IMG/VR virus record: IMGVR_UViG_3300009506_000110
Span: 1 to 40,168 of that record
Direction: 5' to 3' (one strand)
Length of the DNA stretch: 40,168 nucleotides
DNA from: a virus
Part shown: positions 1-40,168 of the stretch, piece after piece
How the letters are laid out: the number at the start of each line of letters is the position of its first letter
Position numbering within the stretch: the stretch's first letter is position 1
The notes under the pieces: model-generated
Seen by the model: the letters and a program-made list of their open reading frames with translations, nothing else
Told to the model about the DNA's origin: nothing
Databases searched by the model: none
Program-made: the position numbers and the translations under genes

Positions 1-25
1 GAATAAGGAGGAACGAGCAATCGGT

Positions 26-265
26 GTGATTATCCATCGTCAGACCTCAGGTGAGCGTTGCTACCGACTCGAAAATGAGTTTCAGTGCGATCGGTTCCGT
101 TGCCGTCTCTACGATAACGGGGAGTTCGAAATATCGCAGGGCAAGCATTACTATGACATCGAGGAAATCCCAGCCATGATCGATTTGTTATTCGTGATGC
201 ACCGAGAAAATATCGACCGGATCAGGCAGATGCGCGGGGAATCATCGGATCAGGAGGGCAAATAA
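26..265 (+). CDS. Small hypothetical protein, 79 aa
   Basis: No family is recognised. The protein is small and charged, with several aromatic residues and a DIEEIPAMIDLLF segment that is probably a helix. I chose the GTG at 26 because an AGGAGG ribosome site sits at 7-12 and no better start follows. A TAA at 4-6 probably ends the preceding gene. Its own stop shares one base with the next ATG (TAATG), so the two genes are translationally coupled. It opens a run of tightly packed small genes typical of phage accessory regions. Confidence 0.65.
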   Translation: MIIHRQTSGERCYRLENEFQCDRFRCRLYDNGEFEISQGKHYYDIEEIPAMIDLLFVMHRENIDRIRQMRGESSDQEGK

Positions 266-468
266 TGGAACCATGTTTGAAATGGGTGGAGGGGGATCGA
301 GGCTGGATCGTGGAGGTCAATAAGGATCGAATCGAGGAGTGGGCTCCTGGGTTCTATTTCATGTTGCGTTACCCCGAAATGTTCAGGGCTGACACCTATA
401 TGAAATGGGGCATTTCCCGTCTTCAGCAATTGGCGGGGGAAATCCCTGTAACCGGGAGGATCGGGTGA
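265..468 (+). CDS. Small protein of the RYPEMFR family, 67 aa
   Basis: The function is unknown. The protein is rich in Trp and acidic residues and carries the motif YFMLRYPEMFR near its middle. The same motif ends or nearly ends two other small proteins in this window, at 2001-2222 and 4394-4549. The DNA encoding it is identical over 18 bases at 370-387 and 2139-2156, which points to a duplicated gene segment. The gene overlaps its upstream neighbour by one base and its downstream neighbour by four (GTGA). A role in protein-protein contact is possible but not shown. Confidence 0.65.
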   Translation: MEPCLKWVEGDRGWIVEVNKDRIEEWAPGFYFMLRYPEMFRADTYMKWGISRLQQLAGEIPVTGRIG

Positions 469-761
469 GCGAGAAATTCGTCAGGCTGTATTGCGATGAC
501 CTCGTGCCGTTCGGCTGGAAATGCTGCGGATCGTGTCACCAGGAATGGGAAGATGGCTATGGTGATCCATCCGATATGGAGGAGACCTATGAGGGTCGGA
601 CCCTGCCTGAAGGACTGCCCGAGGAGATCAAGCTGATCCAGATATTTCGCTGCTGTGGTAACGAGGAGAAGGGGACGATGCTGGACGATAAGGCATGGGT
701 GAGGATGGTTGTGTTAGACGTGATCGAGAACGACTCGGATCGGGTCCGGGACTTGAGATGA
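465..761 (+). CDS. Cys-rich small protein, 98 aa
   Basis: No family is recognised. Cysteines cluster as KCCGSCHQEW near the N-terminus and RCCGNEE towards the C-terminus, which suggests one metal-binding site built from two halves. I set the start at the GTG at 465, which overlaps the previous stop (GTGA) and follows a GGGAGGA ribosome site. An in-frame ATG at 405 would overlap the previous gene by more than 60 bases and is less likely. It sits among other Cys-pair proteins at 773, 1172, 1798 and 2219. Confidence 0.6.
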   Translation: MSEKFVRLYCDDLVPFGWKCCGSCHQEWEDGYGDPSDMEETYEGRTLPEGLPEEIKLIQIFRCCGNEEKGTMLDDKAWVRMVVLDVIENDSDRVRDLR

Positions 762-772
762 GGGGTGGGGTG

Positions 773-1171
773 ATGCAGGATAGGGCCGGATCGGTGATAC
801 CCAAGTCTTTTCGAGACTTGGTGAGGGTCGCACTAGAGGAGGAAAATTTAGATGGCTTTTCTCATCCGACGGAACCTTGCCAGTGCTTTGCTACTGATAG
901 CGGATTTTTACGTTGTCTTCACTTAAAAAGACCTGATCCTTTGATGTGCAGACCTGGGTATGAGGTGAATAATGTTCCTCGGAGTCCTTTTATCATAGGC
1001 GGAAAATTTACTCTTGGGGACAAGCCTTTTGTGTATCATCGTTGGATCAGGGTTCCCAAGGTTTGCCAGCGATGCGAGGGGTCTGGATCGGTGCAGTTCT
1101 ATGTCGATTATGAGGAGGGTTCAGCTGGGGAAGAAACGTGTCCTGTATGCCACGGGGAAGGAGTGCTGTAA
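773..1171 (+). CDS. Protein with C-terminal DnaJ-type zinc-finger half, 132 aa
   Basis: The last 35 residues hold two CxxCxGxG elements, CQRCEGSG and CPVCHGEG, which is the repeat unit of the DnaJ central zinc finger. No J domain is present, so this is a stand-alone zinc module and not a co-chaperone. The N-terminal part, which has further cysteines (EPCQCFA and RCLHLKR), is not recognised. I prefer the ATG at 773, which has AGGGGTGGGG just upstream. The ATG at 758, which overlaps the previous stop as ATGA, is an alternative. A protein- or nucleic-acid-binding role is inferred from the zinc module only. Confidence 0.65.
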   Translation: MQDRAGSVIPKSFRDLVRVALEEENLDGFSHPTEPCQCFATDSGFLRCLHLKRPDPLMCRPGYEVNNVPRSPFIIGGKFTLGDKPFVYHRWIRVPKVCQRCEGSGSVQFYVDYEEGSAGEETCPVCHGEGVL

Positions 1172-1438
1172 ATGAAGATTTTGGAATTGGGATGGCGTAG
1201 TATCGCTCAGCTATTTTTGGCTTTGCTGGGTCGTTGTCATTGCTCTCAGCGATGGGTAGATGTAGAACATCGGGACTGGACCGTTTTGGTCGTTCGAACC
1301 TCGTATTCGGGTCGGCAAGGATTCATCAATCAGGAATTTCAGATCAGGTGTGAGTCGTGTTGTAAAACGTGGTGGACCGGATGGTATCCGGAGCTCCCCA
1401 GGTCTCGGTTCGATTCGGCACGGGAGGAGGAACGATGA
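1172..1438 (+). CDS. Hypothetical Cys-containing protein, 88 aa
   Basis: No family is recognised. The N-terminus has a short hydrophobic stretch (IAQLFLALLG) that is too short for a confident membrane segment. CHC and CESCC clusters suggest a metal or disulfide site. The ATG follows the upstream stop directly, with GGGGAAGGAG in the upstream coding end as its ribosome site. The end overlaps the next start by four bases (ATGA). Confidence 0.5.
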   Translation: MKILELGWRSIAQLFLALLGRCHCSQRWVDVEHRDWTVLVVRTSYSGRQGFINQEFQIRCESCCKTWWTGWYPELPRSRFDSAREEER

Positions 1439-1785
1439 GTAGGATGGACGAGGAGCGGCTGGGAAAAATGGCTGGCCCAGCGGTTTATCTTCTTGAAGAA
1501 CCTGTTCCACAGGTGGTCTTGGAGATGGCCGACGAAATCCGCGCCGCGTGGGCGTCGGAGGCGGAGAAGGACGCCAGGATCGTGGAACTTGAGCGGCAAT
1601 TGGCCGGATCACAAGAGGCGAAAATGAATAGGATTGTTTATATTGGACTTGAGTTCAAAAAAGAAGATATGTGGGTAGGAATTTTTTGGCGAAACGGTTT
1701 GCGAAAGTATGATCTTTTAAGATGCGTTGAGATTTTTATATGTATTATACCTATGTTTCCTATTCACATCATAGTCAGAAAATGA
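1435..1785 (+). CDS. Composite hypothetical protein, 116 aa
   Basis: The ATG at 1435 follows a strong GGAGGAGGAACG site and overlaps the previous gene. Residues 1-63 are charged and predicted coiled coil (the region around RIVELERQLAG). From an internal Met at base 1624 the composition changes abruptly. The DNA becomes AT-rich and the protein becomes hydrophobic and aromatic, running from MNRIVYIGLEFKKEDMWVG to a hydrophobic, Ile-rich tail. AGAGGCGAAA precedes the internal ATG, so the C-terminal half may be a separate small gene fused in frame or also translated on its own. The function is unknown. Confidence 0.5.
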   Translation: MSRMDEERLGKMAGPAVYLLEEPVPQVVLEMADEIRAAWASEAEKDARIVELERQLAGSQEAKMNRIVYIGLEFKKEDMWVGIFWRNGLRKYDLLRCVEIFICIIPMFPIHIIVRK

Positions 1786-1797
1786 GGAGGATAGTTG

Positions 1798-1941
1798 ATG
1801 AGTAGTCAGAAGAACAATCGAGGAAAGCATTTCGACCCGTCTTCCAGGGAGTGGGTATCGGGACAATTGGTTGAGAAAGTCTGGTTAGCTGGTATAGGTC
1901 GGGATATTCAATGTCCTTATTGCCAGGCATATACGAAGTAG
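1798..1941 (+). CDS. Small protein with a single CPYC pair, 47 aa
   Basis: This short reading frame runs from an ATG at 1798 with a GAGGAGGATAG ribosome site to a TAG at 1939-1941. It encodes a basic, Trp-containing peptide ending in QCPYCQAYTK. CPYC resembles half of a zinc ribbon or a redox CxxC, but nothing else resembles thioredoxin or glutaredoxin. It may be a truncated member of a longer zinc-ribbon family. The strong ribosome site is the main support. Confidence 0.45.
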   Translation: MSSQKNNRGKHFDPSSREWVSGQLVEKVWLAGIGRDIQCPYCQAYTK

Positions 1942-2000
1942 ATGGTTCGAGAAAAAGAATGGGGATTACGTCTTTGTCGCATAGGATCAGAGAATAATCT

Positions 2001-2222
2001 ATGATTGGTAAGGAACTGGAATTTGAGTCGGTTGAGGTCGTGGACGACGTTCTGAAGGTGAAGGTTGTGCTGAGCGGAGCCCTCGCCTTGAAGTGGGAAA
2101 AGACCTTGCTGGAGGAGATCAATGTGATGCTGATTCGCTACCCCGAAATGTTCAGGCTTCACGACTGGAAGATGCTGTTCCCCTCGGTTGTTCTGGAGAT
2201 CGAAATCCAGGAGGGGGAGTGA
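2001..2222 (+). CDS. Small protein of the RYPEMFR family, 73 aa
   Basis: This is a second member of the small family at 265-468. The shared segment is LIRYPEMFR, and its DNA at 2139-2156 matches the first copy over 18 bases. The N-terminal half is a beta-rich acidic segment (VEVVDDVLKVKVVLSG), unrelated to the N-terminus of the first copy, so only the motif region has been copied. The stop overlaps the GTG of the next gene. The function is unknown. Confidence 0.6.
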   Translation: MIGKELEFESVEVVDDVLKVKVVLSGALALKWEKTLLEEINVMLIRYPEMFRLHDWKMLFPSVVLEIEIQEGE

Positions 2223-2329
2223 TCGATCCGAACCAACAGAACTGGGTGAGTGTCTGCCCGAAATGCGGGGCTCTTCTCAGGGAAGTTAGGGTACTTTTGG
2301 TGAATCCGGAGGAGGAAAGTGATGGCTAG
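2219..2329 (+). CDS. Mini zinc-ribbon-like protein, 36 aa
   Basis: The gene starts at a GTG that overlaps the previous stop (GTGA), with the GAGGGGGA of the upstream coding end as ribosome site. The peptide carries VCPKCGALL, a typical zinc-knuckle half-site, but no second Cys pair. It could bind metal as a dimer or be a remnant of a longer zinc-ribbon protein. The coupling to its neighbour is the best evidence that it is translated. Confidence 0.4.
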   Translation: MIDPNQQNWVSVCPKCGALLREVRVLLVNPEEESDG

Positions 2330-2411
2330 ACAAACAGGGATATGGGTCTTCACGGTCAACGGTTATCTGGCAGAAGACGCGGGAAAGTTCGGTGGGGTGG
2401 TCCATACCTGA
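2322..2411 (+). CDS. Very short reading frame, 29 aa
   Basis: An excellent ribosome site (GGAGGAGGAAAG) precedes the ATG at 2322. The frame ends after 29 codons at 2411, where the 560-base non-coding stretch begins. The peptide (around IWVFTVNGYLAED) is not recognised. It may be the truncated 5' end of a longer gene lost when the downstream non-coding region was formed, or a genuine microprotein. Confidence 0.35.
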   Translation: MARQTGIWVFTVNGYLAEDAGKFGGVVHT

Positions 2412-2503
2412 GCAGTTGAAAGAGTACCCAAATGCGAAAGTAACGAGACTCTCCCAGGTGTAAAATACGGATTAAAAATTGGCTTTGTTTTGTACGTTTC
2501 CGT

Positions 2504-2552
2504 TTTCGGAGTATCCCCTTCCAGATTGTATACAGCAGTTTCGGAGTATTCC
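2504..2552. repeat. Two direct repeats, possible operator
   Basis: TTTCGGAGTATCCC at 2504-2517 recurs as TTTCGGAGTATTCC at 2539-2552, differing at one base and spaced 35 bases start to start. They lie about 120-170 bases upstream of the putative promoter, in non-coding DNA. Paired repeats at this spacing could bind a regulator, but no regulator is encoded nearby and the role is unproven. Confidence 0.35.
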
Positions 2553-2670
2553 TTCAGGCCGCATCTAACCGAATACGCTGCTATTCTCCAGGATTAGCAA
2601 AATACCCTTTTTCTACCGTGGCTGCGAACCCTAGTAATCTAGAAGTCATAGGGCATTTGCACAGGGTTTT

Positions 2671-2679
2671 TGGTATAAT
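2671..2679 (+). promoter_or_regulatory. Extended -10 promoter (TGGTATAAT)
   Basis: A perfect TATAAT at 2674-2679 is preceded by TGG, the extended -10 element of sigma-70 promoters. No good -35 lies 16-18 bases upstream, which is common for extended -10 promoters. Transcription would start near 2686 and read a hairpin-rich leader before the gene at 2973. It is the only convincing promoter I found by eye in the window. Confidence 0.55.
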
Positions 2680-2788
2680 AGTTCTATGAAGGCATGTAAC
2701 TGGATTTCCCATTAGAATTGGGAAATTTGGCTTGCCGAAGGTATCTTCGAGATTAAGCAAATTAGGTGTTTCTCAGCTCCTTTTACAT

Positions 2789-2841
2789 AGCCCTGGTTCG
2801 GGTAGAATCTCTCCCTACAGACCACGATCCGGACCAGGGCT
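2789..2841 (+). other. Inverted repeat in the leader region
   Basis: AGCCCTGGT at 2789-2797 and ACCAGGGCT at 2833-2841 are perfect reverse complements enclosing 35 bases, with a possible small inner GTAG/CTAC stem. There is no T-run after the 3' arm, so a simple terminator is unlikely. It may be part of a structured leader RNA transcribed from the promoter near 2671. Confidence 0.4.
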
Positions 2842-2972
2842 CCCCCTAATCGGCTACAACTCCTGCAACGATCGGTGATGCTCCGGTCCCGGCTAAGCGT
2901 TCTCACTTAAATGTCGCAGAGCGATCAGCTGCGGAGCACACCATCGAGCGGGATCAAAAATAGGAGGGAGTC

Positions 2973-3173
2973 ATGGCTCGTGAACATCATCTTTGCTTTC
3001 GTTACATACACATCTCGATCAGGGAGAAGGAACCGTTCCTGAAATTTCACTGGAAGTTCGATGTGCATCCAGGTATGTATGAGGTCCACCGAGCTCTTTG
3101 GGTAGGGATTACGTGGCGTGGACAAACTTGGGGCTATGTGATCGGCGGCTCCCCTGAAATCTTCCATGATTAG
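2973..3173 (+). CDS. Hypothetical protein, 66 aa
   Basis: A strong AGGAGGGAG site precedes the ATG at 2973. The protein is rich in Trp, His and Ile and looks like a compact beta-rich domain (FRYIHISIREKEPFLKFHW, then ALWVGITWRG). It bears a loose resemblance to the C-terminal half of the protein at 1435-1785, which has the same alternating aromatic pattern. No function is recognised. It is the first gene after the promoter-bearing non-coding stretch. Confidence 0.55.
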   Translation: MAREHHLCFRYIHISIREKEPFLKFHWKFDVHPGMYEVHRALWVGITWRGQTWGYVIGGSPEIFHD

Positions 3174-3267
3174 TTGTTCAGTTTTAGTTAGAGCCTCTGA
3201 GAGCCACGATCTCCCGAAGTAGACCCGAGCCTACCGGGGACCAGGGGATCGGCCCAGGGGCGACAGA

Positions 3268-3522
3268 ATGGGAGGGACATCAGGTATGATCGTAGGACAT
3301 GGCAGGGGATTTCAGGGTTCCTCAATGGACAGCTTTGAACTTCTCCGTTCTCAGGCGGCGAATCGTCGGAATGAGATTACGACTGATACCTGGATGATTC
3401 GGGAAGTCTGGGGAGAACGGTGGCAGTGGGAAGTCTACAAGCCGAGAGGCGGCAAGGTGCTGTTCTCCGATCTGGCTGAGGCTCTCAATTTTCTGCGACA
3501 CGTATTAGAGTCTGCCAGCTGA
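3268..3522 (+). CDS. Hypothetical protein, up to 84 aa, start uncertain
   Basis: The frame has three possible ATG starts, at 3268, 3286 and 3325. The first has the fullest upstream purine run, but the conserved-looking part begins at the third (MDSFELLRSQAANRR). The C-terminal half (WEVYKPRGGKVLFSDLAEAL) looks like a small alpha/beta fold. The protein is not recognised. The 94 bases before it hold no gene. Confidence 0.45.
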   Translation: MGGTSGMIVGHGRGFQGSSMDSFELLRSQAANRRNEITTDTWMIREVWGERWQWEVYKPRGGKVLFSDLAEALNFLRHVLESAS

Positions 3523-3591
3523 GATGCTGGGGGACAGAAACCGATAACTAGATGAGGAGAGTTCCAATGGCTATCTGAAAAGGAGATTGTC

Positions 3592-3792
3592 ATGGGAAAA
3601 GTTCGCTGTCGGAAACGGAAGGGGCCGAAAGGTTCCAGGGGCAGAGTGGGCAGGAAGGTGTGGAAGATTCACGGTGGAACCTGGGGGCTCAAGATCAATG
3701 ACAAACGGAATCTGCAATCTGCGATCGAGCAGCTGGAGGATGCTGGGGCATCCGTGCCGTATCGCAGACGACTCAGGAGGGACTGGAGTTGA
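3592..3792 (+). CDS. Very basic small protein, 66 aa
   Basis: An AAAGGAG site precedes the ATG at 3592. The first 20 residues are strongly basic (MGKVRCRKRKGPKGSRGR), followed by a short alpha/beta stretch and a basic tail (YRRRLRRDW). Binding to nucleic acid is plausible from charge alone. The stop overlaps the TTG start of the next gene. Confidence 0.5.
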   Translation: MGKVRCRKRKGPKGSRGRVGRKVWKIHGGTWGLKINDKRNLQSAIEQLEDAGASVPYRRRLRRDWS

Positions 3793-4034
3793 ACGAGAAA
3801 AAAGACATCAAAGTGTTTGGCTTTCGCGAGACTGGTGAGCAGTGCGAACCTGGTGGTTTTCCACAAGTATGCTACGAAATGAGGTCTGTTCAGTATACAG
3901 GTCCATTTCCTGTTACGCCGGAAGCTGTGAAACACGATTTGGAGAATGCTGGGCTAATAGTTCTTGGAGACGGACTGACTCCCGAGGTGCAAGCCAGAAT
4001 GATCAATGAGCGGATCGAAGCTGGACTATTGTAG
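3789..4034 (+). CDS. Hypothetical protein, 81 aa, TTG start
   Basis: The start is a TTG at 3789 overlapping the previous stop and preceded by AGGAGGGACTGGAG. The same 19-base ribosome-site-plus-TTG block recurs exactly at 4380-4398 before another small gene. The protein has a central beta-rich part and a C-terminal helical segment (LTPEVQARMINERIEAGLL). Its function is unknown. Confidence 0.55.
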   Translation: MNEKKDIKVFGFRETGEQCEPGGFPQVCYEMRSVQYTGPFPVTPEAVKHDLENAGLIVLGDGLTPEVQARMINERIEAGLL

Positions 4035-4045
4035 GAGGGAGCCAT

Positions 4046-4381
4046 TTGAAACTGAAACGAGTGAGCCGTCTTCAGGTCGGCTCGCGTTGGTTCAATGTCA
4101 CATGGTCTCGGACCCCACCGAAGGGAACAGGTAAGCATGTGACAAATACGACTTATGGAGCCACGAATGTTTACAAGAGTCGTATCTGGATCAACACGTC
4201 GTATCCGCCAGATGTCCAGCTCTGCACCTTGATCCACGAGGCTTTTCACGGGAGAGAGTGGACCGCAACGATTCATACGATCGGGGAAGTATCTTCCATC
4301 GTGGAGAACGAAGTGATCCAACATGCGAGGATCGATGACTTCGCGGACATCGCGGCTCAAGTAGTACAACAGGTTCTGTAG
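4046..4381 (+). CDS. Mini metallopeptidase-like protein with HExxH, 111 aa
   Basis: Residues 64-68 read HEAFH within TLIHEAFHGRE. This is the HExxH zinc motif of zincin metallopeptidases, in a hydrophobic helix context as in ImmA/IrrE- and SprT-type proteins. Acidic residues follow in a second helix (EVSSIVENEV, residues 81-90) and could give the third zinc ligand. The length is short even for minimal peptidases. The TTG start at 4046 has an AGGAGGGAG site. It could process a phage or host protein, but activity is unproven and the substrate is unknown. Confidence 0.55.
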   Translation: MKLKRVSRLQVGSRWFNVTWSRTPPKGTGKHVTNTTYGATNVYKSRIWINTSYPPDVQLCTLIHEAFHGREWTATIHTIGEVSSIVENEVIQHARIDDFADIAAQVVQQVL

Positions 4382-4393
4382 GAGGGACTGGAG

Positions 4394-4549
4394 TTGAAGA
4401 ACTGGTCTGTTTCCATAACGGATAGAAATCCGTTTGAGGCTTGGTCCGAGATCGTAGACTTCACTTCGTTCAGTAAGACGATTCTCGAATGGGATGCTTA
4501 CGTGCTATTCTGCGAGTATCTCGTTCGCTATCCGGAAATGATGCGATGA
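4394..4549 (+). CDS. Small protein of the RYPEM(F/M)R family, 51 aa, TTG start
   Basis: This short frame begins at a TTG with the duplicated AGGAGGGACTGGAG site and ends at 4549, overlapping the next ATG as ATGA. The last residues are EYLVRYPEMMR, a third instance of the motif seen at 265-468 and 2001-2222. The remainder is unlike the other two. Its small size, strong initiation signal and coupling to the next gene support it. The function is unknown. Confidence 0.5.
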   Translation: MKNWSVSITDRNPFEAWSEIVDFTSFSKTILEWDAYVLFCEYLVRYPEMMR

Positions 4550-5853
4550 AACTCGGGATCGATTATGACGGAACCTGGACGGAAGCCCCGGAGCTCTGGA
4601 GCGAGATCGTACAGATGTTCCAGGACGAGGGCCATGAATGCGTGGTCGTGACTCGTCGCAGCGATCCCGGAACTGCCGAGTATCCGGCCCAGGAAGTCCG
4701 GGATGCGATCGGGGATCAGTGTGAGATCGTGTTCTGCGGTCAGCGTCGCAAAGACAAATGCGTGGATGGGATCGACATCTGGATCGATGACAATCCTGGA
4801 CTGATCGTGATGGACAAGATGCCGAAGGAAGAATCAGGGTTTCGGACCAAAGAGGAGTTCATCGAGTATCTTACCGATTTTCGCAAGATCACGGATGCAC
4901 TGGTGGAGTCCGGTGATCTGATCCGGTTTGAAGCTCCGGGTCTCTACGAACGGGACGACGCAGCGGCTCACGAATATGCTTCGACTATGGTAGAGCCGGA
5001 TGAGGCATTGGCAGATCGGATCAGGGACTGGGCGGCTGAGACAATCTCTGAGGATGATCTCTCAGAGCAGCACGGGTTGGAAGATGAGATTCATATCACG
5101 GCTCTCTATGGATTGTACGATGATGACCCAGGGCCGATCTATGGCACAGCTAAGAAGGTTGAGCCCTTTACTGTAACTCTCGGAAAGCTCGACTCGTTCG
5201 AAACCGATAAGTACGACGTGCTCTTCATTTCGGTGGACTCCCCGGGGCTCGTAGAACTGCATGATGCACTGGCCGAACTGGAGCATACCGATACGCATCC
5301 GAAGTATACCCCGCATCTGACTCTGGCCTATCTTCAGCCAGGAGCTGCTGCGACCTACATCTCGGAATATGGCGATGAGTTTGTCGGAGAAGAGTTTGAT
5401 GTGGACGAGGTCATCTTCAGCGATACGATGGGCGAGAGGACCGTGGCGCGGCTGAAAATGCAGGAGAGTATAATGATTCGAACCAATATACCGGAGAATG
5501 AAACTCGCCAAGTTCTGAGAGCTTGGTATCAGGAATCTATTGGAGAGCAGCAAGAGCGGTGTCGAAATTTTACTCCCATTGCAGATCAATTGATTGAGCA
5601 AGAGCTGCGGCTCATGGAAAAGAAGTGGTCAGCCGATGTGACAAAGAAAGAGAAGTGGCATCCGCCCGAAGGCTTCTTTACGGGGTCAGCAGATTCGATT
5701 GCTTCCGGTTTGAAAAGTGCTTCGTCCAGTCTTAAACAGGCGATGAGTCGTTTGAATTTTTATATCAATCGACAAGGCTCAAATCTGAGTGCGACGGATA
5801 AGAAGAAACTGGACTCGGTGAAGAACAAGTTGCGGAAACTGTACGGAGAATAA
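4546..5853 (+). CDS. HAD phosphatase / 2H phosphoesterase / DUF3175-like fusion, 435 aa
   Basis: Residues 1-90 have HAD motifs: DYDGT at 6-10 (nucleophile D6), T36 after a hydrophobic strand, Lys near 69-71, and IDDNP at 80-84. Residues about 150-305 carry two HxT motifs of 2H phosphoesterases (H183-I-T185 and H257-L-T259), as in LigT-type RNA phosphodiesterases and the phage anti-CBASS enzyme Acb1. A linker with IADQLIEQEL at 345-354 follows. Residues 359-435 resemble DUF3175 (SRLNFYINRQGSNL). I chose the ATG at 4546 over 4489 because it overlaps the previous stop and begins the HAD domain cleanly. Likely roles are removal of phosphates or cyclic phosphates from RNA ends, or degradation of signalling nucleotides. 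The linker motif suggests packaging in the head and cleavage after E351. Two tRNA genes follow directly. Confidence 0.75.
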   Translation: MKLGIDYDGTWTEAPELWSEIVQMFQDEGHECVVVTRRSDPGTAEYPAQEVRDAIGDQCEIVFCGQRRKDKCVDGIDIWIDDNPGLIVMDKMPKEESGFRTKEEFIEYLTDFRKITDALVESGDLIRFEAPGLYERDDAAAHEYASTMVEPDEALADRIRDWAAETISEDDLSEQHGLEDEIHITALYGLYDDDPGPIYGTAKKVEPFTVTLGKLDSFETDKYDVLFISVDSPGLVELHDALAELEHTDTHPKYTPHLTLAYLQPGAAATYISEYGDEFVGEEFDVDEVIFSDTMGERTVARLKMQESIMIRTNIPENETRQVLRAWYQESIGEQQERCRNFTPIADQLIEQELRLMEKKWSADVTKKEKWHPPEGFFTGSADSIASGLKSASSSLKQAMSRLNFYINRQGSNLSATDKKKLDSVKNKLRKLYGE

Positions 5854-5930
5854 CCGAGTGTAGCTCAGTTTGGTAGAGCACTGCGTTTGGGACGCAGGGG
5901 TCGGGGGATCGTGACCCTCCACTCGGACCA
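5854..5930 (+). tRNA. tRNA-Pro (anticodon UGG)
   Basis: The 77 bases fold as a cloverleaf. The acceptor stem pairs CCGAGTG with CACTCGG, followed by an A discriminator and encoded CCA. The D stem is GCTC/GAGC, and the anticodon stem CTGCG/CGCAG carries loop TTTGGGA (anticodon TGG). The T arm is odd: the stem is GGGGG/CCCTC and the loop is ATCGTGA, with A at position 54 and T at 58 instead of the usual T54-A58. It starts right after the stop of the HAD/2H gene and lies two bases before tRNA-Tyr. Confidence 0.85.
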
Positions 5931-5932
5931 GT

Positions 5933-6019
5933 GGAGGGGCGGCAGAGACGGCGAGCTGCGGTGGACTGTAAATCCATTATCTTCGGGTTGAGTAGGTTCG
6001 AATCCTACCCCCTCCACCA
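5933..6019 (+). tRNA. tRNA-Tyr (anticodon GUA)
   Basis: The 87 bases form a class II tRNA. The acceptor stem pairs GGAGGGG with CCCCTCC, followed by A and encoded CCA. The anticodon stem GTGGA/TCCAT encloses CTGTAAA (anticodon GTA). A long variable arm (TATCTTCGGGTTGA) follows, and the T arm GTAGG TTCGAAT CCTAC is canonical. It is immediately downstream of tRNA-Pro and probably co-transcribed with it. Confidence 0.92.
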
Positions 6020-6036
6020 TTCAACGGAGAGTAAAC

Positions 6037-6522
6037 ATGGCGCGGAAATCAAACATTGTGCGGAGACTGACCGGCCGGGAACTTACGGAACGAATGACGA
6101 CTTCCTTGGTCGAACAGGATGAGGAAATGGACGACGAGGATGCTCTCTGGATCGAGATCGAGGGGGAGCGTCTCGGTGTTCTCGACTACAACGAGGTCTA
6201 CGGTGGTGTGGCTGAGATCGAAACCGATGATGGTGAGCGGTGGTATGTCGCTGACGGCCATGAGTCGGCCGGGAACTACGTTAAGGATCGTTGGCGTGAC
6301 TATGACGAGAGCGAACTTCTCGAATTGATCGGCCAGGAGCGCATCGTTCAGATGTGGTTGAGCGGACAGTCGTTTGAAGACTTCCTGGATGAGTACATCC
6401 GCTACGATGGTCCCGAGGCTGAACTCGCTAGCTGGGATGGTGCGGAGCGAAGCGTGGATGGAGCGAGCCCTGCTCTCATCGAAGACCTCGGTTTTACCCC
6501 GGATGTCGCTTACCGGACCTGA
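6037..6522 (+). CDS. Conserved phage-type hypothetical protein, 161 aa
   Basis: A CGGAGAG site precedes the ATG at 6037. The basic N-terminus (RKSNIVRRLTGRELTERM) leads to SLVEQDEE at 23-30, where L24-V-E26 then Q fits the prohead-protease-type (I/L/V)xE rule. The rest is acidic alpha/beta and ends in a pattern common in phage hypothetical proteins (WDGAERSVDG, then LIEDLGFTPDVAYRT). I know this type from phage genomes but not its function. A processed, head-packaged protein is an inference from the N-terminal site and the neighbours. Confidence 0.7.
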   Translation: MARKSNIVRRLTGRELTERMTTSLVEQDEEMDDEDALWIEIEGERLGVLDYNEVYGGVAEIETDDGERWYVADGHESAGNYVKDRWRDYDESELLELIGQERIVQMWLSGQSFEDFLDEYIRYDGPEAELASWDGAERSVDGASPALIEDLGFTPDVAYRT

Positions 6523-6537
6523 GCGGGGATCGATCCT

Positions 6538-6930
6538 ATGCAACGACGCAAGGTTATGGTGGGGAAGGGCCGCACCTTTACTCAGGCAGAAGTCAGGGCT
6601 GCGGCTCGCCAGAAACGCAAGATGAAGTTCACGGGTCCAGCGAAGACTCTCAAGACTGTGCGGTTCGAACAGGCGGATCGGCTGATCTGGCGCGAGCTGG
6701 TTGAGATGAGCCTGGACTTTGGTCAGGTCGATCAGATCGCTAAGAAACGAAACTGGAGCCAGCAAAGAGCTGCTGGCTATATGGCGGGGCAGCAAGCGGC
6801 GGCGCAGGGCAATCGCTTCGCTGGCCTGGGTCAATCGGAGTGGAGAGCAACGGACGACTTCGCAGTCGGCTATCGGGAGGGATTCAAAGACGCTGAGTAT
6901 TCTGCGAACCTCCCTGCATTGCGAGCCTGA
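6538..6930 (+). CDS. Basic protein with an ADRLI motif, 130 aa
   Basis: The N-terminal 35 residues are strongly basic, then EQADRLIWRELVEMSL (residues 44-59) gives a divergent copy of the recurring ADxLIxxEL motif. The C-terminal half, containing AGYMAGQQAAAQGNRF and DFAVGYREGFKDAEYS, has spaced Gly-Tyr repeats slightly like ribosome modulation factors. I do not consider that a firm match. The ribosome site (GCGGGGA) is moderate. The stop overlaps the next ATG as TGATG. Confidence 0.6.
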   Translation: MQRRKVMVGKGRTFTQAEVRAAARQKRKMKFTGPAKTLKTVRFEQADRLIWRELVEMSLDFGQVDQIAKKRNWSQQRAAGYMAGQQAAAQGNRFAGLGQSEWRATDDFAVGYREGFKDAEYSANLPALRA

Positions 6931-7061
6931 TGTCTGACATAGCCCTAATTTTGCTGACCATCTTACTGGGTGGGACAGCCGTCGTGCTCCAATGCCAGCA
7001 TGACAAGAACCACTTACCTCCCAGACCCTCACGGAGAGATAAGAGTGACGAGAATCGCTGA
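6930..7061 (+). CDS. Single-pass membrane microprotein, 43 aa
   Basis: The ATG at 6930 overlaps the previous stop (TGATG). After MSD comes a hydrophobic helix of about 17 residues (IALILLTILLGGTAVVL), then a basic hydrophilic tail rich in Arg and Lys. The coding end overlaps the repeated cassette that starts the next gene, so part of the tail is encoded by the cassette. It is one of four tiny membrane peptides in the window. A role in the envelope or lysis is possible but not supported further. Confidence 0.45.
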   Translation: MSDIALILLTILLGGTAVVLQCQHDKNHLPPRPSRRDKSDENR

Positions 7062-7281
7062 CAAATTGATTGAGCAGGAATTGAAGGATCAATTGGTCCG
7101 ATGCAAGGACTGTAAGTGGTGGGGTCGTCATGCTGACCAAGTGTGCGATCGTACCAATAACATACAGACGGAGAGTGGGCCTCAGATGTTTGCTGTGGAT
7201 GCCACGGCTGCTGACGATCAAGGTCTCGATGCTTGGTTGGAGACTGGTCCTGAGTTTGGCTGTATCCACGGTGAAGCGTAA
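7045..7281 (+). CDS. Small zinc-site protein with N-terminal IADKLIEQEL, 78 aa
   Basis: The GTG at 7045 follows CGGAGAGATAAGA. The protein opens MTRIADKLIEQEL, nearly identical to the starts of the genes at 7601 and 7889. Residues 18-78 form a separate module with CKDCKWWG near the start and FGCIHGE at the end, a four-ligand Cys/His pattern seen in small phage proteins. I infer that the first ten residues are a capsid-targeting signal, cut after LIE, and that the zinc module is cargo. An upstream ATG at 6970 in the same frame lacks a ribosome site. Confidence 0.7.
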   Translation: MTRIADKLIEQELKDQLVRCKDCKWWGRHADQVCDRTNNIQTESGPQMFAVDATAADDQGLDAWLETGPEFGCIHGEA

Positions 7282-7580
7282 TGATGAAACGACTGGCTGA
7301 CAAATTGATCGAGGCAGAAGTGGACAGCTTAGACAACGAATTGTCCTATGATTACAACTATCTTGCGTCCCTCGTAAGAATGGCAGAGAGATTATCCAGA
7401 GCTATTGACAAAGCATTAGAATGGGTTTCGGAAGAAGAGGAAGAATTGGATTTTGGTACACCCTCTGCCAACGAACTTTATGCTGCTTCAGAAAAATTTC
7501 GTGATGTTATCGATCATATTCGGAAAGCAGAAAATGAATTGAATCTTAGTAGAGAAGAATTTGAAAGAGAAGGGCAGTAG
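7281..7580 (+). CDS. Helical protein with N-terminal LADKLIEAEV, 99 aa
   Basis: The start codon overlaps the previous stop (TAATG). A second ATG at 7284 is equally possible and gives MKRLADKLIEAEV. After this signal-like N-terminus the rest is predicted helical, acidic and coiled-coil-like (ERLSRAIDKALEWVSEEEEE). The DNA is AT-richer than its neighbours. By position and N-terminus it belongs to the set of putative head-packaged proteins. No enzymatic motif is visible. Confidence 0.65.
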   Translation: MMKRLADKLIEAEVDSLDNELSYDYNYLASLVRMAERLSRAIDKALEWVSEEEEELDFGTPSANELYAASEKFRDVIDHIRKAENELNLSREEFEREGQ

Positions 7581-7600
7581 ACCCTCACGGAGAGATAAGA

Positions 7601-7861
7601 GTGACGAGAATCGCTGACAGACTGATCGAGCAGGGGTTACATGAGATGTCATTGAATGTCGCTAATAAATTAGAGAGATCAATAGGCTTGGTTGATAAAG
7701 CTCGGGAGCGTATTACTCGTTTATTGGACGAAGTGACGACTATAGAGGTTGTAGACATTCTTTATGATGCTCTTATTAGCTTGGAAGAGGCGAATGAGCA
7801 TATATATAAGGCTGCGGACGCTGAGCGGGAGCGGGGTGGCAATACACCTATAGTTATGTGA
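7601..7861 (+). CDS. Helical protein with N-terminal IADRLIEQGL, 86 aa
   Basis: The GTG at 7601 lies in a second copy of the initiation cassette, identical over 41 bases to that at 7023-7063. The protein starts MTRIADRLIEQGL and continues as an acidic, mainly helical protein of coiled-coil character (KLERSIGLVDKARERITRLL). Its body has the same general architecture as the neighbour at 7281, so the two may be diverged duplicates. Head packaging is inferred from the N-terminus. Confidence 0.65.
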   Translation: MTRIADRLIEQGLHEMSLNVANKLERSIGLVDKARERITRLLDEVTTIEVVDILYDALISLEEANEHIYKAADAERERGGNTPIVM

Positions 7862-7888
7862 CGGACACTCTTAAACGGAGAAAGCGGC

Positions 7889-8266
7889 GTGACAAGAATC
7901 GCTGACAAATTGATCGAGCGCGAACTGCGGTTGATGGAGCAGGAGCCGGAAGAGTTCGGCATGGAAGAACCGATGCCGGATGCGACAGACCTGGAAGAGC
8001 CGGAGGGGCGCGAGTTCGATCAGTATGTCCAGGTACGTGAAGAGGAACTGGAGCCTGGTACAAGTCTGTTCTTCCGTGTGGAGACACCCTTCCGCTACGG
8101 TGATCTCCGAGGCATCAAGGGTGATGTCCTTGAACTGGAGCAGAGCGGGATGAGCGGGAATACATACTGGTTCAGCGGCGGTACTGCTACCAGTGGGGTA
8201 CGAATCGAATTGGATCAGGTCAACGACTTGCTCCGTAAACAACGAATCTCCAGAGAGGTAGACTAA
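7889..8266 (+). CDS. Small acidic protein with N-terminal IADKLIEREL, 125 aa
   Basis: The GTG at 7889 follows ACGGAGAAAG. The protein begins MTRIADKLIERELRLMEQE, then an acidic linker to about residue 45, then a compact beta-rich domain (ELEPGTSLFFRVETPFRYG and IKGDVLELEQSG). The RELRLMEQ extension also matches the linker of the HAD/2H protein (QELRLMEK), so the signal may extend beyond the core. No function is recognised for the beta domain. Confidence 0.7.
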   Translation: MTRIADKLIERELRLMEQEPEEFGMEEPMPDATDLEEPEGREFDQYVQVREEELEPGTSLFFRVETPFRYGDLRGIKGDVLELEQSGMSGNTYWFSGGTATSGVRIELDQVNDLLRKQRISREVD

Positions 8267-8267
8267 A

Positions 8268-8957
8268 ATGGCTGAGAAATTCGGAGTCTGGTTTGAAGAC
8301 ACGTTGATCGTCGGGGAATCGAGGACCGGCCTGATTCGGATGAGGTCGGGTGTGAGCCTGGAAGAGGCGAAGAGCCTTGCCGAAAATGGTCTCTACACGC
8401 TGGCCCTTGCTAAGAGCAAAACGGCTCTGGAGCAATTCCTGGCTAAGCGTAGCATCCCCAAGGGATCGATCACGGAAACGGTGCGGCAACTTAGCGAGAA
8501 GGGTTTAGCCTACGATCCAAATCAGGTGAAACCGATTGAGCGAGCCGTCTATGTGTCTGGGGGTTGGCGTGTCAGCGGAAATCTGCTTATGGCGCAGATC
8601 AATGAGACAACGCTGGTGGACAGCCAACTGAAGATTTTGATGGACAATGGCCTGATGCGTCTAGATCCGCTCAGCAAGAGTTCGTTTAAGATTTACGTGA
8701 AGAAGAGCGGGGGCGCGGCGAAGCAGGAATCGATTGAGGAGCAGGAAGGTGGTCTCCCTCGTTTGATGCAGAGCAAGCTTCGTGAGATCGAGGACACGAT
8801 GAAGATGGCTGCGGCCAACATGACTGATGTGGACTGGGACAATGCGTATAACGTCGATGCCCTGGTTGCTCGCATCGTGAGTGCTTACACCGATCCAGGT
8901 GTGAAGAAGGCATTTTCGAAGATGAAGAAGACAGGATCGTATCTCTCAGTATTCTAA
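8268..8957 (+). CDS. Hypothetical protein with possible processing site, 229 aa
   Basis: The ATG follows the previous stop by one base. Residues 1-145 form an alpha/beta domain of unknown type. Residues 151-160 (AKQESIEEQE) contain I156-E-E158 then Q, a match to the (I/V)xE-Q processing rule seen in neighbouring proteins. The C-terminal 70 residues are helical. The two-part architecture with a site between resembles the larger multi-domain proteins at 16-28 kb. No enzymatic motif is visible. Confidence 0.65.
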   Translation: MAEKFGVWFEDTLIVGESRTGLIRMRSGVSLEEAKSLAENGLYTLALAKSKTALEQFLAKRSIPKGSITETVRQLSEKGLAYDPNQVKPIERAVYVSGGWRVSGNLLMAQINETTLVDSQLKILMDNGLMRLDPLSKSSFKIYVKKSGGAAKQESIEEQEGGLPRLMQSKLREIEDTMKMAAANMTDVDWDNAYNVDALVARIVSAYTDPGVKKAFSKMKKTGSYLSVF

Positions 8958-8974
8958 GTCAGTCTGGAGGGACT

Positions 8975-9220
8975 ATGCCGGAACGAACCGTGGTGATCGA
9001 TGGGCAGCCGATCGATCCGGACACAATGGATTGGAGACCTGTTCGGCGCAGACCCCTTATGGTTCATGCAGTACGAATGGATACAGATTTTACGGTGCAA
9101 ACTCTCGAAGGAGAGATGACGGGACGAGCCGGTGACTTTCTCATCAAAGGAGTGGCCGGGGAATACTACCCTCTCAGTTCAGAGCTCTTCGTGAGCAATT
9201 ATGATGCCAGCGTCTACTAA
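8975..9220 (+). CDS. PGDYG-like small beta protein, 81 aa
   Basis: A GGAGGGA site precedes the ATG. From residue 28 on, the pattern (LMVHAVRM, TVQTLEGEMTGRAGDFLIKG, then GEYYP and a C-terminal YD) matches small phage proteins containing a GDxLIxGVxGExYP core, related to the PGDYG domain. The function of that family is not established. The gene sits just upstream of the long appendage gene. Confidence 0.6.
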   Translation: MPERTVVIDGQPIDPDTMDWRPVRRRPLMVHAVRMDTDFTVQTLEGEMTGRAGDFLIKGVAGEYYPLSSELFVSNYDASVY

Positions 9221-9234
9221 CAGGAGATAAGTCA

Positions 9235-11196
9235 ATGGCTACGGTCTACTGGGATTTGGAAAATGGGAACGACGGAAACGATGGGTTGACCATTGCGACT
9301 CCGAAGCTCACCTGGGCCGGAGTCAAGACAGCGTTGGGCGGTTCAGTTTCTCCTGCGGACAATGTTCGTATCCTGGGAAATCAGGTGATTGCGGAAGAGT
9401 CGTCTGGTGCTCCAGGTCTGAACATCACGTTTACACAGTACAGCCCTACTATCGTTGTACCCACCGATCTAACCGATACAGGTGCTCATGGCTACGCGGA
9501 TGGAGACGGCATCATTGGTCCGGACGGTCAGTTCTACCTCATCAAGACGGAGAACATTGCGGGTGGGACAATCACGATCTATGGTGGATACGTGGGAACG
9601 ACTGTAACTGTTGCCTCATTGAACTATTTGCCAGCAGTTGACCCGAGCACGGAGCGGATCGGATCGGACGATTTCTCCGGCACGAGCGGAAACGATGTGA
9701 TTCTGGACGGGGGCTGGTACGATAGTGGTGGTGGCACTCCGGCGCAAGACACGATCAATTCCAGGATCGTACCGTCTTTCCTTAGACCGGCGGCTCCTGC
9801 TGATTTCTGGGTCGTTTCGACGACGACCGAATATGTCCATGCGAAAAATATTATGTGGGGATCAGTGCCTAGCGCGTCGAGCCACGCATTCTTAGATATC
9901 CCATCCGGAGAGGATGGGAAGCATCTCCAATTCACGAATATGGGTACGTGCGGGATCGGGGAAGTGGTTCATGCGTGGAGCGCGGAGGACTGGGTCTTTA
10001 ATCGCTGTTCAGCTGTAGCTACGAATGGTGTTGCCAGTTCCAATGCGATCGTAGAGGTTGTTTCCGCAGCTGGCTCTTCCGGTATCAATGGATTAGAACT
10101 GTATGATTGTGTAGCACTGGATGCCACAGGTCTGTACTTGAATCTGTTCTCCACGTTTACCTTGGCTTGCTACGGTTTGATCGTGCAAAACCTGGTTCAT
10201 GTAGTGACGAATAGCGCCTATGATAATAGTACGGCGATGCAAATGCTGGGAGGTCGTTATCGAGGATTGTATATCGACAACATTATTTGTCGGGGCGGAT
10301 ATTCCAATGGTTTGACAATTGGACTCTCTTCGATCCAGGAACCGTTAGCCACATTCTCCGAATCGGAAAACTTGATTTCCAATGTGGACATCTTGGATAC
10401 GGATCAAGGCTTGACTATCGGAATCGTGGATCAGATCGAAAACTTTAGCATGGCTAATCTGTTGCTCGACACAAAGGTTGGTGCGGGAAGCGATGCGTTC
10501 ACAATTAGTTTGGATAAGAGCGACGATGATATTACTCCGGTGCAAATCAGCAATGTTCAGATCGGTCAGAGAGGCGGTACTGATACGAAGGTATGTTGGA
10601 CTGGAGTCGGATTCGTTCTGCTAATCGATTCGAGTATTACCGATCCGGAGTGGGCAACTGATGTGGAGCTGGCCGATCTCTATTCATTGGGAGCCTACAT
10701 TATCAAGGATGCTCCCGGATTCTTAGGATTTGTGCAAACCGATGTAGACGTTCCCGGACTTTACACGTATGTGACAGCACTGGTTGATCCGCCTAATCTG
10801 TCTGTAAACGAAGCCGGATATATGCGTGAAGACGATTCGCTAAAGGTCGGAGCTACACCTTCGATTCAGACCGAGGTCATCGATGGTGGGGTAACGCCTG
10901 TGACCGTGCCGATGCAGCAGCAAGTATTAGCAGGGATCAGACAAATCACAGCCAAACTGAGAAAAGACACGGCGTATGGCGCTGGCAATCCGAAGCTGCG
11001 TGTCACCAGCTATTCTTGGAACTCGGGTATTCCTCAGCCCGTGGTGCAGGAAGTATCGATGAGTGGATTGGCTGAAGAGTGGAACGATGTGAGTCTAGTC
11101 GTCGATGTGGAGTACGATCAGATTATCGAGGTAGAACTGGTCAATGAGGGCGATGCGGGTGGCAAGGCGTGGATCGATCAGCTTCAAGGTGTATAG
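9235..11196 (+). CDS. Putative tail fibre / tailspike beta-helix protein, 653 aa
   Basis: An AGGAGATAAG site precedes the ATG. The N-terminus, with YWDLENGNDGNDGL followed by IATPKLTWAGV, matches the opening seen in right-handed beta-helix proteins with the xGNDxNDGL pattern. Residues about 60-490 are rich in Gly, Asn, Asp and hydrophobic strands, as in parallel beta-helices. Residues 490-653 look like a C-terminal beta-sandwich. No catalytic motif for a depolymerase is evident. It probably forms part of a receptor-binding appendage, since the next six genes are also structural-looking. The call is by pattern, not by close similarity. Confidence 0.65.
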   Translation: MATVYWDLENGNDGNDGLTIATPKLTWAGVKTALGGSVSPADNVRILGNQVIAEESSGAPGLNITFTQYSPTIVVPTDLTDTGAHGYADGDGIIGPDGQFYLIKTENIAGGTITIYGGYVGTTVTVASLNYLPAVDPSTERIGSDDFSGTSGNDVILDGGWYDSGGGTPAQDTINSRIVPSFLRPAAPADFWVVSTTTEYVHAKNIMWGSVPSASSHAFLDIPSGEDGKHLQFTNMGTCGIGEVVHAWSAEDWVFNRCSAVATNGVASSNAIVEVVSAAGSSGINGLELYDCVALDATGLYLNLFSTFTLACYGLIVQNLVHVVTNSAYDNSTAMQMLGGRYRGLYIDNIICRGGYSNGLTIGLSSIQEPLATFSESENLISNVDILDTDQGLTIGIVDQIENFSMANLLLDTKVGAGSDAFTISLDKSDDDITPVQISNVQIGQRGGTDTKVCWTGVGFVLLIDSSITDPEWATDVELADLYSLGAYIIKDAPGFLGFVQTDVDVPGLYTYVTALVDPPNLSVNEAGYMREDDSLKVGATPSIQTEVIDGGVTPVTVPMQQQVLAGIRQITAKLRKDTAYGAGNPKLRVTSYSWNSGIPQPVVQEVSMSGLAEEWNDVSLVVDVEYDQIIEVELVNEGDAGGKAWIDQLQGV

Positions 11197-11205
11197 GGGA
11201 TACTC

Positions 11206-11406
11206 TTGAGCGGGATACCTATCCGAGACTTGCTGTATAACTATGGACCGATCGAGCTCTTAATGCAGGTCTTATCTTCGATCGACGCGGTAATCGATGA
11301 GCTGGAAGATGGAGAGATCAGAGACCAGTACATTGAGATTGCTGAGGAGCTAGATTTGTTGATAGACACTGCTCCCAATCCTCCTGCGTTACAGGACTTG
11401 TCATGA
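11206..11406 (+). CDS. Small acidic helical protein, 66 aa, TTG start
   Basis: The TTG at 11206 follows TAGGGGAT. The protein is acidic and helical, with hydrophobic heptads (LLMQVLSSIDAVIDELEDG). Its stop overlaps the next ATG as ATGA. It could be an assembly chaperone or an accessory to the appendage genes, but no family is recognised. Confidence 0.55.
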   Translation: MSGIPIRDLLYNYGPIELLMQVLSSIDAVIDELEDGEIRDQYIEIAEELDLLIDTAPNPPALQDLS

Positions 11407-11828
11407 CACAGGAAGAAAAGGATGCGTACCTCGTCGCATTGAAACAGCCCTATGTGGCTGCATCAGCAGTCGTTCTTTTCAAGAAAGATACGACCTATTC
11501 GAGTGCCGGAGTAATCATTTACCGTTCTCCGTTGAAGGTGATGGAGCTGCTGAGCGATGCTATCTCTTTCCTTGTCGATTCCTTGCCAGATGAGTGTGTG
11601 GCTCGCTTCATAGGATATATCCATCCTCGTTTCTCCGGAAACTTCGGTTTGGCAATTTATCCTCCTCCGAGTCTTACTGACATCTCTGGTGGATTCGGAA
11701 TCTATGCTCCTGGAACATCCGGTGTGCTCGTCTATGATTGCGCAAGTGGAATTGCGGAATGCTTTGCTGGTTCATTGGCGGAAGACTATCCTGACCCGAT
11801 TCAACTGAGCATTCCAGGGATGCTTTGA
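11403..11828 (+). CDS. Appendage-locus hypothetical protein, 141 aa
   Basis: The ATG overlaps the previous stop by four bases. The N-terminal third is helical and the remainder rich in beta strands, Pro and Gly. It lies between the beta-helix protein and another structural-looking protein, so a virion appendage role is likely from context only. No motif is recognised. Confidence 0.55.
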   Translation: MTQEEKDAYLVALKQPYVAASAVVLFKKDTTYSSAGVIIYRSPLKVMELLSDAISFLVDSLPDECVARFIGYIHPRFSGNFGLAIYPPPSLTDISGGFGIYAPGTSGVLVYDCASGIAECFAGSLAEDYPDPIQLSIPGML

Positions 11829-11841
11829 GAGGACGTAACGA

Positions 11842-12825
11842 ATGGCATTTTACCACACGTCGGGATCAGCAACAGGGCTAGACGATCTGATCGGTAAGTT
11901 GAAAGACGCATTGGTCGCTGGTGGCTGGAGCGTGTACGACGATCAGTGGATCGCTTCCGGCTACTACATCATGTTCAATAGCGGTGGAGAGGAAGGGCTC
12001 GTTCCTTTCTATATGGAGCTGCTGAAGGTTGGTACGAATGTGATTGCTTTGTCCGGATATCTTGCTCACCCAGGTGGCGGTGGTGCGGGCACAGGCAAGT
12101 TCTCAGGTTCATCGAATACGTACTACAATATTGGTACGGATACGAGCACGAGTTACTGGATTACGGCTTCGAAAGATGGATTCGTATTGGCTACCCAGCA
12201 AGGCGCTACTCAGCGTGGAGCCGAGTTTGCAATCCTCTATCCATACCTGGGAATCAATAATGACGGAACACTTCAGATCGCGCAAACGACAAGTCCTGTC
12301 TCAGCTGGTGGACCAGTAGTTATTCCGGTGGATGACGCCAGCTTCTTTCAGGCAAACAATAAGTACATTGTGAGGCAGAGCGACACGGTAGAGAAAGTCA
12401 CGGTAACATCGGTTGGAGCCAATGACATCACTGTCTCGTCCCTAGCCAATAGTTATAGCAGCGGAGCATTCATTGGTCGTAACCCGGTTCCCATAGCTAT
12501 TTCTCAGGACGATATGGGTCTGTACTGGTATGAGGCGATCACGGCTACGGCAACAGTGAATGCGTCGGGCATTGCCCATCAGACAAGTCGAAATTCACAT
12601 CCAGCCGTGCTCTACGGTGATCCCGATGCGATGAGCAGTCTGAACCATCTGTATCCGGTTTACCTTGTGAATACACAAGCTGCTAACCAGGGTATGAGAT
12701 ACTGGAATCGTTTCACCCGACAATGGGGAGGAACGACGGCTCAAGGCGATACGATGCCGGTAGGATCGCAGATATGGGTAGGATTCCGAGCCGCTAACCT
12801 CAGCTGGTTTATGAGGCAATCCTAA
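11842..12825 (+). CDS. Putative virion structural / appendage protein, 327 aa
   Basis: An AGAGGACG site precedes the ATG. The first 50 residues (around LDDLIGKLKDALVAGGWSV) resemble the start of structural proteins found near tail-fibre genes of large myoviruses. The rest is rich in Gly, Ser, Thr and Asn and predicted beta. A motif around VVIPVDDASFF to VTSVGANDITVSS suggests a small beta-barrel insertion. Its exact place in the particle is unknown. Confidence 0.6.
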   Translation: MAFYHTSGSATGLDDLIGKLKDALVAGGWSVYDDQWIASGYYIMFNSGGEEGLVPFYMELLKVGTNVIALSGYLAHPGGGGAGTGKFSGSSNTYYNIGTDTSTSYWITASKDGFVLATQQGATQRGAEFAILYPYLGINNDGTLQIAQTTSPVSAGGPVVIPVDDASFFQANNKYIVRQSDTVEKVTVTSVGANDITVSSLANSYSSGAFIGRNPVPIAISQDDMGLYWYEAITATATVNASGIAHQTSRNSHPAVLYGDPDAMSSLNHLYPVYLVNTQAANQGMRYWNRFTRQWGGTTAQGDTMPVGSQIWVGFRAANLSWFMRQS

Positions 12826-12905
12826 TGTATGGAGACGTGTTGCTCTTCGTCGCATTTGTAGTTGTCATCGTCATCATTGTGGGATGGTCCAGTGCCGGTT
12901 CTTGA
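12825..12905 (+). CDS. Single-pass membrane microprotein, 26 aa
   Basis: The ATG at 12825 overlaps the previous TAA by one base. Of 26 residues, about 17 form a hydrophobic helix (LLFVAFVVVIVIIVGW), flanked by MYGDV and SSAGS. It is the second of four microproteins of this kind wedged between structural genes. The function is unknown. Holin-like or regulatory roles are possible. Confidence 0.45.
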   Translation: MYGDVLLFVAFVVVIVIIVGWSSAGS

Positions 12906-13236
12906 TCCAGGATATGCTCCAAGTCTGCTGACTGAGATCGATCCTCTATTTCTCGTGAAGATCGGTGGTAGCCTAAATGCAGAGATTCCGGAAGGAGCCG
13001 ATCTTCCTCCGGGTGAGGCACTCGTTGAAGTCGTACCGGCTACCGAGTATTCCCCTGTTCCCGATCCTGAACTGGAAATGGCAGGATTTTCCGTCTTCCT
13101 TTTCAGCGCTTCGGAATCCACGTTTGGACCAACTCCTCCTGAGCCGGTAGAGACCTCTTCTTCCAAGGGAGCTTTGCTCAGCTATTATTACTATGAGACG
13201 TTCCGTAGAAATTCTCGGAAACGGAGAGATCGATGA
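12892..13236 (+). CDS. Appendage-locus hypothetical protein, 114 aa, start uncertain
   Basis: The frame is open from a TTG at 12862, but the GTG at 12892 gives a sensible N-terminus (VPVLDPGYAPSLL) with GGGATGG upstream, and overlaps the microprotein by 14 bases. The protein is Pro- and Glu-rich in the middle and ends in a very basic tail (FRRNSRKRRDR). It overlaps the next ATG as ATGA. No family is recognised. Confidence 0.5.
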   Translation: MPVLDPGYAPSLLTEIDPLFLVKIGGSLNAEIPEGADLPPGEALVEVVPATEYSPVPDPELEMAGFSVFLFSASESTFGPTPPEPVETSSSKGALLSYYYYETFRRNSRKRRDR

Positions 13237-13709
13237 GTCGAAACGCTATCTATAGACGCACGGGAACTCGTGTCGTATCGAGTCAGCAATTTGCCGATGT
13301 CGGTGTGTATCAGGAGGATGGAGAATTCGGCGTATTGGTGCGTGACGATTCGGAATTGGAATTAACTTATCCTGATATTACATTGGTCAAGCCGATCTAT
13401 GTTGGAGACTTCAAGCAGCTCTGCCTCTATCTGAATTATGTCCAAGCCACTTCGGATCGTATGTTTTTCAAGATTTATGGCGCTCTTCAAAAAGCGGGTC
13501 CGTACCACGTCTTTCCTCAGTTGGGAGAAGCTGTGGGAAATCAGGTTCCATTAAAGCCTTTGGAAATCATCATCAATGATGGCAGCGATCCCTACCTATA
13601 TCAATTTCCTAACAGCAATTTGAACTGGATGAAGCTGTTGGTAAAAGTGGAAGGGACTGTAACTGGTACGAGCTGCGAAACCTATCTTGCTCGCGGATGG
13701 GGGAACTAA
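13233..13709 (+). CDS. Appendage-locus beta-rich protein, 158 aa
   Basis: The ATG overlaps the previous stop by four bases with a CGGAGAGATCG site. The protein is beta-rich, with a jelly-roll-like alternation (LTYPDITLVKPIYVGDFKQL). It is part of an uninterrupted chain of overlapping genes that continues to 15362. A structural role in the tail appendage is inferred from context. Confidence 0.55.
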   Translation: MSRNAIYRRTGTRVVSSQQFADVGVYQEDGEFGVLVRDDSELELTYPDITLVKPIYVGDFKQLCLYLNYVQATSDRMFFKIYGALQKAGPYHVFPQLGEAVGNQVPLKPLEIIINDGSDPYLYQFPNSNLNWMKLLVKVEGTVTGTSCETYLARGWGN

Positions 13710-14476
13710 TGAGCTTTCCTCTAATCGCAGGTGCGGGTCAGAACTGGCTTGGGAATATCGAAGATTTCCACGATCCGACCGGGGGTCTACCAGTTCCCAG
13801 CGTGGTAGGAGAGCAGTACATTGCTACGGCGACGGCGAATGGATGGACCGAGAACTATCTCTATTCGTGGAACGGCGCTACATGGGACGAAACGGTTCCG
13901 GCCAGTGGAGATCGAGTCTATGATAAGGCTACGGGGACAGTCTGGATTTTCGACTCTACGGCTTGGGACGAGCTCTCAGCTCTCTCATTTCCCGTCGTCT
14001 TTACGAAAGGAGCCATATTTCCGTTGGGTCCGAGTGATGGGGATGTCCATTACTATACTACGGAAAGCGAATACTACGTCTATGATGGTGGACGCTCCAA
14101 ATGGCTTTCCATGAATGTGGATGAGTTTCTCTATGGCCGGGACGGGAACGCTGTTTCCGGAGCTCTCCTAAATACGGCTGGAGCCGTGGCAGGGCACTAT
14201 TCGAGAATCTCTGTGGTATCCGTAATCACTGAGATTCGCGTGGCTCAAACCATTTCCAATAATGCTCAGTTTCCAATAGAGATTTATGATAACGAGGTGT
14301 TGATTGGGACGGTCAATGTTCCTGCCGATACCTTATCGTTCTCAGCAAGTTTGAACATCGATGTTCCGGCTCTAGCAGCAGATGAGTATGGTTTGGAAGT
14401 TCGATACGGGACGATTCCGAATCCGCGTCCATCCGATTGCAACGTGATTCTCCAGATTCAGAAGAGAGGTTCATAA
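13709..14476 (+). CDS. Appendage-locus beta protein, 255 aa
   Basis: I chose the ATG at 13709, which overlaps the previous stop (TAATG) and has GGGGGAA upstream. An in-frame ATG at 13697 is possible. The N-terminal part contains repeats typical of fibre-connected domains (YSWNGATWDETVPASGDRV, TGTVWIFDSTAWDEL). The last 110 residues form a beta-sandwich of the same general build as the C-terminal part of the next protein, suggesting a shared attachment or receptor domain. Confidence 0.6.
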   Translation: MSFPLIAGAGQNWLGNIEDFHDPTGGLPVPSVVGEQYIATATANGWTENYLYSWNGATWDETVPASGDRVYDKATGTVWIFDSTAWDELSALSFPVVFTKGAIFPLGPSDGDVHYYTTESEYYVYDGGRSKWLSMNVDEFLYGRDGNAVSGALLNTAGAVAGHYSRISVVSVITEIRVAQTISNNAQFPIEIYDNEVLIGTVNVPADTLSFSASLNIDVPALAADEYGLEVRYGTIPNPRPSDCNVILQIQKRGS

Positions 14477-15225
14477 TGCCGATTACGATTACAAACATTT
14501 CTTTAGGGCCGGTAGTGCTTAAAGATTTAGGGTTAGAGCCTTTAGCTCCTACACAATCCGTTGATTTTCCAATTGATGAATCGAATCTTCATCGATTAAA
14601 TCTATCAGCTAATTTACGAGTAGCTCTTGGAAACCAGACTGTTACAGTCATTGTTGATAATACGGAAGGCTACTCGTTCAAGCGTATCGCTTTTCCTACG
14701 GCTGGCTCCGCTTACCTAGCGAGTCGGGAGATTGCTCCAGTCGTCGCAGAACTGGATGGGATGACAGTCAAGACTCCTCCGAATCCGGATGACGGGGATA
14801 TGATTTTCTCTCCGCTGCATCGATTAGATTTTTACTGGGATGCTACTCGAAACAAATGGTTGTCGAAATCTATCTTCTTAATGAACTGGTCCAAGATCGG
14901 ACAGATCAGTGTCGGAGATTATTTCGATTTGTATGGAGTTCCTAGTGTCGGATTCCAGGCTCCATTTTCCGCGACACTTGTCCATATGGTAATGGTGTCT
15001 GATATTCTTAGTACGGGAGACGCATTCGATTTGAGCCTGGAACGTAACGGATTGGAAATGTATTCAGAAACTCTTTCTGGAACTCACTTCTTCAAAATCG
15101 ATTTGGACTGGGACACGCTCCCCTGCTTGCCAGGAGAGATCGGATACCAGATGAAATTGAAGAGTTGTGTCGGCACGACTCCGCAAAATATTATCGTCAA
15201 TGTAGGATACCGGGTGAAACTATGA
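14476..15225 (+). CDS. Appendage-locus beta protein, 249 aa
   Basis: The ATG at 14476 overlaps the previous TAA, with AGAGAGGTTC upstream. The N-terminal 75 residues (ITITNISLGPVVLKDLGLEP) form a small beta module. A middle stretch includes DGDMIFSPLHRLDFYWD, and the C-terminal 110 residues form a beta-sandwich like that of the preceding protein. The two are likely partners or diverged copies in the same appendage. Confidence 0.6.
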   Translation: MPITITNISLGPVVLKDLGLEPLAPTQSVDFPIDESNLHRLNLSANLRVALGNQTVTVIVDNTEGYSFKRIAFPTAGSAYLASREIAPVVAELDGMTVKTPPNPDDGDMIFSPLHRLDFYWDATRNKWLSKSIFLMNWSKIGQISVGDYFDLYGVPSVGFQAPFSATLVHMVMVSDILSTGDAFDLSLERNGLEMYSETLSGTHFFKIDLDWDTLPCLPGEIGYQMKLKSCVGTTPQNIIVNVGYRVKL

Positions 15226-15362
15226 GCGATGAGGTAACAGGCAAAGAATTGATTGTTGATCTGGGAAGCATCCTGCTCAACATCGTCAAGTTGGTCGGTA
15301 GCATCCTTGGAGGGCTGCTGATCGTCATCCTGGGCGCAGTGCTCGGGGCTCAACGGGACTAG
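15222..15362 (+). CDS. Small membrane protein, 46 aa
   Basis: The ATG overlaps the previous stop as ATGA. After a short acidic N-terminus there is a continuous hydrophobic region with Gly spacing (LGSILLNIVKLVGSILGGLL and a further ten hydrophobic residues). It probably spans the membrane once, or forms a membrane-bound amphipathic helix plus one span. Holin-like activity is conceivable by size and position, but no lysis gene is adjacent. Confidence 0.5.
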   Translation: MSDEVTGKELIVDLGSILLNIVKLVGSILGGLLIVILGAVLGAQRD

Positions 15363-15377
15363 CAGAAGGAGTTAGTT

Positions 15378-15959
15378 ATGAACATGAAGATCATTGATCA
15401 CGATCCTGCCGTTCAGATCATTGGCTTGGAAGTGAGTTTTGCTCCCGCCATGATCCAGGTGAAGCACGGACAAGTTCTGAGAGGTCGTACCGTGGCTCGT
15501 TGTCTGACTCAGCATATGAGGTTGGACGTTGCCAATACGGATCGTTCCTTGGCTTGTTACGTGTTGGATACAGGACAGATTCAGTTGTCGATCGGTACGA
15601 ACGGAAATCCTCCGAAGCCACCGCCCAATCTGATTTACAAGCTGTTCTACGGAACGATTCCGTCCGGTGGCTCGATTACGCAGGGCGACTTCACGGTGAA
15701 GGGTAAGGCGAAGAGAACGAAGGTTGAGGAACCGAAAGAGACGGAGTCGAATACCGATCCGAATCCTTCTGCTTTGACAAAGCAGGACAAAATCTTTGCA
15801 GCGATCAAGCAGTGCGAATCGGATGGGGACATGACGGCTGCCGGTATTCCCTCGGTTAGCGCATTGACCGAATTGCTGCACGAGCAGATCAAGGATGAGG
15901 TCAACAGTACGTTTCGTGACGAGTGGTGGTCCAAGTATCAGGCAGCGAAACTGAAATAG
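15378..15959 (+). CDS. Putative virion protein, 193 aa
   Basis: An AGAAGGAG site precedes the ATG. The first 100 residues form a beta domain, followed by a charged linker rich in Glu, Lys and Thr (EEPKETESNTDPNPS), and then a C-terminal helical domain (LTELLHEQIKDEVNSTFRDE). A strong hairpin follows the gene, suggesting it ends a highly expressed transcript. The function is not recognised. A decoration or tail-associated role is an inference from layout. Confidence 0.6.
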   Translation: MNMKIIDHDPAVQIIGLEVSFAPAMIQVKHGQVLRGRTVARCLTQHMRLDVANTDRSLACYVLDTGQIQLSIGTNGNPPKPPPNLIYKLFYGTIPSGGSITQGDFTVKGKAKRTKVEEPKETESNTDPNPSALTKQDKIFAAIKQCESDGDMTAAGIPSVSALTELLHEQIKDEVNSTFRDEWWSKYQAAKLK

Positions 15960-15969
15960 ATGCTCCACT

Positions 15970-16008
15970 GGGAGAGCTGGCGTGGTCCCGAACATTGCCA
16001 GCTCTCCC
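15970..16008 (+). terminator. Strong hairpin, terminator-like
   Basis: GGGAGAGCTGGC at 15970-15981 pairs perfectly with GCCAGCTCTCCC at 15997-16008, giving a 12-bp stem with a 15-base loop. No T-run follows. It may act as a terminator, a 3' end stabiliser or an mRNA processing barrier between 15378-15959 and the gene at 16028. Confidence 0.6.
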
Positions 16009-16027
16009 GCCCTCCACGGAGAGATAG

Positions 16028-16915
16028 ATGAACGACCAGTTTCTGAACTTGATGAATCGATTCGCAGAGATGCTTCCTGCCGAATCCCGCTACGATCTGG
16101 GAACTATCGATTCTGTGGAAGTCGAATCGGACAGTGACATGACCCGTTACATCGTATCGGCGGAGGTAGAGTATCCGGAGAAGTATTCGAATCGTGCCAA
16201 GCTCGGCTATATCAAGGTGTATCTGGACGAGGTGAGTGGCGACGAGGAATTTGTAACGGTGGAGGGGAGCCCGTTTAGCTTCGATACGGAGCAGACCTTC
16301 GAACCTCCCTACGATGAGGACGAGATTATGAGAGCACTAATCCGTGCGGCGGACAAAGCAATCGAATTGGGAGGAAATGATAGTCCGATGGACGAATGTG
16401 AAACGATTGCGGATCGGCTGATTCAGGAAGTGCTCAAGGGAAAAACGGTCGAATCGGTAACGACTAATTATTTCTACTATCCTCCGGTCACACAAGCGAA
16501 GCGTCGTCGGAAGAAGACGAAGGTTTCTTCCCTGGTTGGCAGAGGCACACAGGAGTCAAAGACCATGAAACGAATCAGTCTGGTGGAAGTGGTGAAACAG
16601 CGTGGTCCGGTGCGGGAGCAGGAAAATCCTGAAGACTATAGTAAGTATCTGATTGATGGCTCTTATGGGATATACATCGCTCAGGAATTTGCTCGTCGAT
16701 ACGATCCGGAACAGTGGGGCATGGATCAGGAAACGTGGGATATTCTGCTCGATGGCCCTGACAACGAATTGTATGACGATGCGTGGCTCGATCTTTTGCA
16801 AGATGCTGAATTTACGGAACCTCAAACGGGATTGACTTGGTATTTGGTTGGCGGAGACGGGTTGTGGGCTGTCCGAACCGATACCCCCGAGGAACTGATT
16901 CCGGATCAATTTTGA
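16028..16915 (+). CDS. Multi-domain protein with IADRLI and processing motifs, 295 aa
   Basis: A CGGAGAGATAG site precedes the ATG. Residues 1-120 form an acidic alpha/beta domain. TIADRLIQEVLKGKTVES (residues 126-143) is a copy of the recurring head-signal motif. A very basic linker (AKRRRKKTKV) follows. At residue 180 an internal Met lies in MKRISLVEVVKQRG, followed by P194-V-R-E197 then Q198, a match to the (I/V)xE-Q site. AGGAG at 16551-16555 precedes this internal ATG (16565). The C-terminal 98 residues form an acidic domain (YGIYIAQEFARRYDPEQWG). I infer a polyprotein cut into at least two parts in the prohead. Confidence 0.65.
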   Translation: MNDQFLNLMNRFAEMLPAESRYDLGTIDSVEVESDSDMTRYIVSAEVEYPEKYSNRAKLGYIKVYLDEVSGDEEFVTVEGSPFSFDTEQTFEPPYDEDEIMRALIRAADKAIELGGNDSPMDECETIADRLIQEVLKGKTVESVTTNYFYYPPVTQAKRRRKKTKVSSLVGRGTQESKTMKRISLVEVVKQRGPVREQENPEDYSKYLIDGSYGIYIAQEFARRYDPEQWGMDQETWDILLDGPDNELYDDAWLDLLQDAEFTEPQTGLTWYLVGGDGLWAVRTDTPEELIPDQF

Positions 16916-17319
16916 TGCTCGAAAAAGGACACTACCCCACAGCGGATGCTCTTATCAAGAGATTGATGGAGAGCGGTGAATCCAACATTGATCCCCTGGT
17001 AGGCGACTACGAAGACGGGGGTTTCTCAAATATCCTGGTAGGCTTTCTCCAGAGCCACGGAGTCCGAGTCTACCGCAACGAACGGTTTATGCCAGCAACA
17101 GGTGTCTCCACGTTCATCCTGGAGTTCCTAGCTCGCAATCAGAGGCAATATAAGCTGCGGGTAGAAAGTGTGGACGGGATTCCATCTCGTACCCGGATTC
17201 AATGTACGACCACGAAGTATCGTAAGGTTTGTGAAGCAGCTGAATCGGAGATGTTCGAAATGATTCGGGACACAGTGCTCCAGGGTAACGAAACGATCTA
17301 CGAAGACCTGATCCGATAA
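16915..17319 (+). CDS. Hypothetical protein with TADALIKRLM N-terminus, 134 aa
   Basis: The ATG at 16915 overlaps the previous stop (TGATG). Residues 9-18 (TADALIKRLM) look like a divergent version of the ADxLI motif, placed near the N-terminus as in the genes at 7045-7889. No E follows LI, so cleavage there is doubtful. The body is alpha/beta (GVSTFILEFLARNQRQYKLR). The function is not recognised. Confidence 0.6.
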   Translation: MLEKGHYPTADALIKRLMESGESNIDPLVGDYEDGGFSNILVGFLQSHGVRVYRNERFMPATGVSTFILEFLARNQRQYKLRVESVDGIPSRTRIQCTTTKYRKVCEAAESEMFEMIRDTVLQGNETIYEDLIR

Positions 17320-17331
17320 CAGGAGATTCTT

Positions 17332-18024
17332 ATGGGTAATGCGAAACTTGCGGGACGGATGACGAAGGGGCTGGGGCCGGATACGACCCGTGTGCTCTGG
17401 CAACTGAATCGGGACGTGTCTCCCAGTGCCATCTCCTTTTCAGAAGTTCCTGGATTCCAGGACGATGTGGATGGACAGCTCTTGCTTACGGTTAAAGGCT
17501 TCGATCCGGTGACGCAGACCTCCGTTGTGTTGAACGGAAATGCGATTACGGATGAGGATACGGGTGAGGCAGGAGATGATGTGGAGACCTCATTTTCCTT
17601 TACTCTAGCAAATCCTCCTGCCGTGCCCTACACGGTCCGGGTCAGAGCGACTATCGCGGGAGTCGAGTATATCGCTGATGATCGTGGAAACGGGAAGCTC
17701 TATCCGTACCACACTGATCCGGTGGCTCTAGATTTCCCTATCATGGAAGACGCGCCGATCGGTACGGTGGATTACTATACGGGAGACGTAACAATTACCT
17801 TCCCTGATCCGCCGGATAATATGACGGCAATCCTGGTGGACTATCATGAGACGGAAGTCGTCTTGGTTCGCGGCGGTACGATCGTGGTTCCGAAGACCGG
17901 ATCGCTGGTTATTCCTCCGTTGCCATTCTGGGATGCGATCAGTATTTATGCGATCAGCGATGTGCAGAAGCTGATTCGTTCCGACATCGAGTTCAATGCT
18001 CAGGCTCAGGCAGCGACTCTTTAA
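17332..18024 (+). CDS. Putative virion decoration-type beta protein, 230 aa
   Basis: An AGGAGATTCTT site precedes the ATG. The protein is entirely beta-rich. Its core (NGNAITDEDTGEAGDDVET, then GNGKLYPY, then GTVDYYTGDVTITFPDPP) is shared with the next gene at 18114 and, in shorter form, with an insertion in the major capsid protein at 30372. The copies share the GTxDYxTGxxxxxF signature. The protein may decorate the capsid surface or form a tail component. The clear paralogy with 18114 suggests hetero-assembly or duplication. Confidence 0.65.
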   Translation: MGNAKLAGRMTKGLGPDTTRVLWQLNRDVSPSAISFSEVPGFQDDVDGQLLLTVKGFDPVTQTSVVLNGNAITDEDTGEAGDDVETSFSFTLANPPAVPYTVRVRATIAGVEYIADDRGNGKLYPYHTDPVALDFPIMEDAPIGTVDYYTGDVTITFPDPPDNMTAILVDYHETEVVLVRGGTIVVPKTGSLVIPPLPFWDAISIYAISDVQKLIRSDIEFNAQAQAATL

Positions 18025-18031
18025 CTGGCAG

Positions 18032-18090
18032 CTCCGGGATTGCCCCGGAGATAATAGCCTCTAGGTAGGTTCGGTGCAACAACCAGAGGC
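18032..18090 (+). terminator. Two hairpins between paralogous beta-protein genes
   Basis: CTCCGGG at 18032-18038 pairs with CCCGGAG at 18044-18050 (loop of 5). A second stem pairs GCCTCT at 18057-18062 with AGAGGC at 18085-18090 and may be extended inward by GGTT/AACC. No T-run follows either. They may attenuate or stabilise the transcript before the strongly initiated gene at 18114 (GAAAGGAG site). Confidence 0.5.
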
Positions 18091-18113
18091 ATACTCGAAG
18101 AAAGGAGTACAAA

Positions 18114-18749
18114 ATGGCGTTTGTCTTGATTGGTGTGAAACCGAACGAAGGTCAGCCGATCGTTCCCTTCGGTACGATCGAGCCGGAACAGTCTGTGAAG
18201 TCGATTACGATTTCGCAGGTCATCAAAAAGGATGACGATGCGACGATTCCACAGCTGGTTTTGGCAGTGCTGAACGACGGGGCGGTCGTCAATGGGACGG
18301 TCGTGGCCGACGAAGATACGGGCGATGCGGGTGATGGGACAGAAACCCATTTCGATTTCTCGCTCGTCAGCGAATCGGTTCCGGGTAGCGTGGTCATTAG
18401 CTCGCTGGCCGAATCCGATGATCACGAGATGTTGCTGACCGATGGTGGTGATGGCTACATCTACGACGAAGATGGAAACAACGTGGGAACCGTGGACTAC
18501 TTTACGAAAGCGGTCGATGTCACGTTCCCCGAGGCGGTCAAGAATCTTCAGGCAGTTCTGGCCGATTATCGTTCCACGACTCCTTTCACGGTCAACGGAT
18601 CGTTGGTGCTCGTCCCGAATTCCAGTTCGGACGTTTTGTCAATCCTTCCGTACTGGGGCGATCTGGAAATCCTGGTCTATGCCGATGGCGTTACCGAGTT
18701 GACGGTGACGACCGAGCTGATCTCCCTCGGGACAATGAGTTCTGGCTAA
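18114..18749 (+). CDS. Putative virion decoration-type beta protein, paralogue of 17332, 211 aa
   Basis: The ATG has a GAAAGGAGTAC site. The protein shares with its upstream neighbour the segments VVADEDTGDAGDGTET, GDGYIYDEDGNNVGTVDYFT and a C-terminal strand-rich half, so the two are duplicates. Gly, Asp, Thr and Val dominate, typical of exposed beta domains on virions. It is flanked on both sides by hairpins, which suggests separate control of dosage. Whether it sits on head or tail is unknown. Confidence 0.65.
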   Translation: MAFVLIGVKPNEGQPIVPFGTIEPEQSVKSITISQVIKKDDDATIPQLVLAVLNDGAVVNGTVVADEDTGDAGDGTETHFDFSLVSESVPGSVVISSLAESDDHEMLLTDGGDGYIYDEDGNNVGTVDYFTKAVDVTFPEAVKNLQAVLADYRSTTPFTVNGSLVLVPNSSSDVLSILPYWGDLEILVYADGVTELTVTTELISLGTMSSG

Positions 18750-18760
18750 TCATAGAGGAC

Positions 18761-18786
18761 TGGGAGTCCCACGGATGGGGCTCCCA
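18761..18786 (+). terminator. Hairpin, terminator-like
   Basis: TGGGAGTCCC at 18761-18770 pairs with GGGGCTCCCA at 18777-18786 with one T-G wobble and a 6-base loop. The following TCTT is too short for a classical intrinsic terminator. It closes the beta-protein gene pair. Confidence 0.55.
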
Positions 18787-18804
18787 TCTTAAAGGATGCT
18801 TGGC

Positions 18805-19155
18805 ATGAAAACGAAATATGTTCCGGTCACAGCTCTTTCCATTGCGGATACGATTCGTTCCATGATTCGGAAAGAGGAGGACAGTATTCAGACCTTACAG
18901 GAGCAGGGAACAACGACTTCGGATTATGCTCAGGCCACTTCTGACTATATCCAGGGGAAGGAGGACGAGGTTAAAGAGATTGACGATCAGCTGCGGGATC
19001 AGGATGTGACCCCGGATCAGAAGCGTGAATTGCGGAAGAAGAAAACTGATATTCAGAAAGATATTAGGGATCGTAAGGCTCAGCAGCGCGAGCTCCAAAA
19101 CGATCTGAAGCGACAAGCGAGAGATGCGGATATGCGAGCGTCCAAAGCGGAATAA
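18805..19155 (+). CDS. Coiled-coil protein with N-terminal SIADTI, 116 aa
   Basis: I chose the ATG at 18805 because AAAGG lies 9 bases upstream. The ATG at 18796 is too close to that site. Near the N-terminus SIADTIRSMIRKEED resembles the recurring IADxLI motif. The remainder is a long charged coiled coil (DQKRELRKKKTDIQKDIRDR), rich in Gln, Glu, Lys and Arg. A scaffold-associated or packaged internal protein is possible. No enzyme motif is present. Confidence 0.6.
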   Translation: MKTKYVPVTALSIADTIRSMIRKEEDSIQTLQEQGTTTSDYAQATSDYIQGKEDEVKEIDDQLRDQDVTPDQKRELRKKKTDIQKDIRDRKAQQRELQNDLKRQARDADMRASKAE

Positions 19156-19227
19156 CGAGGAATTTGACGTTAAGGATGCGATGTCATGAGACAGCTGCCG
19201 ATTGCTCATGGTAAACAGGAGATCGTA

Positions 19228-19557
19228 ATGGAGCTGGGAACAGCCGCACAGATATTGTCAGCACTGATCGGAGCACTGGCAATTTTTTACGCATGGCTGA
19301 AAACTAAGAATCTCAGCTCGCGCATGGAAGGTGTTGTTGCAACAAAGCTGGATGCTGTCGAGAAAACTTTGGGAGAGCTAAAGCATTCGGACAAAGACCT
19401 GGCGGAAATGAGAATCCGCGTGGAGCACTTAGAAGAATTCAGTAGGGATCAGAAAGAAATCAATAAACAGATTTTCGAACAGCTCCGTGATATGAATAGG
19501 ACAATTGATTCCAAGTTGACTGAGATGATTAACGTGGTGCGTCTGCACAAAGGATAG
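19228..19557 (+). CDS. Membrane-anchored coiled-coil protein, 109 aa
   Basis: The ATG at 19228 has ACAGGAGATCG upstream. An in-frame ATG at 19186 is weaker. The first 22 residues include a hydrophobic span (ILSALIGALAIFYAWL), then about 80 residues of charged coiled coil (KTLGELKHSDKDLAEMRIRV). This layout is shared with the next gene. It resembles inner-membrane spanin subunits in topology, but no lipoprotein outer-membrane partner overlaps it, so that remains only one option. Confidence 0.6.
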   Translation: MELGTAAQILSALIGALAIFYAWLKTKNLSSRMEGVVATKLDAVEKTLGELKHSDKDLAEMRIRVEHLEEFSRDQKEINKQIFEQLRDMNRTIDSKLTEMINVVRLHKG

Positions 19558-19561
19558 GTCA

Positions 19562-20026
19562 ATGGCAAACGGCGATAAGAAATTTGGAAACCGCGATTTC
19601 GTTATTACGTTGGTCAGCGTGATCTTTCCGATTACCGTGGTCATCATCGGATCGATTTGGAATTATTCCCGATCCGATGCAGCGGTAACGTCTAAAGTTG
19701 AGCAGCATACCGAGCAGATCACGGGGCAAAAAGAGACGCATGAAAATGATATGCAAACAATTAGAGAGTCGGTAAAAGATATTGATCATGATCAACGAGT
19801 CACGGATCAGAGACAGGCCGTGGTCGAGACAGAAGTAGGGAATCTGAAAGGTGATGTTCGTTCCGTTAGTGAAAAGGTTGATGAGGTGCGGATGCGCCAA
19901 ACATCGACGGAAACAAAGTTGGATCGAGTAGAGGGGGATATCGAAGAAATCAAAGTTGATCAGAAAGAAACGAAGAAGATACTGCTTCGTATGGAACGCA
20001 GGATGATGGAGGAGAAACCTCAATGA
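19562..20026 (+). CDS. Membrane-anchored coiled-coil protein, 154 aa
   Basis: After a short charged N-terminus comes a hydrophobic span (VITLVSVIFPITVVIIGSIW, residues 14-33), then about 115 residues of coiled coil (DRVEGDIEEIKVDQKETKK near the end). It follows a similar protein and overlaps the next ATG as ATGA. Tandem genes of this type could form a membrane-bound rod. No function is recognised. The location among virion genes argues for either lysis or infection-stage membrane contact. Confidence 0.6.
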   Translation: MANGDKKFGNRDFVITLVSVIFPITVVIIGSIWNYSRSDAAVTSKVEQHTEQITGQKETHENDMQTIRESVKDIDHDQRVTDQRQAVVETEVGNLKGDVRSVSEKVDEVRMRQTSTETKLDRVEGDIEEIKVDQKETKKILLRMERRMMEEKPQ

Positions 20027-20355
20027 GTGAGTCGATTCTAACTTTAACAGCAGCAGAGGATCGTGATGCTACACAGGTTATCACCGATGTCGATAAGGTG
20101 CAGATCGCTGATCCGATCACGATTGACTTCTCGCAGAGGACAATTTCCTTCCAATACACGAAGGGCTATCAATCGGGAGCCGTGATCCAGATTACGGAAA
20201 CGAGTGCGGTCATCATTGCTCAGACCGATGACTTCGATACGATCATGGGTGCGGCAGTGATCGATACGGACAACTTGGGTGAGAACCTGACTCGGGTCTT
20301 GCTCCAGTATCTGATCGACAAAGGCATTGTCACGGGCGGCACGATCACCCCATAA
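20023..20355 (+). CDS. Putative virion beta protein, 110 aa
   Basis: The ATG overlaps the previous stop by four bases. The protein is Thr-, Ile- and Asp-rich and mostly beta (DPITIDFSQRTISFQYTKG), with a short C-terminal helix (NLTRVLLQYLIDKGIV). It has the look of small structural proteins of large phages, but no family is recognised. Confidence 0.55.
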   Translation: MSESILTLTAAEDRDATQVITDVDKVQIADPITIDFSQRTISFQYTKGYQSGAVIQITETSAVIIAQTDDFDTIMGAAVIDTDNLGENLTRVLLQYLIDKGIVTGGTITP

Positions 20356-20369
20356 GCGGAGAACGAAGT

Positions 20370-21311
20370 ATGAAACGACGCATCCACGAGTATGAAAAGA
20401 CCGGATTGACAGCTCTCGGAAAATTAGCTGACACGGTTTGGAAAGAGCTACATGATCTGTCGGAAACAGGAATGAACTACGGTGACTCTTCCTATGGTTT
20501 GATCACCCATTTGTTTTCGTCTGATTCTCCCACAGATCATGATGGTCCTGAATCGAGTCATTATACTATCGTCGATTTCCTTACGTTCCATCCATACTAT
20601 GAAAATCCTGAAACGGGGGAATCTGTTGAGCTGGAACCAGTGGACATGGAAGGTCCGATGGGTTTCGTGATTCATTTGTTCGATGTGGAGGGCAGCGTCG
20701 AAATTCAGATCACAGAAGATGAGAGCCGACTTCTCCGATCCTGGGATATTGAGATGAGCTCTGATCCTCGTGAAGTGGCTCAAGATATTCTCGATGAGCT
20801 AAATGTGGAGATCGCTGGATTCGATATGCGTTATCCTTGGGAACAAGCCTTGGAGGATGCGGGTATCGAGATTCCAGAAGAGGACGTGCAGGAGAGCAGT
20901 ATCGCTGACCACCTGATCGCTGAGGAGATGAAGCAGGGCCAACTGTTTGATCTCGGACCCTACACGGAGCCTGATCGTGAACCTCCCCGGATCAAGACGA
21001 GCTATGACATCGTTACCCCTGAAAGCGCGGAGGAGGGTGACGTTGCTGATTCAGGATGGCTTGATGAAGAAGGTGTCGAGATGGAATCGTGGGACGAAGA
21101 CGAGACCTACGTCGATGCGGCTGTTGAGTGGCTGGAGAATCACGGGGCGATGCAATACTCTGGTGGTGGGAGGGGCTGGTATTCTACTGAGCCGTCTCAG
21201 GATTATCATACAGGTGAATCGGAAACTCAGTATTTCCACCTGGAGGGGTTTACGCCAGAGGAAGAGAAAGAGATTTACCAGCGTCTCAAAAGCAAACGAG
21301 TTGTCTACTAA
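20370..21311 (+). CDS. Multi-domain protein with MKRRIHE start and internal IADHLIAEE, 313 aa
   Basis: A GCGGAGAACG site precedes the ATG. The N-terminus MKRRIHEYEK contains I5-H-E7, the same basic-run plus IxE signal that lies inside neighbouring proteins. Residues 10-170 are an acidic alpha/beta domain also loosely repeated in the proteins at 21320 and 23839. SIADHLIAEEMKQG (residues 177-190) is an internal head-signal motif with I-A-E, the residues at the cleavage site of T4 internal proteins. The C-terminal 125 residues are acidic with a Gly-rich loop (YSGGGRGWYS). Processing into two parts is inferred. Confidence 0.65.
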   Translation: MKRRIHEYEKTGLTALGKLADTVWKELHDLSETGMNYGDSSYGLITHLFSSDSPTDHDGPESSHYTIVDFLTFHPYYENPETGESVELEPVDMEGPMGFVIHLFDVEGSVEIQITEDESRLLRSWDIEMSSDPREVAQDILDELNVEIAGFDMRYPWEQALEDAGIEIPEEDVQESSIADHLIAEEMKQGQLFDLGPYTEPDREPPRIKTSYDIVTPESAEEGDVADSGWLDEEGVEMESWDEDETYVDAAVEWLENHGAMQYSGGGRGWYSTEPSQDYHTGESETQYFHLEGFTPEEEKEIYQRLKSKRVVY

Positions 21312-21319
21312 GGAGCTGA

Positions 21320-22273
21320 ATGATGCCTGCTAACGTCGTCAAATCGAAGAGCGATGAGAAGTATTGGAAGAAAGCCAAGGAAACCGCCAATGCTCGCGCC
21401 AAAGATGATAGCTCTTTCAAAAAGGATTCGGATGCGTACTGGGCTTTCGTAAACTCCCAGTTCCAGAAGTTTAAGAGCGGAGAGCTCAAATCGGAGAGAA
21501 CGATGAAACGTCGGAAGATTCAGGAAGGTATCCCCGATCCTTATGATTGGTTGGATGAGGTGTGGAGCGATATTCAGGACATGCTAGATGAGTATGTGGA
21601 GATGGATGACTATGCACTCCACGTTGGAACCAGTTCTGACAGTCTCGCTTTCGACGGAACGCAGATCGTAGTTATCACTCCTGTCGTTTATGAAGACGAC
21701 AACGAAAATGAATTTTCCCGCTCCAGCTTTGATGAACACTTTGCTGTTACAGGTGATGTGACCGATGACGAGATTAAGATCACTGTTCAGCTGGTGAATG
21801 CAGGAATGATGGGGCCAGATGAATATACCTATCCGGTCGATTTCAACTCTCGCCCCGATGCTTATGATGCTGCTCGTGAGATCGCGGATCAGATCAATAG
21901 CGACATCGAAGGATATTTCTCTGGTTTGGGACCAGATGATTTTGCGGAGAGCACGATGAAACGTCGGACACCTATTCACGAACAAGCGGTGACAGCCGAT
22001 GCGCTTTACAAGTGGTTCGTCAACAATGCTGGTGCTCCAGCTGAGTTGGCAAACCAGTTCAAGATTCCGTTTGATCTGGCCCGAGCCCTGCATCGAATCG
22101 GACACAGCACTCTCCCCGATGATCCCGCTAAGTTTCGCTCTCAGGCGACCGATGCGATCAACAACTATAAACGGATCGGTAGTTCCCAACAGGAGAGCAC
22201 AGCGGATCAAATGATTCAGCAAGTGCTGAAAGGCGCGAAAGTGGAACGGGTCGTGGAAGCGGCTCGTAAATAA
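21320..22273 (+). CDS. Putative polyprotein with two internal MKRR/IxE junctions, 317 aa
   Basis: An AAGGAG site precedes the ATG pair at 21320/21323. Residues 1-60 are a small basic domain (SDAYWAFVNSQFQKFKSGE). Residue 62 begins MKRRKIQEG, with I67-Q-E69 then G. Residues 70-210 are an acidic domain. Residue 213 begins MKRRTPIHEQ, with I219-H-E221 then Q. Then comes a helical domain, ending in ADQMIQQVLKGAKVERVVEA (residues 295-314), related to motifs in the proteins at 28067 and 33945. GGAGAG precedes both internal ATGs (21503 and 21956). It looks like three fused small genes with cleavage sites at each joint. Confidence 0.65.
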   Translation: MMPANVVKSKSDEKYWKKAKETANARAKDDSSFKKDSDAYWAFVNSQFQKFKSGELKSERTMKRRKIQEGIPDPYDWLDEVWSDIQDMLDEYVEMDDYALHVGTSSDSLAFDGTQIVVITPVVYEDDNENEFSRSSFDEHFAVTGDVTDDEIKITVQLVNAGMMGPDEYTYPVDFNSRPDAYDAAREIADQINSDIEGYFSGLGPDDFAESTMKRRTPIHEQAVTADALYKWFVNNAGAPAELANQFKIPFDLARALHRIGHSTLPDDPAKFRSQATDAINNYKRIGSSQQESTADQMIQQVLKGAKVERVVEAARK

Positions 22274-22276
22274 CAC

Positions 22277-22301
22277 TCCCTGGATTTTCTAGGCAGTGAG
22301 G
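22277..22301 (+). other. Imperfect hairpin before the lipoprotein gene
   Basis: CACTCCCTGGATTTT and CTAGGCAGTG form an imperfect stem with two mismatches. It lies just after the stop of the polyprotein gene and before the GGAGG site of the lipoprotein gene. It may be a weak terminator or nothing. Confidence 0.3.
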
Positions 22302-22320
22302 TTCAAAAATGGAGGTCAAC

Positions 22321-23310
22321 ATGAAACGGTATCTGATTTTGGTGCTCGGTCTTCTGGTCATCATGGCTTGTGAGGACAATAGTCAGACAAATGACGATGA
22401 TATTCCGATCTGTAGCGATGGGGAAGAACTGATCGGTGACGCTTGTTTTTTGGAATGCGGTGCGAACCAGACCCGCGACGGTAATCTCAATTGTGTGTGT
22501 GCCGATGGGTTCGTTCTGGAAAATGAGGAGTGCGTCGAAGACTTGATGAGCCAGTATGACTACTCGATAAGCTTCAACAATCCGAATCCTCGTGGCGGGG
22601 AAAGTTTTCTGGTCGGCGGCTGGAAACTGGAAGCGTTCTGTGCCAATTGTGTGGAAAAGATCGATGTCCAGGAAGCTCCGAATCGTAAAGGTTTATACGC
22701 ACTTGTCGGACCCGATTTGACAGGTCAGCGAGAGACAGTCGTGCTCCACGGCTTGCATCCTTGTTTCGACGAACTTCAGATTACGGTGACGCTCGAAAAA
22801 GGCAAGACGCTGAACTGGACCGTGGCTCGTAACGATATTCAGTGTACCAAGGATTACGAGATGCGATGCGCCTATATCACGGATGAATTTCTTTATGAGG
22901 CGGCAGAGCATTACTTGAATACGACCCCGAATGTGAATTCGTGTTGCTCCCAATATCCGAATACAACTCAGCAAGTCTGCCTGATCTGTCCTGATTTCGA
23001 CGCCGATGTTTGCACGACGACAGAATATGTTGGTCTGGTCCAGGAAGAATGCGTTTGTGTCGGACTCGATACGGAGCCCCGAAACTACGATGTGCAGGAA
23101 ACGACTCCTCCTCCGGCAGAATCCGGATATACTCGTTGCAACGTGGATACGACGGGTAACGGTGATTTCAACGACCTCTGCATTTGTAAGGATGGGACCG
23201 GCTCCTACCTGAAAGAGTGCGAATACGATTTGGACCCGAGCGAAGACCCTGGCTACGGAGATGGTTGTGGAGCTCCTTGCAACGATCACTGCCTCTGCGT
23301 AACGCAGTAA
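22321..23310 (+). CDS. Cys-rich lipoprotein with EGF-like spacing, 329 aa
   Basis: I chose the ATG at 22321, which has TGGAGG nine bases upstream. The N-terminus is a lipoprotein signal: MKRYLILVLGLLVIMAC, with the lipobox ending at C17, then an acidic DNSQTNDDD spacer. The mature part has about 30 cysteines in short loops (CSDGEELIGDACFLECG, CVCADGF, CICKDG, CGAPCNDHC), reminiscent of EGF or TIL-type repeats. Asp at +2 after the Cys fits inner-membrane retention in enterobacteria, though the host rule may differ. Disulfides imply export to the periplasm or surface. It may alter the host envelope, for example superinfection exclusion. It is an outsider among virion genes. Confidence 0.75.
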   Translation: MKRYLILVLGLLVIMACEDNSQTNDDDIPICSDGEELIGDACFLECGANQTRDGNLNCVCADGFVLENEECVEDLMSQYDYSISFNNPNPRGGESFLVGGWKLEAFCANCVEKIDVQEAPNRKGLYALVGPDLTGQRETVVLHGLHPCFDELQITVTLEKGKTLNWTVARNDIQCTKDYEMRCAYITDEFLYEAAEHYLNTTPNVNSCCSQYPNTTQQVCLICPDFDADVCTTTEYVGLVQEECVCVGLDTEPRNYDVQETTPPPAESGYTRCNVDTTGNGDFNDLCICKDGTGSYLKECEYDLDPSEDPGYGDGCGAPCNDHCLCVTQ

Positions 23311-23318
23311 GGAGAGGC

Positions 23319-23825
23319 ATGATGAAACGGACGATTTTCCTCCTTCTAACGGTAGTCGCGTTTCTTAGTTTCTTTCGTGGCGCGGCTACCGCTTCTTCAG
23401 ACTTTAGCGCGTCGCTTCAAAACTGCACTCCGGTTGTCGGCACGCTGGGAGCGGCTCGCTACTATACGGTTGGCGGTCTGAAAAGTGTAGGCTCGATTCG
23501 GGTCTCGCTGGGCTATACCTGTCCGGTCTGGAGCGGAAAGAATTTCTCATTGATCGCTGGAGGCGTGGTCGGATCATACTTGGATAAGCAGACCACACTC
23601 AAAACGAATTATGAAGACCCGAACTCAACTACCGAATCCCAGCAGATCGTAGGACTGATGATCGGTGTGGACTACGAGGCTAAGGGACAAGCATCGGTTG
23701 GTGGCGCATGGGAATGTGGTAAGCCGATTGATAGGGCGAATGCCTACATGGTTATGTTTTCTTACACGATACCCCTAGAGTATATCTGGAACATGGGGAC
23801 AAAGCTGGCTGGGTCCAGCGATTAA
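23319..23825 (+). CDS. Secreted, outer-membrane-type beta protein, 168 aa
   Basis: An AAGGAGAGGC site precedes ATGATG at 23319. The first 26 residues are a Sec signal peptide (MMKRTIFLLLTVVAFLSF, cleavage probably after ATA). The mature part has alternating strands (LKSVGSIRVSLGYTCPVW, NFSLIAGGVVGSYLD) like a small outer-membrane barrel or a periplasmic beta protein, with three Cys. It forms a pair with the upstream lipoprotein, so both probably act at the host envelope during infection. No family name can be given. Confidence 0.65.
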   Translation: MMKRTIFLLLTVVAFLSFFRGAATASSDFSASLQNCTPVVGTLGAARYYTVGGLKSVGSIRVSLGYTCPVWSGKNFSLIAGGVVGSYLDKQTTLKTNYEDPNSTTESQQIVGLMIGVDYEAKGQASVGGAWECGKPIDRANAYMVMFSYTIPLEYIWNMGTKLAGSSD

Positions 23826-23838
23826 GCGGAGAAAAACG

Positions 23839-25431
23839 ATGTTTGATTTCGGAGCTATTTTTGAGAGTGCGATGCGGAAACAATCGGATTCGCAGAAGGA
23901 GCGGACAGCTCCGGAGTCGAAGCATCGTGTAAACGAAGAGAAAGGTTCAATCTCTCCAGACTTCCAAGCGTTTCTCAACGATTTGGATAGCGAGTTGGAG
24001 AAGATGGGAGTCGATCATAGCTCCTGGATCAATTTCGGACCGTTCCGTTATGTGCAGGACAATGAGACGGTTAGCACCGAAGTCGTGCCTGACATTGCTG
24101 ATCCGTTTGATCTCTACGTGTCCTATTTTCCTGAAGATTCTACCGTTGTGGTGCGAGCCCATGAACCGGGCCAGACCGGAGAGACATATCGTATCGATCT
24201 GATGGTGCAGGCCGATTACGGAATCGAAGATGCCGAGATCGTGGCTGGGGACATCGCTTCCAGCATCGAAGACTTGAACGATAATTACAGCGGTATCGAT
24301 CTCCGCAGCGAATCCAAACGCAACCGCCGTCGCCGGATCAAAGAGCAGGGCGAGGTCGATACGGTCGAAGCCAAGTTCTCGATCTATTTTGGTATTGATT
24401 GGCTCCAGCAGGACGTTACCGAAATGTTCGGTGGGACCGATGAGTACAATGTTCGGGATCGGAAGAAGTATGCTGCTAAAGGTCTGATGCAGGACAACGA
24501 AGAAGCGACTCTGACCGAGCGTGGCTGGGATGAAATCTCCCAGGCCATGTACGAGATTCAGGAGAACGTCAAGGATTGGCTCGCTCAGCAATTCGAAAAT
24601 GCGTGGATCGAGAAATACGATTACGACGGATGCTTCGGGTATGTTGAATTCGATCCGGAAAACCAACAGCAGCTCCAGTTGCTGAGGGAAGGTAGTGAGG
24701 AGACCATTTTTCTGACGGAGACTACGGAAGGTTCCAATGTCGTTTATCACGGTGTCAGTGACATCGGTGGTTTGCTCTCTCCGGGTTTGCAGTTCAGTGG
24801 AGCTAACTACTTCCTGAAACGTATGGGGAAGACCGAATCCAAACGCAAAAGCCGTCGTGATCCTGTCACTGAGGCGATCGGAGACCTCCTCTGTCGGTTT
24901 GACGTGCTCCAGCGGCTCGATCAGTTGGCCCTGGAGCAGACCTTAGCGATGCCCCCAATCTTCGGTTTGGTCAAACAGCAGCTTCCCAAGGAACCTGAAG
25001 AGCTTCAGGAGCGTATCGCCAAGGGGCTTTTCCGGCTGCTGAGCCAACACGAAGCCCTGGATACGGCTCAGTGGCCCTTTTCCCCGGTTCACGCGCTTAC
25101 AGAGGCTGTGAGTGGACCGGTAGACCCTGATGCGGCTCAGGAGCTCCGGCTTTACATTGACAATGATGGTGATCTCTACCGTCAGATGACGACTCCGATT
25201 ATCAACAATTTGATGCGAAAGTGGAAAAAAGGGACTTACGACTCCGAATTGGCTGTGAAAGCGTTTATGTATCTGGCCAATGAGGGGGCGCGAAAATATG
25301 TCCGCGAGCATGGCGGCCCCGGCGATCGGGTAGACACGGTGTTCAATAAGAATACCAGGATGGAAGTGGCGAAAGCTTTGCGCGACTCTTTTGAAGGTGA
25401 AGCCGAACTTGGAAATTATGATCGGTTCTAA
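23839..25431 (+). CDS. Putative polyprotein with RRRRIKE-Q and RRDPVTE-A joints, 530 aa
   Basis: A GCGGAGAAAAACG site precedes the ATG. Residues 1-155 are an acidic alpha/beta domain, loosely like those at 20370 and 21320. KRNRRRRIKEQG (residues 160-171) holds I167-K-E169 then Q. Residues 172-330 are a second domain (FSIYFGIDWLQQDVTEMFGG). KRKSRRDPVTEAIG (residues 335-348) holds V343-T-E345 then A. The last 95 residues (LRLYIDNDGDLYRQMTTPI, GTYDSELAVKAFMYLA) are a domain often seen in phage genomes, of unknown function. Each joint has the same basic-run plus (I/V)xE form, so cleavage into three products is inferred. Confidence 0.7.
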   Translation: MFDFGAIFESAMRKQSDSQKERTAPESKHRVNEEKGSISPDFQAFLNDLDSELEKMGVDHSSWINFGPFRYVQDNETVSTEVVPDIADPFDLYVSYFPEDSTVVVRAHEPGQTGETYRIDLMVQADYGIEDAEIVAGDIASSIEDLNDNYSGIDLRSESKRNRRRRIKEQGEVDTVEAKFSIYFGIDWLQQDVTEMFGGTDEYNVRDRKKYAAKGLMQDNEEATLTERGWDEISQAMYEIQENVKDWLAQQFENAWIEKYDYDGCFGYVEFDPENQQQLQLLREGSEETIFLTETTEGSNVVYHGVSDIGGLLSPGLQFSGANYFLKRMGKTESKRKSRRDPVTEAIGDLLCRFDVLQRLDQLALEQTLAMPPIFGLVKQQLPKEPEELQERIAKGLFRLLSQHEALDTAQWPFSPVHALTEAVSGPVDPDAAQELRLYIDNDGDLYRQMTTPIINNLMRKWKKGTYDSELAVKAFMYLANEGARKYVREHGGPGDRVDTVFNKNTRMEVAKALRDSFEGEAELGNYDRF

Positions 25432-25444
25432 TGGGAGAAAGCAG

Positions 25445-27736
25445 ATGATTATCAGCGAAGTGACGATCAAAACGAAGTCGGGTCAGGCCGTAAATGTTGG
25501 GCCTGGCGATTTCGCATTGGTCCGAAGCCAAGCCTCGAATGCGAGCCCCAGCTTTTTCCCCGTTCGAGTCTCAAGTGTTGGAGAACAGGGAGCCGTGGTT
25601 TCCACCGTCATCAATGGCAAGGGCATCGAGAAGAATATCTCTCTGTCCGAGATGATCGGCTATCCGTCGCAGGACTCGGCAAGGGCCGAAATCAAATCGA
25701 CTTGGCCCTGGCATTACGACGTGCTGCTGACCCAACAGGTCGGTGCTCCTATTGTGACGGAACAGGCAGAGGAGACCGAACGATGGGTCTTTACGAAGGC
25801 ACAGCTCAAGAATCCGAAAGGTCTCCGTAGAGACGATGAGCTGATTGCCCTTGTTACTCCTGATGAACCTTCAGAGGGGGTGGATGTCATCGTTTATCGA
25901 AACGGAGAAGTTTCGAACCGTTTCGGAGATGGAACCGTTGGATTGCCAGAAGAGGTTTACGTTGCGGCTCAGGATGAGGATAAGCTCTTTGATGAAGAGG
26001 AGGATGACTGGGCTGATAATTGGCGAGATGTCATCGTGGATGCGGACGGAAACTTCGTCCGCTTTGCCGATGAAGAGTCTGCTCAGGAATCTCGATCCGC
26101 TTTGCGTCGATCCTTGAAACTGATCGAAGTTGATGGGATGGAAGACGATTACGAGGAGCAGGACGAAGACCTTCCCCGCGAGATGGGAACGGGCAAAGAC
26201 TTCGAAGATGAGGAAGAAGAACCGGAATATGAATTCGAAGGTCCGATGTTTGAAGAGGGCGATGAGGAATCGGACACATCAGATATGACCGTAGATGGTT
26301 CTCCATTGCCCAGCTCTTCAGGGAACTACAATGTGCAAACCTCGGAAGAATCTCCGGTTGGACCAGATACATCCGATTTCCTAGGTATGACGGACAAAGA
26401 CATCGATGTGGGAGCCGAGCCCCTCGCTGTCTTCGATCCGGGTGAAGCAGAAACCAAAGGAGCCGAAGGCGGCTTCAAACCAACAGGAGGTAGCTCGATG
26501 GAACGAAGCATTCTTCGTCGCGCCATGCGATTCCAGGAAACCGATCCTTGGCTGCGTAAGGCTGACCAGTTGATCGAATCGATGGAGGTTCGAGAAAAGG
26601 GAGGTCTGGAATATCAACCTTCTGCCGAGACAGAGGAAACTCCGTCCGATATGAAGGCGAGGAAACGGAACAAGGCCGGGAAAGGCTCTCCGCGCATGAA
26701 AGAGCGTTTGCTCCGGAAACGGCGGATGCAGGAGCTGGCTCAGACACAGAGAGTGCGCGGCGTCCAGACAGATGTGGTTAGTCGCGGTGGGGAAACTATC
26801 GTTACCTATCGTGGAACTCCTGTGGTGGTCTTCGATGATAGTAAGATCGAGTTGAATACGGGCGGCTGGAAAACGGCGACTACGAAGACTCGCATGAACC
26901 AAGCATCGAACCAGTATGATCTGGGCTATCAGGTTGTTCAAAAAGGCGGCGAGTGGTTCGTCAAACAGGTGAATGGGCAGACCATTCCGTTTGAAGGGAA
27001 TAGCTTGATAATCAATCGTGGTGGCATGCGAGAGCGTCGTTCCCGCCGTCGTCCTGTCCGTGAAGCCGGTGATCTCGAATATCTGGATTTCGCCAAGATC
27101 GCCAATGCTAAGGACTACTCGGTTGGCATGGATACTCGTCCCTTCCTGAACACGCTGAAGAAGGATACGAAGCTGGGGGATGATTCCCTGGGTTCAAACA
27201 CGGGCGATACCGGATCATTGGGTATTTCGGTACGCGATAATTCTGGTGGCGGCGGTATTATCGGTGGGGATGATGTGGACTTCAGTGCTCCCGACATCGA
27301 AGCTCCGGATGATGAGAGTTCTGAGATCGATCCATTGTTGCCGGGGGCCGATGGAACGATGGGCACGGATAAAGACTTGAGTGGTCCTTCTAGCGGCTCA
27401 TTGCCCGATGAGGAGTCTTCATTGCCAAATCTGGTCCAGGGCGTTGTCCAAGCGGTGAACCGCAATCTTGGTGCTCCTCCTTTGGCTCCTGCTACGGATG
27501 ATGAGGGTGAGATTCCGAAGACGGATGCGGCCAAAGTGATTGCGCCGAAAAACACGAAGCTGGGAGCAGCTCCGTTCTCCGCGAAAGTGGATGCGGACAA
27601 GGTTCCGGATACCGGCGCGAATAAAGTGATTGCTCCGGCTAACCGAGAACTTGGAGCGAAGTCTCTGGAAGCCAGGAAACGTGCTGCCCGTCGTCGCCGG
27701 TTGGAGCGTCAGCGTCGTCGTAAGGAGGTCGAATGA
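25445..27736 (+). CDS. Large acidic multi-domain protein with processing motifs, 763 aa
   Basis: I chose the ATG at 25445 (GGGAGAAAGCAG upstream) over 25391, which overlaps the previous gene. Segments in order: an N-terminal beta domain; PIVTEQAEETE (V104-T-E106 then Q); a WVFTKAQLKNPKG domain; a very acidic low-complexity stretch (about 240-300); an internal Met at 352 with AGGAGG upstream (26485-26490); KADQLIESME (372-381); a conserved phage domain (YRGTPVVVFDD, LNTGGWKTATTKTRMNQ, KGGEWFVKQ); RSRRRPVREAGDL (V538-R-E540 then A); and a Gly/Asp-rich tail with two copies of KVIAP(K/A)N(T/R)(K/E)LGA and a basic end. It is likely a processed core or internal head protein, given its place before the protease gene. 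Confidence 0.7.
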   Translation: MIISEVTIKTKSGQAVNVGPGDFALVRSQASNASPSFFPVRVSSVGEQGAVVSTVINGKGIEKNISLSEMIGYPSQDSARAEIKSTWPWHYDVLLTQQVGAPIVTEQAEETERWVFTKAQLKNPKGLRRDDELIALVTPDEPSEGVDVIVYRNGEVSNRFGDGTVGLPEEVYVAAQDEDKLFDEEEDDWADNWRDVIVDADGNFVRFADEESAQESRSALRRSLKLIEVDGMEDDYEEQDEDLPREMGTGKDFEDEEEEPEYEFEGPMFEEGDEESDTSDMTVDGSPLPSSSGNYNVQTSEESPVGPDTSDFLGMTDKDIDVGAEPLAVFDPGEAETKGAEGGFKPTGGSSMERSILRRAMRFQETDPWLRKADQLIESMEVREKGGLEYQPSAETEETPSDMKARKRNKAGKGSPRMKERLLRKRRMQELAQTQRVRGVQTDVVSRGGETIVTYRGTPVVVFDDSKIELNTGGWKTATTKTRMNQASNQYDLGYQVVQKGGEWFVKQVNGQTIPFEGNSLIINRGGMRERRSRRRPVREAGDLEYLDFAKIANAKDYSVGMDTRPFLNTLKKDTKLGDDSLGSNTGDTGSLGISVRDNSGGGGIIGGDDVDFSAPDIEAPDDESSEIDPLLPGADGTMGTDKDLSGPSSGSLPDEESSLPNLVQGVVQAVNRNLGAPPLAPATDDEGEIPKTDAAKVIAPKNTKLGAAPFSAKVDADKVPDTGANKVIAPANRELGAKSLEARKRAARRRRLERQRRRKEVE
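26485..26500 (+). promoter_or_regulatory. Internal ribosome site and ATG in the 763-aa gene
   Basis: AGGAGG at 26485-26490 lies seven bases before an in-frame ATG at 26498. Initiation here would give a nested product starting MERSILRRAM, just ahead of the ADQLIES motif. It may be a functional internal start or the fossil start of a gene now fused in frame to an upstream one. Confidence 0.45.
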
Positions 27737-28077
27737 AACATCGTAGTCTCATAGCCGACCTGAGCTCTCATTGTGGAGAGAACATTGTTCCGATCCATGA
27801 GCAGGGTGAATACGAGCTAACATACCTGGATGCCTTGACGGATACCAGGGATTATCTCCAGAGCTATTTGAGTCGCATCGATGAGTTTATCGGTGAGATC
27901 GATGATGACGAATATCTCCTATCCAAAACCTATTCGGCTAATCTTCTTCTGTCGAGTCCGGATCGAGACGATCTCAACTACTATCTGTCCGATGTTTCCG
28001 AAGCTTTGATTCAGCTTGGTCGAAAAGTCGAACAGAAGATTGCAGAGCTTGATGAGGCATTGAAGAATGCTGGCTGA
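27733..28077 (+). CDS. Small helical protein with IHE-Q site near N-terminus, 114 aa
   Basis: The ATG overlaps the previous stop by four bases with AAGGAGG upstream. The N-terminus MKHRSLIADLSSHCGENIV is followed by P20-I-H-E23 then Q24, matching the (I/V)xE-Q signal and its MKxR context. The rest is acidic and helical (YLDALTDTRDYLQSYLSRID). After removal of 23 residues it would be a small helical core protein. Its position immediately before the protease and scaffold fits a prohead role. Confidence 0.65.
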   Translation: MKHRSLIADLSSHCGENIVPIHEQGEYELTYLDALTDTRDYLQSYLSRIDEFIGEIDDDEYLLSKTYSANLLLSSPDRDDLNYYLSDVSEALIQLGRKVEQKIAELDEALKNAG

Positions 28078-28336
28078 TCGCATGATTGAAGCGGTGTTGC
28101 AGGGAGAATCTCCGGAGAGAGTAGTGGAGTTCGTCCAGCATCAAACAGCCCTCGACAAGTTCAACAAGGATAATCCCGACCCTAAAAAATCTCGGGCTAT
28201 GAAAAAGGCGCATCGTGACAACAAATCGAACTACGATAAGGGACAGCGTAAGAGCTCGATCAGCCCTGATCGGAAGAGGGCTACCAGGGGAGTCGCCCGA
28301 CACAACGAACGACCCCGAACCCCCTCAGTCTGGTAA
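28067..28336 (+). CDS. Small basic protein with N-terminal ADRMIEAVLQG, 89 aa
   Basis: The ATG at 28067 overlaps the previous gene by 11 bases. The N-terminus MLADRMIEAVLQGESPERVV is the second form of the head-signal motif (ADxxIExVLxGxxxxxVVE), also found at the C-terminus of the protein at 21320 and the N-terminus of that at 33945. From residue 35 the protein is very basic (KKSRAMKKAHRDNKSNYDKG), as in DNA-binding internal head proteins. It overlaps the next frame by a long stretch, so its exact C-terminal extent is less certain. Confidence 0.55.
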   Translation: MLADRMIEAVLQGESPERVVEFVQHQTALDKFNKDNPDPKKSRAMKKAHRDNKSNYDKGQRKSSISPDRKRATRGVARHNERPRTPSVW

Positions 28337-28649
28337 GGTCAGCGATAATGATATTTTTATCGAGTTGATTGAGCGTCCCTACTTCTCCTATCATCGAGAT
28401 CATACAGGTCTTTACGAATCACGATCTCTGGGAAAATTTAGTTGGACCCAGGGTGAGAAGAGTTACGTGATCCATATTGAGCAGTTGCGACAGCAGCTGT
28501 TTCCAATTTTGGATCAGGACAAGTTCAAAACACCGTTGTCCGACCATACCTTCATTCGTGTCAATCACCTGATTGATCGAGTTATCAATTTTCACGAAGT
28601 AGCGATCGATCTGATAAGTGGTGAAATCGTTACTCCAAATTTCTTCTAA
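28215..28649 (+). CDS. Hypothetical protein, 144 aa, start uncertain
   Basis: The frame is open from a GTG at 28215 (AAAAAGG upstream), which implies a 122-base overlap with the previous gene. The convincing part begins near base 28345 with SDNDIFIELIERPYFSYHRD and runs as an alpha/beta domain to 28649. A TTG near 28364 could be the true start. The function is unknown. It lies directly upstream of the prohead protease. Confidence 0.5.
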   Translation: MTTNRTTIRDSVRARSALIGRGLPGESPDTTNDPEPPQSGKVSDNDIFIELIERPYFSYHRDHTGLYESRSLGKFSWTQGEKSYVIHIEQLRQQLFPILDQDKFKTPLSDHTFIRVNHLIDRVINFHEVAIDLISGEIVTPNFF

Positions 28650-28660
28650 GGAACAGAACT

Positions 28661-30316
28661 ATGCGCGAACCACAAATCGCAACACGTCTGTTTGAGTACA
28701 AGGTTCTCGAACGTCGGAGAGAGCAGCTACCCGAAGGAGTTTTGCTTCGCATGGGTGGTCTGGGACAACGAGTAGGCGAGGAAAACCAGAATGGTAGGGT
28801 CTACTCGGAAAGCCTGTGGGACCGTGTTCTCAATGAGGAGAAATTCTGGGATCGCGTGAAGACCCGCGAAATGCTGGGTGAAGCCGATCATCCTGACGAT
28901 GGAAAGACCTCGATTCCCAGGGTCAGCCATATTGTGACGGCAGTGGAACGTCGCGGAAATGAAATCTGGGTCGAGTTTGAGGTTTTGAATACCCCTACTG
29001 GTCAGATCGTGGAAACGCTGGTCAATGCAGGGGCGCGAATCGGCATCTCGTCTCGCGGCACAGGTAGTGTGGTGGAACGAGAGGGAACAACCTACGTGGA
29101 TGAAAGCGACTTCGAGTTGGAGACCTGGGACATCGTTACGAATCCCTCGACTCGCGGGGCGTATCCGCAGCGGTTAGAGTCGGTTCGAGAGGACAATGCG
29201 AAAATTGTTCTCGGCACGGCGGAACGGCTTTGTGATTCTGAGACCTCGTTGCAACGATTGCATGAGGTAAAAGGAATCGTGGCCGACCTTTACACGGAGC
29301 AGCACAGTGTCAAACGTGAAATGCTGCTCGAACGTATTGAATCCCAAATCACAGAACAAGAGTTGAAGGAGAAGGACATGCCTGGACTCAAAGACCCTAA
29401 CGGTCTGGGTGAGACAGTCACTCTCGTCAATGAACTCGCTGAAGCCAAGGCGAAGGAGAAGATCGCCGCTGCCGAGAAATTGGTAAGCGAGCGCGACTCT
29501 CAAATCGCGGACATGGCAAAAGAGATGAAACGGTTGCAAGAGCAGAGCCGCAGGCTCCGTCGTCAGCCAGTTTCCGAGCAAGGTGACGAAGAGGAATTTC
29601 CGGATGCGGAAACCGTGGACTCCCCGCAAACGCTGGAGGTCGATGGGATCGTGACGATCATCCCGAATGCTGATCTCGAACCCGAATTGGACGATGAAGA
29701 GCTGGAGATGCCGGAAGAGCGGCGTCGTGCTCATCGCGCCCTGGAACGCAAACGTCTCATGGCTCGCCGTGTAGCCGAAAAGAAGAAGTGCAAAAAGAAG
29801 CGGCCCGGTATGAAACCGGAGATGGAGAATCGCAGGATTCGCCGTCCGGTGCGGAACGAACAGCTGGGCCGACAGCTTCTGGCTGCGAAGCGCGTGATCG
29901 AGAAGCAGCATCGTGAGCTGCAAGCTGCGAAAAAGCTACTCGAACAATTTGCGAAGACCTCTGTCTCCAAGCGGCAATACGAGAAGGCGCGAAAAGCGAT
30001 CGCTTCGACATTGAAGAATCAGCAGCACGAAGAGATTAAGAAGTATGTTTTCGGGAGGATTAGCCGGTTCAGCGAATCCGATCAGAAACGACTGCTTCGC
30101 GCCTTGGGCAAGGTTCGTGACCTGGATGAAGCGAAGCAACGCTTGGAGAGTATTCTGAGTGTGGCGACTTCGCAGAAAACGGGCAAGAAACGTCGCATGA
30201 CGGAGCGGGAGCCGCTTCCCGGACAGCGTGGAACCCAGTTGAATGAGAGGACCAGCAATAAGCCGGTTCCTACCAGCTCACTGGTCAGCACGATTGTCAA
30301 GGCGGTGAACAAGTAA
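28661..30316 (+). CDS. Prohead protease fused to scaffold (T4 gp21-gp22 type), 551 aa
   Basis: Residues 1-190 are a T4 gp21-type prohead protease (peptidase family S77). They have the His motif EMLGEADHPD, the serine motif ARIGISSRGTGSV, and the conserved opening with NQNGRVYSESLW. Residues 200-551 are a charged, coiled-coil scaffold (AEAKAKEKIAAAEKLVSERD), with basic segments and several (I/L/V)xE sites, such as RRQPVSEQG (V304-S-E306 then Q) and KRLQEQ. The C-terminal tail ends LVSTIVKAVNK. In T4 the two functions are separate adjacent genes, so this is a fusion. A nested start at 29378 would give scaffold alone. The enzyme matures the prohead and removes scaffold and signal peptides. Confidence 0.9.
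   Translation: MREPQIATRLFEYKVLERRREQLPEGVLLRMGGLGQRVGEENQNGRVYSESLWDRVLNEEKFWDRVKTREMLGEADHPDDGKTSIPRVSHIVTAVERRGNEIWVEFEVLNTPTGQIVETLVNAGARIGISSRGTGSVVEREGTTYVDESDFELETWDIVTNPSTRGAYPQRLESVREDNAKIVLGTAERLCDSETSLQRLHEVKGIVADLYTEQHSVKREMLLERIESQITEQELKEKDMPGLKDPNGLGETVTLVNELAEAKAKEKIAAAEKLVSERDSQIADMAKEMKRLQEQSRRLRRQPVSEQGDEEEFPDAETVDSPQTLEVDGIVTIIPNADLEPELDDEELEMPEERRRAHRALERKRLMARRVAEKKKCKKKRPGMKPEMENRRIRRPVRNEQLGRQLLAAKRVIEKQHRELQAAKKLLEQFAKTSVSKRQYEKARKAIASTLKNQQHEEIKKYVFGRISRFSESDQKRLLRALGKVRDLDEAKQRLESILSVATSQKTGKKRRMTEREPLPGQRGTQLNERTSNKPVPTSSLVSTIVKAVNK
29366..29380 (+). promoter_or_regulatory. Internal ribosome site and start for a nested scaffold protein
   Basis: AAGGAG at 29366-29371 lies six bases upstream of an in-frame ATG at 29378 (residue 240). 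Translation from here would yield a 312-aa scaffold beginning MPGLKDPNGLGETV without the protease domain. The layout matches the nested protease/scaffold genes of lambda (C and Nu3). It would supply scaffold in excess of protease. Confidence 0.65.
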
Positions 30317-30335
30317 GAGAGCTGACGTAGCTCTC
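30317..30335 (+). terminator. Hairpin between scaffold and capsid genes
   Basis: GAGAGCT at 30317-30323 pairs with AGCTCTC at 30329-30335 around a GACGT loop, directly after the scaffold stop. No T-run follows. It could be an attenuator or an RNA-processing site that sets capsid mRNA level apart from the upstream transcript. Confidence 0.5.
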
Positions 30336-30371
30336 ATCGAATCGAAAATCATCTCTACAAAGGAGATAACG

Positions 30372-31856
30372 ATGTTGCGGAATCAACAGCAAGCTCAGCT
30401 CCAGCAAGAGCAGCTCTTCGAGCACGGTCTCTCGCTGGCGCGGAAAGCTCCGTACAAGGATTTCTGCCTGTACGAAGGTGTGGATGCGCGTGGTCGCAAA
30501 GAACGTGTGACCTTCGCTCAGCTGCACGAAGGTTTGGAGCGTACCCCTGACTGGATCGTGGCACAGACAATGGTGATGTGCGAGAACCTCCACAAGTATA
30601 TGGGGACGATGAACGAAACGGTCCGGGCTCTGAACTTTGGCAAGTTCCAGAAGTATGCGTTCCCCTTGGTCAGGGCGGTGTGGCCCAACCTGATTGCTCA
30701 CGAGCTCGTCAGTGTTCAGCCCATGCAGGGTCCGACCGGACTGGTCTTCTACATGAAGTTCATTTACGGTTTGTCCAAGGGCAATGTTATTGCTGGTCAG
30801 GACGTGATCGAAAACCCGAACTACGAATACTCTTCGGAGAATGTGACGGGTGAAGCAGTGGGTGCGGCTGGCGCTGCTAACCAAGCGGGTCGGGTCATGT
30901 TCTATCCGGTGCGTCCCGGTACGTTCCGTGCCACCGATGGTACGCAGATCGTGACGGATGATGGCAATGGAAACATCATTGGTGACATCGGTGCGGGTAC
31001 GAACACCTTGGACTACCGGACCGGCGCGTATGACTTCGATTTTGCGGCGGCTCCTACGGTTCAGCCCACGGCAAATTATGTGTACCGCATGGAAGCCAAT
31101 GACAACCTTCCAGACCTGGAATTGACGATCGAGTCGTCCCAGGTCGAGCCCCGTGAGTCGAAACTTCGTGCTCAGTGGAGCGTCGAAGCTAGCCATGACT
31201 TGATGGTGGTTTACGGTGAAGACCTCGAAACGCAGCTGGTCGGTGCGCTCGGTCAAGAGCTCAAGTTTGAAATTGACCGTCGTATCATCCAGCGTCTGCG
31301 CCAAATTGCTCGGGCCACCGAAGCGGCGGCTCCCGGCATCGTCGGTGGTGAGCGCGTCTGGCCTGGTAAACCGCCGAGTGGCGTTGACTTCCCGACCCAC
31401 AAGCTGACTCTGCTCGACTACGTGATGATTCCGTCTTCGAACGACATTTTGAAGGCGACGCAGCGTGGTCGGGGACAGTGGGCCGTGATCGGTATCGACG
31501 TGGCGAACATCATCGAGTCGCTTCCCGGATTCGAGTCGTATGGCACGAAGATCGAGGGTCGTGGCGTGTGGAAGCTTGGTAAGCTGAATAACCGCTGGGA
31601 AATCTTCCTGGATACGTACAATGAGGCGGATGGAACCAGCATTGATGAGAAGCTGTTGATCGGCTACAACGGTACGCAGATGTTCGATACCGGATTCGTC
31701 TTCGCACCTTACGTGCCTTTCTATACGACTCCGACTGTCAATTCTCCGAACGCTGAGTTCGTGATGAAGAAAGGTATTGCCAGTCGTTACGCGATGAAGG
31801 AAATCGATTCTCGGTTCTACACGAATGCGCGGATCGACCGTACCCTGACTCCGTAA
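30372..31856 (+). CDS. Major capsid protein (T4 gp23-type), 494 aa
   Basis: An AAAGGAGATAACG site precedes the ATG. The segment FPLVRAVWPNLIAHELVSVQ, followed by PMQGPTGLVFYMKFIYG, and the end SRYAMKEIDSRFYTNARIDR are characteristic of gp23-type capsid proteins. The N-terminus would be removed by the prohead protease. Candidate sites are L15-F-E17, L33-Y-E35 and L51-H-E53, the last just before the folded part and similar in position to T4 (after residue 65). Residues about 177-243 hold an inserted beta module (TDDGNGNIIGD, NTLDYRTGAYDFDF) like that in the proteins at 17332 and 18114. A strong hairpin follows the gene. Confidence 0.93.
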   Translation: MLRNQQQAQLQQEQLFEHGLSLARKAPYKDFCLYEGVDARGRKERVTFAQLHEGLERTPDWIVAQTMVMCENLHKYMGTMNETVRALNFGKFQKYAFPLVRAVWPNLIAHELVSVQPMQGPTGLVFYMKFIYGLSKGNVIAGQDVIENPNYEYSSENVTGEAVGAAGAANQAGRVMFYPVRPGTFRATDGTQIVTDDGNGNIIGDIGAGTNTLDYRTGAYDFDFAAAPTVQPTANYVYRMEANDNLPDLELTIESSQVEPRESKLRAQWSVEASHDLMVVYGEDLETQLVGALGQELKFEIDRRIIQRLRQIARATEAAAPGIVGGERVWPGKPPSGVDFPTHKLTLLDYVMIPSSNDILKATQRGRGQWAVIGIDVANIIESLPGFESYGTKIEGRGVWKLGKLNNRWEIFLDTYNEADGTSIDEKLLIGYNGTQMFDTGFVFAPYVPFYTTPTVNSPNAEFVMKKGIASRYAMKEIDSRFYTNARIDRTLTP

Positions 31857-31905
31857 CAGGTGACTGAAGAACTGTCACACGCCATCCCCGGAACGGCGTC
31901 TGACC

Positions 31906-31936
31906 GGGGCGGGAGTAACCCTCCAGCTCCCGCCCC
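31906..31936 (+). terminator. Strong GC-rich hairpin after the capsid gene
   Basis: GGGGCGGGAG at 31906-31915 pairs perfectly with CTCCCGCCCC at 31927-31936 around an 11-base loop. The following bases are ATCCCCTATTTG, not a classical T-run. A further CCCCGG/CCGGGG pairing begins upstream near 31886. It most likely ends or stabilises the capsid transcript. Confidence 0.65.
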
Positions 31937-31958
31937 ATCCCCTATTTGAGAGGTATTG

Positions 31959-32756
31959 ATGACAACGATCAATCGACATCTTATCGTTTCCGATCTTCCA
32001 GCTATTGCTCGTCGTAGACTGGGTAATAGCTCGATCGACGTGGAAATTGACGATGAGGATTTCTATGGTACAGGGGGAGACGCAACCGATTTGAAAGGCG
32101 ATGGCATTATTGCGGAAGCTTTACGCTGGCTCTCGCGGTATCGTCCGCGCTACGGTCTGACCGTCATTACGCTGATCCCCGGTGTGCAGCAATACATCTT
32201 AGACAATAGCGATCCCGATAAGCAATGGGGCTTCGGGGTCGTAAACCTGTTTTATCCTCGCAGCCAGCTGACGAGTCTGTCTGCCGGATTGCTGACTCCC
32301 CAGGAGTTTATCGCGGCATACGGGATTCCATCTACCTGGAATTTGTCCGATCTCTACCTCTCGCTCAGCTATTTCGAACAGTTGAAACGGATGCTGGGAG
32401 CCGAAGTGGAATGGGAGTTTGACGAATATACTCCTGGCGGGGACCAGGGGACGCTCTGGATCGCTCCAGAACCCGGATCGGCGGCAACGGATACGGCTAT
32501 CATCCAATACCAGGATGTGCTCGACGTGGAACAAATCGGATTCGAGGATCAGCCCCATTTCCTCGACTACGTTGCGGCTCGCACAAAGTATGTGGTGGGT
32601 GAGAAACGTGAGAAATATCAGCAGATTCCTGGTGAGCAGGAAGGACAGACCTTGAATGGCGATGCTCTCAAAGCTGAGGCTCAAGCTGAAATGGAACGAT
32701 TAGAATTTAAGCTGGTGGAATTTTATGGCGACATAACCCCGCCGATCATGGGGTAA
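31959..32756 (+). CDS. Putative neck / head-tail connector protein, 265 aa
   Basis: GAGAGGT precedes the ATG at 31959 (a TTG at 31956 is adjacent). The first gene after the capsid gene encodes an alpha/beta protein with SRYRPRYGLTVITLIPGVQQ followed by YIL, a pattern common to connector or adaptor proteins. It ends with a helical segment (AEAQAEMERLEFKLVEFYGD). A T4 gp13-like neck role is the best guess, on position and general build rather than close similarity. Confidence 0.6.
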   Translation: MTTINRHLIVSDLPAIARRRLGNSSIDVEIDDEDFYGTGGDATDLKGDGIIAEALRWLSRYRPRYGLTVITLIPGVQQYILDNSDPDKQWGFGVVNLFYPRSQLTSLSAGLLTPQEFIAAYGIPSTWNLSDLYLSLSYFEQLKRMLGAEVEWEFDEYTPGGDQGTLWIAPEPGSAATDTAIIQYQDVLDVEQIGFEDQPHFLDYVAARTKYVVGEKREKYQQIPGEQEGQTLNGDALKAEAQAEMERLEFKLVEFYGDITPPIMG

Positions 32757-32759
32757 AAA

Positions 32760-33308
32760 ATGACATATCCCAATCTTCATTTTCAAAGTTCCAAAGACCT
32801 TGCCTTTATCAAGGCTCGGGACAAGGAGCGGTACGGCTACCAACAACAAAGGCATCGGATATTCTTTGTTCAACCCGAGGATTTGATCCCGGTTCCTGAT
32901 CCAGTGGCTCCTGCGGACCATGCCAGAGTCAACATTTGGGGTGAGCCCGACGAGGACACATCTACTACGGATGGACCGGCAACAGCTCTCTATAGCGATC
33001 CGGTGACAATGCCGATCCATATTGCGATGGGCGAGGAGATACGAGAAGCGGATCGATTCGGATTGGATCGAGAAATCGATTTGATCGCTGTGTTCTCCAT
33101 TGCTGTGCTGGAAGATTTGGGTATCGATTATCGGGATCGGACACAAGGCCCGAAAATCGGTGATCGGTTGGACTTCCTAGCTGATGGTGTACGGGTTAAT
33201 CAATACGAATTGCTGACAGCCATTGAGCGGGACTATTGGGGCAACACGCAGTATCCGCTACATTTGATCTGTGCGGCAGTGCTGACACGGGAACCAATTA
33301 CAATATGA
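32760..33308 (+). CDS. Putative neck / head-closure protein, 182 aa
   Basis: The ATG follows the previous stop by three bases, with GGGG just upstream. The protein combines an N-terminal helical part (SKDLAFIKARDKERYGYQQQ), a Pro- and Asp-rich loop, and a beta-barrel-like part (IGDRLDFLADGVRVNQYELL). This resembles head-closure or stopper proteins in build. The stop overlaps the next ATG as ATGA. The role as a neck component is inferred from position between capsid and tail genes. Confidence 0.55.
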   Translation: MTYPNLHFQSSKDLAFIKARDKERYGYQQQRHRIFFVQPEDLIPVPDPVAPADHARVNIWGEPDEDTSTTDGPATALYSDPVTMPIHIAMGEEIREADRFGLDREIDLIAVFSIAVLEDLGIDYRDRTQGPKIGDRLDFLADGVRVNQYELLTAIERDYWGNTQYPLHLICAAVLTREPITI

Positions 33309-33664
33309 GGCTCTTCGGAAGTTCTCGAAGAGTATTTCTGATCGGTCCGCTAGCAATCAAATTTCCTTCATGGGCCGATACGAGGAGTTTTCTGAAAGGT
33401 CTGCTTCACAACTATACGGAGGGCCAACGATGGAGACAGTGGAAAGACTATCGGATGGCTCCAGTATATTGGACAGCTCCTTTAGGTTTTATGTTGATTA
33501 TGCGAAGAGTGGCAATTCCTTTATTCGATTCTGACGGATGGGATCGCAGAACTGAAGAATTAGAGGAACTGTTCAACGATGTTTGGTTTGCTCAGGACAT
33601 CAAGCCAGACAACTTCGGGTATTTGCCGGATGGAAACTTAGTCTGTATCGATTATGGAGGATGA
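33305..33664 (+). CDS. Miniature protein-kinase-like protein, 119 aa
   Basis: I chose the ATG at 33305, which overlaps the previous stop, over 33236. The N-terminal strand has FLIGPLAIKFP with K19 in an AIK setting, like the VAIK lysine of protein kinases. The C-terminus reads DIKPDNFGYLPDGNLVCIDY: D98, K100, N103 and D116 have exactly the spacing (+2, +5, +18) of the catalytic Asp, Lys, Asn and DFG Asp of protein kinases. The protein ends one residue after DYGG, so a C-lobe is missing. It may be a pseudokinase, a nucleotide-binding stub or a toxin/antitoxin-like factor. The family is seen in phages, but its activity is unknown to me. Confidence 0.65.
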   Translation: MRLFGSSRRVFLIGPLAIKFPSWADTRSFLKGLLHNYTEGQRWRQWKDYRMAPVYWTAPLGFMLIMRRVAIPLFDSDGWDRRTEELEELFNDVWFAQDIKPDNFGYLPDGNLVCIDYGG

Positions 33665-33665
33665 G

Positions 33666-33740
33666 ATGAACACAGGAATTTTCGTATTCATCCTGGTTGC
33701 GCTTTGCGTAATCTGCGTTTTCATAATCGCAGGAGATTGA
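33666..33740 (+). CDS. Single-pass membrane microprotein, 24 aa
   Basis: The ATG at 33666 lies one base after the previous stop, with TGGAGGATGAG as ribosome site. The peptide is MNTGIFVFILVALCVICVFI followed by IAGD, almost entirely one hydrophobic helix. Its 3' end contains an AGGAG that serves the next gene. It resembles the microproteins at 6930, 12825 and 15222. A coding function is plausible but a pure spacer with a ribosome site cannot be ruled out. Confidence 0.45.
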   Translation: MNTGIFVFILVALCVICVFIIAGD

Positions 33741-33741
33741 G

Positions 33742-33942
33742 ATGTATGATCGAAAGAAGCTGGGTCATCTACTGACCGTGGAAAATCAGAATCCACATCC
33801 AGCAGCGAATGCTGATTACTTCGCATTGCTAGCTGATCTACAGGGAAAAGTGATCCCTCTTCTATTCACAGAGGATCAGATCAAGGATGCTCTTTACCGA
33901 GCCGAACAGAATCCGGAAGACCTGAAAGTCCTGGAGGACTAA
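33742..33942 (+). CDS. Small hypothetical protein, 66 aa
   Basis: The ATG follows the previous stop by one base, with AGGAGATTGAG upstream. The protein has LTVENQNPHPAANADYFALL and a helical C-terminal half (TEDQIKDALYRAEQNPEDL). No family is recognised. It lies within the neck gene cluster. Confidence 0.6.
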   Translation: MYDRKKLGHLLTVENQNPHPAANADYFALLADLQGKVIPLLFTEDQIKDALYRAEQNPEDLKVLED

Positions 33943-33944
33943 GA

Positions 33945-34907
33945 ATGAAAACTGCAACCAAACTGATCGAGAGCGTTCTGAGCGGAGCTTCTGTGCAGAA
34001 AGTAGTTGAAGCAGAAATGGACAATCCTTTTAAGGGATCAGGAGCCGGTGCTCGTCAGCGTGAAGCTATGCTGCGCTGGGCCGAGATCAAAGACGAAGCG
34101 TCTCGGTTGAGAGCGCAGATGAATGATCTTGATCAGGAAGCGAAAGAGATTGCCGAAGAACTCGGAATGGTGGAAATCATCGAACGAATGGATGAGCAGA
34201 TCGCCTATCTCGATGAGATTCAGAAGAAGATCACGTTGACGACCAAGCCAAATCCAAAGTATGCACAGCTTTGGAAAGATTTGCGTGAACGCATTCTCAA
34301 CGAACTTGGGGAACAGGCAGCGGCTATTACGGCTCTGATGGATGAGATGCTGGATGCGCATTTGAAATCTACGATGAGCACGGCTCCAGTCCTGCGGAAA
34401 TTCTCGAAGGCCGATGTGAAGAAACGTGGCGTTGGGGAAGCGAGTATCGGCAGTATGCTCAAGGGGGTATGGAATAAATTGAAAAAGGCGATTCAAGGTC
34501 TGTTCAAACGCTCCGACCAGATAGATACTGATCTGGAGAAACTGGATCAGGCTGTTTCCGGTCAAGCAGAGTCTCGTCGCCCCCGTCGTCGGCAGATCAG
34601 GGAAGCCGATGCGTTCGGTTTGATCCCGGATGCGGGTGATGATCCGATGGTGACGGTCAACGATAGCAATAGCTACGTGTTCCAATTCACCGATGGCTTC
34701 ATGGCGAATGCCTACTACGATCTGGTCCGTTCCCGTTTGGCAGGTCTTGTAGTGGACTGGCCGATGATCTCTGGTTTGGCTGGTCAGCGTGAGTGGACCG
34801 TGCGGATCAGTGGGAAAATCTCGGATCGTGAGTTCGGTCTGTTGAAGGACTGGGCCAGCAGCTATGATGGTGAGCTCACTTCGCAAGGCTTATCGTGGGA
34901 GACCTAA
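33945..34907 (+). CDS. Coiled-coil protein with N-terminal LIES signal and IRE-A joint, 320 aa
   Basis: The ATG follows the previous stop by two bases. The N-terminus MKTATKLIESVLSGASVQKV matches the ADxLIExVLxG form of the head signal (L7-I-E9 then S). Even its MKTxxxxI pattern recalls the T4 capsid-targeting peptide. Residues 30-150 are coiled coil. SRRPRRRQIREADAFG (residues 209-224) has I218-R-E220 then A221. The last 100 residues are an alpha/beta domain (SNSYVFQFTDGFMANAYYD). Two cleavages would release a coiled-coil part and a C-terminal domain. Confidence 0.65.
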   Translation: MKTATKLIESVLSGASVQKVVEAEMDNPFKGSGAGARQREAMLRWAEIKDEASRLRAQMNDLDQEAKEIAEELGMVEIIERMDEQIAYLDEIQKKITLTTKPNPKYAQLWKDLRERILNELGEQAAAITALMDEMLDAHLKSTMSTAPVLRKFSKADVKKRGVGEASIGSMLKGVWNKLKKAIQGLFKRSDQIDTDLEKLDQAVSGQAESRRPRRRQIREADAFGLIPDAGDDPMVTVNDSNSYVFQFTDGFMANAYYDLVRSRLAGLVVDWPMISGLAGQREWTVRISGKISDREFGLLKDWASSYDGELTSQGLSWET

Positions 34908-35467
34908 TCAAGTATACGGTCAAAGGACCGCCCAGCGGCATCTCTTCGAAGCATAGCGTCACAGTGATGCAGCGAGCCAATATGCGAGCTGCTCGGACAA
35001 TGGGTGAGTCTTTTGGGAAGGCTGTAGCCAAACAGGCCAACAAGCTTATCAAGGAACAACGTACAGCTGAAGCAAAAGCAGCGGCAAAGGAAGAACCGGC
35101 TCCACGGATCACCTACCTGACCGAACTGCCTGGTCCGGTTACACAGTGGAAGCAGGGTGAGTACACAGCGGTTGGCGTGATGCCCAAGGGTATCAAGGAT
35201 TTCGAAAAGCTGAGTCCTGAGAATCTGGCTAAGGCGATCGAGGAACTCGGTGGGAAGCCGCGAATCTGGTCGCTTCGCCCAGCTTCTCGGGAGTTGGAGC
35301 GAATCATCCTTGTCGAGTACCGCTTCAACCGAAAGATCAACAAGGTTTATCGAAACGCTGTGTACCGCATTTTCAAAGAGCAGTTGCGACGTGTGAATCC
35401 AGTATTCGTACCTGGAAAACCGAAGGGGCTGATCCGTAGAGTGATCGAAAAGCTGAAGGGTGTGTAA
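34895..35467 (+). CDS. Basic hypothetical protein, 190 aa, GTG start
   Basis: The GTG at 34895 lies inside the previous gene's end (13-base overlap) with CAAGG upstream. The protein is very basic, with an Ala- and Lys-rich helix (EQRTAEAKAAAKEEPAPR), then an alpha/beta domain (GVMPKGIKDFEKLSPENLAK) and a basic tail. The final ATG overlap (TAATG) couples it to the next gene. A neck or tail-completion part is possible from position. No family is recognised. Confidence 0.55.
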   Translation: MGDLIKYTVKGPPSGISSKHSVTVMQRANMRAARTMGESFGKAVAKQANKLIKEQRTAEAKAAAKEEPAPRITYLTELPGPVTQWKQGEYTAVGVMPKGIKDFEKLSPENLAKAIEELGGKPRIWSLRPASRELERIILVEYRFNRKINKVYRNAVYRIFKEQLRRVNPVFVPGKPKGLIRRVIEKLKGV

Positions 35468-36135
35468 TGGCTATCATCGAAAATCTCCGTGTGCTCGACA
35501 CATTGATGCTCGACATGATTGCCTGTTACATCTCGGATGCTGTTCCGAATGTGACTCCCCAGGTGGTGTATGCGATCGACGAACGCAAATACCTGGAGTA
35601 TCTCAGTGGGAAGACGATCGCCAATGAGAATCTGAAACTGCCTCGGATCGCTCTGACTCGTGGAGATGATAATGCTGATCCGGAGCGGCAAAGCGCGGCT
35701 CGTGTAGTACGAAATTACAATGATCAGTGGTATCGGACCCAATATCCGACTCCGGTCTCGATCGATTATGAAATCGATATTTGGACGCAGCACGAATGGG
35801 AGATGGCCTATTATCGTCGCCGCATGATGATGTTCTTCTGGAATCTTCCTCCCCGTTTCCTGAAGATGGTAGTTGGTGGCGGCTGGGGCGAGAAGTATGT
35901 GGAGCTCTATAGCGAGAGTGGGGTAAATATGAGTGAGCGAGAGCCGGGAGAGGCTCTCCGAACGATTCGCTACAACTACCCTATCGAGATGAAGGCCAAC
36001 ATCTTCCCGTTGCTAGAAGGCAAATTCTTGTCTCTAGACGAGCTGTTTTACGAAACGAGCTATCCGGTCCAAGAGATTCGGTTGGAATACTATAGCCAGA
36101 CCGGTTATCTCTGGGACATCGACATTATCACGTAA
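35467..36135 (+). CDS. Putative tail terminator / tail completion protein, 222 aa
   Basis: The ATG overlaps the previous stop by one base. The protein has the pattern TPVSIDYEIDIWTQHEWEMA in its middle and ends with a strand-rich segment (IRLEYYSQTGYLWDIDIIT). This fits tail-terminator or T4 gp15-like proteins, which sit just upstream of the sheath gene in many myoviruses. The evidence is position plus general build. Confidence 0.5.
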   Translation: MAIIENLRVLDTLMLDMIACYISDAVPNVTPQVVYAIDERKYLEYLSGKTIANENLKLPRIALTRGDDNADPERQSAARVVRNYNDQWYRTQYPTPVSIDYEIDIWTQHEWEMAYYRRRMMMFFWNLPPRFLKMVVGGGWGEKYVELYSESGVNMSEREPGEALRTIRYNYPIEMKANIFPLLEGKFLSLDELFYETSYPVQEIRLEYYSQTGYLWDIDIIT

Positions 36136-36148
36136 TGGAGGTTGGACT

Positions 36149-36391
36149 ATGCTGTTCGAATTCAAAAACATGACCAAGACAGGTTACTACCTGAGCGATT
36201 TGCCAATTACAGGATCACCCCAAACCGAAACCCTTTTTGTTCGGGCCAAAGGGGCAATCTATCTTGAAGACAATCAGATCACGGCTCAGGTCGAAGGGCT
36301 GGTGAAACAGCGTCGTGCTCGTCTTCGCAAAGTCGAGGGCAAGTCGATTGTCGAATCGCCGGTTATTGTTGAAGAACCGCAGGAGGACTAA
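36149..36391 (+). CDS. Small hypothetical protein, 80 aa
   Basis: An ATGGAGGTTGG site precedes the ATG. The protein is mixed beta, with an acidic C-terminus (VESPVIVEEPQED). It is not recognised. By position, between a likely tail-terminator gene and an FN3-like gene, it may be a minor tail component. Confidence 0.55.
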   Translation: MLFEFKNMTKTGYYLSDLPITGSPQTETLFVRAKGAIYLEDNQITAQVEGLVKQRRARLRKVEGKSIVESPVIVEEPQED

Positions 36392-36426
36392 ACCATGTTC
36401 CGACACTACGGCTATCCGGAATCGGT

Positions 36427-37320
36427 ATGGTTTTCCCATACGGATTTCCACGCTATAGTCCCGGAATCCTAGGACCGGAAGAGGTTCGGGAAATCTATAA
36501 CCGGACGCGCCAAGGAATCAATACGGAGGTGGCCGTAGATGGTGCTGATCCTCGGGGCCAGACGATTCCGGTAGAAGACGCAGCTATCAATCTTCCTGGT
36601 AAGATCGTGATCTCCCCATTTGAAATTACTCCTGATATTTCTCGGAGAGTTCCCGGTCAGCTGTTGATTTTCCCGAATACGAATCCTCCGGAGCGGATCA
36701 CGAATTTCACGGCTCAGAGCGGACAGTCGCAGAAAGCAATTTTGCGCTGGACCAATCCTCCCGATACCGATCTTTACGCACTGGAGATTTACCGAAAAGA
36801 AGGCAGCTATCCGACGGGTAGGGACGATGCGGATGCAGAATTGATTGTGACTGTCTCGGAAAATTCTCCGGGAATCGGTTTGACTTATGAGGATGTCGGA
36901 CTGATCGACGGAACCACGTATTACTATGCGATTTATAGCCGCGACTTCGGTATGAACTGGAATGAGGATACGGTTCCCGGAGACAACGCGGCTACAGCAA
37001 TCTCTGCCTCTCCATCTCAGATTCTGAACTTCTTGGCATCCGATGCGGAGTCGGGTCAGGTCACGCTTACCTGGACCAATCCGCTGGATGACGATCTTAC
37101 CGAGATTTCGGTTCGTAGGAAGGTAGGTAGTTACCCAACAGATGAACTTGATGGAACCGAAGTGTTGACCGATACCAGTCCGGTATCCGGCGGTTCCAAC
37201 AGCGTTGTCGATACGATTGCTCCCGGCACGTATTACTATGCAGTCTTTCCAAAAAACTCCCTGGGATACAATCAACTCGTCACGGCTGGACGCAATGCTG
37301 ATACGGGTACGTCAGCGTAA
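36427..37320 (+). CDS. Putative tail/neck protein with two FN3-like domains, 297 aa
   Basis: Two tandem beta-sandwich domains of fibronectin type III character are visible. The first has KAILRWTNPPDTDLYALEIY and ends in DGTTYYYAIYSRD (residues about 95-185). The second has GQVTLTWTNPLDDDL and PGTYYYAVFPKN (about 200-285). FN3 domains are common on phage surfaces as adhesive decorations. The ATG at 36427 has no good ribosome site. The strong AGGAGGAC site upstream instead serves an ATG at 36395 in another frame, which runs 25 codons to a stop at 36473-36475. Either initiation is coupled to that short frame, or an indel separates true start and body. Confidence 0.65.
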   Translation: MVFPYGFPRYSPGILGPEEVREIYNRTRQGINTEVAVDGADPRGQTIPVEDAAINLPGKIVISPFEITPDISRRVPGQLLIFPNTNPPERITNFTAQSGQSQKAILRWTNPPDTDLYALEIYRKEGSYPTGRDDADAELIVTVSENSPGIGLTYEDVGLIDGTTYYYAIYSRDFGMNWNEDTVPGDNAATAISASPSQILNFLASDAESGQVTLTWTNPLDDDLTEISVRRKVGSYPTDELDGTEVLTDTSPVSGGSNSVVDTIAPGTYYYAVFPKNSLGYNQLVTAGRNADTGTSA

Positions 37321-37334
37321 TAAAGGAGAAAACA

Positions 37335-38816
37335 ATGGCAAGTCCAGGTGTGCAAGTACGAGAGCTGGATCGGAGCATTTATGCCCCGGCAGCTTCTCCA
37401 ACGAGTATTGGAGCCGTTGTAACGGCAACCAAGGGTCCGATCAACGAACGTGTCCTGGTAACGGACGAAGAGTCGTATATCGCCAGCTTTGGTCGTCCCG
37501 ATCCGAACTCCCAGGGATTCTACATGGCTCGCCAAATTCTGCGAGAAGCCAATACGCTCTGGATAGTAAGGGTGGGATCAGATATTGGCGCGGACCCATT
37601 GACCGTCGGAACATTGGACATCCTCGATACGCTGGCTGCTCCATCCGTGCAGTTAGATACGATCGAGTATGGTACTTTCAGCGATACGTGGAAGGTCTAT
37701 GTGACGGCCGGAACCAACCTAGGTTTCAAGATCAGTCTCTACGAGACCTACGGCGATGCGGATGAGGAACTGATCGAGGAATGGGATGACCTGACCCGGC
37801 TCACCGTGGAAGACATCGTGAATGATCCGGATACGGGAAGCCAGAACATCATTGCTACGGCGGTAGGTACGGAAGAGCCGGATACTGCGCAAGACCCGAT
37901 CTTTTTTACGGGTGGCGCAAACGGTTTCGAAGGAACCAATATCGACGCGAAAGTGGTGGCGGGTCTCCTATTGTTCGACGATCCTGAACGTATCGAGATC
38001 GATCTGCTCTTGGCTCCCGGTTTCAGCTCTTCGGCTGTGGTGACAAATCTGTTGACTGTTAGCGAGATCAGGAAGGATTCGGTGAGCTTGGTCGATGCTC
38101 CGTTCGGCTTGGACGCTGCGGAAGTCGTGGATTGGCACAACGGTGGTATGAGCGTTCCTCTCTTGAACAGCTCGTATGGCGCATTGACCCACTCGGAGCA
38201 ATACGTTTATGACGAGTTTAATGCTCAGGAAGTGTTGGTAGCCGCATCGGCGTTTGAGGCTGCTGCCATTGCCCGAACTGCCAGGGACGCAAATGTCTGG
38301 TGGGCTCCGGCTGGCGATCCTCGGGGTAGGGTCAACAGTTTGCGTCCTGCTTATGATCCGACCAAGGGTGAGCGAGACCTGATGTATGGAGCGGGTAACA
38401 ATGTCAACCCGATTGCCAATCTCAGCGGGATCGGCATCAGGATCTGGGGTCAGAAAACGCTTCAGCGAGCCCCTACGGCTCTCGACCGCTTGAATGTGAG
38501 GCTCATGGTCAACCAGATCAAAAGGACGCTTGCAAAGGCGACGCGAGCCTTTATCATGGATCAGAACGATTCCTTCACCTGGAATCAATGGCTCGGCGTG
38601 GCCGATCCCCCGCTCCGCGACATCAAGGCTCAGCGAGGCTTGGTCGATTATCTGTTGGTTATGGATGCGACGACCAATACGGAGTCGCTGATCGAGCAGG
38701 GCATTATGAAGGGGAAAATCTTCCTCAAGCCGCAGAAAGTGGCGGAAGTCATCCAGCTCGATTTCACGATCACGTCGCAAGGCGCGGATTTCAACGAGCT
38801 GCTGGTCGCCGGTTAA
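37335..38816 (+). CDS. Tail sheath protein (contractile), 493 aa
   Basis: An AAAGGAG site precedes the ATG. The N-terminus (MASPGVQVRELDRSIYA, then SIGAVVTATKGPINERVLVT) is typical of contractile tail sheath proteins. The C-terminal part (PTALDRLNVRLMVNQIKRTL, GIMKGKIFLKPQKVAEVIQL) matches the conserved sheath core. The length of 493 aa is between the short sheaths (about 390) and T4 gp18 (659). It assembles around the tube and contracts during injection. The tube gene follows at once. Confidence 0.93.
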   Translation: MASPGVQVRELDRSIYAPAASPTSIGAVVTATKGPINERVLVTDEESYIASFGRPDPNSQGFYMARQILREANTLWIVRVGSDIGADPLTVGTLDILDTLAAPSVQLDTIEYGTFSDTWKVYVTAGTNLGFKISLYETYGDADEELIEEWDDLTRLTVEDIVNDPDTGSQNIIATAVGTEEPDTAQDPIFFTGGANGFEGTNIDAKVVAGLLLFDDPERIEIDLLLAPGFSSSAVVTNLLTVSEIRKDSVSLVDAPFGLDAAEVVDWHNGGMSVPLLNSSYGALTHSEQYVYDEFNAQEVLVAASAFEAAAIARTARDANVWWAPAGDPRGRVNSLRPAYDPTKGERDLMYGAGNNVNPIANLSGIGIRIWGQKTLQRAPTALDRLNVRLMVNQIKRTLAKATRAFIMDQNDSFTWNQWLGVADPPLRDIKAQRGLVDYLLVMDATTNTESLIEQGIMKGKIFLKPQKVAEVIQLDFTITSQGADFNELLVAG

Positions 38817-38863
38817 TCCGATGACCCGTCTTAGAAACGAACCGAATGAATCGGAGGTAAACT

Positions 38864-39388
38864 ATGGCTGAACAATTCCAACCAGATTATATCGCTGGCG
38901 GCGATAATAGCTGGACTCCACAACTCACGAACCAGTTCTACATTCAGCTGGCTCTTCCCAGCGGCATTGCGCTGAGTCAGAGCCGGGAACTGTATCTGGC
39001 CGTGGCCGGTGGGGCAATTCCCGGATCGAGCTTCGAAGAAGTGACGATCGATTTTGTCAACATGCAAGTCTTCATGGCCGGAGCGATCCGCTTCGAGAGC
39101 TTCGCTCTGCGAGTACGCGACTTCATCGATGCTGGTTCGCGCAAAGCGTTGTGGGACTGGTATCAACTTGTCGGAAATCCGCGTACCGGCTCGATGGGCT
39201 TGCCCAATGAGTATAAGGCGGACGGCAATATCATCCTGTTCGCTCCGAACGGCACGGCGGAACGCAAGTGGAAAGTCGAAGGTGTCTGGCCTCAAGCGCA
39301 GGGTTGGGGAGATTTGGACTATTCGACGGTCGAAAACCTGATGATGGAATTTACGCTTCGGTGTGATCGAGCCTACTACGACGTATAA
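38864..39388 (+). CDS. Tail tube protein (T4 gp19-type), 174 aa
   Basis: CGGAGGTAAAC precedes the ATG. The length of 174 aa is close to T4 gp19 (163). The features NQFYIQLALPSGIALSQSRE, IPGSSFEEVTIDF, GSRKALWDWYQLV and the final strand FTLRCDRAYYDV are typical of tube proteins next to sheath genes. It forms the inner tube through which DNA and any packaged proteins pass. A GC-rich hairpin with a short T-run follows. Confidence 0.9.
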   Translation: MAEQFQPDYIAGGDNSWTPQLTNQFYIQLALPSGIALSQSRELYLAVAGGAIPGSSFEEVTIDFVNMQVFMAGAIRFESFALRVRDFIDAGSRKALWDWYQLVGNPRTGSMGLPNEYKADGNIILFAPNGTAERKWKVEGVWPQAQGWGDLDYSTVENLMMEFTLRCDRAYYDV

Positions 39389-39422
39389 TCTCTGATCCCT
39401 CCGATTCCTACTCTACCGTATC

Positions 39423-39446
39423 GGGGGAGGAAGTCCCTCCCCCTTT
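39423..39446 (+). terminator. Intrinsic-type terminator after the tail tube gene
   Basis: GGGGGAGG at 39423-39430 pairs with CCTCCCCC at 39436-39443 around a 5-base loop, followed by TTTCC. It is the closest to a classical intrinsic terminator in the window and separates sheath/tube from the baseplate gene. Confidence 0.65.
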
Positions 39447-39478
39447 CCTCCAACATAGTACCGTCTTAGGAGCGAACA

Positions 39479-40168
39479 ATGAACGAAGTGTATCAAGAAC
39501 AAGTAATCCTGCCCTCCCTCGGACTTCCCTATGGCGACGCTCTTCCCGAGGGTCGCGTGACGCTCGAACCGTTTGGCGTCAAAGAGGAACAACTCCTTCA
39601 GAAACCCGGATCAGCTGCGCGGAGACAACTCATTTCCACGCTGCTGAATTGCTGCGTCAAGAATTGTCCGGTTCCAGTAGAAGACCTGCTGATCGGAGAC
39701 CGTCTTTTCCTCTTCATGCAGATTCGTCGAATCTCGCTGAGCGATCAGTGGACCTTCGATTGGGTTTGCGAGCGTTGCGAGGAACGGGTGCGCGACCATC
39801 TTCTAATTTCCGAATCCAAGCTGTGCGGTCCAATCACGGATGTGTTGGAAGAGGATGAGGAACGTCCGGAATGGGAGACGGAACACGAAGTTCTTCTGCC
39901 TTTGAAGAAGGTCAAGGTGTCCTGGCGCTATCTGACCGGGAAGGACGAGAAAGCGGCTCTGGCTTCCAAGGAGCAGCTGCGGAAAAAAGGCTTGAAGGTC
40001 AAGGACGGCGATCCTGGCTACATCTTCCGAATGGCGTCGGCTATCACGAAGATCGATGGTGAGCCCTGCTCCTTTATCGATGCTCAGAATTTTGTGTCGG
40101 GATTGAAGGCTCGTGACTCCCTGGCTCTGAGAACAGATATGGAGATTCACCAGATCGGATATGATTTC
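39479..40168 (+). CDS. T4-type baseplate protein, partial at window edge (230+ codons)
   Basis: The ATG at 39479 follows TTAGGAGCGAACA. The frame stays open for 230 codons to the end of the window, so the gene is cut by the edge. The start EQVILPSLGLPYGDALPEGR, then VTLEPFGVKEEQLL, is typical of T4-type baseplate hub/chaperone proteins (Pfam T4_baseplate, related to gp26/gp51). The pair WVCERCEER supplies the CxxC of that family, and a second Cys cluster, CCVKNC, lies earlier. Its place straight after the tube gene fits. The exact T4 counterpart cannot be chosen without the C-terminus. Confidence 0.8.
   Translation, partial: MNEVYQEQVILPSLGLPYGDALPEGRVTLEPFGVKEEQLLQKPGSAARRQLISTLLNCCVKNCPVPVEDLLIGDRLFLFMQIRRISLSDQWTFDWVCERCEERVRDHLLISESKLCGPITDVLEEDEERPEWETEHEVLLPLKKVKVSWRYLTGKDEKAALASKEQLRKKGLKVKDGDPGYIFRMASAITKIDGEPCSFIDAQNFVSGLKARDSLALRTDMEIHQIGYDF

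Follow-up and report, generated by a model that had tools for sequence, protein, structure and literature searches.

The 40,168-nucleotide window analysed here, the whole stretch of a 40-kb sequence from an uncultured phage record, carries head and tail genes of the T4 type, including those for a head-tail adaptor, sheath and tube. Two head genes are central to what follows:

28661..30316, + strand: gp21-type head maturation protease with a scaffold-like C-terminal part (phrog_207, E 1.7e-32)
30372..31856, + strand: gp23-type major capsid protein (phrog_138)

The sequence-only reading of this DNA had noted a gp21-type protease in the window, and the enzyme is indeed encoded in the same gene block as the tags described below, with conserved histidine and serine residues (H77 and S130/S131). 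Residues 51-55 of the capsid protein read L-x-E-G-L, a stretch kept in four relatives. This candidate cut site falls within the leader region expected for a T4-type cut and fits the expected specificity of the protease. Directly upstream of the protease lies gene 28067, which encodes a small basic protein that itself carries the tag.

The same reading had reported near-identical tags in 12 proteins with unrelated bodies. All 12 copies are present in the genes and at the residues that it named, always in plus-strand genes, and we identified a thirteenth, absent from its list, in gene 16915-17319:

5578..5607, + strand: tag IADQLIEQEL, internal, residues 345-354 of the 4546-5853 product
6670..6699, + strand: tag QADRLIWREL, inside the 6538-6930 product
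7045..7083, + strand: tag VTRIADKLIEQEL, N-terminus of gene 7045-7281
7281..7322, + strand: tag MMKRLADKLIEAEV, N-terminus of gene 7281-7580
7601..7639, + strand: tag VTRIADRLIEQGL, N-terminus of gene 7601-7861
7889..7927, + strand: tag VTRIADKLIEREL, N-terminus of gene 7889-8266
16403..16465, + strand: long-form tag TIADRLIQEVLKGKTVESVTT, inside the 16028-16915 product
16939..16983, + strand: thirteenth tag TADALIKRLMESGES, near the N-terminus of gene 16915-17319
20898..20930, + strand: tag SIADHLIAEEM, inside the 20370-21311 product
22196..22258, + strand: long-form tag STADQMIQQVLKGAKVERVVE, C-terminus of the 21320-22273 product
26558..26590, + strand: tag KADQLIESMEV, inside the 25445-27736 product, before a Kyano_Gp96-like domain
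28067..28129, + strand: long-form tag MLADRMIEAVLQGESPERVVE, N-terminus of the 28067 protein
33945..34010, + strand: long-form tag MKTATKLIESVLSGASVQKVVE, N-terminus of the 33945-34907 product

Seven of the 13 tags are N-terminal and the remainder internal or C-terminal (6 of the 12 first listed). In the orthologue of the 16915 gene from relative G005 the motif is likewise N-terminal. A six-frame scan with A[DTK].[LIM]I[EQAW] gave 14 matches in the window, 12 in the proteins first listed and two on the opposite strand. With a related regular expression, shuffled window proteomes yielded 0.40 matches each, and never more than 3 in 300 shuffles; control phage loci, 312,688 residues in all, yielded 10, equivalent to about 0.4 expected per window. 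Applied to a mechanically picked ORF set, from which 7045, 7889 and 28067 are missing because of overlaps, the same expression gave eight matches, one on the minus strand and seven in the listed proteins.

The proposed division into a short and a long form was borne out, yet the two intergrade, relative G030 having NRADKLIERELKG. Across the window and its relatives we collected 34 distinct long-form copies, at N-terminal, C-terminal and internal positions, and the frame L/M-I....V-(L/V)-x-G......V-(V/I) is maintained across them. The informative columns of the logo are L/M-I (I in 31 of 34), P at +3, V/L at +6 and V/I at +7; L/V at -2 is also informative but partly fixed by the anchor, and the V and G columns cannot be counted because anchoring fixes them. 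A profile built from 13 seeds (from the window, two closer relatives and G003) recovered unseeded matches at E<0.05 in L040, L042/L110, L044, L046, L056 and L134, mostly within residues 1-25 of small proteins, whereas the best shuffled-protein match had E 0.2, or 1.5 after retraining. Whole contigs of relatives yielded additional tags, including C-terminal ones in G018 and G006. Structure predictions, of low confidence (mean pLDDT 42 and 43), place helices at tag residues 3-11 and 16-30 of an ADP-ribosyltransferase (ART)-like carrier and a helix at the tag, residues 343-364, of the 4546 product. A fold search from these two models was rejected, the models being too uncertain.

Searches with the capsid and protease sequences retrieved relatives with capsid identities of 94, 77, 57 and 41-45%. 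The tag was found in 9 of the 13 loci whose capsid identity to the window is at least 36% and in none of the 58 below that value; the tag thus belongs to one lineage, unlike the widespread protease. When 2.9 million viral contigs were scanned with a DNA pattern, with no selection for the protease, 37 stretches were returned, and contigs with at least two real matches came from the tag lineage. Scattered single matches occurred in random frames or partway through unrelated ORFs, on contigs mostly without protease. An earlier long-form pattern had given 18 stretches, of which only that in G003 was clearly real, and a short-form pattern matched nothing across the viral contigs. The consensus tag was not found among 50,697 phage records, where a single match stood at chance level (E 9). 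The 595-kb phage LR756511, whose related capsid and 2H genes lie 10 kb from each other, gave no tag match.

Phages that keep the motif and have lost the protease would have refuted the proposed targeting and cleavage signal, as the sequence-only reading had pointed out; they were searched for and none was found. G018, retrieved by the pattern scan through a C-terminal tag, encodes the protease (E 3.5e-56). G009, G014 and G039 gave no protease match, but these protease-negative tag contigs are short or incomplete pieces overlapping others that bear the protease or capsid gene, and G009 has a capsid gene.

Domains are shuffled between the tagged proteins. The 4546 product combines a HAD-like domain, an Acb1-like 2H phosphoesterase domain and DUF3175, the last two separated by the tag; the three domains lie in three separate proteins in G005/G030/G006. 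The G006 protein continues from its 2H part through the tag into a domain seen at the C-terminus of the window protein 23839. G003, G008 and G018 have an N-terminal domain in common, weakly recognised in the 21320 product (E 0.0065), and the distance from it to the following tag differs widely; in the L002 homologue of 28067 an additional domain-sized stretch separates the tag from the body. We also noticed a second recurring element, overlooked by the sequence-only reading, in which basic residues precede an x-(I/V)-x-E joint:

16565..16618, + strand: joint MKRISLVEVVKQRGPVRE, ahead of the C-terminal phrog_21544-like domain of 16028
24310..24345, + strand: joint ESKRNRRRRIKE, within the 23839-25431 product
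27035..27064, + strand: joint RRSRRRPVRE, behind the Kyano_Gp96-like domain of the 25445-27736 product
34569..34604, + strand: joint ESRRPRRRQIRE, within the 33945 product

Such joints are strong only in the window and G002 and weaker in other relatives. The last domain of 16028 occurs twice in a 1072-aa homologue of 25445 in G002, with KRRKQVRE before each copy. The G002 homologue of 33945 has an extra domain at the joint, with ERRRPRRR(R)IKE on either side, and this domain is one bead of a 1285-aa protein in G030. Both the latter protein and the 4546 product carry several distinct effector-type domains in one chain.

Some of the carriers are predicted to be injected effectors, including an anti-CBASS Acb1-like enzyme and probable Tpt1/ART-like proteins. 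The 2H domain of the 4546 product exceeds the Pfam cut-off for Acb1 and aligns weakly to solved Acb1. Tagged paralogues in G005, G006 and G030 share the motif FHGTS...W..IK..GL and give sub-threshold matches to Tpt1/KptA. The tag-bearing ART-like protein had no match among phage records, and defence-protein profiles run on six proteins matched none of them. ART and 2H proteins appear in reviews as predicted head-packaged effectors.

The reading that we favour, with a probability of about 0.68, is that the tag targets injected cargo to the prohead and that the gp21-type protease probably cuts at V-V-E, at the basic joints and at the capsid L-x-E-G-L. The conserved part, (A-D-x)-L/M-I-x-x-V-L-x-G-x-S/D-P-x-x-V-V-E, would form a short amphipathic helix that a glycine turn connects to a second short helix. 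During prohead formation this element would most likely bind the internal scaffold, perhaps through the protease fusion's C-terminal part or through small core proteins like 28067, and so bring its protein inside. The cargo, predicted effectors together with DNA-binding or core proteins whose genes adjoin the head genes, would be injected along with the viral DNA. Several carriers are multi-domain fusions with domains exchanged between carriers and with tags and basic-(I/V)-x-E joints in between, and cutting would probably free single domains within the head.

This differs in one respect from the original proposal of a capsid-targeting and cleavage signal. Its targeting part is favoured by the unrelated bodies, by the clustering with head genes in relatives and by the confinement to one protease-bearing lineage; cutting after LIE is unsupported, as only 11 of the 34 long-form copies have a glutamate there, and a removable N-terminal peptide is a poor fit for internal and C-terminal copies. 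Since this glutamate is loosely conserved and the hydrophobic frame is kept, we read the latter as an amphipathic helix used for docking, with cutting probably at the tag end or at nearby joints. V-V-E, the joints between domains and the capsid L-x-E-G-L are all better cut candidates than LIE, and about half of the long-form copies end in V/I/L-x-E.

One may ask whether the tag is removed at all. It could be permanent, a docking peptide that keeps cargo attached to the scaffold or the inner shell while the protease acts elsewhere, which would suit a hydrophobic frame kept with so few LIE glutamates, as well as the several tags that finish in VVA, VIN, VTT or VMTQ instead of V-x-E. In T4, too, a mutated capsid targeting sequence (CTS) that is not cut still targets its protein. 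Against such permanence, E is the commonest residue at the tag end (17 of 34), the lineage retains a gp21-type protease, and cut-like joints stand at domain borders; we therefore regard a tag that is never removed as somewhat unlikely.

The internal copies raise a different question. A second type of start, true in 20370, recurs in frame within the 21320 product:

20370..20390, + strand: start MKRRIHE, N-terminus of the 20370 product
21503..21526, + strand: internal in-frame MKRRKIQE, 21320 product, ribosome-binding site GGAGAG at 21493
21956..21982, + strand: internal in-frame MKRRTPIHE, 21320 product, ribosome-binding site GGAGAG at 21946

These two MKRR sites and one MKR site in 16028, which resemble the true start of 20370, each combine a ribosome-binding site with an in-frame start, ATGAAACG or ATGAAA, and GGAGA-ATGAAACG sites on the strand number five where composition predicts 0.02. 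In the 20370 product, a GGAGAG stretch resembling a ribosome-binding site precedes the tag SIADHLIAEEM. Internal copies might thus belong to nested genes, the long products being minor read-throughs and the functional tag always N-terminal. Yet the internal ADxLIE tags of 4546, 16028, 20370 and 21320 have no adjacent start codon, and the 21320 tag is at the extreme C-terminus, as are others in G018 and G006, so that nested genes seem an improbable general explanation. The MKRR/MKR sites may be relics of fused genes, or else internal starts that still function. Given that some internal tags and MKRR sites keep a ribosome-binding site, many internal tags probably arose by in-frame fusion of neighbouring tagged genes.

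A signal for assembly or localisation at the tail, in a replication compartment or at another non-head site would be consistent with the adjoining tail genes of the same phages. In G003 (120 kb), all nine clear tag genes lie within 40.0-70.5 kb, a short way upstream of its protease and capsid genes, and the motif profile found no tag in its other genes. For this clustering the nominal p is 1.2e-5, an optimistic value since the matches themselves defined the interval. Together with the position of the small basic tagged gene directly before the protease, like T4 core genes 67 and 68, this arrangement makes a non-head destination quite doubtful.

Part of the short form has evidently spread as DNA. 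Tag DNA is 90-93% identical among the tandem genes 7045, 7601 and 7889, whose bodies are unrelated, and an exact repeat of 41 nucleotides spans the ribosome-binding site and tag of 7045 and 7601, whose bodies are 25% identical, the random level; part of the short form is therefore a recently copied 5' cassette. That the tandem tags are nothing but cassettes duplicated for efficient translation, with a functionless peptide, as the in-frame recurrence of GGAGA-ATGAAACG sites might also suggest, is hardly credible, since other copies encode the same peptide through different codons, tags are also C-terminal and internal, and the peptide frame is maintained across relatives at 41-57% capsid identity. 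The motif is conserved at the peptide level, beyond DNA alone.

More tentatively, and with somewhat less than even odds, the favoured prohead-targeting reading may be extended to a phage polyprotein system, in which internal tags would load modular effector fusions, the head protease would split them in the capsid, and new effectors would be gained by in-frame fusion of tagged genes.

The closest known parallel is the T4 CTS of IPI, IPII, IPIII and Alt, which targets through its own first residues and is cut after I-x-E, gp21 cutting at L/I-x-E; Alt is processed by gp21 at both ends. In the present tag these two roles would fall to different features, targeting to a conserved hydrophobic face and cutting to a loosely conserved glutamate. 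Like the present tag, with its 13 copies in the window, the CTS is a short peptide common to unrelated proteins, with a gp21-type protease encoded in the same genome and L/I-x-E-like ends, here V/I/L-x-E in about half of the long-form copies, and it serves sequence-diverse cargo delivered with the DNA, a role predicted here from gene neighbourhood. The present tag differs in its 20-aa helix-G-helix long form, in its far more numerous carriers and in its fusion proteins: T4 labels are known only at protein ends, whereas these also lie inside multi-domain fusions. The T4 region gave no significant match to the tag profile. A likeness to T4 gp67, encoded at the same place before the protease, was seen by eye only and was rejected (2.3 and -0.9 bits). 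T4 Alt is a packaged ADP-ribosyltransferase, whereas the tagged ART-like proteins of G005, G006 and G030 are nearer to Tpt1/KptA, weakly recognised. In phiKZ and SPN3US, many head and ejection proteins are likewise cut after x-x-E by a gp21 relative, and SPN3US gp53 and gp54 have an identical N-terminus in common; these systems differ by propeptides mostly longer than 100 residues, few shared tags and the cut motif S/A-x-E.

If the favoured reading holds, the tag would be an address label by which phage-head cargo can be recognised in sequence data, also outside the cultured T4 group. Injected proteins could therefore be listed from sequence, including a predicted ready-made anti-CBASS-like enzyme, and the tag itself would be a compact candidate for putting chosen proteins into phage heads. 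Polyvalent proteins, as described by Iyer et al. (2017; PMC5512222), are likewise multi-domain, include 2H and ART-type domains, and are predicted to travel in the head and to be injected. Their processing is ascribed to a built-in metallopeptidase, whereas the present sites look suited to the head protease; Pfam recognised no metallopeptidase domain in the window multi-domain proteins scanned, and a HELAH motif occurs in the tagged HAD protein of G030. No shared tag was found in the searched passages on head-packaged effectors and polyvalent proteins. The present tag would link two so far separate ideas, T4-style targeting peptides and multi-domain polyvalent proteins with their little-known route into the head.

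Several further genes of the window are of note:

4046-4381, small metallopeptidase-like protein with HEAFH, 5' of the first tagged gene
17332-18749, pair of paralogues in tandem, sharing 34% identity
22324-23310, small Cys-rich, EGF-like lipoprotein (MKRYLILVLGLLVIMAC...), mid head gene block
~23322, signal-peptide protein, after the lipoprotein, mid head gene block
~33302-33664, protein-kinase-like fragment (DIKPDNFGYLPDGNLVCIDYG), flanked by head genes

The paralogue pair is akin to the C-terminal part of the head-tail proteins of relatives, and the related contig G005 encodes a 324-aa homologue of the kinase-like fragment.

In the related contig G003, three adjacent genes (L011, 4516-6497) share an N-terminal peptide, SIRxxLRxxLL(K)E, which differs from the tag and perhaps represents a second class of targeting peptide. 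The 1285-aa bead-on-a-string protein (L185:2795-6649) contains numerous x-T-E-A or V-E-E-A joints, and one DUF3175-like bead is found among its beads.

A second gp21-type protease copy, short and diverged (199-aa frame), is present in two relatives (G030:C1:36981-37199 and G005:C1:25600-25923), similar to phage SPN3US, for which a second protease copy has also been reported.
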